A DNA stretch of 64,000 bases, taken from Limnomonas spitsbergensis (lineage: Eukaryota > Chlorophyta > Chlorophyceae > Chlamydomonadales). The translations under genes and the position numbers were made by a program. The DNA lies in contig JAYJMM010000019.1 in NCBI GenBank assembly GCA_037349105.1, positions 2,105,501 through 2,169,500 of the forward strand. Direction: 5' to 3'. Under the pieces are notes generated by a model. That model saw only the letters and a program-made list of their open reading frames with translations, made no database searches and was not told where the DNA came from. Each line of letters starts with the position of its first letter. Position 1 is the first letter of the stretch. This document shows, piece by piece, positions 1-64,000 of the stretch.

Positions 1-342
1 GATGCGCTCGTCTTGCTCATACATAGCTAAATACGTTATACGTTATACGTTAAGGGGCGGGCTTTGGCAGGTCGCACAGTTTAGGCTGACACGCGAGAAA
101 GGCCTGACACGTGCGCGTGCGGTCAGTCCAACAGGTTGCGATGTGAAAGAAAAGTGTGACCCAAGTGACCGGGTGCCTTCAAACATCCACGGGGAAACGC
201 TTGACGTAATCTCCTCTGCATTAGCACGGTCAATTTTCACAATTGGACTCAAATCGTGACATTCCTCATTGCGCTTCGACCCCGACCCCCCACTGACCCC
301 GGCCATTTGTCTCGACACCTTGAAAACCGATATTGTAGCGAT
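1..342 (+). promoter_or_regulatory. Upstream region and probable 5' UTR of the isoamylase gene
   Basis: No convincing coding sequence; the small open frames here lack homology. The probable start codon is at 343. I see no clear TATA box or other named element. The promoter and transcription start should lie here or beyond the left edge. Confidence 0.4.
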
Positions 343-473
343 ATGAAACTTTCGAAATCTGGATTGGGAAGAACAGTGCGTGGGCACGCGTCATTAGTCC
401 CTCGCTCTCCTGTCCCCCAATCATGTCAGCTCGCTTCTGTAGGGCGAGGGCCCGCATGCCTGCTGTCTAGCAG
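343..473 (+). CDS. ISA1: Isoamylase exon 1, start codon and plastid leader
   Basis: ATG at 343 is the first ATG in this frame. The 43 residues encoded are rich in Ser, Arg, Gly, Val and Pro and nearly free of acidic residues, as in chloroplast transit peptides. The exon ends phase 2 at AG|GTGCGC, exactly the phase the next exon needs. This is the weakest link in the model because leaders are not conserved; the start rests on composition, phase and the downstream acceptor. Confidence 0.62.
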
Positions 474-3400
474 GTGCGCCTCTGCCCGGTCTCATCACCT
501 GCGGTAATCGAGTGCGGATTGCAGGTCTCGGTGCTAGCTGATGAACGGGGCATCATGTCCTATCCCAACCGACATCATTATGGGTACCCGTTTACAGGGG
601 CCTTCCGAGCACCCTCCCCGACAGCATATACACCTTTGCTTGTACATCCCTTTGCAGCATCGACCGGCCCCATGGTCGCACCTCCGGAAAGCTTCTGTCC
701 ACGAGGGCTGTCGCGGTGTCCGACCCCGCACCAGTCCCGCCTGCTCCCGCGACCCCAGTCGTGAAGCCGATCGTTGTCAACCCCAACATCTGGTCGGATC
801 CATCAGGGCAGGCAGCAGCGGCGGGCATACATAAGGAGCCGCTGACAGGCAGGGCCGAGCCACTGGGAGCTACTGCAGACCCTAGCATGGTGCGTGCATG
901 GGGCATGGGGCATGGGGCGTACGGGTAAGGTGCATGGGGAATGGGGCATGCATAATGATCAGGGTGCACGGGTGCGCCCAGTCGGGCACAGAATACGAGA
1001 CCCTGTCCTTATCATTTGTATCATACCTTGATCAGGAGCTGCTGCTGGGCACGTCAGCACGTTTAGACGGAAGAGTTGCGCCACTCGGCTACTGGGAGAC
1101 TCGGCAGATCCTTGCGGACGGATCTTCCTGGTTAAAGAAAAACCTCCCCCGTAATCCAGGCCCGCTTTATACCCATCCAGCCTCCGTGTCTATAATCGTT
1201 GTATATTTCAGTGTTGTGTAGGCTGCAAAATTAAGGAGGCTGCTTAGCAGTGATTCTTTAAGCCGGCACTGAATATGACTCGTACTGAAAGTCAGCACTG
1301 AGTATGGCTCGTATTTATGTCGGCAATAAATACGACTTGTACTGAAATAGAGGGTATCGAACAATTGTTTTACTTCAACGTACGGTACTGAACCATCCTG
1401 AAAACTGCCAGATACCCAAATCCTGCGAAATCCTGGATGGGTTTTGCGCCTAAGATGCATGGTAGGGGGATTTAAGCACAGAAGAATTCCGTCCCCAAAC
1501 AAATGGAAATAGTCACTGCCTCTCAATGGCCACTGCTGGGCCGACGGCGACCAAAGTCGGCATCGTGGATCGTAGGCCACCATGTGGTTCAACTTAAGCT
1601 GAAGCTCCCAATCAATTTTTTGTAAGCTGAAGCTCCCAATTACATTTCAGCTCCTGATTAAAGTTTAGCCCCCCATTAAATTTCAGCTGAAGCTCACGAT
1701 AATTACCCGTGTCCTTTACACCTGCTTGGCTTGCTTTGCACCTGAGGGCACATCCCCTATTAAGCTGATTGAAGTGGCCTGGGGGCCATGGAGCACTAGC
1801 GGTGTTTATTTTTTCACGGCTCAGCTACATTAGTAGGCAGGTCTAAGTTTGGTCCCAAATGGGCATTTGGCGGCCGCGGGGCGGCCGGCTGGAGGTGGAC
1901 TCCTAGCCGAAAAAAGAAACACTGAGCACTAGGGAGTTGGGGAGCATTGGGGGAACAAGGTAGGGAGGGCAAAAGGGCAATGTGTGTGCAGGGTGTGTGC
2001 GTGGGTGGGAATTGTGTGTGGGTGAGAGCTGTGCTGGTGGGAACTGTGTGTGGGTAGGCACTGTGTGAAAGTGTGAACGGGGGAGTGCTAAGGCAAGGCA
2101 GGTGGCCCTAAGGCCTGGAGCATAGCGGGGTGCACATACTACAAACTTCCATAGTATGGTAGAGGGTTAAAGGAGGGAAGTGCTGCAGCACTGAAAACAC
2201 ACCATGGGACATTGTCTTTGTCATAAGTACATATGTGAGAAGCTAGATGAGTGGTGCAATGTGGACAAAAAAGCGGCAGCGTATTATACTGCAGCGCCCA
2301 ATGCAGCCCCTGACAGGAAGGAGGCCGAGCCACCTTGAGTTGTTGCTGCTAAATCCTAAACCCTCAAAACCCTAAACTAGGTGACCGAGCCACCTTAAGT
2401 TGTTGTGGTTAGTGTGAACGCATCGTACCAAAAGCCTCACGAGAGGCCCCCCTCGCACCCCCCCCCACCGAGGCTTCGCCTCGGATTCATGGTTAATGTA
2501 AGCTTTTAGCTACAACACTAGGAAGTGGGAAAGATATACAGGCTGAGGCGTAAACAATAAAGATATACGCAAGAAAGAAAGATATACACCCTGAGGCGTG
2601 GGAAGGGGAGTCCCTCCCCCCCCCCACGGGGCGCATCCCTCGCAACTGTTAAGGTTTAGATGGCCTTGGCGTGGGTGGCAGCAGGGAAAGGGCCATGTTC
2701 GGCTGCAGCACTGTGTAGCCTACCATTTAGCTTTGCGTGCAGAAAGCCGGCACCCGGGAATACCCGCTCCCCCTGCTGCTATCAGGCTGTGCCTTCCCTG
2801 CTGCTGCACTGCATGATACCCTCTCTCCCCCTGCTGCTATCAGGCTGCCGTCAATTTTGCCGTCTTCTCCTCCTCGGCAACTGCAGTCAACCTGTGCCTG
2901 TTCACGGAGGCGGACCTGCAGGTAAAGTGCACCGCGCAACAAGGGCGTACGGGCGTGCAGTACTGCAGGTAAAGTGCACCGTGCAACAAGGGCGTACGGG
3001 CGTGCAGTACTGCAGGTAAAGTGCACCATGCAACAAGGGCGTACGGGCGTGCAGTACTGCAGGTAAAGTGCACCGTGCAACAAGGGCGTACGGGCGTGCA
3101 GTACTGCAGGTAAAGTGCACCGTGCAACAAGGGCGTATGGGCGTGCAGTACTGCAGGTTAAGTGCACCGTGCAACAAGGGCGTATGGGGGGCGTGCAGTA
3201 CTGCAGGTGAAGTGCGCCGTGCAACAAGGGCGTATGGGCGTGCAGTACTGCAGGTAAATTGCACCGTGCAACAAGGGCGTACGGGCGTGCAGTACTGCAG
3301 GTAAAGTGCACCGTGCAACAAGGGCGTACGGGCGTGCAGTACTGCAGGTAAATTGCACCGTGCAACAAGGGCGTATGGGCGTGCAGTACTGCAGGTAAAT

Positions 3401-6400
3401 TGCACCGTGCAACAAGGGCGTACGGGCGTGCAGTACTGCAGGTAAATTGCACCGTGCAACAAGGGCGTACGGGCGTGCAGTACTGCAGGTAAAGTGCACC
3501 GTGCAACAAGGGCGTATGGGCGTGCAGTACTGCAGGGAAAGTGCACCGTGCACCAAGGGCGTACAGGCGTGCAGTACTGCAGGTAAAGTGCACTGTGCAA
3601 CAAGGGCGTACGGGTGTGCAGTACTGCAGGTTAAGTGCACCGTGCAACAAGGGCGTATGGGGGGCGTGCAGTACTGCAGGTAAAGTGCGCCGTGCAACAA
3701 GGGCGTACGGGCGTGCAGTACTGCAGGTAAAGTGCACCGTGCAACAAGGGCGTACGGGCGTGCAGTACTGCAGGTAAAGTGCACCGTGCAACAAGGGCGT
3801 ACGGACGTGCAGTACTGCAGGTAAATTGCACCGTGCAACAAGGGCGTATGGGCGTGCAGTACTGCAGGTAAATTGCACCGTGCAACAAGGGCGTACGGAC
3901 GTGCAGTACTGCAGGTAAATTGCACCGTGCAACAAGGGCGTATGGGGGGCGTGCAGTACGGCAGGTAAATTGCGCCGTGCAACAAGGGCGTATGGGCGTG
4001 CAGTACTGCAGGTAAATTGCACCGTGCAACAAGGGCGTATGGGCGTGCAGTGCTGCAGGTAAAGTGCACTGTGCAACAAGGGCGTTCGGACGTGCAGTAC
4101 TGCAGGTAAATTGCACCGTGCAACAAGGGCGTATGGGCGTGCAGTACTGCAGGTAAAATGCACCGTGCAACAAGGGCGTACGGGCGTGCAGTACTGCAGG
4201 TAAATTTCACAGTGCAACAAGGGCGTACGGGCGTGCAGTACTGCAGGTAAAGTGCACCGTGCAACAAGGGCGTATGGGCGTGCAGTACTGCAGGGAAAGT
4301 GCACCGTGCAACAAGGGCGTACAGGCGTGCAGTACTGCAGTGCTGGTTATAATGTATCCTGCAGCAAGGGAAATATAAAATTGAAGCATGACATCTCGCA
4401 TAACATGGTATACCTTCCACCCTGAACCCTAAACCCTGAGTTGACTGCTGGTTAAGGTTCTGTGAAAGGTTCAGTGACTAGTGCTTCAGTCCCAACAAGA
4501 ATAGCACGCGGACGCCCGTCCCCTAATTTTTTCCTTGCTGCTGATAAGATTCCCCCTTGCTTAACTGCAGGCCGGTCGTGTGACTGCTGAGATTGAGCTG
4601 GACGCACTGTTCAACAAGACTGGAGATGTGTGGCATACCCTGGTGCCGGGACTGCAGCCGGGCCTGCTGTACGGTGAGCTGATGAGAAGGGGTGGCAGCC
4701 GATCTATTTTACAGTCCGCGTTCAAAAGCCAGGGCTGTTGTACTAGATGTGTGACATACCCTGGTGCCGGGTCTGCAGCCAGGCCTGCTGTATGGTGAGC
4801 TTAAAGAAAGCCAGGGCTGTTGTACTAGATGTGTGACATACCCTGGTGCCGGGTCTGCAGCCAGGCCTGCTGTATGGTGAGCTTAAAGAAAGCCAGGGCT
4901 GTTGTACTAGATGTGTGACATACCCTGGTGCCGGGACTGCAGCCAGGCCTGCTGTATGGTGAGCTTAAAGAAAGCCAGGGCTGTTGTACAGGCAGCTTTT
5001 AAACGGTATGTTTTACTGTCAGCTTTTATAAGTCAGGGCTGTTGTACTAGATGTGTGGCATACCCTGGTGCCGGGACTACAGCCGGGTCTGCTGTACAGT
5101 GAGCTTTTAAATAGCGTTGACACCTGGCGCCCTATAGCACCATGGTGGGATTGGGTGTGGTGGCAATAGTAGCATTGAAGTAGCATTTTAATTTTAGTAG
5201 TACTTTTTAGTATTCTGATTAAATTATGAATACTGGTGCCGGCTTAAAACAATTGTTGCCCTTATTTATTTTGGAACAGCGTAGCTTTGGGGGCCTCATT
5301 CCACTAGCTCTCTTGATCTCACTTATCCTTGCTAAAGGGGGGTCTTGAAGTTTAGAGACTGGTTCCACCACAAGTCTATAAAAGTAATATATAAGATTAA
5401 AAAAAGTTACGTCCCTTATTATTCAAATATTTGGTACTTCCCCTGAGGGCCTCTTAATCAGCGGACAGTCTTTGAAGAGGCCACGTCAGACTCGCGCCTG
5501 TGGTTCAGCCGCGTCATGTATCTCCGCCACGCGCGACGATCACCTCAAGGACGCCCACCTTTCCGCATTTGCTGCGAGCGGATTGTCTCTCGTCATTGGT
5601 TGCTTCCGTCTTCGACCTGGTTGGCAAATATCCAAACTACTTGCCGGCTGCCGTGTAAAACAGCCTGGTAAGCCACGCGCCTGGTGACATATAGAGATGC
5701 AACGTGCTTTGGTGGCATACGTCGTGAAATTAGGATCCCTATTACTACGTGGGCGTCAAATTCCTGGGAGGGTTTAAGCGACGCTCCCAGGCGAGGGTTT
5801 AAGCGACGCTCCCAGGCGAGGGTTTAAGCGACGCTCCCAGGCGAGGGTTTAAGCGACGCTCCCAGGCGAGGGTTTAAGCGACGCTCCCAGGCGAGGGTTT
5901 AAGCAACGCTCCCAGGCGAGGGTTTAAGCCACGCACCCATGCGAGGGTTTAAGCAACGCTCCCAGGCAAGGGTTTAAGCAACGCTCCCAGGCGAGGGTTT
6001 AAGCGACGCTCCCAGGCGAGGGTTTAAGCGACGCTCCAAGGCGAGGGTTTAAGCGACGCTCCAAGGCGAGGGTTTAAGCGACGCTCCCAGGCGAGGGTTT
6101 AAGCGACGCTCCCAGGCGAGGGTTTAAGCAACGCTCCCAGGCGAGGGTTTAAGCGACGCTCCCAGGCGAGGGTTTAAGCGACGCTCCCAGGCGAGGGTTT
6201 AAGCAACGCTCCCAGGCGAGGGTTTAAGCGACGCTCCCAGGCGAGGGTTTAAGCGACGCTCCCGCGGTGGAACGAGACTCTTTATAAAGGTTGTTTAAAT
6301 ATAAACAGGTTGTCCAGCAAATCCTAATCGTTGGGTTTCTTATCGCCCCCGTTATCCAAACATATGTCTTCGTTCGTGCTGTACATTTACCGCCTTATTT

Positions 6401-9400
6401 TTTCAAAACGATTTAAAGCTTCCCAATCGATTGGGAGATATTACATGATTTAATCTCATGTGCATCCGCTTGTTTTGCGCCCACATGATGTCTGCCAGCT
6501 GTCGCACGTCCCAGTATTGCATTTGGCACCTGCGAGGGTGATGTGATGGACTGCTGCCTGACATGGTCTGTCAAACAAGTGCCTCCATAACAGATTGTAG
6601 TCTTTCACTCTGCCGGATTGCTTGCCAGCTGGCAATAAGGTCCTGCTGTAATCTCCTGCCGTCCATACGGTATCTTGAAGCTTCGTATCGAAAGTAAAGG
6701 CATTACCTTAGACTTATTTGGCCTCCGCGAACGAGAAATAAATATACTTGTGCGCCAAAGCGCGCTTCACTGGAGAACCTTTTTGACGTCCTAAAAGTGG
6801 CGTTTTCCGCTTAAGTTGGGGTTTCCACAAGGCGCGACGGCGAAACAGCATTCATTGCGTGCGGAGGCAAAAAGCGTCTACGGTATACGATAAATGTATT
6901 GCTCTTATATTTTATTCGCAGGCTGTCATGTATTCAATGCTGAGGTTGCCTTAAAATCACCGCCTTCTCTTCATCCACAAAGGTGTTTTGCCAACTATAG
7001 CGTGTCAGCTTACAAACCTTCGACTCTTCTCAACTGTAGGCTCGCACGCATCCAGTGCTGAGATGCGTGCCTGAATCACTGCCCTCTTCTATCCGAGGGA
7101 AAACTTTTAGCACAATCTCTTTCAAAGCTTTTTTAGGGGTTATAAAAATTATCTTAGGTAGGTCCAAGCAGTAGGCGTGCATCCTTGAGAAAGGGAGTTC
7201 GCCTGCTTGGTATCCCCCTGAGCGAAATCTCGTAAAATCTTATAATAGGAAGGGCCCACAAATCTGTGTTTGCCGGCTTTGACATATCGTGTTTTGCTCA
7301 TCTTGTCTGCAGGTTATCGCCTGTTCGGTCCGCATCAGGCAGACAGTGTTGCAGCTCTGGGGCACCGCCACAACGAGGTGGGTGGGTCAGCTGGCATTCA
7401 CACTCACAGGTTGAAGGGTGAATATAATGATGTGGGTCCTGGATTTTTGTTGGGGGTAAACATATCAATCAGGTTTTGGGGGTTGAGGTGGGTGGGACAA
7501 CTGGCATTCACACTTATAGGTTGAAGGGTGAATATAATGTTGGGTATATATAATGAGGGTTTGTATAATGAGGTTGGGTCCTGGATAGACGAGGTTGGAT
7601 TGCGTATAGTGTTAAGCTCTGACACCGCAAAAGAGACTCAAATGTAGCCCTAAGACGGTCTGTTGTAAGTAAATAGATAAATAGGTAATTATATGGATAT
7701 AGATCTCGATATATAGATAAATAGATATGCAAACAACTGCATGGATAGAAGAAGCCGCCCATTTAGGCGGTACGCCCTGAAGCCCCGTGTCCTGTGTGCA
7801 ATGCTTGCGTGTGTGGCGTGTGCATATGCTTGTCTGTGTGTGTCCTGTGCGCCATGCTTGTGTGTGTATGTTTTGTGTGTGTGTGTGTGTGTGTGTGCGT
7901 GTGCCATGTTTGTGTGCGTGTGTTCTGTGTGACATGCTTACCAGTATGTGCGTTTTTGTGTGTGTGTTTTGCATTTGTGTGAGTTTGTGTGCCTGTGCCA
8001 TGTTTGTGTGTGTGTGTTCTGTGTGACAATCTTACCGGTATGTGCGTTTGGTATGTGCCTGTGCCATGTTTGTGTGAGTGTGTGTGCATGTTCGCATTTG
8101 TTTGCTCCCCAGAGTCCTGAACTCTCTGTGTGGGTCCTGAGTGTGTGCATGTGTGCGTCTGTTTCACAGAAGCATGTAGTCCTCGATCCCTACGCAAAGA
8201 GCATCATCGGCCGTAGGCAGTACGGCCAGCTGGGCGCCGACCTGCAGTACGGCACGGAGGGCGTAGTGGGGGCCTCGCGCACCTGGCAGCAGGTGTGAAC
8301 AGAGATCCAAACACTGGACATTTTTTGTTGTTCAACTGATGCTTGTAAATTAAAACCTGCCTTGGATCTAGCCTAACTTGGATACAAATTCGGATCTGGC
8401 CTGACTGAGATCTGAAGCCGAATCTGGAATGAGTCAGATCTGGACTCAGATCTGGCTATAATCAGGTCTGAATTATGTTTTGGCATGGATGCAAAATGTG
8501 TGGAGGCAGGTGGGAGATGTGTGGAGGCAGGTGGGAGATGTGTGGAGGCAGGTGGGAGATGTTTGGATGCAGGTGGGAGATCTATGGCAGGGTGGGCATA
8601 GCTACAGGGACACAGTGCTGTACCGAAGTTTTGAATTGCCTTCCCTTGGATATAATTTAATTGTTCATTTAAAGCTCCTCTCGGTCCCAAATATGGACAA
8701 GAAACTAAAGATTTCCGACTGAAACTGGCGTTGACATGGCGATAATTCGTAATGAATGATCATGAATCCCTCACCCCTAAACAACGCCAATTATGAGGGA
8801 AGGCTATTCGAATCTTCTTAATTACAGGGCGTGCTGCTCGATGTCATGGGCCCACTTTGCCGGTCCGTCCCCACTTGAGAGCATGGTAGCACAATCCGGC
8901 TGAACCTGTGCCGTATCGAGCCGTATCGTGGCACTTTGGTAGCACAATCCGGCTGAACCTGTGCTATATTGCGCCGTATCATGCCGTATCGTGCTACCAT
9001 GCTAGAGAGGGACACTACTGCTCCCCAAGTCATCAATCCGCGTCTTTGGACGCCCTTTTATTTAATGGTCAGCTGTGCCAATTGCGCTTCAATGGAGAGG
9101 GGTGGATGTAGTTTGGCAGCGGCCCGGTTTGCCAGTCGTTCTCCACTTGCAGAGGGAGGTGGGCTGCCCATGGGCGTCCGCTTGCTTTGCCAGGCATACT
9201 CCAATTGGGAGGAGCACTGCTACCTAGCCATGGACCACATTGCCAGCTATGCTCTTATCGTAGGGGGTTGCTGCCCATGTGCATCCGCTTGCGTTGCCAG
9301 TCAAAGTGTAATTGAAAGGGGCATCGCTCTGCGTCAGACTGGCAGTGACGCCCTTTGCTCGTCGTCGGCCACCCCACGGCTGCCGCTGGCCCAAGTGGGA

Positions 9401-12400
9401 CCAAAATCTTGGACCAGCCTACGACTGGTGGCCAGCGCAGCATGCCTGGCATGAACGGGGTTGCCGGCTAGAGGCCGGAGTGTAGCTGACATGTGGCTGA
9501 CATGTAGCTGACATGTAGCTTAGTCACGAAACAAGAAACGCTGCTTCTCGCCTACTGGCATCATGCTCCGTTGCAGTGGCCTGCATTCTAGTCATGGCTT
9601 GTAGGGGGGGGGGCTGGCAGTGATTTTTTTCCAGATTGGATGATTAATAAAAAAAGGTCCAAGGTGTGAAAAAGTGTGGACAGCTCCGCTGCCGTGCTGC
9701 TCTATGGCTGCCCCTTGCTCTGCCAGACTTATCCACTTTCACCACGCTGCCCGCCTGGAGGGTCAGTGTGTTTGCCTCAGCAAATGTTGTGCCAGCAGGC
9801 CAAATATTGCGCTAGTAGGACACATGTTGCACCAGTAAGCCAGATGTTGCGCCAGTAGGACAAATGTTGCGCCAGTAGGCCAGATATTGCGCTAGTAGGA
9901 CACATGTTGCACCAGCGGGCCAGATGTTGCGCCAGCAGACCAGATGTTGCGCCAGTAGGCCAGATATTGCACCAGCAGGCCAGATATTGCTCCAGCAGGC
10001 CAGATATTGCGCCAGCAGGCCAGATATTGCGCCAGCAGGCCAGATGTTGCACCAGCAGGCCAGATAATGCACCAGCAGGCCAGATAATGCACCAGCAGGC
10101 CAGATATTGCGCCAGCAGGCCAGATATTGCACCAGCAGGCCAGATATTGCACCAGCAGGCCAGATATTGCACCAGCAGGCCAGATATTGCACCAGCAGGC
10201 CAGATATTGCACCAGCAGGCCAGATATTGCGCCAGCAGGCCAGATATTGCACCAGCAGGCCAGATATTGCACCAGCAGGCCAGATATTGCGCCAGCAGGC
10301 CAGATGTTGCGCCAGCAGGCCAGATATTGCACCAGCAGGCCAGATATTGCACCAGCAGGCCAGATGTTGTACCAGCAGGCCAGATATTGCACCAGCAGGC
10401 CAGATAATGCACCAGCAGGCCAGATATTGCGCCAGTAGGCCAGATATTGCACCAGCAGGCCAGATATTGCACCAGTAGGCCAGATATTGCACCAGCAGGC
10501 CAGATAATGCACCAGCAGGCCAGATATTGCGCCAGCAGGCCAGATATTGCACCAGCAGGCCAGATATTGCACCAGCAGGCCAGATATTGCGCCAGCAGGC
10601 CAGATAATGCACCAGCAGGCCAGATATTGCACCAGTAGGCCAGATATTGCACCAGCAGGCCAGATAATGCACCAGCAGGCCAGATATTGCGCCAGCAGGC
10701 CAGATATTGCACCAGCAGGCCAGATATTGCACCAGCAGGCCAGATATTACGCCAGCAGGCCAGATATTGCACCAGCAGGCCAGATATTGCGCCAGCAGGC
10801 CAGATATTGCACCAGCAGGCCAGATATTGCACCAGCAGGCCAGATATTACGCCAGCAGGCCAGATATTACGCCAGCAGGCCAGATAATGCACCAGCAGGC
10901 CAGATATTGCACCAGCAGGCCAGATAATGCACCAGCAGGCCAGATAATGCACCAGCAGGCCAGATATTGCGCCAGCAGGCCAGATATTGCACCAGCAGGC
11001 CAGATATTACGCCAGCAGGCCAGATATTACGCCAGCAGGCCAGATAATGCACCAGCAGGCCAGATATTGCACCAGCAGGCCAGATAATGCACCAGCAGGC
11101 CAGATAATGCACCAGCAGGCCAGATATTGCGCCAGCAGGCCAGATATTGCACCAGCAGGCCAGATATTGCACCAGCAGGCCAGATATTGCACCAGCAGGC
11201 CAGATATTGCACCAGCAGGCCAGATATTGCACCAGCAGGCCAGATATTGCACCAGCAGGCCAGATATTGCACCAGCAGGCCAGATATTGCGCCAGCAGGC
11301 CAGATATTGCACCAGCAGGCCAGATATTGCACCAGCAGGCCAGATATTGCGCCAGCAGGCCAGATAATGCACCAGCAGGCCAGATATTGCACCAGTAGGC
11401 CAGATATTGCACCAGCAGGCCAGATATTGCACCAGCAGGCCAGATATTGCACCAGCAGGCCAGATGTTGCACCAGCAGGCCAGATGTTGCGCCAGCAGGC
11501 CAGATATTGCACCAGCAGGCCAGATATTGCACCAGCAGGCCAGATATTGCACCAGCAGGCCAGATGTTGTACCAGCAGGCCAGATATTGCACCAGCAGGC
11601 CAGATATTGCACCAGCAGGCCAGATATTGCACCAGTAGGCCAGATATTGCACCAGCAGGCCAGATATTGCACCAGCAGGCCAGATATTGCACCAGCAGGC
11701 CAGATATTGCACCAGCAGGCCAGATGTTGCGCCAGCAGGCCAGATATTGCACCAGCAGGCCAGATATTGCACCAGCAGGCCAGATATTACGCCAGCAGGC
11801 CAGATATTACGCCAGCAGGCCAGATAATGCACCAGCAGGCCAGATATTACGCCAGCAGGCCAGATATTACGCCAGCAGGCCAGATGTTGTACCAGCAGGC
11901 CAGATGTTGCGCCAGCAGGCCAGATGTTGTACCAGCAGGCCAGATGTTGCGCCAGTAGGCCAGATATTCCTGGCTTGATTTTAGTTCCTTTATTGTTTGT
12001 GTGGTTATTTTTCATGCAGGCTGCTGCTGCCGTGCCGTCCACCACAGTGGAGCCGGAGTTTGACTGGGAGGGTGATCAGCCCCTGAACCTGCCAATGGAG
12101 AGTCTGGTAGGTTTACTTGGACATGCGGAGAAAAGGGGCTGCTGCTAGTTTGGAGTGGCTCCGTTGGGGAGGTGGTTGCTATGTTAGAGGCAGGTATCAG
12201 TTTAGTATGACTGGGAGGGTGATAAGCCCCTGAACCTGCCAATGTAGAGCCTGGTAGGAAAACACTTGGGGGTGCAGAGTAAAGGGGCTGCTGCTAGTTT
12301 GGAGTGGCTCCGTTAGAGGGGGTGTCCTGAGTGAAGCCCCACACGACTGATGCCCTAACCCACAAACCTCCTTCAGGTGATTTACGAGATGCATGTGCGG

Positions 12401-15400
12401 GGCTTCACTCAGTTTGCAACCCTCCCCCCAATACATTGATCCCTTACCCACAACCCTCCCTCTAATGCCTTGAGCCCTGACCCACAAACCTCCTGCAGGT
12501 GATTTACGAGATGCATGTGCGGGGCTTCACTCAGGACAGCAGCAGCAATGTATCAGCACCTGGTGAGCGCCTGCGTAGAGAGAGAGGACGAGAGGGCGGC
12601 CACGGGGCAATCGTGGCTTAATTGCGGTGCAAATGGGGGCGGTGTGCAGTATATATGGTGTGGTACAGCTGGGGCGGTACAGCTGGGGTGGTAAGCATTT
12701 TAACCATACTGACCAAGGAGGTATCCCAGGAGTCAGTGGAGAAGGGACGGCAGCTATATTGCTATATTGCTAGGCACGTTGACTGTGTCTGTCCGTACTG
12801 AAGGTTTGAAAATGAGTGGAGATGAGTGAACGTGTGTTGTGAATGTGTGGAGATGTGTGGAGAGGAGTACATGTGAATTTGGTGAAAGTGTGGAAATTTG
12901 TGGCGAGGGGCGAATTTACATGTGGTGCAGGTGTGTGAATGTGTCTGTGGTGAAGGAGGTGAAGAGAGTGAATGTATGTTGGTGAAGGTGTGGAAAGGTG
13001 TGGAGAGGTGCGCTGGAATTCTAACCCTGAACCCTTCCGCCAACCTAGGGACATACAAAGGGATGATGGAGCGGTTGGACTACCTCCAGGAGCTGGGCGT
13101 CAATGCGCTAGAGCTACTGCCAGTACAGGTGTGAACTGATTAAATAGGTGTGGGAATGTGTGGATAAGGGGCAAAAAAAAGGAACACTGGACATGGGTCT
13201 CAATCTCCCTTGGGACCTTGAAACCGAAAACCACAAACCTTATCCCCCCTCCCCAACCCCAAGCCCCATGAACCTCATACCCCCCCCCCCCCCCCTTTCT
13301 CATCCCCCCCCCCCTTCGTGTGTGTGCAGGAGTTCAATGAGCTCGAGTACTACGCCCAGATTCCTGGATCTAAGTCTTACCGCTACAACTTCTGGGGGTA
13401 CTCCACTGTCGGATTCTTTGCTCCCATGTCAAGGTGAGGCCTAGCTTTAAGGTTATGAGGGTTAGGTACTACACATGTCAAGGTGAGGCCTAGTTTAGGT
13501 TTAAGTGTCGTTTAGTGTTACACATGTCACATGTCCAGGTTTAGAGCGGTTCTGACTCATGTCTGCACTTTTCAGGTTTCGGATTGAAAATCTAAAAACA
13601 TGTTATGTCGACATAAAACATACCAAGTCGACATAAAATGAGCGTGCGGATGATCACAGTTGCTGTCCATTTCCTGCGCTATGGTGCTGCATATCGATGT
13701 CGTTGAGAAACAGCTAAGGGGTGCATCAAATGGATGGAGCACTCAATCTGAAGGCGATCGTGCTGATGTTCAATTTATGTCCACTTGGTATGTCGACTTG
13801 ACATGTTTTAGATATCAATCCGAAACCTGAAAAGTGCAGACATACGTCAGAACCGCTATTTAGATTACTCCACTGTCGGATTATTTGCTCCCATGTCAAG
13901 GTGAGGCCTAGCTTTTAGGTTGAGAGGGTTAGGTAATACACATGTCAAGGTGAAGAGGTTCTCCTGTTAGATGTTACTCCCACCCCTTGGGCTGTTTATT
14001 CTCTTTTGTCCCTCTTTCTGTTGATCCACTACTGCCCCTATGTCTTTTGATCCACTACTGCTCCTCTGTCTGTTGATCCTCTCCTGTCCCTCTGTCTGTT
14101 GATCCTCTCCCACACCTCTGTCTGTTGATCCTCTCCTGTCCCTCTGTCTGTTGATCCTCTCCTGTCCCTCTGTCTGTTGATCCTCTCCTGTCCCTCTGTC
14201 TGTTGATCCTCTCCTGCCCCTCTGTCTGTTGATCCTCACCTGTCCCTCTGTCTGTTGATCCTCTCCTGTCCCTCTGTCTGTTGATCCTCTCCTGTCCCTC
14301 TGTCTGTTGATCCTCTCCTGTCCCTCTATCTGTTGATCCTCTCCTGTCCCTCTGTCTGTTGATCCTCTCCTGTCCCTCTGTCTGTTGATCCTCTCCTGTC
14401 CCTCTGTCTGTTGATCCTCTCCTGTCCCTCTGTCTGTTGATCCTCTCCTGTCCCTCTGTCTGTTGATCCTCTCCTGTCCCTCTGTCTGTTGATCCACCCT
14501 CATCCCCTAAATCTTCTTCACAGGTATTCTGATGCAGCTGCCAAGGGTGAGAGCGGCCAGGCAGTCCAGGACGAGTTCAAGACGATGGTCAAGGAGTGTC
14601 ACAAGTAAGTGACCACTGTCCTTCTATAAGAGTGACCTCTGTGGACCTGTGGAGTTGTTGTGAAGTTTTTAAATTCGAACAGGGCATAACATTTGATGCA
14701 TGGGACTTGTGCCCGTAAACCGGTACATGCACTAAATACGCTAGGACAGCAAGCGAAAACCAGTGACCCCCCTGGGCAAGCAACCAACACACAACCACCG
14801 AGCAGTGGCGTGGGAATCAACCACATAGTGCAAAAGGACCGAGTCGAGTTGCCGCTGAGTAGAGTGGACTGCTGCCAACCTGTAAGGATAGCACCCGGAT
14901 GCTATTTGAGTTTATGTTTTCGTGACTCAGCTACATGTCAGCTACACTCCAGCCTCTGGCAGTAGGCCCTGGACATGACCAGACGGGTTGCTTGGTCTGC
15001 TTACCGAAGTCCGGTGCAGATTTGGCCCCTATCAGGTTAAGGGTTTAGGGGTTAAATCCTTACCCTTACCCCTAAACCCTTTGGCGGACTCAGGGCGGCC
15101 CGCCGTAGGTGCAGCTGTTGCTGGAAAAGAGAACCACTGTCCGGTATTGACCTTACTGGATACTTTCCATGCCCGTGCTAATACTGTGAGCACCGCCAGG
15201 GTACCATGATTTCCCTGTTTTATTAGTCCAGACAGTCGCGATCTGTTCCCCCTCCTCCCCTAGCTGCCTTCAGCTTGATCTGCTCTTCTTTTCCGCTCTG
15301 CCCTACCTTTCAAAAACCGCTATCAAGTAGATTCAGGAGTGCTGGGTTAGCCCCGCCCTGCCCCTTGTGTCACAACTAGCTTATCCCAATTGCGCAAGAT

Positions 15401-18400
15401 GTCCTTGTGGCGTACGCCTCCTGCTTCAACAGCCCCTGCCGCGACACTTGCCCCAGGATAAGGAGGAGGGTGGAGGCCTTCACCCACTCAGTCCTTTGCT
15501 CACCGAACCTTGTTTGTTTTCCATCTTGTGTGCGCAGACGGGGGTGGAGACCTTCATCCACAGCCCTTTGCTCACCTCACCTTGTGTGTTTTTCATGTTG
15601 TATGCGGGGGATCCCGGAGGTCATCCTCGACACTTGCCCCAGGATAGGAGGCCTTCACCCACCCAGTCTTCTGGTCACCGAACCTTGTGTGTGATTCCAT
15701 CTGTTTTGTTTCCTTCTTGTGTGTGTAGGCGGGGGATGGAGGTGATCCTCGACACTTGCCCCAGAATAAGGAGGAGGGTGGAGGGCTCCACTTACCCAGT
15801 CCTTTGCTCACCGAACCTTGTGTGTTTACCATCTTGTGTGTGTAGGCGAGGGATGGAGGTCATCCTCGACGTGGTCTTCAACCATACCGCCGAGGGCAAC
15901 GAGAATGGTCCCACGCTATCTTTCAGGTGCGACCCCACACTATTTTCTTCGGTCATGGCACACAATCATTCTCCTTTGGGTAAGCTTCACACTATTTTCT
16001 TTGGGTGAGGCCCAAACTATTTCTCCTTTGGGTGAGGAATACACTTTTTTTCGTTGGGTGAGGCCAACTACACTATTTCTTTCGGGTAAGGCCCTGACTT
16101 CTTTCTTCGGGTAAGGCTCACACTCTTTCCTTTGGGTAAGGCCTACACTCCTATTCAGCTTCGGCCCCCAATCTCTCCTGCGGGTGAGGGCCAGGGATAC
16201 AGGATACAGGCCGTTTGGGCCAGCAATCCCGTTTGGGCCAGCAATCCCGTTTGGGCCAGCAATCCCGTATTGTATTGTATTTTATATACGATATATTAGA
16301 TATATTAGATTCGGTCCACTACGGTGCACCAACTGGAAATCTACACTTTTGTCCCATATTGGCAAAAAAAAACTGTATCGTTTCAAATTACCACATTCTG
16401 TGTCCTGTGCCCCTGATAAGGCCCACTCTCATTTATGTTCGGACCCCTCTGTTTCCTCCGGGTGCGTCTTCCAGTTAAAGCGCTAAGGTTTAGGGTTAAG
16501 GTATGCTGGGAGGATCTGCTGCAGTTATGCTTTGTTGCACCAGCTTAGAACAGATGCTTGAGGCGCCTTGCCTTGCCTCAAGCATTTGGCAGCCTTGGCG
16601 CGTGGGGCATAATTAACCCGTCAACCTCATAAAATATGATCGGGTGGCAGGAGGGCGCATGGGGCAGACTCAACTCATTACTCTCTCGGGCTAGCAATGG
16701 CGCAAAATAGAGAAGCAGACAGGCCCACCCTGCACAGATCTGCCAGGATCTGGATCCACCCCTGCTTCCCCCATTCAAGCTGCACATTTTTTATTGTAAA
16801 GGGTCTGGAAATTATTGCAAGGTATATAACCCTTTGCCCCACACACACACATTTGCAGGGGTCTCGATAACCGGATCTATTACATGCTGATCCACTCTCA
16901 CCCTCCCTGCCTGCTGATCCCCTCCCCCCCCCCCCCTGTCCGCATTTGCAGGGGTCTCGATAACCGGATTTATTACATGCTGGCACCGGGGGGCGAGTAC
17001 TACAACTACTCCGGCTGCGGCAACACGCTTAATTGCAATGAGCCTACGGTATGGGGGGGTTAGGGGTTAGGGGTAGGGTTAAGTTTAGGGGTTAGGGGTT
17101 AGGGGTTAGGGGTTAGGGGTAGGTTTAGGGTTAAGTTTAGTAGTCCTGCAACTACGCCGGCTGCGGCAACACGCTCAACAGCAACCAGCCCTTGGTGGGT
17201 GACACATACACCCTGAACCCTGAACCCTAAACACTTAAGCCCGAACCCTGATCACGAGCTGCATGGCCCCTTTATCCTGAACTAGGCTGCGGCAATGTGC
17301 TTAACTGCAATGAGCCGATGGTATCCCTAAACCCTGAACCCTAAACCCTAAACTAGGTCAGGGGGGCAGCGCCGTGGAAGCGTAGTCTCGATGTCTTTCG
17401 GGCAGCGCCAAGGATTTTGTTGTCGATTTCTCTCGGGCAGCGCCAAGGAATTGTTGAGGATTTCTCTCGGGTGTCGGTAGGGCCATGGGTTTGTGTCATT
17501 CTCTCTCGCTTGGTTTATTGCCACACTGTCAGAATCTGGCAACTGGCAGCTGGGATTCGGGATCTGGCATCTGGCAACTGGGATCTGAGATCTTGCAACT
17601 GGGATCTGACAACTGGGATCCGGGATGTGGCTGCTGGGATCAGGGCACCTGGCATCCGGGATCTAGCAACTGGGATCTGTGATTCGGCAACTGGGATCTA
17701 GGATCTAGGATCTAGGACCCTCGAGACATTGTGATGCGTGCCTTTGGCCGCAGCTCGCGCACATAGTATCTGGGCGTTTCAGCTAAAATTCATATACATC
17801 GTGGCCAGCGGCTGGGAGGCCTGGTGCGGTTAACCTTCATGCTTCCTCCATCGAGTCCGGTGTTTATGTTTGCGGCTACCAGTCCACCTTCGGCATGCCG
17901 TCCCACGGCCGCCAGAGGCCCGTTTGCGACCAGAACTGGACCGACCTACGGCCGGCAACTAAAGCAGCATAACTGGCGCCACATCAGGGGCCTTTCGCGG
18001 GAGGCCTATTTGTAGCTGACATTAAGCTGAGTAAGGAAAAAATTAACACTATCGCCGACCCCTGTTGGATCAAGGTTTGGACCTCGTTCATCCCTTGTGG
18101 CGGCTGTCCAGCGGCCTACCAACCTTTTCCCCTTTGGGGGTAGACTTTCCCCTCTTTGGGGGTAGACTTTCCCCCTTTGGGGGTAGACTTTCCCCTCTTT
18201 GGGGGTAGACTTTCCCCTCTTTGGGGGTAGACTTTCCCCTCTTTGGGGGTAGACTTTCCCTCTTTGGGGGTAGACTTACCCCTCTTTGGGGGTAGACTTT
18301 CCCCTCTTTGGGGGTAGACTTTCCCCTCTTTGGGGGTAGACTTTCCCCTCTTTGGGGGTAGACTTTCCCCTCTTTGGGGGTAGACTTTCCCTCTTTGGGG

Positions 18401-21400
18401 GTAGACTTTCCCCCTTTGGGGGTAGACTTTCCCCCTTTGGGGGTAGACTTTCCCCTCTTTGGGGGTAGACTTTCCCCCTTTGGGGGTAGACTTTCCCCTC
18501 TTTGGGGGTAGACTTTCCCTCTTTGGGGGTAGACTTTCCCCTCTTTGGGGGTAGACTTTCCCCTCTTTGGGGGTAGACTTTCCCCTCTTTGGGGGTAGAC
18601 TTTCCCCTCTTTGTGGGTAGACTTTCCCCCTTTGGGGGTAGACTTTCCCCTCTTTGGGGGTAGACTTTCCCTCTTTGGGGGTAGACTTTCCCCTCTTTGG
18701 GGGTAGACTTTCCCCTCTTTGGGGGTAGACTTTCCCCTCTTTGGGGGTAGACTTTCCCCTCTTTGGGGGTAGACTTTCCCCTCTTTGGGGGTAGACTTTC
18801 CCCTCTTTGGGGGTAGACTTTCCCCTCTTTGGAGGTAGACTTTCCCCCTTTGGGGGAAAGTCTACCCTGCAGCTTTTCTGTCGGGGGCGACCATGCAGAA
18901 GATTGCAAAATCTCAAAGAAAACTATATCTTCCTGGTCGGTACCTACAGTCTTTTTTTAAGCAGGGTTTTGAAGGGCAGCGGATGAGAGCCTCATGTTCA
19001 GGGTTGAGGGCTTATGTTACTTTCAACCCTAAACCCTGTCAAAGCAGGGGTCTGTTGGGCAGCTGATGAACCCAGCTGCGCAACAGCTCTGGTTTAGGGT
19101 CGAGGGTTAAGAGTTGCATGGTCTAGGTTCAAACCCTTACCCCCGCCAGTGCAGGAGTGTTGGTGGGCAGCGGGTGGAAACCGGTGCTGTGTGCCGATCA
19201 TGGTCCTTTTGTTTGCTGAATTACGTTGCTGAGTTTCAGTCACTGAAATTCCAAGGCGAATTTAGCTACTTTTGCCAACTAGGGACGTTAATTACTCTTT
19301 TAGGATTTAAAAGGTTTCTGATTTGTGGGATTGCTAAGCAATGGTGAAAGCCTTTGGAGTGAAAAGGTCAGGCAGCAGGGCTTGGCCAGGTTCGCTGCCA
19401 TTAGCTGTTTCTGAGCAGGAAAAATTTAGGTTGTGTTAATAATGTAATATGTTTGGGGTTTATGATGTGATATGTTTAGGGTTTATGATGTGATATGTTT
19501 GGGGTTTATGATGTGATATGTTTGGGGTTCATGATGTGATATGTTTGGGGTTTATGATGTGATATGTTTGGGGTTTATGATGTGATATGTTTGGGGTTTA
19601 TGATGTGATATGTTTAGGGTTTATGATGTGATATGTTTGGGGTTTATGATGTGATATGTTTGGGGTTCATGATGTAATATGTTTGGGGTTTATGATGTGA
19701 TATGTTTGGGGTTCATGATGTAATATGTTTGGGGTTCATGATGTGATATGTTTGGGGTTCATGATGTATAATGTTTAGGGTTTATGATGTGATATGTTTA
19801 GGGTTTATGATGTAATATGTTTAGGGTTTATGATGTAATATGTTTGGGGTTTATGATGTAATATGTTTGGGGTTAATGATGTAATATGTTTGGGGTTTAT
19901 GATGTAATATGTTTAGGGTTTATGATGTAATATGTTTAGGGTTTATGATGTAATATGTTTAGGGTTTATGATGTAATATGTTTGGGGTTCATGATGTGAT
20001 ATGTTTAGGGTTTATGATGTGATATGTTTAGGGTTTATGATGTAATATGTTTAGGGTTTATGATGTAATATGTTTGGGGTTTATGATGTAATATGTTTGG
20101 GGTTCATGATGTGATATGTTTGGGGTTTATGATGTAATATGTTTGGGGTTTATGATGTGATATGTTTGGGGTTCATGATGTGATATGTTTGGGGTTTATG
20201 ATGCGTTTTTGATATGTTTAGTGGCTATTGCTCTGATACCAGAAGATTCATTCTCTGGCGAAAGCTTTGGCCGCAGGCGCTGAAACTTTCGATTCGGATC
20301 CGAATTGATTTTGACGGCGTTTGTAACTGCCTGAATGAAGCTCGGCTTCACGGAATGTGTTGTTTGTTTTCCAATCGGGTCACAACTGGTAAACAGTAAC
20401 GACTAAAAAAACATCTGGTCTTAGGTCCAATGCAGGCACTCTGGTCTTAGGTCCAATGCGGGCACTCTGGTCTTGGGTCCAATGCGGGCACTCTGGTCTT
20501 AGGTCCGATGCGGGCACTCAGGTCTTAGGTCCAATGCGGGCACTCTGGTCTTAGGTCCAATGCGGGCACTCTGGTCTTAGGTCCAATGCGGGCACTGTGG
20601 TCTTAGGTCCAATGCAGGCACTGTGGTCTTAGGTCCAATGCGGGCACTCTGGTCTTAGGTCCAATGCGGGCACTCTGGTCTAAGGTCCAATGCGGGCACT
20701 CTGGTCTTAGGTCCAATGCGGGCACTCTGGTCTTAGGTCCAATGTAGGCACTCTGGTCTTAGGTCCAATGCGGGCACTCTGGTCTTAGGTCCAATGCGGG
20801 CACTCTGGTCTTAGGTCCAATGCGGGCACTCTGGTCTTAGGTCCAATGCGGGCACTCTGGTCTCAGGTCCAATGCGGGCACTCTGGTCTTAGGTCCAATG
20901 CGGGCACTCTGGTCTTAGGTCCAATGCGGGCACTCTGGTCTTAGGTCCAATGCGGGCACTCTGGTCTTAGGTCCAATGCGGGCACTCTGGTCTTAGGTCC
21001 AATGCGGGCACTCTGGTCTTAGGTCCAATGCGGGCACTCTGGTCTTAGGTCCGATGCGGGCACTCTGGTCTTAGGTCCAATGCGGGCACTCTGGTCTTAG
21101 GTCCAATGCGGGCACTCTGGCCTTAGGTCAGATGCGGGCACTCTGGTCTTAGGTCCGATGCGGGCACTCTGGTCTAAGGTCCAATGTGGGCACTCTGGTC
21201 TTAGGTCCAATGTGGGCACTCTGGTCTAAGGTCCAATGTGGGCACTCTGGTCTTGGGTCCAATGCGGGCACTCTGGTCTTAGGTCCGATGCGGGCACTCA
21301 GGTCTTAGGTCCAATGCGGGCACTCTGGTCTTAGGTCCAATGCGGGCACTCTGGTCTTAGGTCCAATGCGGGCACTCTGGTCTTAGGTCCAATGCGGGCA

Positions 21401-24400
21401 CTCTGGTCTTAGGTCCAATGCGGGCACTCTGGTCTTAGGTCCAATGCGGGCACTCTGGTCTTAGGTCCAATGTAGGCACTCTGGTCTTAGGTCCAATGCG
21501 GGCACTCTGGTCTTAGGTCCAATGCGGGCACTCTGGTCTTAGGTCCAATGCGGGCACTCTGGTCTTAGGTCCAATGCGGGCACTGTGGTCTTAGGTCCAA
21601 TGCAGGCACTGTGGTCTTAGGTCCAATGCGGGCACTCTGGTCTTAGGTCCAATGCGGGCACTCTGGTCTAAGGTCCAATGCGGGCACTCTGGTCTTAGGT
21701 CCAATGCGGGCACTCTGGTCTTAGGTCCAATGTAGGCACTCTGGTCTTAGGTCCAATGCGGGCACTCTGGTCTTAGGTCCAATGCGGGCACTCTGGTCTT
21801 AGGTCCAATGCGGGCACTCTGGTCTTAGGTCCAATGCGGGCACTCTGGTCTCAGGTCCAATGCGGGCACTCTGGTCTTAGGTCCAATGCGGGCACTCTGG
21901 TCTTAGGTCCAATGCGGGCACTCTGGTCTTAGGTCCAATGCGGGCACTCTGGTCTTAGGTCCAATGCGGGCACTCTGGTCTTAGGTCCAATGCGGGCACT
22001 CTGGTCTTAGGTCCAATGCGGGCACTCTGGTCTTAGGTCCGATGCGGGCACTCTGGTCTTAGGTCCAATGCGGGCACTCTGGTCTTAGGTCCAATGCGGG
22101 CACTCTGGCCTTAGGTCAGATGCGGGCACTCTGGTCTTAGGTCCGATGCGGGCACTCTGGTCTAAGGTCCAATGTGGGCACTCTGGTCTTAGGTCCAATG
22201 TGGGCACTCTGGTCTAAGGTCCAATGTGGGCACTCTGGTCTTAGGTCCAATGCGGGCACTCTGGTCTAAGGTCCAATGCGGGCACTCTGGTCTAAGGTCC
22301 AATGTGGGCACTCTGGTCTTAGGTCCAATGTAGGCACTCTGGTCTTAGGTCCAATGCGGGCACTCTGGTCTAAGGTCCAATGCGGGCACTCTGGTCTAAG
22401 GTCCAATGCGGGCACTCTGGTCTTAGGTCCAATGCGGGCACTCTGGTCTAAGGTCCAATGTGGGCACTCTGGTCTTAGGTCCAGTGCGGGCACTCTGGTC
22501 TTAGGTCCAATGCGGGCACTCTGGTCTTAGGTCCAATGCGGGCACTCTGGTCTTAGGTCCAATGCGGGCACTCTGGTCTTAGGTCCAATGCGGGCACTCT
22601 GGTCTTAGGTCCGATGCGGGCACTCTGGTCTTAGGTCCAATGCGGGCACTCTGGTCTTAGGTCCAATGCGGGCACTCTGGCCTTAGGTCAGATGCGGGCA
22701 CTCTGGTCTTAGGTCCGATGCGGGCACTCTGGTCTAAGGTCCAATGTGGGCACTCTGGTCTTAGGTCCAATGTGGGCACTCTGGTCTAAGGTCCAATGTG
22801 GGCACTCTGGTCTTAGGTCCAATGCGGGCACTCTGGTCTAAGGTCCAATGCGGGCACTCTGGTCTAAGGTCCAATGTGGGCACTCTGGTCTTAGGTCCAA
22901 TGTAGGCACTCTGGTCTTAGGTCCAATGCGGGCACTCTGGTCTAAGGTCCAATGCGGGCACTCTGGTCTAAGGTCCAATGCGGGCACTCTGGTCTTAGGT
23001 CCAATGCGGGCACTCTGGTCTAAGGTCCAATGTGGGCACTCTGGTCTTAGGTCCAGTGCGGGCACTCTGGTCTTAGGTCCAATGCGGGCACTCTGGTCTT
23101 AGGTCCAATGCGGGCACTCTGGTCTTAGGTCCAATGCGGGCACTCTGGTCTTAGGTCCAATGCGGGCACTCTGGTCTTAGGTCCAATGCGGGCACTCTGG
23201 TCTTAGGTCCAATGCGGGCACTCTGGTCTTAGGTCCAATGCGGGCACTCTGGTCTTAGGTCTGATGCGGGCACTCTGGTCTTAGGTCCAATGCGAGCACT
23301 CTGGTCTTAGGTCCAATGCGGGCACTCTGGCCTTAGGTCAGATGCGGGCACTCTGGTCTTAGGTCCGATGCGGGCACTCTGGTCTAAGGTCCAATGTGGG
23401 CACTCTGGTCTTAGGTCCAATGTGGGCACTCTGGTCTAAGGTCCAATGTGGGCACTCTGGTCTTAGGTCCAATGCGGGCACTCTGGTCTAAGGTCCAATG
23501 CGGGCACTCTGGTCTAAGGTCCAATGTGGGCACTCTGGTCTTAGGTCCAATGTAGGCACTCTGGTCTTAGGTCCAATGCGGGCACTCTGGTCTAAGGTCC
23601 AATGTGGGCACTCTGGTCTAAGGTCCAATGCGGGCACTCTGGTCTAAGGTCCAATGCGGGCACTCTGGTCTTAGGTCCAATGCGGGCACTCTGGTCTAAG
23701 GTCCAATGTGGGCACTCTGGTCTTAGGTCCAGTGCGGGCACTCTGGTCTTAGGTCCAATGCGGACAATAGAGAGCACTGGATAGCTCGCTCATCGCGGAC
23801 TGAAAAGTGTCAGAAAGTGGCAACTTCTCACAATTTTCATGGTAACCTTATCCTTGTACTATCAAGGTATTCTTATCCCTGTACTTTTCATGGTGACCTT
23901 ATCCCTGTACTTTTCATGGTAACCTTATTCCTGTTATTTTCATGGTATTCTTATCCCTGTACTTTTCATGGTAACCTTATCCCTGTACTTTTCATGGTAA
24001 CCTTATCCCTGTACTTTTCATGGTAACCTTGTCCCTGTACTTTTCATGGTAACCTTATCCCTGTACTTTTCATGGTATTCTTATCCCTGTACTTTTCATG
24101 GTAACCTTATCCCTGTTCTTTTCATGGTATTCTTATCCCTGTACTTTTCATGGTAATCTTATCCCTGTACTTTTCATGGTATTCGTATCCCTGTACTTTT
24201 CATGGTAACCTTATCCCTGTACTTTTCATGGTATTCTTATCCCTGTACTTTTCATGGTATTCTTATCCCTGTACTTTTCATGGTATTCGTATCCCTGTAC
24301 TTTTCATGGTAATCTTATCCCTGTACTTTTCATGGTAACCTTATCCCTGTACTTTTTATGGTATTCTCTATTCCAGTTATTTTCATGGTACCCCATTTCC

Positions 24401-27400
24401 TGACAATTTTCATGGTGCTGCTTATACCTGTACTATATCTTGCAGCCAAATGTTAATCCAGCCACACATTCATCCCAACTACGGACCATTGCATACCCAC
24501 ATCCACCTTATGACCGTTGGCGTCCGTCCCACCTGATCCGCCCCTCCCACACTCAACACACCCTCGGTGATTGTTTATGTTCCTTAGGTTCGTCAGTTCA
24601 TCCTGGACTGCCTCCGCCACTGGGTGCTGGAGTATCATGTGGATGGATTCAGGTGAGGGGCGGAGCTGAACCCTAAACTGGAGTTCCCCCCCCGGTTCGC
24701 TCTGCCTGGCGCTTTCGAAAACAGCTGTAGGTGGTTGCGTTAACTTTGAAAACTTAACCCTAAACCGCCACCACGAGGTGATGGAGTATCATGTGGATGG
24801 ATTCAGGTGAGGGGCGGAGCTGAACCCTAAACTGGAGTTCCCCCCCCCGGTGTGCTCTGCCTGGCGCTTTCGAAAACGGCTGTGGTTGGTTGCGTTAACT
24901 TTGAAACCTTCACCCTTAACCGCCTTCACCGCCACTTCTTGCGCTCTGCTAGACCCTTCCCAAAAAGGCTTTGGACGGTTGCGTTAACTTTTTGATTTCA
25001 ACCCTCAACCGCCAACATGAGGGGCTGGAGTATCATGTGGATGGATTCGAGTGCAGTTTCCCCCCGGTTCACTCTGCCCGGCGCTTTCGAAAACGGCTGT
25101 GGGTGGTTGCGTTCACTACCGTAGGTAACAAGCACGTTTTTTTTTTAACAATCACGCTTTCCCCTCGAGGTGCTGGAGTACTATGTGGATGGGTTCAGGC
25201 GAGGGGCGGAGCTGAACCCTTCACCGCCTGTTTGCCACTACTTTCGCTCTGCCAGGCCCTTTCACAAATGGCTTTAGGTGGTCGTGCTAATTCTGAAACA
25301 ACAGCCCTAAACCGCCAAAAAGAGATGCCGGAGTATCACGTGGATAGATTCAGGTGAGGGGCGGTTACCTAGGAGCAGACAGAGGCAGGGGAGAGGTGCT
25401 CCTCCTGAGAATGGGCGCAGGAGGCAAAGTGGTTTGGGGTTCAGGGGTTTAAACCCCAAAACCTGGACCCTAGTTTAGGGTTAAGCAGGAGCAGGGGCAA
25501 TATTTCTTCTGAGGATGGGCTCGGGAGGCAAAAGGGTTCAGGGGGTTTAAACCCTAGTTTAGGGTTTAGGGTTTAGCAGGAACAGGAGCAGTACTCCTCC
25601 TGAGGATGGGCTCGGGAGGCAAAAGGTTCAGGGGTTTTAAACCCTAGTTTGGGGTTAAGGGTTTAGCAGGAACAGGAGCAGTACTCCTCCTGAGGATGGG
25701 CTCGGGAGGCAAAAGGGTTCAGGGGTTTTAAACCCTACTTTAGGGTTCAGGGTTTAGCAGGAACAGGAGCAGTACTCCTCCTGAGGATGGGCTCGGGAGG
25801 CAAAAGGTTCAGGGGTTTTAAACCCTACTTTAGGGTTCAGGGTTTAGCAGGAACAGGAGCAGTACTCCTCCTGAGGATGGGCTCAGGAGGCAAAAGGGTT
25901 AAGGGGGTTTAAACCCTAGTTTAGGGTTACGGGTTTAGCAGGAACAGGAGCAGTACTCCTCCTGAGGATGGGCTCAGGAGGCAAAAGGGTTCAGGGGTTT
26001 AAACCCTAGTTTAGGGTTAAGGGTTTAGCAGGAACAGGAGCAGTACTTCTCCTGAGGATGGGCTCGGGAGGCAAAAGGGTTCAGGGGTTTAAACCCTAGT
26101 TTAGGGTTACGGGTTTAGCAGGAACAGGAGCAGTACTCCTCCTGAGGATGGGCTCGGGAGGCAAAAGGGTTAAGGGGGTTTAAACCCTAGTTTAGGGTTA
26201 AGGGTTTAGCAGGAACAGGAGCAGTACTCCTCCTGAGGATGGGCTCGGGAGGCAAAAGGGTTCAGGGGTTTAAACCTCAAACCCTTTACACTAAACCCTA
26301 AACCAGGCTCCTGTCTAAATTAGGCAGGAGCCCTCATTGCTCATGATCTTGTTTCCCGCCCCTGGCTCTCAGATTCTATCTAGCTTCCATCCTCATGTTC
26401 GTGGCACTCTGACCTGTCCTGAAGTACACCTTCCCCCTGTTGTACATGCAGGTTCGACCTAGCTTCTATCCTCACGCGAGCCAACAGCGCGTGGCACCCT
26501 GACCCCGACCCGGAAGATGTGGCCGTTGCGGCCGTAGCGGAGGAGATCGTACTGGAGGCGGAGGAGGGACTTGCGTGGGCGGTGGAGGGTATTGACAGGT
26601 GGGAGCATCGACAGGTGTATTGACAGGTGGTGGGCATTGACAACCTTAACCCTAAATCCTAAAGCCTGACCCACAGAAACAGCAACCTGAGCTGTGTGGG
26701 CGGTGGAGGGTATCGACAGGTGGAGGGCATTGACATCCTTCACCCTAAACCCTGACCAACGAAAATGGAACCGGAGCTGGGTGGGTGGTGGAGGGTATTG
26801 ACTGGTGGGGGCATTGACACCCTTCACCCTAAACCCTGACCAATAAATACTGCAACCTGAGCTGTTTGGCAGTGGAGGGCATGGACAGGTGTAGGGGGGC
26901 ATGAGCCGGCCTGGAACTGCAAGCCTCGTCAGTCGTGAGCACAAACCCTGTCCCTTGACCCTTAAACCGGAATCTGAGATTACCGTCACCGTAATAAACA
27001 GGTACTCCCATTTCTCTCAACCTTCACACCCCCCGAACTTTTTTCCTGGGCCCTCAGGCTTTTGACTTCATTTCTCAAGACGGCAGAGGTGGAGGACTTG
27101 GCCATACAGCTCTCACCCGTGGGCCTCCCCTTTTTCCTGACGTCCTCAACCGCAAACCCTAAACCCTAAACCCCATGACCCTTAACCCTGTTCCAGGGAC
27201 GGTTAAGGAGGTGTATGTGTCCAAATCCTTACCACCCGTACTGCAGCCCTTTTCCCTAAATCCTTACCAACCGTACTGCAGCCCTTTCCCCTAAATCCTT
27301 ACCACCCGTACTGCAGCCCTTTTCCCTTAATCCTTAACCCTAAACCCTTGCCACCCGTACTGCAGCCTTTTTCCCTGAACCCTTAACCCTAAACCCTTGC

Positions 27401-30400
27401 CACCCGTACTGCAGCCCTTTTCCCTGAACCCTAAGTGGTGGTGACCGTTTTCTTTGACTCTCAGCCACGCATCCCGTCTCTAGCACAGTTGAGGAGGAGG
27501 AGGTGGCGATTCCCATGCTTCCCTTTCCACTGCCCGTTTCCTTGTACCCTTCGCTGTGGAACCCGTTTTCTCAGACAGTCGCGGAGGAGCTTGTTGCCGT
27601 TCCCCTGCCTCCCGCACTGCTGGCTTTTTTTTCTTGACCCTTCCGCTAAATTTTATTTGAACCCTTTACGCTGGAAACCCCATTTCTCAAGACCTTGGAG
27701 GAGGAGCTTGTGGCCATTACCCCTCACCCCAGCCCCGCTGCCGTTTCCCCCCTTCACCTTTCAACCCCAGTTATTTAAACCCTCAACCCTCAACCGTTCC
27801 TCAGGACTGTGGAGGAGGAGCTTGTGGCCATTACCCAGCCCCCTGCGCCGCTGTCCGGCCCCATGGTCAGCCCAGCAGGCATCATGACAGATGGTGAGGC
27901 GACGGACGCGCATGGGATGCAATAAATGCACGGTAACGGTGCGGATGTGGCTCACACCTCACCAGGTGCGGGTATTCCCACTGGCACCCCTCTATCCATT
28001 CCCCGGCTGGTGAAGATGATGAGTGAGTCTCCCACTTATCACACTTGTTCACACCTCACCAGGTGCGGGTATTCCCACTGGCACCCCTCTTTCCATTCCC
28101 CGGCTGGTGAAGATGATGAGTGAGTCTCCCACTTATCACACTTGTTCACACCTTACCAGGTGCGGGTATTCCCACTGGCACCCCTCTATCCATTCCCCGG
28201 CTGGTCGAGATGATCAGCGAGGATCCGGTCCTAAAGGGGACGAAAATGATTGCAGAGGCTTGGGACTGTGACGGACTCAACCAGGTAGGGGGGAGGAGGT
28301 GGATATGTAGATTTGGATAGTTAGAGGCGGGTCTATAGAGGCGGATCTATGGAGGTGGATCTATGGAGGTGGATCTATAGAGGCAGATCTCAAGAGGCGG
28401 ATCTATAGGGGCGGATCTATAGAGGGGGGTCTAGAGGTGGATCTATACAGGGAGGGTATAGAGGTGGGGTTGAGAGGGGGGCCTTTGGGGAGGGGGCTTC
28501 AGGGGGTCGTGCTAATGATATCTGATCCAGCTCCAGTTCCGGCTTAGCTGATGTTTGACATGCAGTCATGCACGTCGTGCCGTGTGTAAGATTTAGTCAC
28601 ACCACTGTTCATACAGCGTTCACTATTCAATCATCGATATATCGGTATGTACATACCGTAAAAGTGTGGACATATAACACGTCGTGCCGTGTATCACTCT
28701 AGTCACACTACTGTTCATACAGCGTTCCTTTTCAATCATCGATGTTACACGCGTTCTTCATTTCAATGAAGGGTCCTTGCATAGGCAATGGTTGAGGAAT
28801 GGATGAAGACTGTTGCTGTTGCTGTTACAAAGTAGATGCAACCACCCGCGTGGCCTTTTTTAAAAGGGCCAGGCAGGCCGAACCGGGGAGGGGGGAAGGG
28901 GGAGCAGCGACATGAACCAGAGCAGAAACTATAATGTGCAACAAAGACACACGCGGCATATCGAAGGAGCACCTAAACTGCGCGCCCTGCCGAGCCCCGC
29001 CCCTTGACGTGACGTAGCCTATGACGTAACCCCTGCTCCGAGACCAAAGGGTTATATGACACACTGTGGTGCCTGGGATGATGTGCCTTTTCAGATGCGA
29101 AGCACCTGACCCAGTGTGCTAGAGCCTTTCACCATCCTAGGGTCACCAGTAGGAACTTCCCCTACAAGGAAGCCATTAGGGCCTGGCTAGAGCAGAAGGA
29201 ACGCAGGATGGTCCAGCAGGGCAGTAGGAATGATTGCAGAATTTTACAGCAGCTGGGAATTATTGACACTAGACAGCTGAATAAGTGCCCTTATGCCCCA
29301 ACCTTGGTGAGACCCTGGACACTGAATATAACGCATTTGAATTAAGAAATACTATGTTTCACGAGAGACGGTTTCTGAACTTCGGGGGCTTGGCGGGGGG
29401 GCTCGGGCACCCCACCGCACCCCCCCCCACCGAGGCTTCGCATCGGATTCACTATAAATCTGAGCTTTTAGAAAGCCAAACAAATGAGGCACTTAAAAAT
29501 GAAGGTTTGTCTAAATCCTTAAAATAAGCACAATGATGTTTGCCTGCTCCGCCCATGCAAAATCTTGAGAGCATAAAACTTTCCGCCTCGTCGGAAATTT
29601 CTATACTTTAAAGAGAGAGGGTTCTGCAGAGATCCCTAGCAGCCTTGGAAGGGTTGCAGCGCCCGCACTTCCCGCCTTTTGAAAACCAAGATTTCGAAGA
29701 TCGATACTTTCAAAATGAACAGTTCGACAGAGATCAAATGGTCCTGGCAGGTTGCGGCGCCCTCTTTCACCGCCCCTTTCCTGCTGACTGACCCGAACAT
29801 CTTAACCCCGCAGGTTGGAGCCTTTCCACACTTTGGCGGTCGCTGGTCTGAGTGGAACGGACGCTTCAGGGACGTCGTGCGCCAATTCCTGAAGGTGGGC
29901 TGGTGGGGCATGCCCTTTTAAGCTTAAAAATCAGTCAACAGGGGTTGGTTCTTGGAAAGAGAAAATGTTTGTAGTGGGCATGCCCATGAAGCACAGCTGG
30001 GGCAGGCCCAAGTGTCACATCCTTAAGTTGGTGCATGCTCCTGTAGGCATATAGCACAGATTGACAGCGGTGGCATGCCTATATGACAGATCTGGAGCAG
30101 GCCCATCGACGTAGTAAAATTTGCTGGGATACTCGGTGAGATCTTGCTCTCCATTAAGCACAGCCAAACCCGTTCAGCACAATTGGGGCATGCCCATATA
30201 TCTCAGGTGGGGCATGCCCATGTATCTCAGCTGGGGCATGCCCATACATCTCAGCTGGGGCATGCCCATATATCTCAGCGGGGGCATGCCCATATATCTC
30301 AGCGGGAGCATGCCCATATATCTCAGCTGGGGTATGCCCATGTATCTCAGCGGGGGCATGCCCATGTATCTCAGCTGGGGCATGCCCATATATCCCAGCT

Positions 30401-33400
30401 GGGGCATGCCCATATATCTCAGCGGGGGCATGCCCATGTATCTCAGCTGGGGCATGCCCATATATCTCAGCTGGGGCATGCCCACATATCTCAGCTAGGA
30501 CATGCCCATATATCGCAGCTGGGACATGCCCATGTATCTCAGCGGGGGCATGCCCATAAATCTCAGCGGGGGCATGCCCATGTATCTCAGCTGGGGCATG
30601 CCCATATATCTCAGCTGGGGCATGCCCATGTATCTCAGCTGGGGCATGCCCATATATCTCAGCTGGGGCATGCCCATATATCTCAGCTGGGACATGCCCA
30701 TATATCTCAGCGGGGGCATGCCCATGTATCTCAGCTGGGACATGCCCATATATCTCAGCGGGGGCATGCCCATGTATCTCAGCTGGGGTATGCCCATATA
30801 TCTCAGCTGGGGCATGCCCATGTATCTCAGCTGGGGCATGCCCATATATCTCAGCTGGGGCATGTCCATGTATCTCAGCTGGGGCATGCCCATGTATCTC
30901 AGCTGGGGCATGCCCAAATATCTCAGCTGGGGAATGCCTACATATCTCAGCTGGGGCATGCCCTTGTATCTCAGCTGGGGCATGCCCATATAGCAAGGAT
31001 GGACAGCCGGGCGACCCTTGATCTCGTTGATGAACGGTTGGGGCATGCCCAAACAGCACAGCGGCGGCATGCCCAAACAGCCATCTGCATGCGGCAGGAT
31101 TCCAGGTGGGAGGAGAGTGGGTGCCGGAGGAGAGGAGGGGTACCGGGCAGGGGGTCATCCCTCCACCCCCACCTGCTGCTGATGCTGGCGTGGTGGTGGT
31201 GCTGGTGCGTCCCATCACTCCCACAGGCTAGGGTGAGCGGGGGTGCACAAGAGGTATATGCTAGTTGCTTGCATTCCCAACAGCTGAGCAATTGCGCCGT
31301 AATCCAGAGATTGTGCAATTTATTCCGGGGGTCCCCTACTGGTGAAAGTAGCCGAATCTGCCTTGAAATTACGAAGATTGGAACTCAGCTACGTAATTCT
31401 GCCACCGTAAGAACCGTTATCGGCACACAGCACTGCTTCCCAAACCAACAGACCACAAGGGTTTATGAGGTCCAAACCCTGAACCCTAAACCTTAAACCA
31501 TAAACCTTAAACCCTGAACCCTGGGTGCAAGGCACTAGGGTCAAACCCTGTTTTGTGCTGTGCTGTGCGCTGGGCCATGGGCGGGCGACTGTGCTGCGGC
31601 CATGTGCGGTACATGAGAGGTGCGCTGGTTGCTTGCCAGCTTGCATTCCCGGGTCAGGCCTCGCGACCACTAGGGTTCACGAGGTTTGAAACCTGAACCC
31701 TAAGCCCTGGGTGGAGGGCACTGGGGTCAAGGCCTTAACCCAGTTATGTGCAGTGCGCTGTGACATGGGCGGGTGGCTTGACCCTAAACCCTGGCCCCTG
31801 TATTGTGCTATGCACTGGGCCACGGGGGGCTCATCCAAATCCGAACCCTGGACCCTGTCTTGTGCTGTGCAATACCCTGGACCCTGTCTTGTGCTGTGCA
31901 ATACCCTGGACCCTGTCTTGTGCTGTGCAATACCCTGGACCCTGTCTTGTGCTGTGCAATACCCTGGACCCTGTCTTGTGCTGTGCAATACCCTGGACCC
32001 TGTCTTGTGCTGTGCGATACCCTGGACCCTGCCTTGTGCTGTGCGATACCCTGGACCCTGTCTTGTGCTGTGCAATACCCTGGACCCTGCCTTGTGCTGT
32101 GCAATACCCTGGACCCTGCCTTGTGCTGTGCAATACCCTGGACCCTGCCTTGTGCTGTGCAATACCCTGGACCCTGCCTTGTGCTGTGCAATACCCTGGA
32201 CCCTGTCTTGTGCTGTGCAATACCCTGGACCCTGTCTTGTGCTGTGCAATACCCTGGACCCTGTCTTGTGCTGTGCAATACCCTGGACCCTGTCTTGTGC
32301 TGTGCAATACCCTGGACCCTGCCTTGTGCTGTGCAATACCCTGGACCCTGCCTTGTGCTGTGCAATACCATGGACCCTGTCTTGTGCTGTGCAATACCCT
32401 GGACCCTGTCTTGTGCTGTGCAATACCCTGGACCCTGCCTTGTGCTGTGCAATACCCTGGACCCTGCCTTGTGCTGTGCAATACCCTGGACCCTGCCTTG
32501 TGCTGTGCAATACCCTGGACCCTGCCTTGTGCTGTGCAATACCCTGGACCCTGCCTTGTGCTGTGCAATACCCTGGACCCTGCCTTGTGCTGTGCAATAC
32601 CCTGGACCCTGTCTTGTGCTGTGCAATACCCTGGACCCTGCCTTGTGCTGTGCAATACCCTGGACCCTGCCTTGTGCTGTGCAATACTCTGGACCCTGCC
32701 TGGTGCTGTGCAATACCCTGGACCCTGTCTTGTGCTGTGCAATACCATGGACCCTGCCTTGTGCTGTGCAATACCCTGGACCCTGTCTTGTGCTGTGCAA
32801 TACCCTGGACCCTGCCTTGTGCTGTGCAATACCCTGGACCCTGCCTTGTGCTGTGCAATACCCTGGACCCTGCCTTGTGCTGTGCAATACCCTGGACCCT
32901 GTCTTGTGCTGTGCAATACCCTGGACCCTGTCTTGTGCTTTGTGCGCCCATGTGTGGCGCATTCTACACCCTGAAGCCTGAACCGCAAAACCCTGAACCC
33001 CACCCATTATGTTATGCAGGGCACAGACGGGCCATGGGCAGGGGACTTTGCCGCGGCCATGTGCGGCTCACCCAACATCTACGCAAGCAAGGAGCCACAC
33101 GAGTCCGACTGGTAGGCTCTCGCAGGGTGCCCTAGAAGCAATTACATGAAAACAAATGAACGTACCATGATACCGAGATACCATAATACCATGATACCGA
33201 GATACCGTTATGTTAACAAGTTCAAGGTGGGGCAGCAATGGCGGGCGACAGAGACCTTAAACCCTCAGCTCTCATATATGAACCCTTATAAAGATGGGGT
33301 AGTCATGGTGGGCAGCAGAGACCTTCAACCCTCAACTCCTCTCTTTACTATGAACCCTTATGTATGTGGTTGAAGGTGGGGCAGCAATGGCGGACGACAG

Positions 33401-36400
33401 TGGCGCGGCGGCCGCAAGCCTGCTGCCTCTGTTAATTTTATCACGGCACATGATGGCTTCACGCTGGCTGACCTGGTCTCCTTCAATGAGAAGCATAACA
33501 TGGCCAACGGGGAGGGCGACAGGTGGGATGAGGGAGAGGGAGGGAGGGGGGAAGGGGAAGGGAGGAAGGGGGAGGGGGAGGGAGGGCGACAGGTGGGTGG
33601 AGAGAGAGAGAGGGAGGGAGGGCGTCAGGTGGGGACAGGGAGGAAGGGGGGGCGGGGAGGGAGGGGGGGAGAGGAAGAGGGAGGGGGGAATGGAGGGTGA
33701 CAAGTGGGGTGAGGGAGTAAGGGAGGTAGGGAGTGGGAGTGGGAGGGAGTGGAAAGGGGGGAGTGGGAGGGAGGGTGGAAGGGAGGGCAACAGTTGGGGT
33801 GAGGGAGGAAGGGAGAGGGGCAATGGGAGGGAGGGAGGGTGGAAGGGAGAGGGGCAATGGGAGGGAGGGAGCGGAAAGGGGGGAGAGGGGGAGGGAGGGC
33901 GACAGGTGGGGTGAGGGAGGAAGAGAGAGGGGGAGGGGGGGGGAGGGAGAGGAAAGGGGGAGAGGGGGAGGGAGGGTGGAAGGGTGGGCGACAAGTGGGG
34001 TGAGGGAGGAAGGGAGATGGGGAGATGGGGGGGGGGGGGGGGGGGTACTATGTACTGCGCAACAGCTGCGGCTATATAGTACGTACATCGCAACAATTGT
34101 TTCTACGCGACGCAAGTCTGCTACAGCTGGTACTATGCATTATAATTCAAATGTGATCTTTGGAGCTGGCCCCTTTTGATGCCTTGTCAACACTCTGGTT
34201 CACAAGCTTGTCCACATAATTTATCACACTCTGGTCCACAACCTGGCCCACATTTGTACACACTTAAGTCCACACCCTTGTCCACATATTATTACACACT
34301 GTAGGCCGCACCCTAGTCCACATATATTTCCACACCCTGGTTCAAACCCTGGTCCACATATGTGTCCACACCATGGTTTACACCCTGGTCCATACTCCAG
34401 TCCACACCCTGGTCCACGTTTTTTCCACACCCTGGTTGACACCCTGGTCGACATTCTTGTCCACTTACGTTTCCACACCTGTTCCACACCGGGATGGGGA
34501 GGCGCAAAACAGCAGCTGGAACTGTCTGGTCCACACCTTGTCCACACTCTGCCCACACCTTGTTCACACTCAGGGCACACCCTGTGCACACCTTGTCCAC
34601 ACCGTCCAGGGACGGGGATGTGCGCAAAAGCAGCTGGGACTATCTTGTCCCCCTCATGTCCACACCCTGTCCACACATTGCCCACACCATGTTCACACCC
34701 TGTCCACACCTTGTCCACACCCTGTCCAGACCCTGTCCACACCCTGTCCACACCCTGTTCTCACCGTCCAGGGACGGAGAGGCGCACAACAGCAGCTGGA
34801 ACTGCGGCGAAGAGGGGGAAACAAACAGATGGGACGTCAAGGTAGGGACCGCACCGCTATCTGCTGCATTTGTACGGAACAGATCCCATGTGTGAACCAG
34901 CAATCTGGTCATCCACACCCTGAGCTGAACGGGTCATAATCTTCCACCTATCACACTTCCACAGTGTTTGCCTCAACGCCAGATGTGCAATTCTGCCCCT
35001 CATCCCTCACCTTCCCACGCGCCCCTTCTCCTTTCCCACTTTCCCTCTCACCCTAGCCCTAACAGCAACGAATCGCTGCTCCCACACACGGTTTCTGCGT
35101 CAGCGCCAGATGCGCAACTCTGTCCATTGTCCCTCTCCTCTTCACATGTCCCTAATGCCTCCCCTTTTCCCTCCGAGCCTGAACCTTACAACACCCAACC
35201 TCTGCTCACACACAGCATCTGCGTCTGGGCGCGGTGGATAACTTTGCACCTATCCCTCGCCTCCCCGCATTCCCCTCGTCCCTCCCTCTTGCCTCTCAAC
35301 CCTCAACCTAACCACACCTTACCCCTGCTCCCACACAGCGTCTGCGTCAGCATCAGATGCGCAACCATGCTCCTTTTACCTCCCACTTCCCTTTGCCCTC
35401 TCAACCTTAAATCCTCGCCTCCCCGCATTCCCCTCATCCCTCCCACTTGCCTCTTGCCTCTCAACCCTCAACCTAACCACACCTTACCCCTGCTCCCACA
35501 CAGCGTCTGCGTCAGCGTCAGATGCGCAACTTCGCGGTGTCCTTGTTGGTGGCTCATGGTGTCCCCATGCTGCACATGGGGGATGAATATGGCCACACCA
35601 AGGCGGGGAACAACAACACGTACTGCCACGATAGGTGTGCCAGGGGGGGAGGGTATGGGGGCACAGGGCATGTTAAGCAACAGGAAAGGGGGTACGGGGA
35701 CCAAGGAAGGTAGGAACGAACTGGGACCAAGCAACAGCAGGAACAACAACACGTACTGCCACGATAGGTGTCAGGGGGGGGGAGTAGGGCAGGGGGGCAC
35801 AGGGCATTTTGACCAGCTTCAAAGGTGACATGGGGGAAATGATGGTGACCAGGTAAACACCAATGCCGAGCATTGTGTCCAGGTCGGGGAAGGGGAGAGG
35901 GGAGAGGAAAGGGGAAGGAGGAAGGGGGAAATGTAGAGGTAGGGGAAAGGGAAGAGGATGGGGTCGGGAAAGAGGGAGTGTGAAGGAGGATGTTGTGGTC
36001 TGATTGACGCGATGTGCTCTGTCTCAGCGGAGGGCTGTGTAAGGCATCATGCCCCATGTGCTGCTGAGCGTGACAACGCCCTCAGTCTCCTTCCTGCCGG
36101 CGTTTATTGTTCCATGACTCAGCTACATGTCAGCTATATGCCGGTCTCTGGCCGGAGGCCCTGTTTGTGGCCAGCCATGCTGCTCAGGCCACCAGCCGTA
36201 GGCTAGTCCAGGTTTGCTCCCGATCAGGCCTCTAGCCGCAACAGGGCGGCCTGCGGAAGGTGGACTCGTAGCCGGAATAAGAAACACTACTTCCTGCAGC
36301 CCCCTCAATGGGAAATGCAGTGAAGCCTGCTTTCACGTTGCCCAGTGTTGCCTTTTCTCGCGGCCTTTTAAATTGGCAGACTGTTGCCTTGAGACATTGC

Positions 36401-39400
36401 TCGGTGCTGCCCCTTCTCGCAGCCCTCTCAACAGGCTGAAATATTTTGTCAAGTCGCCCCATGAAAAGCCTCAACCCTAAACCCTGAACCCTAGACCCTA
36501 AACCCTACATTCTTCTTCCACTTGCAGCCTTTTTCAATCGGCAGACTGTTGCCCTGACACTAAACCCTTCCTCCTCTGAAAGCCTTTTCAATTGGCAGAC
36601 TCTTTCCCTGACCTTGCTTTGTGCTGCCTCATCGTGCAGCCCTCTCAACTGGCTAAACTTCAGCCAGGCGCAGCGGGACGAGACAGGCCTCCTACGCTTC
36701 ATGCGGCATATGATCCAGCTCAGGTAACAGGAAACACCGGATCAGATACTTATAACCGGTAGATACCGGATCAGATACTTATAACCGGTAGATACCGGAT
36801 CAGATACTTATAACCGGTAGATACCGGATCAGATACTTATTAGATACCGGATGAGATACTTATTGGATACCGGATCAGATATTTATTATATACATTTAAG
36901 AAACCAGGATCGTACTTCCGGAGTGTGGAACATCCCAGGTTATTTGAAAGTATCTAATACCGGAGGGCAGGACGGGATCAACACTTTTTGTTGTCTGCTG
37001 TTGTCTGCTGTTGTCTGTTGTCTGCTGTTGTATGCTGTTGTATGCTGCTGTCTGCTGTTGTCTGCTGTTGTCTGCTGTTGTCTGCTGATGTCTGCTGCTG
37101 TCTGCTGTTGTCTGCTGTTGTCTGCTGCTGTCTGCTGTTGTCCGCTGTTGTCTGCTGTTGTCTGCTGCTGTCTGCTGTTGTCTGCTGTTGTCTGCTGTTG
37201 TCTGCTGCTGTCTGCTGTTGTCTGTTGTTGTCTGCTGTTGTCTGCTGTTGTCTGCTGTTGTCTGCTGCTGTCTGCTGTTGTCTGCTGTTGTCGGCTGTTG
37301 TCTGCTGTTGTCCGCTGTTGTCTGCTGTTGTCTGCTGTTGTCTGCTGCTGTCTGCTGTTGTCTGCTGTTATCTGCTGTTGTCTGCTGTTGTGTGCTGTTG
37401 TCTGCTGTTGTCTGCTGTTGTCTGCTGTTGTCTGCTGTTGTCTGCTGTTGTCTGCTGTTGTCTGCTGTTGTCCGCTGTTGTCTGCTGTTGTCTGCTGCTG
37501 TCTGCTGCTGTCTGCTGCTGTCTGCTGTTGTCTGCTGCTGTCTGCTGTAGTCTGCTGTTGTCTGCTGTTGTCTGCTGTTGTCTGCTGTTGTCTGCTGCTG
37601 TCTGCTGCTGTCTGCTGTTGTCTGCTGTTGTCTGCTGTTGTCTGCTGCTGTCTGCTGTTGTCTTTTGTTGTCTGCTGTTGTCTGCTGTTGTCTGTTGTTG
37701 TCTGCTGTTGTCTGTTGTTGTCTGCTGTTGTCTGTTGTTGTCTGTTGTTGTCTGCTGTTGTCTGTTGTTGTCTGCTGTTGTCTGCTGCTGTCTGCTGTTG
37801 TCTGCTGTTGTCTGCTGTTGTCTGCTGTTGTCCGCTGTTGTCTGCTGTTGTCTGCTGCTGTCTGCTGCTGTCTGCTGTTGTCTGCTGCTGTCTGCTGTAG
37901 TCTGCTGTTGTCTGCTGTTGTCTGCTGTTGTCTGCTGTTGTCTGCTGCTGTCTGCTGCTGTCTGCTGTTGTCTGCTGTTGTCTGCTGTTGTCTGCTGTTG
38001 TCTGCTGCTGTCTGCTGTTGTCTTTTGTTGTCTGCTGTTGTCTGCTGTTGTCTGTTGTTGTCTGCTGTTGTCTGTTGTCTGCTGTTGTCTGTTGTTGTCT
38101 GTTGTTGTCTGCTGTTGTCTGTTGTTGTATGCTGTTGTATGCTGCTGTCTGCTGTTGTCTGCTGTTGTCTGCTGTTGTCTGCTGATGTCTGCTGCTGTCT
38201 GCTGTTGTCTGCTGTTGTCTGCTGCTGTCTGCTGTTGTCCGCTGTTGTCTGCTGTTGTCTGCTGCTGTCTGCTGTTGTCTGCTGTTGTCTGCTGTTGTCT
38301 GCTGCTGTCTGCTGTTGTCTGTTGTTGTCTGCTGTTGTCTGCTGTTGTCTGTTGTTGACTGCTGCTGTCTGCTGTTGTCTGCTGTTGTCGGCTGTTGTCT
38401 GCTGTTGTCCGCTGTTGTCTGCTGTTGTCTGCTGTTGTCTGCTGCTGTCTGCTGTTGTCTGCTGTTATCTGCTGTTGTCTGCTGTTGTCTGCTGTTGTCT
38501 GCTGTTGTCTGCTGTTGTCTGCTGTTGTCTGCTGTTGTCTGCTGTTGTCTGCTGTTGTCTGCTGTTGTCTGCTGTTGTCTGCTGTTGTCTGCTGTTGTCT
38601 GCTGTTGTCTGCTGTTGTCTGCTGTTGTCTGCTGTTGTCTGCTGTTGTCTGCTGTTGTCTGCTGTTGTCTGCTGCTGTCTGCTGTTGTCTGCTGTTGTCT
38701 GCTGCTGTCTGCTGCTGTCTGCTGCTGTCTGCTGTTGTCTGCTGCTGTCTGCTGTAGTCTGCTGTTGTCTGCTGTTGTCTGCTGTTGTCTGCTGTTGTCT
38801 GCTGCTGTCTGTTGTTGTCTGCTGTTGTCTGCTGTTGTCTGCTGTTGTCTGCTGTTGTCTGCTGCTGTCTGCTGTTGTCTTTTGTTGTCTGCTGTTGTCT
38901 GCTGTTGTCTGTTGTTGTCTGCTGTTGTCTGTTGTTGTCTGCTGTTGTCTGTTGTTGTCTGCTGTTGTCTGCTGCTGTCTGCTGTTGTCTGCTGTTGTCT
39001 GCTGTTGTCTGCTGTTGTCCGCTGTTGTCTGCTGTTGTCTGCTGCTGTCTGCTGCTGTCTGCTGTTGTCTGCTGCTGTCTGCTGTAGTCTGCTGTTGTCT
39101 GCTGTTGTCTGCTGTTGTCTGCTGCTGTCTGCTGCTGTCTGCTGTTGTCTGCTGTTGTCTGCTGTTGTCTGCTGTTGTCTGCTGCTGTCTGCTGTTGTCT
39201 TTTGTTGTCTGCTGTTGTCTGCTGTTGTCTGTTGTTGTCTGCTGTTGTCTGTTGTCTGCTGTTGTCTGTTGTTGTCTGTTGTTGTCTGCTGTTGTCTGTT
39301 GTTGTCTGCTGTTGTCTGCTGTTGTCTGTTGTTGTCTGCTGTTGTCTGCTGTTGTCCGCTGTTGTCTGCTGTTGTCTGTTGTTGTCTGCTGTTGTCTGTT

Positions 39401-42400
39401 GTTGTCTGCTGTTGTCTGCTGTTGTCTGCTGCTGTCTGCTGTTGTCTGCTGTTATCTGCTGTTGTCTGCTGTTGTCTGTTGTTGTCTGCTGTTGTCTGTT
39501 GTTGTCCGCTGTTGTCTGCTGTTGTCTGCTGTTGTCTGCTGTTGTCTGCTGTTGTCTGCTGTTGTCTGTTGTTGTCTGCTGTTGTCTGCTGTTGTCTGCT
39601 GTTGTCTGCTGTTGTCTGCTGTTGTCTGCTGTTGTCTGCTGTTGTCTGCTGTTGTCTGCTGTTGTCTGCTGTTGTCTGCTGTTGTCTGCTGTTGTCTGTT
39701 GTTGTCTGCTGTTGTCTGCTGTTGTCTGCTGTTGTCTGCTGTTGTCTGCTGTTGTCTGCTGTTGTCTGCTGCTGTCTGCTGTTGTCTGCTGCTGTCTGCT
39801 GTTGTCTGCTGTTGTCTGCTGTAGTCTGCTGTTGTCTGCTGTTGTCTGCTGTTGTCTGCTGTTGTCTGCTGTTGTCTGCGGTTGTCCGCTGTTGTCTGCT
39901 GTTGTCTGCTGTTGTCTGCTGCTGTCTGCTGTTGTCTGCTGTTGTCTGCTGTTGTCTGCTGTTGTCTGCTGTTGTCTGCTGTTGTCTGCTGTTGTCTGCT
40001 GCTGTCTGCTGCTGTCTGCTGTTGTCTGCTGTTGTCTGCTGTTGTCTGCTGCTGTCTGCTGTTGTCTTTTGTTGTCTGCTGTTGTCTGCTGTTGTCTGTT
40101 GTTGTCTGCTGTTTTCTGTTGTTGTCTGCTGTTGTCTGTTGTTGTCTGTTGTTGTCTGCTGTTGTCTATTGTTGTCTGCTGTTGTCTGCTGTTGTCTGTT
40201 GTTGTCTGCTGTTGTCTGCTGTTGTCTGCTGTTGTCTGCTGTTGTCTGTTGTTGTCTGCTGTTGTCTGTTGTTGTCTGCTGTTGTCTGCTGTTGTCTGCT
40301 GCTGTCTGCTGTTGTCTGCTGTTATCTGCTGTTGTCTGCTGTTGTCTGCTGTTGTCTGCTGTTGTCTGCTGTTGTCTGCTGTTGTCTGCTGTTGTCTGCT
40401 GTTGTCTGCTGTTGTCTGCTGTTGTCTGCTGTTGTCTGTTGTTGTCTGCTGTTGTCTGCTGTTGTCTGCTGTTGTCTGCTGTTGTCTGCTGTTGTCTGCT
40501 GTTGTCTGTTGTTGTCTGCTGTTGTCTGCTGTTGTCTGTTGTTGTCTGCTGTTGTCTGTTGTTGTCTGCTGTTGTCTGCTGTTGTCTGCTGTTGTCTGCT
40601 GTTGTCTGTTGTTGTCTGCTGTTGTCTGCTGTTGTCTGTTGTTGTCTGCTGTTGTCTGCTGTTGTCTGCTGTTGTCTGTTGTTGTCTGCTGCTGTCTGCT
40701 GTTGTCTGTTGTTGTCTGCTGTTGTCTGTTGTTGTCTGCTGTTGTCTGCTGTTGTCTGCTGTTGTCTGCTGTTGTCTGCTGTTGTCTGCTGTTGTCTGCT
40801 GTTGTCTGCTGTTGTCTGTTGTTGTCCGCTGTTGTCTGCTGTTGTCTGCTGTTGTCTGCTGTTGTCTGCTGTTGTCTGCTGTTGTCTGCTGTTGTCTGCT
40901 GTTGTCTGCTGTTGTCTGCTGTTGTCTGCTGTTGTCCGCTGTTGTCTGCTGTTGTCTGCTGTTGTCTGCTGTTGTCTGCTGTTGTCTGCTGTTGTCTGCT
41001 GTTGTCTGCTGTTGTCTGCTGTTGTCTGTTGTTGTCTGCTGTTGTCTGCTGTTGTCTGCTGTTGTCCGCTGTTGTCTGCTGTTGTCTGCTGTTGTCTGCT
41101 GTTGTCTGCTGTTGTCTGCTGTTGTTTGCTGTTGTCTGCTGTTGTCTGCTGTTGTCTGCTGTTGTCTGCTGTTGTCTGCTGTTGTCTGCTGTTGTCTGCT
41201 GTTGTCTGCTGTTGTCTGCTGTTGTCTGCTGTTGTCTGTTGTTGTCTGCTGTTGTCTGCTGTTGTCTGCTGTTGTCTGCTGTTGTCTGCTGTTGTCTGCT
41301 GTTGTCTGCTGTTGTTTGCTGTTGTCTGCTGTTGTCTGCTGTTGTCTGCTGTTGTCTGCTGTTGTCTGCTGTTGTCTGCTGTTGTCTGCTGTTGTCTGCT
41401 GTTGTCTGCTGTTGTCTGCTGTTGTCTGCTGTTGTCTGCTGTTGTCTGCTGTTGTCTGCTGTTGTCTGCTGTTGTCTGCTGTTGTCTGCTGTTGTCTGCT
41501 GTTGTCTGCTGTTGTCTGCTGTTGTCTGCTGTTGTCTGCTGTTGTCTGCTGTTGTCTGCTGTTGTCTGTTGTTGTCTGCTGTTGTCTGCTGTTGTCTGCT
41601 GTTGTCTGCTGTTGTCTGCTGTTGTCTGCTGTTGTCTGCTGTTGTCTGCTGTTGTCTGCTGTTGTCTGCTGTTGTCTGCTGTTGTCTGCTGTTGTCTGCT
41701 GTTGTCTGCTGTTGTCTGCTGTTGTCTGCTGTTGTCTGCTGTTGTCTGCGGCTGTCTGCTGCTGTCTGCTGTTGTCTGCTGTTGTCTGCTGTTGTCTGCG
41801 GTTGTCCGCTGTTGTCTGCTGTTGTCTGCTGCTGTCTGCTGCTGTCTGCTGTTGTCTGCTGTTGTCTGCTGTTGTCTGCTGTTGTCTGCTGTTGTCTGCT
41901 GTTGTCTGCTGTTGTCTGCTGCTGTCTGCTGCTGTCTGCTGTTGTCTGCTGTTGTCTGCTGTTGTCTGCTGCTGTCTGCTGTTGTCTTTTGTTGTCTGCT
42001 GTTGTCTGCTGTTGTCTGTTGTTGTCTGCTGTTTTCTGTTGTTGTCTGCTGTTGTCTGTTGTTGTCTGTTGTTGTCTGCTGCTGTCTGCTGTTGTCTGCT
42101 GTTGTCCGCTGTTGTCTGCTGTTGTCTGTTGTTGTCTGCTGTTGTCTGTTGTTGTCTGCTGTTGTCTGCTGTTGTCTGCTGCTGTCTGCTGTTGTCTGCT
42201 GTTATCTGCTGTTGTCTGCTGTTGTCTGCTGTTGTCTGCTGTTGTCTGCTGTTGTCTGCTGTTGTCTGCTGTTGTCTGCTGTTGTCTGCTGTTGTCTGCT
42301 GTTGTCTGCTGTTGTCTGCTGTTGTCTGTTGTTGTCTGCTGTTGTCTGCTGTTGTCTGCTGTTGTCTGCTGTTGTCTGCTGTTATCTGCTGTTGTCTGCT

Positions 42401-45400
42401 GTTGTCTGCTGTTGTCTGCTGTTGTCTGCTGTTGTCTGCTGTTGTCTGCTGTAGTCTGCTGTTGTCTGCTGTTGTCTGCTGTTGTCTGCTGTTGTCTGCT
42501 GTTGCCTGTTGTTGTCTGCTGTTGTCTGCTGTTGTCTGCTGTTGTCTGCTGTTGTTTGCTGTTGTCTGCTGTTGTCTGTTGTTGTCTGCTGTTGTCTGCT
42601 GTTGTCTGTTGTTGTCTGCTGTTGTCTGTTGTTGTCTGCTGTTGTCTGCTGTTGTCTGCTGTTGTCTGCTGTTGTCTGTTGTTGTCTGCTGTTGTCTGCT
42701 GTTGTCTGTTGTTGTCTGCTGTTGTCTGCTGTTGTCTGCTGTTGTCTGTTGTTGTCTGCTGTTGTCTGCTGTTGTCTGTTGTTGTCTGCTGTTGTCTGTT
42801 GTTGTCTGCTGTTGTCTGCTGTTGTCTGCTGTTGTCTGCTGTTGTCTGCTGTTGTCTGCTGTTGTCTGCTGTTGTCTGCTGTTGTCTGTTGTTGTCCGCT
42901 GTTGTCTGCTGTTGTCTGCTGTTGTCTGCTGTTGTCTGCTGTTGTCTGCTGTTGTCTGCTGTTGTCTGCTGTTGTCTGCTGTTGTCTGCTGTTGTCTGCT
43001 GTTGTCCGCTGTTGTCTGCTGTTGTCTGCTGTTGTCTGTTGTTGTCTGCTGTTGTCTGCTGTTGTCTGCTGTTGTCTGCTGTTGTCTGCTGTTGTCTGTT
43101 GTTGTCCGCTGTTGTCTGCTGTTGTCTGCTGTTGTCTGCTGTTGTCTGTTGTTGTCTGCTGTTGTCTGCTGTTGTCTGCTGTTGTCTGCTGTTGTCTGCT
43201 GTTGTCTGCTGTTGTCTGCTGTTGTCTGCTGTTGTCTGTTGTTGTCCGCTGTTGTCTGCTGTTGTCTGCTGTTGTCTGTTGTTGTCTGCTGTTGTCTGCT
43301 GTTGTCTGCTGTTGTCTGCTGTTGTCTGCTGTTGTCTGCTGTTGTCTGCTGTTGTCCGCTGTTGTCTGCTGTTGTCTGCTGTTGTCTGTTGTTGTCTGCT
43401 GTTGTCTGCTGTTGTCTGCTGTTGTCTGCTGTTGTCTGCTGTTGTCTGCTGTTGTCTGTTGTTGTCCGCTGTTGTCTGCTGTTGTCTGCTGTTGTCTGCT
43501 GTTGTCTGTTGTTGTCTGCTGTTGTCTGCTGTTGTCTGCTGTTGTCTGCTGTTGTCTGCTGTTGTCTGCTGTTGTTTGCTGTTGTCTGCTGTTGTCTGCT
43601 GTTGTCTGCTGTTGTCTGCTGTTGTCTGCTGTTGTCTGCTGTTGTCTGCTGTTGTCTGTTGTTGTCTGCTGTTGTCTGTTGTTGTCTGCTGTTGTCTGTT
43701 GTTGTCTGTTGTTGTCTGCTGTTGTCTGCTGCTGTCTGCTGTTGTCTGCTGTTGTCTGCTGTTGTCTGCTGTTGTCTGCTGTTGTCTGCTGTTGTCTGCT
43801 GTTGTCTGCTGTTGTCTGTTGTTGTCTGCTGTTGTCTGCTGTTGTCTGTTGTTGTCTGCTGTTGTCTGCTGTTGTCTGCTGTTGTCTGCTGTTGTCTGCT
43901 GTTGTCTGCTGTTGTTTGCTGTTGTCTGCTGTTGTCTGCTGTAGTCTGCTGTTGTCTGCTGTTGTCTGCTGTTGTCTGCTGTTGTCTGCTGTTGTCTGCT
44001 GTTGTCTGCTGTTGTCTGCTGTTGTCTGCTGTTGTCTGCTGTTGTCTGCTGTTGTCTGCTGTTGTCTGCTGTTGTCTGCTGTTGTCTGCTGTTGTCTGCT
44101 GTTGTCTGCTGTTGTCTGCTGTTGTCTGCTGTTGTCTGCTGTTGTCTGCTGTTGTCTGCTGTTGTCTGCTGTTGTCTGCTGTTGTCTGCTGTTGTCTGCT
44201 TTATTTTAGTTGTTTTAGTTGTTTTAATTTTTGTTTCTTTTTGTTCTGAGTTGAGTTTTTTTTTGAGCTGAGTTTTGTTTTCAGGTTTCCCAGAAAGGAA
44301 ATACCAGGGAGGAAACAAAGAGACAAGAAAACCAATGGGATGAAAAGCTGCATCTGCCGGCGGGCCTTCAGCCATGGCCTATCCACGCTACTGACAATAT
44401 GTTTGGTTTGTGTGCGTTCCTTGCTCATTTTTTCTCCTTCGCCCTCCTGACTGATGTGTGATGTGCCTCCGATGCTCCTTTTTGCTCCTTCCCTCTCCTC
44501 ATCTCCTCAAATTCTTCCATCCTCTCCTTCTCTCTCCTCTCCTTCCTTCTCTCTCCTCTCTCCTTCTCTCCCCTCTCTCTCCTTCTCTCCTCCCTTCTTT
44601 CCTTCCTTCTCCTGACTTCGTGCTGATGATAAATATGAATACTTTCCCTCCACCAGCAGCTGTCCCTACCTCCCTGCCCCCCACCCCAAACCAACTTCCT
44701 GCCCTTCTACTCTACCCCTCCGCCCCCCACACTCCTTTCCTCCGACCTCCCCCCCCCCTGCCCCCTTCCCCCCCACACACACAACCAACCTACCCCCTGT
44801 CCACCCTGCCTCCCAAGAGAAGTAACACCGAGCGGCAGCATCAAGAGACCAAGAACAATGCTGAGATCCAGTGGCATGGCGAGATCCCATCTCCCTTTCC
44901 AATGCCCCCCCCCATGCCTTCCCTGCTCTGCCCACCCCCCTAGGAAGAACCATCCTGAGCTGCAACGTCAGGATTACGTGAGCGATGCCGAGATCCAGTG
45001 GCATGGCGAGATGCCCAACGTGCCTGATTGGACGGACAGCAGCCGCCTGGTGGCCTTCTCCCTCAAGGACAACAAGGGGGGCGGCGTGTACGTGGCGTTC
45101 AATTCAGGTAAGGATGCATCGCCGGGAATATGAAGTGTGAACAAGGGGTGGAAGTGTGAACATGGCATTTAAATCCCTCAAGGGCAACAAGGAGGGTGGC
45201 GTGTACGTGGCATTCAATTCAGGTAAGGGTGCTGCACCACGACTATGAAGTATGGAAAAGGGTGGAAGTGTGAACACGACATTCAACTCAGGTAAGGGTG
45301 CTGCACCGCTGTTATGAAATATGACAGATAGAAAAAGGGCGGAAGTGTGAACATGGCGTTCAAATCACTCAAAGTGAACAAGGGGGCGGCATGTATGTGC

Positions 45401-47389: not shown

Positions 47390-48686
47390 AGGAGCACCAG
47401 CCCGTACTAACACGCTAATAAGGAGTGATACACACCCTTTGCTGAATGCAGAAACTGCTGAGCACAGGGGGGATACGCTTGCTTTTGTGGATTTTTTTTT
47501 TCTTAGAGGCTTTGTTGAGGGCTGGTCTCTAGTGGAACTCAGGTGTTGGACTTGGTCTTCTTTGCCGTCCTGGCCTCTCCTTTAGTTCCTTCCCCCCTCT
47601 CTTCCTTTTAGTTCCTTCTTTACTCCCTTCTGAACAGTTGGGCGCCCACGCGGCCGAGCTTTGAGCGGGCCCAGAGTTGTAACGTTATTCACAGGGGGGG
47701 TACACATCTGTTGCTGAACGTTGAAACTAATTAGCACAGGAGGGATGCACACATTTTGCTGCCAGCTGTCGCACAGAGCGTTTTGTAGACTCGAATTGAA
47801 GCTTGGACTACGGTATCGGCCACAACTCACTTACCAGTGCAAATTTGTAACCGAAAATCTTCTGAAACAAGTTATACGGCCACCTTGCGGGCATGTCATC
47901 TGGCTGTTAGTTGTAACTTTGAATTGATCGGCTGTGGCAAACAATGCACAATGGGGCCCACATGAAGGAATCCACGGAAGCCCCCTTTGTCCTCAACACC
48001 GGGCTGCTGCCTGGATCAGCCACCGCATGGTGTCCAAAGCGTACGCTGCATGGTGTCCATAGCATACGCTACATGGTGTCCACAGCATACCCTGCAAACA
48101 TCCTTGAATTGCGACCGCTACAACCACCCCAAGCATCAGCAGCCTCTGGACAATGCACATGTTCTAATCCCGGACTTTGAATTGTGACGAGGTATTTGAT
48201 AGGGCACACCAAAGCGTTGACCTAAATAATTCTGAATCCCAGCCGAAGGTGTCATTGCAGGTTCCACACATATTTCCACATCACAGCCTATTTCGAAATG
48301 TCAGAAAGCGCATGCCAAAAGAGTAGCAGAAAGCAAGTTTACCGGCACTGAGGGTGTGCACCTTCCTCAGCATCTGGGTCATAGCAATCGTGCCTTCTAA
48401 GTTCTAACCCACACTGCCCGATGGGTCATGAAAGATAGGGGACCAAGGGATCCAAACACAACCCACAGTAAGAGAGTCACAGAGGGGGGGGCATCGTGTC
48501 AAGTATAATTTTTCCACCGAACATTTCATGACTGTGATGTCTTTCAAAGAAAACCAAGCCTTCATGAGGGAACTTAAATACTTCCAGATTTTGTTAATTA
48601 CGCAGAACCCGCAGTGTGTGTTAAGAAGTGCATGAGACTTTGGCAGCGTGCCAGGCTGTCCGCGCCAAGCTCTCAGGCACAAGCCA
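47390..48686. other. Convergent 3' regions between the two genes
   Basis: Holds both 3' UTRs. A 3' UTR block (GATACACACCCTTTGCTGAA ... GAGCACAGGGGGGATAC, 47428-47474) is repeated, decayed, at 47697-47753. TGTAA, the green-algal poly(A) signal, occurs on the + strand at 47678, 47847 and 47914; which one, if any, is used cannot be told. A 21-bp repeat (CATGGTGTCCA(T/C)AGCATACGCT) is at 48028-48095. No gene recognised. Confidence 0.5.
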
Positions 48687-49589
48687 TCACGGAATGTCAG
48701 CCTCCTGTTCCGGTGCCTCGGGCGGCCCCGAGACGGTCCTCCCCGACGCCATGGACTGCACCAGCCGGCCGCCCCCGCTGGACACCTTCTTCATGGGAGG
48801 CATGGAGGACTGAGGCGGCGGCTGGCTGATCAGCGCCCGGCCGCCGCCCGAGTCCTTGCTGGGCTGGTAGAAGTGCGTGTTGCGGCGCGCGGCGAAAGGG
48901 CTGCCGGATCGACTCAGGCCGGCGGCGTCCTGCTGCCGCGCTTCGGGGGAAAGCAGGGCTCTGGTCACGCGGGGAGATGGAAGGACCGCCGCCGCCGCGC
49001 GTTTCATACTACCGCTGGGCCCTAGCAGTGAAACGCCCCGCATGCTGCTTTTTGGCGACATCGAGGCCGACGAGAAGAGCCCCATCTCGCGCCCAGGCAC
49101 GCCCGCGCCGCGCATCAGCGCCTGCACGGCGGCGTTACCCGCCGCCGTGTCGCCTCCGGTCAGGCAACCGTTCCAGTTCGACGCACCGACCCCTGCTCCC
49201 ATCGCCTCGGAGTGTGGCAGACTCTGCATGGGGGAAGGGCCCAGGTGGTAGTGACGTATCGCTTGGTTAGCAGACTCCGAGTGGCGCAGCCCACCGCTGT
49301 GGCTGTTATAACCACCAATGTAACCGCCACTGCCCGCCGCAGCGTCGTAGTAATCGCCGATGTAATTGGACATGTAGAAGGTCGCCTCTTGGCCGGCGCC
49401 AGGGGCCGGTAGTGACTGCAAGCGCGCAACATTGCTCCTCAGTGCAGGGTCGTGGCTGAATGTCATAGCGGCCGGATGGGGTGACCACTGGCTGGAGCTC
49501 CGCATTGCGGTCTGCTCCTCCGCCTTCGTGTCGACGGCAACAAAGACCTTGGGGGACAGAAAGGTGGCGGGGATCAGCGTGCGGTGCTC
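48687..49589 (-). CDS. GLR exon j, C-terminal 300 residues and stop
   Basis: Longest exon of the window. Acceptor ACATGTCAG. Starts EHRTLIPATFLSPKVFVAVD, runs through Tyr/Gly-rich NYIGDYYDAAAGSGGYIGGY and many Ser-Pro/Ser-Gly motifs, and ends PPEAPEQEADIP. GC-rich with strong codon bias, unlike the surrounding DNA, which supports real coding. Function unknown; likely disordered and phosphorylatable. Confidence 0.85.
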   Translation of the reverse strand, partial: EHRTLIPATFLSPKVFVAVDTKAEEQTAMRSSSQWSPHPAAMTFSHDPALRSNVARLQSLPAPGAGQEATFYMSNYIGDYYDAAAGSGGYIGGYNSHSGGLRHSESANQAIRHYHLGPSPMQSLPHSEAMGAGVGASNWNGCLTGGDTAAGNAAVQALMRGAGVPGREMGLFSSASMSPKSSMRGVSLLGPSGSMKRAAAAVLPSPRVTRALLSPEARQQDAAGLSRSGSPFAARRNTHFYQPSKDSGGGRALISQPPPQSSMPPMKKVSSGGGRLVQSMASGRTVSGPPEAPEQEADIP

Positions 49590-52500
49590 CTGACATGTGC
49601 AGCAAACCACTAAGGGCAGGCGGCTTGGGACTCTGGAGCCACCACTGGCCTGATGTGGACCAAAGCTCTGGACTTACGGCCGGGGGACTTAGCAGCAAGG
49701 CTGAAGCAGTAGGGCTTCCTGCAGCCAGGTTCTCCGGCCACAAGAGAGTGTTGTAGCAAAATGTTGTAGCAAAGTGTTGTAGCAAAGTGTTGTAGCAATG
49801 TGTTGTAGCAAAGTGTTGTAGCAAAGTGTTGTAGCAAGGCAGCCAGCTGTCCAGCCAGCGGATTGACTGCGAAGTGTCCATGCCTTCTCCTTGCAGGCGT
49901 CCCCCCTCCCCCATTGCCACACGTCCACCTACACTCACTTTCCCAGCCAACATCTTGGTGTATGCCCTCATCTTGGCCCACGAGCCGCGGTACGTCCTAG
50001 GTCGCAGCCCACCCACCGCCTGGACGCCTTGCCGCCTGCTGCTGGACTGGCGCAGCAGCGGGAGCGACCGCCGCCGCCGCGCGATGGGCTCTGCTGTCGA
50101 GGGCAAGTTTGGGTGTTGGGGAGAGACTGAGGAGCGGAGAAGAGTGACCACCTAGTTTACAAGAGTGACCACCCAGGGCTAGGAGAGGGGCATTGTGGGG
50201 AACACCCCCCCCGGCAGGCTTGCAGGCCCCTGGCAGGCCCACAATCCCCTTGTCAGACCCACAATCCCCTTGTCAGACCCACAGTCCCCCAAGCAGGCCC
50301 CCAGGCCCAATGACAGGCCCACAGTCTAATCGGCAGGCCCTTAGTCCCCCAGACAGGCCCGCAGTTCCCTTGGCAGACCACTAGTGCCCTTGGCAGGCCA
50401 TTAGTCCCCCTTCCAGGCCCACAATCCCTCTTCCAGGCCCACAACCCCCCTTCCAGGCCCGCAGTCCCCCTTCCAGGCCCGCATTCCTATGGGCAGGCCC
50501 GCATTCCCCCTGGCAGGCCCGCAGTCCCCCAGGCGATCAGTCACCTGCTCCGAAACCTCCCACACCTGTCTCTCCAAGGCTCTCCGGAGCCCCGGGTGAT
50601 CCATCAACACATTCGTCCCCGGCAAGCCCGCTGGCAAGCCCTTCGACCGCCTCCGTTGCCTGCCTGCCTGACTGCACCTCTCGCTCGTCCTCGGGAACAG
50701 TAGAAGGCAGGTCGCCGTGGTCCATCATGAGCATGACCGACAGTCCACTGGCCGGACGTTGAAGGCTGGGGGGATACTCCATGCTGTTGCGCCTTCCTGA
50801 CCCGTGCTGCATGGACTGGAAGACATCCTCCCCGGTACCGCAGCTGTTGCCTGATAGAGCAACAGGGTGCCGGATTTTAGAGACAGAAAGAAAGAACCGT
50901 TGGGGGCGTGAGAGGTAAGGAAACAGCGCAGCCTGGGCCGAAGCCACATCCGCGCCGTGAAGTAAGAGAAATAGCATGGGCTAGACATGGACGAGCGCTG
51001 CATGGACTAGACATGGACGAGCGCCGCATGGACTAGATATGGACGAGCGCCGCATGGACTAGACATGGACGAGCGCCGCATGGACTAGACATGGACGAGC
51101 GCCGCATGGACTAGACATGGACGAGCGCCGCATGGACTAGACATGGACGAGCGCTGCATGGACTAGACATGGACGAGCGCTGCATGGACTAGACATGGAC
51201 GAGCGCTGCATGGACTAGACATGGACGAGCGCTGCATGGACTAGACATGGACGAGCGCTGCATGGACTAGCCATGGACGAGCGCTGCATGGACTGGAAGA
51301 CATCCTCCCAGGTGCCGCAGCTGTTGCCTGGCAAAAACATTTGTCGGTATTACAGGAGCTCCCGGACTATACATGGACTTTTGACGTTGCAAGGATTGGA
51401 AGACATCACCCCCCCTTGGTGCTGCAGCCGTTCTCTGTGAGGCATTAGCTGGTTGCAGGGGGTTATAAAAAAACGAGTGTAGAGGTTCTAGGAAAACATG
51501 CTTGGTGAGCTGGAGAGGGGGCCGGGCGTTTCCTGTCTCCGATTGAACCAACCTTTGTCGCTCGCCCAACCCTTGACGGTCAGTGAACATGCCGTATTGA
51601 ACATTCCGTATTGAACTTGCCCCTACCTGAGTCCAGCACATTGAACTTGGGCAGCGGGGTGTCACCGCGTCCCAGCTTGCCGCCTCCCGCCTCCTCCTCC
51701 CCCTCTTCCAGCGGCGGCCCGCCATCCACAAATTCATCATCTTCCACATACACATCCACACCCCGGACGTGGTGTCGATAGATCCCACAGCTGCCGCTAA
51801 GCAGGCCGAAGCCAATGGCGCTCCCTAATACGATCCACAACCCGCTGATCTGCGGGGTGGGTGGGTAGGTGGGTGGGTAGGTTGGGAGGTATAGGTGACT
51901 GGCTGGTAGGGTAGGTGACTGGGTGGGCATCTGGTTGAGTGATTGGGCGGATAGGTCAAAGACTGGGTGGGTGACTGGGAGGGTAAGTGAGTGGGTGACT
52001 GGGTGAGTGGGTGGCTGGGTAGGTAGGTGGGTAGGTAGATGACTGGGTGGGTGCTCATCAGAGAGGAGGGGCAGAAGGGTATTGCTGGGGTATGGAGCAG
52101 CATGCACATCGTCCTGGACCTCATGCCACACTCCATAGCCGGGTCAGACCTTGGCGCCCATTGCCCCAGTGATGGCTGTGTAGTGGCAAGTCAGAGGAGG
52201 TGATTTGGTGCACACTACAGTGATCAATGCTGTCTACACCTCACACAAGCCTCCTTGCCCTTCAGCCCCCTTGTACGTCCGCTCTCGCATTGTACATCCA
52301 CACTTGCATTGAACATCCGCACTTGCATTGTACATCCACACTTGCATTGAACATCCGCACTTGCACTGTACATCCGCACTTGCATTGTACATCCGCACTT
52401 GCATTGTACATCCGCACTTGCACTGTACATCCGCACTTGCATTGTACATCCGCACTTGCATTGTACATCCGCACTTGCATTGTACATCCGCACTTGCATT

Positions 52501-55500
52501 GTTCATCCACACTAGCATTGTACATCCGCACTTGCATTGTACATCCGCACTTGCATTACACATCCACACTAGCATTGTACATCTGCACTTGCATTGTACA
52601 TCCGCACTTGCATTACACAATCACACTTGCATTGTACATCCGCACTTGCATTGTACATCCACACTTGCATTGTACATCCACACTTGCATTGTACATCCGC
52701 ACTTGCATTGTACATCCGCACTTGCATTGTACATCCACATTGTACATCTGCACTTGCATTGTACATCCGCACTTGCATTGTACATCCACACTTGCATTGT
52801 ACATCTGCACTTGCATTGTACATTCGCAGTTGCCTGAAAGACGTGCAGGCTATCAGACCCTTTACCCCTAACCAAACACGTTTGCATCTTCTGTACTGCC
52901 GCACTCACCGGATTGATATGCAGGCTGTTAAACCCTGTACCTGTAAACCAAGCACCCCTGTATCGGTGATGTGAACATCCGTGTACATCTTCTGTACTGC
53001 AGCACTCACCTGATTGACATGCAGGCTCTCAGCTTGAATCAAGGGGACCATGCAGCTGTCCCCAGAGGCGAGAAACTGCTTGTTGAGATTATCCAGTAGC
53101 GATGAAGCCTGGGAGGAGAGGAATGTGGACAGGGGGTGAATGCCATGGGAGGGACGCAGACAAGCGCAAGGGGAGGCGACAAACTGCTTGGTGAGTTTAT
53201 CGTTATCCAGTAGCGATGAAGCCTGGGGCGAAAGGAATGTGGACGAGGGGGGGAATGCCAAGAGAGGAATGTATACAAGGTCATGATAACGGCGCGGATG
53301 TGGCTACGGCCCCAAGCTGCGCTGTTTCCTTAACCTCCAAGCCCTTATAGGGCGTAGCTTTCTTTCTTTCTTATACAAGGGGAGAATGCCATGGGAGGAA
53401 TGTTGACGAAGGGGAGATTGCCAAGAGGGACGCGGACAAGGGCAAGGGGAGGAGACAAAGTGCTTGTTGAGGTTATCCAGGAGGGATGAAGCCTGGGGCA
53501 AGAGTAATGTGGACGAGGGGAGAATGCCACGAGAGGGACGCAGACAAACGCAAGGGAATAAGTAACGTGGTTTATACAAAAACTCGATAATGCAATGCCC
53601 CAACCCACACCATCCAGCAGGGTTCAGACACCTCTCTCTCTAAACCTCATCTGGTTATCGGTCGAGGACTTTTGCATCTGGTTATTTGCATCCCCCCTTT
53701 GTAGCAGCCCCTCCGTAGTATTCAGGCACTGCCTCTCTAGTAGCAGAAAGAGAGAAAGCTACGCTTGCACGTGTGTGAGGGAGGCCAGGGTACTGCGCAG
53801 GAAGGCCAATGCTGCGTCCACACAATAGCCATGGTCCGTCACACGCAGCCTAGTGTGGCGGACTACTTCAGGGTTAAGGGTTTAGGGTCAAGGTTTTAGA
53901 GTTTAGGGTTTGGCCGCACCGTAGCCATGGTCCGCAACATGCAGCCTAGTGTGGCGGACTACTTCAGGGTTTAGGGTTTAGGGTCAAGGGTTAAGAGTTT
54001 AGGGTTTGGCCGCACCGTAGCCATGGTCCGCAACATGCAGCCTAGTGTGGCGGACTAGTTTAGGGTTTAGGGTTTAGCCACACCGTAGCCATGGTCCGCA
54101 ACATGCAGCCTAGTGTGGCGGACTAGTTTAGGGTGTAGGGTTTAGCCACACCGTAGCCATGGTCCGCAACATGCAGCCTAGTGTGGCGGACTAGTTTAGG
54201 GTGTAGGGTTTAGCCACACCGTAGCCATGGTCCGCAACATGCAGCCTAGTGTGGCGGACTAGTTTAGGGTGTAGGGTTTAGCCACACCGTAGCCATGGTC
54301 CGCAACATGCAGCCTAGTGTGGCGGACTAGTTTAGGGTGTAGGGTTTAGCCACACCGTAGCCATGGTCCGCAACATGCAGCCTAGTGTGGCGGACTAGTT
54401 TAGGGTGTAGGGTTTAGCCACACCGTAGCCATGGTCCGCAACATGCAGCCTAGTGTGGCGGACTAGTTTAGGGTGTAGGGTTTAGCCACACCGTAGCCAT
54501 GGTCTGCAACATGCAGCCTAGTGTGGCGGACTAGTTTAGGGTGTAGGGTTTAGCCACACCGTAGCCATGGTCCGCAACATGCAACAAAACCTCTCATCTG
54601 GGCCCTACTTCAGGGTCCAGGGTTTTCAAGCTGACAGTGCAGGTAGAGGTCCAACCTTCTCCGTCTCCGGCCTCTTAACCTTACCTGCGCCGTCAGGACG
54701 CCAAAGTTGAACTCATCAAGCAGGTTGGTAGGCATGTCCTGCAGTGGTACCGCAGCATCCATCACAAAATCGTCTGCTTAATTTTTTTGTCAGTCAATCA
54801 TGTTACTATTTCATCAATCAGAATCTTATTTTGCCATATTAGTTTCAGGAACACAATTCAAATTTGAAACTCATCATGCTGGTCGACCTGTCCTGCGATA
54901 ATGCACCATCATGCCAAAATAAGGAACACGACAATCAAATATTAATATATTATAAACAAAGTGATTTCAAATTTGAAAGTCCAACTTGTCGAGCAGAATG
55001 GATGGCCTGTTCTGCGATGAGTGATGTCCCATCATATACCAATATGAGGAGCCGAATTCAAATCTCATTATCTATACGAAAGCGATTTCAAATTTGAGAG
55101 ATGAAGTCATTGAGAAGCTTGGTTGGCGTGTCCTGCGATGATGCCACATCATCAGCAACATCTGGACACACAGTTCAAAATAAAGAGCATCATGACCATT
55201 TCAAATTCAAAGAGGATCATGCTGGTTGGCATGCCCTGCCATGCTGGTTCGCATGCCGCCCTGACATGATGCCACCAACATAAACATTCAGGAGATGGAA
55301 TCGGCTCGACTTTTTAGCGCACCTCATGACCTCACACAATGGAATCGGCTCGACATCTTAGCGCAACTCATGACTTCACACAATGGAATCGGCTCGACAT
55401 CTTAGCGCACCTCATGACCTCACACAATGGAATCGGCTCGACATCTTAGCGCACCTCATGACTTCACACAATGGAATCGGCTCGACATCTTAGCGCACCT

Positions 55501-58500
55501 CATGACCTCACACAATGGAATCGGCTCGACATCTTAGCGCACCTCATGACCTCACACAATGGAATCGGCTCGACATCTTAGCGCACCTCATGACCTCACA
55601 CAATGGAATCGGCTCGACATCTTAGCGCACCTCATGACCTCACACAATGGAATCGGCTCGACATCTTAGCGCACCTCATGACCTCACTCAATGGAATCGG
55701 CTCGACATCTTAGCGCACCTCATGACCTCACACAATGGAATACCATGCCTCACATATTACACCACTTAATATCACAACTCACATGTCACATATTACACAT
55801 CACACCAGTGCTTTCTTACTGCATGCTTACCAGGGATAGCCCCTGCCCGGTGCATGCTTACTGCATGCTTACCAGGGATAGCCCCTGCCTGGTGCATGCT
55901 TGGTGCATGCTTACCAGGGATTGCTCCTGCCTGGTGCATGCTTACCAGGGATAGCCCCTGCCTGGTGCATGCCTGGTGCATGCTTACCAGGGATAACCCC
56001 TGCCTGGTTCATGCCTGGTGCATGCTTACCAGGGATAGCCCCTGCCTGGTGCATGCTTACTGCATGCTTACCAGGGATAGCCCCTGCCCGGTGCATGCTT
56101 ACCAGGGATTGCTCCTGCCTGGTGCATGCCTGGTGCATGCTTACCAGGGATTGCTCCTGCCTGGTGCATGCCTACTGCATGCTTGGTGCATGCTTACCAG
56201 GGATTGCTCCTGCCTGGTGCATGCCTGGTGCATGATTACCAGGGATTGCTCCTGCCTGGTGCATGCTTGGTGCATGCTTACCAGGGATAGCCCCTGCCTG
56301 GTGCATGCTTACCAGGGATTGCTCCTGCCTGGTGCATGCTTACCAGGGATTGCTCCTGCCTGGTGCATGCTTACCAGGGATTGCTCCTGCCTGGTGCATG
56401 CTTACCAGGGATTGCTCCTGCCTGGTGCATGCCTACCAGGGATAGCCCCTGCCTGGTGCATGCTTACCAGGGATAGCCCCTGCCCGGTGCATGTTTACCA
56501 GGGATAGCCCCTGCCTGGTGCATGCCTACCAGGGATAGCCCCTGCCCGGTGCACGCTTGGTGCATGCTTACCAGGGATAGCCCCTGCCCGGTGCATGCAT
56601 ACTGCATGCTTACCAGGGATAGCCCCTGCCCGGTGCATGCTTACTACATGCTTACCAGGGCTAGCCCCTGCCCGGTGCATGCTTACTGCATGCTTACCAG
56701 GGATAGCCCCTGCCCGGTGCATGCTTACTGCATGCTTACCAGGGATAACCCCTGCCTGGTTCATGCCTGGTGCATGCTTACCAGGGAAAGCCCCTGCCCG
56801 GTGCATGCTTACCAGGGATTGCCCCTGCCTAGTGCATGCTAACCAGGGATTGCCCCTGCCTGATGCATGCTTACCAGGGATTGCTCCTGCCTGGTGCATG
56901 CTTACCAGGGCTAGCCCCTGCCCGGTGCATGCTTACTGCATGTTTACCAGGGATAGCCCCTGCCCGGTGCATGCTTACTGCATGCTTACCAGGGATAGCC
57001 CCTGCCCGGTGCATGCTTACTGCATGCTTATCAGGGATAGCCCCTGCCCGGTGCATGCTTACTGCATGCTTACCAGGGATAGCCCCTGCCTGGTGCATGC
57101 TCACCAGGGCTAGCCCCTGCCCGGTGCATGCTTACTGCATGTTTACCAGGGATAGCCCCTGCCCGGTGCATGCTTACTGCATGCTTACCAGGGATAGCCC
57201 CTGCCCGGTGCATGCTTACTGCATGCTTATCAGGGATAGCCCCTGCCCGGTGCATGCTTACTGCATGCTTACCAGGGATAGCCCCTGCCTGGTGCATGCT
57301 TACCAGGGCTAGCCCCTCCCCGGTGCATGCTTACTGCATGTTTACCAGGGATAGCCCCTGCCCGGTGCATGCTTACTGCATGCTTACCAGGGATAGCCCC
57401 TGCCTGGTGCATGCTTACTGCATGCTTACCAGGGATAGACCCTGCCCGGTGCATGCTTACCAGGGATTGCTCCTGCCTGGTGCATGCCTACCAGGGATAG
57501 ACCCTGCCCGGTGCATGCTTACTGCATGCTTACCAGGGATAACCCCTGCCTGGTTCATGCCTGGTGCATGCTTACCAGGGATAGCCCCTGCCTGGTTCAT
57601 GGTTGGTGCATGCTTATGGCCACATGTGTCTGCGTGGGACATGCTTGCCATTGCACCCTACCTTCTGAAACGCATTATCACAGTCAAAAAAGCGTGCGGC
57701 AACAGGACTGGTACCTGCACCCTGACCATGCGTGCTTGCGTTGTACATGCCTGTCATATGCCCATATGCGCTTGTGTTGAACATACCTGCACCCTGACCA
57801 TGCGTGCTTGCGTTGTACATGCCTGTCATATGCCCATATGCGCTTGTATTGAACATACCTGCACCCTGACCATGCGTGATTGCGTTGTACATGCCTGTCA
57901 TGTGCCCATATGCGCTTGTGTTGAACGTGCCTGCTAGTAGACCAGCACGCATGAATTGAGCTTGCGTTGTATCCCCTGGTTGTACCCCCTGGTTGTACCT
58001 TCTGGTTGTACCCCCTGGTTGTACCCCCTGGTTGTGCAGCCCGTCATATGCCCAATTGCCCATATGTCCTTGCGATAGAAATGCCTGCAATTGACCCAGA
58101 CCCATGATGGACATGCCAGCCACAGCGTCTAGGACATGTCTGCACTTGACCCTACCTTGTGGAATGCTATGCCGTAATCGAAAGGCTCAATGTAGTCACC
58201 CAGGAAACTCAGTTCACCTGCGTTCGGTACAAACAATGGGGCTTGAAGTTCACCTTTGGGCCGCCACTAACCCTAAGCTGGTTTTTCATGAATACAGTAT
58301 TTAAAAGCTGGGTTAGCGGTGGAGAAGCTAGCTTGAACCCAAACAGCATTTGGTGCACAGATGGGTTACAAGTCCCCTCAGGTTCATCAGCAGAGCCAGC
58401 AACAATGGATACCGATCAAGCAGGCCCTCTATGGCTGGGGAAAGCCTTTCCCGGAAAGGCCCCCCCCGCCCGCCTCAGCCTCCTCCTGCCGACGAAGTAA

Positions 58501-61500
58501 AGACGCAGAGCCCGCGCAAACTTCTCACCTTTATTTGTCGCCCTCCTTCTCCCGGCCCCAGGGCGGCAACTCTTTACGTTAAAAAAGGGCGGCAACTCTA
58601 GCGCAAATACAAGACTCAACCCTTTATTCCAACTTGGCCAGTCATGTGGATGACACCAGCACCACCATGGCTGGCCAAGTTGGAGCAACGTTTCAGGGTT
58701 ATGCCTGGTTCATCTGTGGATGTATAAGTTAGAGTGTCCCTCATGCCTCTTGCAAAAAAAAAGTGAGACGCACGTCGTAGAGTTTCCCCTCAAACAGAGT
58801 TTCCCCTCAAACACCCAATCACTCCCATTGATGGTCAAGCATCGTTCCAGTACTGAAGGATAGCTTGTGAAACGCGTAGGCCATGCAATACTTGCCATCC
58901 CCTTCAGAAGCTTGCCAATATGCCCTATCACCCACATTGAGCGTCCATCACACCCTTCCAGTACTGCAGGATGGCCTTGTCAAACACGTAGGCCTGAAGC
59001 GTCTTGGCCACAATCATATCCTTGACCTCAAGGAACGTCTGGTTAGGGTGGGCACAGCAGAGGTAGGACACGGGGTTAGTAGCAGGCACCCCAAACAGAG
59101 GGTATGGGGTTTAGTACTGAAGTGGTGGGCACGGCATGCTGGCCACAAAGGCCATCTATGTGAGGAAGACACATCAGACAGAAGGTACCACAAAGGTCTT
59201 CTATATGAGGAAGACGCATCCGACAGAGGGTACAGGGTAAAGTGTAGAGCAGGGCCGGCTTGACTATTCGGTCACAATCAGGTAATGGGCCTCGACCGAC
59301 ATCTAGTTATGGCAGGCACAGCAGACAGAGGATGCAGGTTTAGTAGCAGGCACATCAGACTGAGGGTACCGGGTGAAGTGGTGGGCACGGCATGCAGAAA
59401 GCTTCCGGGCCACAATCAGTCCTTGACCTCAACCAATGTATGGCAGGCACATTAGACAGGGTTCAGTGTCGGGTACATTAGGCAGAGGGTGTAGGGTTAA
59501 GTTGCAGACATGTCAGGCACACAGCTTCTGGGCCACAATCAGCTCCTCAACCTCAACCGACGTATGGCGGGCACATTAGACAGGGTTCAGTGTCAGGTAC
59601 ATTAGGCAGAGGGTGTAGGTTAAGTTGCAGGCATGTCAGGCACACAGCTTCTGGGCCACATTCAGCTCCTCAACCTCAACCGACGTATGGCGGGCACATT
59701 AGACAGGGTTCAGTGTCAGGTACATTAGGCAGAGGGTGTAGGGTTAAGTTGCAGACATGTCAGGCACACAGCTTCTTGGCCACAATCAGCTCCTCAACCT
59801 CAACCGACGTATGGCGGGCACATTAGACAGGGTTCAGTGTCAGGTACATTAGGCAGAGGGTGTAGGGTTAAGTTGCAGGCATGTCAGGCACACAGCTTCT
59901 GGGCCACATTCAGCTCCTCAACCTCAACCGACGTATGGCGGGCACATTAGACAGGGTTCAGTGTCAGGTACATTAGGCAGAGGGTGTAGGGTTAAGTTGC
60001 AGGCATGTCAGGCACACAGCTTCTTGGCCACAATCAGCTCCTCAACCTCAACCGACGTATGGCGGGCACATAAGACAGGGTTCAGTGTCAGGTACATTAG
60101 GCAGAGGGTGTAGGGTTAAGTTGCAGGCATGTCAGGCACACAGCTTCTTGGCCACAATCAGCTCCTCAACCTCAACCGACGTATGGCGGGCACATTAGAC
60201 AGGGTTCAGTGTCAGGTACATTAGGCAGAGGGTGTAGGGTTAAGTTGCAGGCATGTCAGGCACACAGCTTCTGGGCCACAATCAGCTCCTCAACCTCAAC
60301 CGACGTATGGCGGGCACATTAGACAGGGTTCAGTGTCGGGTACATTAGGCAGAGGGTGTAGGGTTAAGTTGCAGGCATGTCAGGCACACAGCTTCTTGGC
60401 TTCGATGGAGCCTGCCCGCATAAATTGCTTTGGGCAATGGAGAGCAGGCCAGAACACCAGTTGGTCACACCTGCTGCTGTAGCGCACCTAAGACCCGTTC
60501 CATGTCAGGGCCGATGCCTGCAAGTGGTTGCTTTGCCTGAGGCCGTCTGGTCACATCAATGGCTTTTAACTTTGGAGAATAGGCCATAACAAGTGCTGCT
60601 GTAGCGCACCTGAGACCTGTTCCATGTCAGGGCCGATGCCTGCAAGTGGTTGCTTTGCCCGAGGCCGTCCAGTCACATCAATGGCTTTTAACTTGGGAGA
60701 ATAGGCCATAACAAGTGCTGCTGTAGCGCACCTGAGACCTGTTCCATGTCAGGGCCGATGCCTGCAAGTGGTCGTACAGGGGTACTGGTAGTACCCCCTG
60801 GTTGTAACCCCTGGTCACACATGCTGCTGTAGCGCACCTGAGACCCGTTCCATGTCAGGGCGGTGGCCTGCAAGTGGTCGTTCTGCCCGAGGCGCTCTAC
60901 ATACACACCTGGGGGTAACGGAATTATGTTGTTAAATGTTGATGGGTTTGTAATCTACGGTGTACAGGAGTGGCTTTAGGGTTGTTAAATCTTTATAATG
61001 GTCGTTCCAAGGCGATCCACAAGCACCCTTGGGGCTCATTAAGGGCAAGGGAGTGGTGTCATGTTTCTAATAAACTCATTGCCGTAGATTTGATTTGCCT
61101 CCCCTTGATTTGCCTCCCCTAGGGCATCAAACAGTGATTTGCCTCCCTTAGGGCATCAAACAGTGATTTGCCTCCCCTAGGGCATCAAACAGTGATTTGC
61201 CTCCCCTAGGGCATCAAACAGTGATTTGCCTCCCCTAGGGCATCAAACAGTGATTTGCCTCCCCTAGGGCATCAAACAGTGATTTGCCTCCCCTAGGGCA
61301 TCAAACAGTGATTTGCCTCCCCTAGGGCATCAAACAGTGATTTGCCTCCCCTAGGGCATCAAACAGTGATTTGCCTCCCCTAGGGCATCAAACAGTGATT
61401 TGCCTCCCCTAGGGCATCAAACAGTGATTTGCCTCCCCTAGGGCATCAAACAGTGATTTGCCTCCCCTAGGGCATCAAACAGTGATTTGCCTCCCCTAGG

Positions 61501-62659
61501 GCATCAAACAGTGATTTGCCTCCCCTAGGGCATCAAACAGTGATTTGCCTCCCCTAGGGCATCAAACAGTGATTTGCCTCCCCTAGGGCATCAAACAGTG
61601 ATTTCAAACAGTGATTTCTTTTCATGCTGCCTTCTGGGCAAACGTCGACAAAACAATCTTAGGTTCTGGCTGGATATTGGCGTCGAAAATCGCCCATATC
61701 TAGTCAGATGCTCCGTAACAATCTCTCTGCCAAATACGCAAAGAGCCCCCCAGCCCTGCCCCCAAGCAACGCCTTTGTGACCTGCCAACACAGTTCTTTA
61801 AAACCCACCGCTCAAACCCACTAGCAAGACTTCAGGGTTCAGGAACGGGGGTTAACATAGTCATATACCCATGACCCCGTAAAATTCATGGTCACGAGAC
61901 GCCCCATTATCATTTATAAAACCTCTCGTCCACTTCAATAATCCTCATGCAGGGTTTAATGCTAGAGGGTGAACATATACCCTGACCCCGATGACAAGTT
62001 GTTGTTACAAAGTTAACGCAGCCACCCACAGCCCTTTGCGAAAGAGCCAGGCAGAGCGAGCCGAGGGGGGAACTGGCGATAAGTACCAAAACCTTTACCA
62101 CGCAACACAGGGGAGGGGACATTTCAAAGCAGCACCAACACGTTGATGTATACCCTGACCCCGCTGACAAGTGTTCCCGGATCAGGGTGTTTGTGACGGG
62201 CGGATGACAACCTTCATCTACTCTTCTTTTAAGCTACCGTAGATTTGCTTTGCCCGCCCTCATAATTTAAGTAGTTTGGGGTTGAGGGTACTGTTTACCC
62301 ATCGTCAATGCCAGTTCCCAGTAAAAAATTATGAGTTTTGGTCAATAATTTTCCCGACGGAAGGAAAATTAAAACTAAGGTAGCGAGGGCTTCTCTCTCT
62401 TTGCCAAAGATGTCAGAGCCTTATTAGCCACAAGGGCATAGCGGCATATACCCACCCATGGTAACGGAGCAGATGAGGCCTTACCTGCCCTGCCACATTC
62501 ACACCCACACGCCCCACGCGGGGCAAAGCATGATCCATTTCGGAAACTCTCACCATGCGCAGCGATCTTAAGGCCACGGAGGTCGTTAAGAGAGGAGATC
62601 CCGGTTGTGGAGGCTGCGGTCGTGAGTGCAGCAGCCAGGTTGGCGGTGTAGGTCGCAAT
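48687..62659 (-). CDS. Ionotropic glutamate receptor-like channel, 3' ten exons (5' part outside window)
   Basis: Ligand-gated cation channel subunit of the iGluR/GLR superfamily in a cell membrane (family inference). Exons on the - strand, 5' to 3': 62659-62554, 60908-60838, 59038-58936, 58217-58156, 54738-54685, 53108-53010, 51849-51627, 50850-50545, 50126-49939, 49589-48687; 2115 nt, 704 residues, all phases join. Counting from the first residue seen: ATYTANLAAALT (2-13) is the M3 'SYTANLAAFLT' gate motif; 36-165 is the S2 ligand-binding half, with a likely ligand-contacting D79 in AYVFDK and a cysteine pair C94/C151 where iGluRs have the S2 disulfide; 166 to about 190 (SGLWIVLGSAIGFGLLSG) is M4; the rest is a long Ser/Gly/Pro-rich cytosolic tail with no domain I recognise. 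Convergent with the isoamylase gene. Confidence 0.87.
49745..49842 (+). repeat. 13-bp repeat in GLR intron
   Basis: Eight copies of GTTGTAGCAAAGT between GLR exons i and j. Confidence 0.93.
49939..50126 (-). CDS. GLR exon i (basic tail segment)
   Basis: Reads (V)SPQHPNLPSTAEPIARRRR ... MRAYTKMLAGK. The Arg-rich run resembles a juxtamembrane or nuclear-type basic patch; no domain recognised. Phase 1 in, 0 out at AAA|GTGAGT. Confidence 0.75.
50210..50535 (+). repeat. 20-22 bp array before the exon h donor (GLR)
   Basis: About 15 imperfect units of GGCAGGCCCGCAGTCCCCCT and CAGACCCACAATCCCCTTGT. It abuts the donor of GLR exon h. Confidence 0.88.
50545..50850 (-). CDS. GLR exon h (cytosolic tail)
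   Basis: 102 codons, begins (G)NSCGTGEDVFQSMQHGSGR and ends GGFGAG. Rich in Ser, Gly, Glu and Met with no recognised domain. Joined by phase to exons g and i. An echo of its first 47 bases lies at 51282-51331 on the other side of a 26-bp array. Confidence 0.8.
50960..51340 (+). repeat. 26-bp array between GLR exon h and its echo
   Basis: About 12 copies of CATGGACTAGACATGGACGA plus GCGCCG (or GCGCTG) at 50975-51284. The end at 51282-51331 is a copy of the exon h start (CATGGACTGGAAGACATCCT plus CCCAGGTGCCGCAGCTGTTG on the + strand), so the array appears to grow out of exon sequence CATGGACTGGA. Confidence 0.93.
51370..51445 (+). repeat. Second, older echo of GLR exon h
   Basis: AAGGATTGGAAGACATCACC ... 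TTGGTGCTGCAGCCGTTCTC is a further decayed copy of the same exon start. Confidence 0.75.
51627..51849 (-). CDS. GLR exon g (M4 and proximal tail)
   Basis: Opens with ISGLWIVLGSAIGFGLLSGS, a single hydrophobic span fitting M4, then a basic CGIYRHHVRG stop-transfer and an acidic, Gly-rich stretch (VEDDEFVDGG...EEGEEEAGGG). Phase 0 in, 1 out (G|GTAGGG). Confidence 0.9.
51850..52060 (+). repeat. GGTGGGTGGGTAGG microsatellite
   Basis: Imperfect GGTGGGTAGG/GGTGACTGGG repeats directly upstream (in transcription) of the GLR exon g acceptor; pyrimidine-rich on the transcribed strand. Confidence 0.88.
52275..52830 (+). repeat. 19-bp tandem array (GLR intron)
   Basis: About 29 copies of CATTGTACATCCGCACTTG with CGC/CAC and TTG/TAG variants. 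Open frames on both strands are artefacts. Confidence 0.96.
52880..53009 (-). repeat. Echo of the GLR exon f donor
   Basis: On the - strand CAGCCTGCATATCAATCCGG plus TGAGTGCGGCAGTACAGAAG (about 52928-52885) copies the exon f end and intron start (CCTGCATGTCAATCAG|GTGAGTGCTGCAGTACAGAAG). Confidence 0.9.
53010..53108 (-). CDS. GLR exon f (end of S2)
   Basis: Reads ASSLLDNLNKQFLASGDSCM then VPLIQAESLHVNQ, the 'G.L..L..KW....C' end of S2 with the second disulfide cysteine (C151). Phase 0 both ends, acceptor CCTCCCAG, donor CAG|GTGAGT. Confidence 0.88.
53140..53530 (-). repeat. Two echoes of the GLR exon f start
   Basis: Copies of the exon f 5' end (CAGGCTTCATCGCTACTGGA plus TAA(T/C)...AAGCAGTTT) occur at about 53226-53165 and 53494-53440. 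Each runs from its GCTTC-CAG acceptor to AAACTCACC/AAGCACTTTGTC before entering intron. Units are about 120-270 bp. Confidence 0.9.
53870..54600 (+). repeat. 68-bp array with telomere-like end (GLR intron)
   Basis: About 11 copies containing CCGTAGCCATGGTCCGCAAC, ATGCAGCCTAGTGTGGCGGA and CTAGTTTAGGGTGTAGGGTT; the first two units are longer and carry GGTTTAGGGTTTAGGG runs. Confidence 0.95.
54685..54738 (-). CDS. GLR exon e (S2)
   Basis: Reads DMPTNLLDEFNFGVLTAQ, matching 'KDSPL...FN.AIL.L.ESG'. I use the acceptor CCACTGCAG because it keeps phase 0. A second possible acceptor at 54774 would need an extra, unseen exon. Donor CAG|GTAAGG. Confidence 0.85.
54830..55280 (-). repeat. Four decayed echoes of the GLR exon e start
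   Basis: Real exon e on the + strand shows AAAGTTGAACTCATCAAGCA plus GGTTGGTAGGCATGTCCTGC. Copies at about 54855, 54965, 55090 and 55200 keep AAATTTGAAACTCATCATGC, TGTCCTGCGAT and a following GATG-CATCAT, spaced about 110-120 bp. Confidence 0.85.
55290..55740 (+). repeat. 44-bp tandem array (GLR intron)
   Basis: Ten copies of AATGGAATCGGCTCGACATC plus TTAGCGCACCTCATGACCTCACAC. Confidence 0.96.
55810..57610 (+). repeat. 31/42-bp composite array (GLR intron)
   Basis: Over 50 units built from TTACCAGGGATAGCCCCTGC (or GATTGCTCC) plus one to three GGTGCATGC/TACTGCATGC modules. A block with TTACTGCATGTTTACCAGGG (56934) is repeated about 198 bp later (57132), and again at 57333. Ala/Pro/Cys-rich open frames are artefacts. 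Confidence 0.95.
57650..57700 (-). repeat. Echo of the GLR exon d 3' end
   Basis: On the - strand TTTGACTGTGATAATGCGTT plus TCAGAAGGTAGGG parallels exon d's TTCGATTACGGCATAGCATT plus CCACAAGGTAGGG, followed by similar intron (AGCATGTCC/ACATGTCC). Too diverged to be used as the exon. Confidence 0.75.
57700..57940 (+). repeat. 72-bp repeat, three copies
   Basis: Three copies containing CTGCACCCTGACCATGCGTG, CTTGCGTTGTACATGCCTGT and CATATGCCCATATGCGCTTG. Confidence 0.93.
57965..58035 (+). repeat. 13-bp repeat
   Basis: Five copies of GTTGTACCCCCTG (one with TTCTG) between GLR exons d and e. Confidence 0.9.
58156..58217 (-). CDS. GLR exon d (S2)
   Basis: Reads (C)ELSFLGDYIEPFDYGIAFH then K, matching 'GE.F...GFGI.. 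.K' of iGluRs. Acceptor CGAACGCAG, donor AAG|GTAGGG; phase 1 in, 0 out. Confidence 0.88.
58300..58930 (+). other. GLR intron c-d, low-copy
   Basis: No array. Contains an inverted pair around CCAACTTGGCCAG (58629) and CTGGCCAAGTTGG (58672), a 13-base fold-back. Open frames here lack homology. Confidence 0.5.
58936..59038 (-). CDS. GLR exon c (S2 ligand-binding helix)
   Basis: Reads TFLEVKDMIVAKTLQAYVFD then KAILQYWKGVMDAQ(C). 'AYVFDKAILQY' aligns with the iGluR 'AF.WDSAVLEFE' segment, whose Asp/Glu contacts the ligand amino group; the split Cys is the first S2 disulfide cysteine. Donor T|GTGGGT, phase 1. Confidence 0.88.
59090..60410 (-). repeat. 124-bp array built from GLR exon c
   Basis: About 7 regular plus 2-3 diverged units. 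On the + strand each has CTTCTGGGCCACAATCAGCT, CCTCAACCTCAACCGACGTA and TGGCGGGCACATTAGACAGG, which mirrors exon c with its acceptor: GTCTTGGCCACAATCATATC, CTTGACCTCAAGGAACGTCT, GGTTAGGGTGGGCACAGCAG. The unit is therefore a decayed exon c start plus preceding intron. Confidence 0.88.
60470..60837 (-). repeat. Three echoes of the GLR exon b 3' end
   Basis: AGCGCACCTGAGACCTGTTC plus CATGTCAGGGCCGATGCCTG (+ strand) occurs at 60480, 60602 and 60726 before the real exon at 60838, spaced about 122 bp, each with its donor (CAG|GTGCGC on the - strand). Confidence 0.95.
60838..60908 (-). CDS. GLR exon b (S2)
   Basis: Reads (G)VYVERLGQNDHLQATALTW then NGSQ, fitting the variable S2 segment after the 'DL.G..I' helix. 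Phase 1 in, phase 0 out, matching both neighbours. Donor CAG|GTGCGC. Three copies of its 3' end follow in the intron. Confidence 0.8.
61097..61602 (+). repeat. 29-bp tandem array (GLR intron)
   Basis: About 17 nearly identical copies of GTGATTTGCCTCCCCTAGGG plus CATCAAACA; the most homogeneous array of the window, hence probably recent. Confidence 0.97.
61603..62553 (+). other. GLR intron a-b, rest
   Basis: Low-copy sequence plus the dispersed repeat at 61960-62110 (GTTAACGCAGCCACCCACAG ... GCCAGGCAGAGCGAGCCGAG). ACCCTGACCCCG(A/C)TGACAAGT is repeated at 61980 and 62155. No gene. Confidence 0.5.
62554..62659 (-). CDS. GLR exon a (end of M3 and linker)
   Basis: Reads IATYTANLAAALTTAASTTG then ISSLNDLRGLKIAAH(G). 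The TYTANLAA motif is diagnostic of iGluR M3. Acceptor CTTGTGCAG, donor G|GTGAGA, phase 0 in and 1 out. A broken duplicate lies about 1.04 kb upstream in transcription. Confidence 0.92.
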
Positions 62660-62697
62660 CTGCACAAGGTGTAGGCAAATATTGGTATATGTATATG

Positions 62698-63557
62698 TAG
62701 GCATCGGCAATATTATATAATATTATATAGTATATAAAGTATATTATATAATATATATTCGAATTCGGCATATCATATATACTTTATATAAAGTCGCGAA
62801 AATCCCGAATGTCGCGACTGAAAACGTGGAAATACGGCATTTCAGCTACTGTCGGCTACTTGTGAGACAAGCGCATGCGTTCTCGTCCGATTCTATACTC
62901 CAATAATACTCGTGTTACCTGGAATGGCCCCTAAGAAAGTGGAACGATCTATCCTTCTCGACAATGGCAAGCAACTGCACTTAGTAACCGAGTGGGAGTA
63001 GTGGGAGCCTGAGGCTTTGTATGCCGAGCTGAATAAGATTAAGCGAATTTGGAACAATCGGTCCAGCGGAACTGGTCAGCATGGGGGCAGACGTACACCA
63101 GTAGCCGCTCACGCCTAGGCATCGCGCGGGCTGAGAAGCTGATTTATGTCAAGGCGGACCGTGACGACGGCGAGGTCAAGGAGGTTCAGAACGAGGAGGT
63201 TTTTCTGAACTATTACTCCGACTGACTTGATAACTTCGGAACAGTCATGCTATGAGACTCAAATGTCTTAGTGATCATGTAGAGGTACTTTAACTGAACT
63301 TCTGGACCAGACCTGCCCCATTTTGCGAACCCGTGATCCGCGTCAAACAAATACAGTGTTTTAATGTTTTGAGGACATAGATTTCTTAGATGGGACGAGT
63401 TAGCTGCAGATTCTGAATGCCCTGATTAAGCTGAATCCAGACCACTATTTTTTTTTAACTTTGGCCCACTTTTTTCTGACTTTACATACTATATATATGA
63501 TATATATATTATATACTTTACATTGGCGGGGCATGTAAAGTATATTGCCGATGCCTA
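62698..63557 (+). mobile_element. hAT-like transposon relic with 16-bp inverted ends
   Basis: 860 bp between perfect inverted repeats TAGGCATCGGCAATAT (62698-62713) and ATATTGCCGATGCCTA (63542-63557), flanked by TGTATATG / GGTATATG (7 of 8 match). AT-rich subterminal arms. Inside are transposase-like remnants: 62924-63118 (MAPKKVERSILLDNGKQLHL, stop at codon 26) and, in another frame, about 63092-63225 (SRSRLGIARAEKLIYVKADR ... VFLNYYSD stop), which resembles the C-terminal dimerisation part of hAT transposases. Dead copy. Confidence 0.65.
62924..63118 (+). pseudogene. Broken reading frame inside the hAT-like element
   Basis: Starts ATG GCC CCT AAG AAA; TAG at 62999-63001, then open to TAG at 63116. 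Protein-like, basic, no domain I recognise. Probably an N-terminal or middle piece of the element's lost transposase. Confidence 0.4.
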
Positions 63558-63599
63558 GGTATATGCGATACCAGTGCAGTTGAAGGGGGAATCCCGGCC

Positions 63600-63697
63600 A
63601 TGCGATAACAACCAAGGATGACATTCCGGTGGCGGAGGCTGTGGTCGTGAGTGCAGCAGCCAGGTCAGCTGTTTAGGTTGGCGGTGTAGGTGGCAAT
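63600..63697 (-). pseudogene. Broken duplicate of GLR exon a
   Basis: After CTTGTGCAG the - strand reads IATYTANL, then a 13-base insertion (AAACAGCTGACCT) shifts the frame and brings a TGA. The rest still aligns to exon a (GGCTGCTGCACTCACGACCA). Lies 5' of the real exon in transcription, with the hAT-like element between them. Confidence 0.88.
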
Positions 63698-63699
63698 CT

Positions 63700-64000
63700 G
63701 CACAAGGTGTAAGAGGTGTAGGTGCAGTGCTGGGAAAGTTTGCCGTAATTGTACGGTCCAGTGGGCATCTTGTTTGATGCAAAGGAACAGGTGCCAGAAA
63801 ACAGGTTTGAACAAAAGGTAAAATAGGACAAGCGGAAAATTAGCGACCCCCCCCTGGGCAAGCCAACACAACCACAGAACAGCAGCGTGGGAATGAACCC
63901 CATAAACCTCACTCCCCACCATAGGGTCAGGGTTCAAGGTTAAACCTCATGCATCCCACTTCCCACCATAGGGTTTAGGGTTAAGGTTAAACCTCAGGAC
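63700..64000 (-). other. GLR intron running off the window
   Basis: No exon seen. Contains the dispersed repeat shared with 14755-14830 and two copies of CATCCCACTTCCCACCATAG-type sequence with telomere-like GGGTTTAGGG (63915-63995). Confidence 0.5.

What the first reader, a model, noticed from the sequence alone, without database searches (positions are those of the whole stretch)
1..64000. Exon-edge echoes: splice-junction segments of most exons are duplicated into the adjacent introns of both genes
At roughly 18 of 26 isoamylase exons and 7 of 10 GLR exons, 20-125 bases of exon next to a splice site, with the AG or GT site, recur one to eight times in the neighbouring intron. Copies lie in the same orientation at near-regular spacing, and often the farther copy is the more decayed. 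Acceptor copies lie upstream and donor copies downstream. Some carry stops (4746, 12240) or frameshifts (63670). This points to a continuing local duplication process anchored at exon-intron borders that enlarges introns. I know of no standard name for it. Alternatives: ordinary tandem duplication seen everywhere but recognisable only where exon sequence gives a reference, or assembly error.
Basis: partly seen in the sequence, partly recalled or inferred. Interest (0 to 1): 0.88.

Follow-up and report, generated by a model that had tools for sequence, protein, structure and literature searches.

The report
Exon-edge copies inside snow-alga introns
Pieces of coding sequence at exon ends really are copied into the neighbouring introns of two genes of a green alga, but they look like ordinary local DNA duplications, common in this genome, that happened to cross a splice site and stay recognisable because the exon is preserved.

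Summary
Same-strand copies of exon ends lie in the adjacent intron for 16 of 24 isoamylase and 5 of 7 receptor exons, and for 0 of 536 non-adjacent exon-intron pairs. Predicted exons elsewhere in the genome show it too: 32 of 200 sides direct, 1 inverted.

An exon-anchored process is not established. With arrays counted, junctions are duplicated no more often than other positions (16/58 against 687/1740; 19/174 against 648/4184), and 1 of 33 copied intervals ends within 3 nt of a splice site. With arrays collapsed to two units, junctions show a 1.7-fold excess in both data sets. Exon constraint explains 1.2-fold of it in simulation; permanence of the exon copy could explain the rest, but the excess does not fall in the most similar copies, so a mild bias stays open.

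The copies behave as neutral debris: differences concentrate at third codon positions, echo splice sites are neither kept nor purged, offsets ignore frame. The genome is probably Limnomonas spitsbergensis. Known kind of process; unusually dense record.

The parts
2844..47371 (+). Isoamylase gene, 24 exons used (a 25th, 791-889, dropped as doubtful)
   Evidence: profile spliced alignment; Pfam alpha-amylase and CBM48
51760..62659 (-). Glutamate-receptor-like channel gene, 7 exons used (both gene ends not determined; probably runs past 64000)
2916..4340 (+). 30-copy array of a 47-bp unit that begins 6 nt inside exon 2; its consensus unit carries the donor sequence of exon 2
   Evidence: exon 2 ends at 2921
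4745..5105 (+). Donor echoes of exon 3 (4 copies of 57 nt: 50 exonic + 7 intronic)
12204..12324 (+). Donor echo of exon 6 with in-frame stop at 12245
12352..12412 (+). Acceptor echo of exon 7, 97%
13866..13953 (+). Donor echo of exon 9, 94%
15439..15753 (+). Acceptor echoes of exon 11 (three)
16850..16889 (+). Acceptor echo of exon 12, 98%
17142..17324 (+). Donor-side echoes of exon 12 at 17142-17190 (no junction) and 17285-17324
24765..25364 (+). Donor echoes of exon 13 (first copy directly abuts its source, offset 154)
27542..27740 (+). Acceptor echoes of exon 15
27952..28124 (+). Acceptor echoes of exon 16, 96%, period 97
31572..31609 (+). Copy of exon 18 positions 10-47, 1.4 kb upstream, without the junction
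33220..33251 (+). Acceptor echo of exon 19
33510..34039 (+). G-rich array starting 13 nt inside exon 19 and running across its donor into the intron
34363..34641 (+). Acceptor echoes of exon 20 within a repeat array
34960..35365 (+). Acceptor echoes of exon 21, best 99%
35740..35810 (+). Donor echo of exon 21
36363..36440 (+). Acceptor echo of exon 22
44830..44888 (+). Copy of exon 23 interior (no junction)
45174..45801 (+). Donor echoes of exon 23 (first abuts its source, offset 115)
46020..46055 (+). Copy of exon 24 interior (no junction), 94%
46271..46810 (+). Donor echoes of exon 24
63617..63711 (-). GLR exon 1 (TM3) acceptor echo with a 13-nt insertion
60462..60775 (-). GLR exon 2 donor echoes (3)
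59270..60310 (-). GLR exon 3 acceptor echoes (9 rows, mostly the 124-bp array)
58814..58882 (-). GLR exon 3 donor echo
55099..55153 (-). GLR exon 5 acceptor echo (weak, 75%)
53173..53552 (-). GLR exon 6 acceptor echoes (2)
52879..52926 (-). GLR exon 6 donor echo

Best explanation
Local, same-orientation duplications of tens to about 150 bases arise in many parts of the non-exonic DNA of this alga, some of them growing into minisatellites. A duplication lying wholly inside an exon would alter the protein and is lost. One that crosses a splice site can be tolerated: splicing keeps using the exon-proximal site, and the extra copy of exon edge plus site is left in a longer intron. That copy then decays neutrally, while the exon stays fixed by selection. 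Exon edges are therefore where such duplications remain recognisable longest; nothing need target the border. Shown here: locality, orientation, some direct head-to-tail cases, decay without sign of constraint on the copies, and no junction excess over introns as they stand. Inferred: which splice site is used (homology models only), the tolerance argument, survival of the exon copy as the cause of the excess over array-collapsed background, and the molecular origin (small tandem duplication in break repair, slippage or unequal exchange).
For: Duplications fill these introns: 28,828 of 42,203 isoamylase intron bases have a local direct copy. Junction-centred 60-mers: 16 of 58 duplicated against 687 of 1740 intron positions, ratio 0.70 (95% 0.40-1.11), and 0.51 (0.19-0.99) at 90% identity. 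In 16 arbitrarily placed stretches, 19 of 174 predicted junctions against 648 of 4184 positions; outside arrays, positions <500, 500-1500 and >1500 bp from predicted exons are duplicated at 0.047, 0.033 and 0.044. Intron-intron pairs of isoamylase show no preference for the 250 bp next to exons (0.287 against 0.238, 239 of 400 rotations as large). Ends are scattered: 1 of 33 copied intervals ends within 3 nt of a junction. Direct exceeds inverted: mean coverage 0.27 against 0.02 in 20 stretches, 32 against 1 of 200 exon sides. Some copies abut their source head to tail (exons 13, 16, 23). Decay: exon-copy differences 0.116, 0.093 and 0.202 at codon positions 1, 2, 3 (66 copies); with one copy per side 0.101, 0.078, 0.169, p 0.001, the roughly twofold step expected if only the copy drifts at positions 1-2 and both drift at position 3. 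Splice dinucleotide intact in 31 of 43 isoamylase copies, expected 31.6; offsets modulo 3: 12, 21, 11.
Against: Outside arrays, junctions are duplicated about twice as often as intron positions: 13/41 against 86/541, p 0.016; at 90% identity 7/41 against 25/541, p 0.005; at 95% 4/41 against 12/541, p 0.021. Genome sample: 16/166 against 85/1798 (near exons), p 0.015; 85% identity p 0.033; 92% 4/166 against 27/1798, p 0.33. With arrays collapsed the ratio is 1.73 (0.95-2.90) in the window and 1.72 (1.37-2.22) in the sample; paired difference +0.137 (0.029 to 0.257). The ratio does not fall with identity (window 2.06, 2.00, 2.27 at 85, 90, 95%; sample 2.32 with 1.36-2.91, then 1.85 and 2.03 with intervals reaching 0), although survival bias should fade in young copies. 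Simulated exon constraint gives only 1.17-1.21. With arrays counted, sample junctions are slightly above positions <500 bp from exons (0.109 against 0.086, p 0.33). At 92% identity outside arrays, duplicates are denser near exons (27/1798 against 4/940 and 6/822). With echo pairs included, isoamylase non-array duplicates lean towards exons (0.492 against 0.274, 51 of 400 rotations as large). The intronic part of copies differs by 0.141, less than the 0.2 that free drift of both sequences predicts. Five of 33 copies hold only interior exon sequence, which plain tandem duplication across the junction does not explain without later loss.
Confidence: 0.75

Rival explanations
1. An exon-edge-anchored duplication process: something about exon-intron borders (chromatin, R-loops, splicing-linked breakage) makes duplication start there.
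For: Twofold excess of duplicated junctions outside arrays and 1.7-fold over array-collapsed background in two data sets, not shrinking with identity; at 92% identity outside arrays, duplicates in the genome sample are denser within 500 bp of predicted exons (27/1798 against 10/1762).
Against: Ratio 0.70 against introns as they stand in the window, and 0.109 against 0.155 for all positions of the sample; copied intervals do not end at splice sites; isoamylase intron-intron duplicates not nearer exons; intervals for the most similar copies are wide and include 1.
Confidence: 0.14
2. Intron birth: the introns themselves arose by tandem duplication of exon segments (Rogers model) or by mobile introner-type elements.
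For: Tandem duplication of exonic DNA is seen, and the Rogers model is an established route (PMC4974935, passages).
Against: 0 of 29 introns start like the next exon and 0 of 29 end like the previous exon; 0 of 536 non-adjacent exon-intron pairs share exon sequence.
Confidence: 0.03
3. The echoes are working parts: alternative or mutually exclusive exons, or decoy splice sites kept by selection.
For: 31 of 43 copies still have the splice dinucleotide; 52 of 66 copies have an open exonic part; in the genome sample a few predicted exons are matched over their whole length (for example L028 8246-8320, L025 3521-3595).
Against: 31 of 43 is the neutral expectation; no frame preference in offsets (12, 21, 11); 8 copies with stops and 6 with frameshifts of 66; no copy listed for the two window genes holds a whole exon; the third-position excess is what exon constraint alone gives.
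Confidence: 0.03
4. Assembly error: stuttered or misjoined reads wrote the same exon edge several times.
For: Long repeat arrays are hard to assemble; k-mer size estimate 233 Mb against a 260 Mb assembly.
Against: Copies mostly differ from their source by several to about 30% and carry indels; echoes recur in 14 of 18 other stretches on several contigs; the matching published assembly used PacBio reads with 32.9 kb L50. Copy numbers of long uniform arrays may still be wrong.
Confidence: 0.02
5. Copies came through RNA: spliced transcript fragments reverse-transcribed and inserted.
For: Copies are in the same orientation as the exon.
Against: 28 of 33 isoamylase copies carry intron sequence next to the junction; 1 of 29 exon-exon joins gave a hit spanning the join, at 53236-53177, a place that one search lists as an echo of GLR exon 6 with intron sequence, so I judge it spurious.
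Confidence: 0.02

Closest known systems
Small tandem duplications formed at double-strand breaks (CST/Pol alpha-primase fill-in followed by end joining; PMC8355091, passages read)
   Same: Direct orientation, short units, local, genome expanding; a few copies here abut head to tail.
   Different: The passages speak of short (<100 bp) insertions as tandem duplications; here many copies are separated from their source by 20-550 bp and some sides have up to nine rows. The enzymes are untested here.
[quoted passage not shown] 2011 as described in PMC4974935, passages read)
   Same: Tandem duplication of gene sequence, some of it exonic, in an intron-exon setting.
   Different: There a new intron is made; here an existing intron grows, and the end signatures of a new intron are absent (0 of 29 introns for each).
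Minisatellite expansion in introns
   Same: Arrays in these introns start inside an exon or have units that include a splice site (exons 2, 19; GLR exon 3).
   Different: Many echoes are low-copy and diverged rather than arrays.
Exon-segment (internal gene) duplication
   Same: Coding sequence is duplicated next to itself.
   Different: In the two window genes parts of exons are copied, not whole exons, and the copies fall outside the coding sequence and decay; some predicted exons elsewhere are matched over their whole length.

Membership tests
[quoted passage not shown]
   0 of 29 introns
[quoted passage not shown]
   0 of 29 introns
Introner-type elements | Similar sequence fills introns of different genes or positions | tested here: not met
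   0 of 536 non-adjacent exon-intron pairs share exon-edge sequence; an intron-wide comparison between genes was not done
Processed (RNA-mediated) copies | Copies contain spliced exon-exon joins | tested here: not met
   1 of 29 joins hit, judged spurious
Duplicated alternative exons | Whole exon with both splice sites and coding constraint | tested here: not met
   for the two window genes: no listed copy holds a whole exon; offsets ignore frame (isoamylase only). Some predicted exons elsewhere are matched whole, not examined further
Small local tandem duplication | Copies in direct orientation and close by | tested here: met
   32 direct against 1 inverted of 200 sides; 0 of 536 non-adjacent pairs
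Small local tandem duplication | Head-to-tail adjacency at birth | tested here: inconclusive
   exons 13, 16, 23 abut; many others are 20-550 bp apart
Small local tandem duplication | Dependence on CST/Pol alpha, end joining or polymerase theta | not testable with these tools
   needs mutants
   about 0.7 with arrays as they stand, about 1.7 with arrays collapsed
   1 of 33 within 3 nt

The most novel reading that the evidence does not exclude
Exon edges are mild true hotspots (about 1.5-fold after exon constraint is allowed for, perhaps more for young copies) for local duplication in this alga, for example through breaks tied to transcription or splicing, so that introns grow preferentially from their ends.
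Probability: 0.15. Interest if true: 0.75.

Novelty: new member of a known kind. Interest (0 to 1): 0.35.

Why it matters
Exon echoes give introns a fossil record: one copy is held by selection, so the other dates a duplication and shows that introns here grow in large part by local duplication. They also place many genuine-looking decoy splice sites next to real exons, so this alga could test how splicing picks the exon-proximal site (exon definition). They do not by themselves show a new duplication mechanism.

Tried and rejected
Telomere-like patches as a break-repair mark. (CCCTAAA)2-type patches are over-represented in the window (20 outside arrays against 0-1 for six permuted motifs), and some touch echoes, but echo ends lie near them no more than by chance (3 of 33, null mean 2.3), and patch density does not significantly follow duplication density over 19 stretches (rho 0.30, p 0.22). 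Not used as part of the mechanism.

A gradient of duplications towards exons. Suggested (non-array coverage 0.38-0.59 within 300 bp, 0.16-0.17 beyond 500), not significant by rotation and absent for intron-intron pairs; flat in the genome sample for all copies but not at 92% identity (0.015, 0.004, 0.007).

Junction enrichment outside arrays. Real as a count, but excluding arrays removes a common fate of intronic duplications; with arrays included it goes. Reported both ways. An earlier count gave 15 of 46 junctions spanned against 1048 of 1500 intron positions, 222 of 665 outside large arrays.

GLR by Pfam or PDB alone: Lig_chan 22.9 bits, below its cut-off of 30.8, no PDB hit. A first padded homologue search gave nothing, probably because I placed the region wrongly; a second gave six proteins. 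The short exons that the models put in the receptor tail were dropped.

Rfam (gathering) and tRNA scans of the window: nothing.

Literature. The listings and abstract starts showed no paper describing splice-junction copies in introns; that is a statement about these searches only.

Odds. On rechecking I lowered the best explanation from 0.80 to 0.75 and raised the exon-anchored rival to 0.14 and the novel case to 0.15, because the junction excess does not shrink with identity and the >=92% copies of the sample lie nearer exons.
Full report
WHAT WAS LOOKED AT. The window is G000:C19:2105501-2169500 of a 260,226,709-base assembly in 124 contigs. Size and contig number match the published assembly of the Arctic snow alga Limnomonas spitsbergensis (260,248,090 bp, 124 contigs, GC 54.15%; PMC11228838: abstract, results part 1, assembly section and passages seen); my 20 stretches average 54.0% GC. 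The identity is inferred from these figures and not proved. The paper reports PacBio reads with 32.9 kb L50 and a mean annotated intron of 788 bp; the parts that I saw do not mention splice-junction copies.

GENE MODELS. Isoamylase homologues were found (top hit Chlamydomonas eustigma, 63% identity over 70% of the query). A profile of 15 of them aligned with splicing gave 25 exons of 55-168 bases with introns of 201-8220 bases. Exon 1 was dropped as doubtful; exons 4, 14 and 15 are less sure. For the receptor gene on the minus strand a search gave six proteins, four at E <= 1e-3; two models agree on exons 1-5 and nearly on the TM4 exon, exon 6 was taken from the six-protein model, and one acceptor was set by hand. 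Seven exons were kept.

Exon ends recur in the neighbouring intron, same strand, at 21 of 46 isoamylase exon sides (16 of 24 exons) and 7 of 14 receptor sides (5 of 7 exons). Not one of 506 + 30 non-adjacent exon-intron pairs matches, so chance and dispersed repeats are not the source. In the isoamylase gene the copies hold 13-62 exonic bases and lie 70-635 bases away, with one at 1.46 kb; 28 of 33 include intron sequence across the junction and 5 do not. Donor copies lie downstream and acceptor copies upstream, but that follows from the definition: a copy that is not part of the exon must be in the intron.

IS IT GENERAL? I trained a small exon predictor on the two genes. On isoamylase at score 23, with the codon table held out by halves but the splice-site tables and intron background not held out, it found 11 of 20 internal exons exactly, with 1 prediction off the exons. 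In 18 of the 20 arbitrarily placed stretches (L021 and L023, repeat-filled, left out) it gave 100 exons at that score, against 28 in shuffled sequence of the same stretches, the shuffled set not being filtered for arrays or long ORFs; 25 of the 100 have an echo, 32 of 200 sides direct and 1 of 200 inverted. Echoes at any score >= 18 were listed in 14 of the 18 stretches. Some predicted exons are matched over their whole length (for example L028 8246-8320), unlike in the window. So the phenomenon is not confined to this window, and the window is rich in it.

IS IT ANCHORED AT EXON EDGES? Four tests. (1) One-sided matched windows: 60-base queries centred on a junction or on a random position, searched to one side (400 bases in the window, 500 in the sample). 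Window: junctions 16 of 58, intron positions 687 of 1740, ratio 0.70 (0.40-1.11), lower still at high identity (0.39, 0.09-0.88, at 95%). Sample, with L020 and L026 (transposon ORFs) also left out: 19 of 174 against 648 of 4184, but 166 of 1938 for positions within 500 bases of a predicted exon (0.109 against 0.086, p 0.33). (2) The same with every array reduced to two units, so that each array counts about once: 1.73 (0.95-2.90) in the window and 1.72 (1.37-2.22) against near positions in the sample, staying near 2 at higher identity with wide intervals; leaving arrays out gives about 2. (3) Distance: outside arrays, duplication in the sample is flat with distance for all copies (0.047, 0.033, 0.044) but not at 92% identity (0.015, 0.004, 0.007); intron-intron pairs in isoamylase do not favour the 250 bases beside exons. 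(4) Ends: 1 of 33 copied intervals ends within 3 bases of a splice site. Tests 1 and 4 speak against anchoring, test 3 mostly so; test 2 leaves a modest excess. Simulated exon constraint makes a junction pair 1.17-1.21 times as detectable. In addition the exonic copy cannot be lost by deletion or overwriting whereas either copy of an intronic pair can, which by argument allows up to twofold; that should fade in young copies, and the data are too few to show whether it does. I therefore do not need a special process, but cannot rule out a bias.

HOW THE COPIES EVOLVE. Exon-copy differences are 90/775, 72/776 and 155/766 at codon positions 1, 2 and 3, and 278/1971 in the intronic part (66 copies); with one copy per side 35/345, 27/346, 58/343 and 111/936 (p 0.001 for unevenness over codon positions). 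If only the copy drifts at positions 1-2 and both sequences drift at position 3, one expects a step of about two, as seen. The intronic part should match position 3 but is lower (0.141 against 0.202), perhaps because bases near the working splice site are themselves constrained; this I did not test. The splice dinucleotide survives in 31 of 43 isoamylase copies, expected 31.6 from flanking identity; offsets modulo 3 are 12, 21, 11. Six copies have frameshifts and eight have stops, of 66. The copies look like neutral debris.

MECHANISM. Shown: local direct duplications pervade these introns (28,828 of 42,203 isoamylase intron bases have a local direct copy), they are same-strand (direct 0.27, inverted 0.02 mean coverage in 20 stretches, which vary widely), some copies abut their source, and arrays can start inside an exon and run across the donor (exons 2 and 19). 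Inferred: a duplication crossing a splice site is tolerated because the exon-proximal site goes on being used, leaving the spare copy in a longer intron. The likely origin is break repair giving small tandem duplications (PMC8355091, passages), replication slippage or unequal exchange; I have no evidence to choose between them. Intron birth by exon duplication is not what is seen (0 of 29 for both signatures; model as described in PMC4974935, passages).

WHAT IT IS WORTH. The kind of process is known; the density of the record and its use as a clock and as a source of decoy splice sites are the interesting parts. The decisive test is a count of very recent duplications over the annotated genome.

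Noticed in passing
window 4419-4439, 15035-15054, 17216-17232, 17325-17354, 24753-24766, 26648-26663, 27153-27175, 47167-47181, 53870-54553 and others: Short telomere-like patches, (CCCTAAA)n or its complement, 52 in the window and 20 outside arrays, against 0-1 for six permuted motifs; some touch exon echoes but not more than chance.
   Followed up: partly
window 36989-44200: A 7.2-kb array of a 10-bp unit (TGTTGTCTGC, about 722 copies) inside one isoamylase intron.
   Followed up: no
window 1833-1924: A roughly 92-base element with at least 43 further matches, 75-90% identical, on many contigs of the same genome; no Rfam match at gathering score and no tRNA call in the window.
   Followed up: no
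window 16996-17044, 24623-24650, 33029-33066, 44957-45015, 46133-46168 (sources): Five copies hold only interior exon sequence without the junction, which a plain tandem duplication across the splice site does not explain directly.
   Followed up: partly
L020, L026, L021, L022: Stretches with transposon-like ORFs or repeats (a 3117-residue ORF in L026); L020 and L026 have little local direct duplication.
   Followed up: no
L023: A whole 10-kb stretch is covered by tandem arrays.
   Followed up: no
L028 8246-8320, L025 3521-3595, L027 1057-1129, L011 1129-1203 (coordinates on the predicted exon's strand): Predicted exons matched over their whole length by a neighbouring direct copy; could be whole-exon duplications or false exon predictions in repeats.
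   Followed up: no
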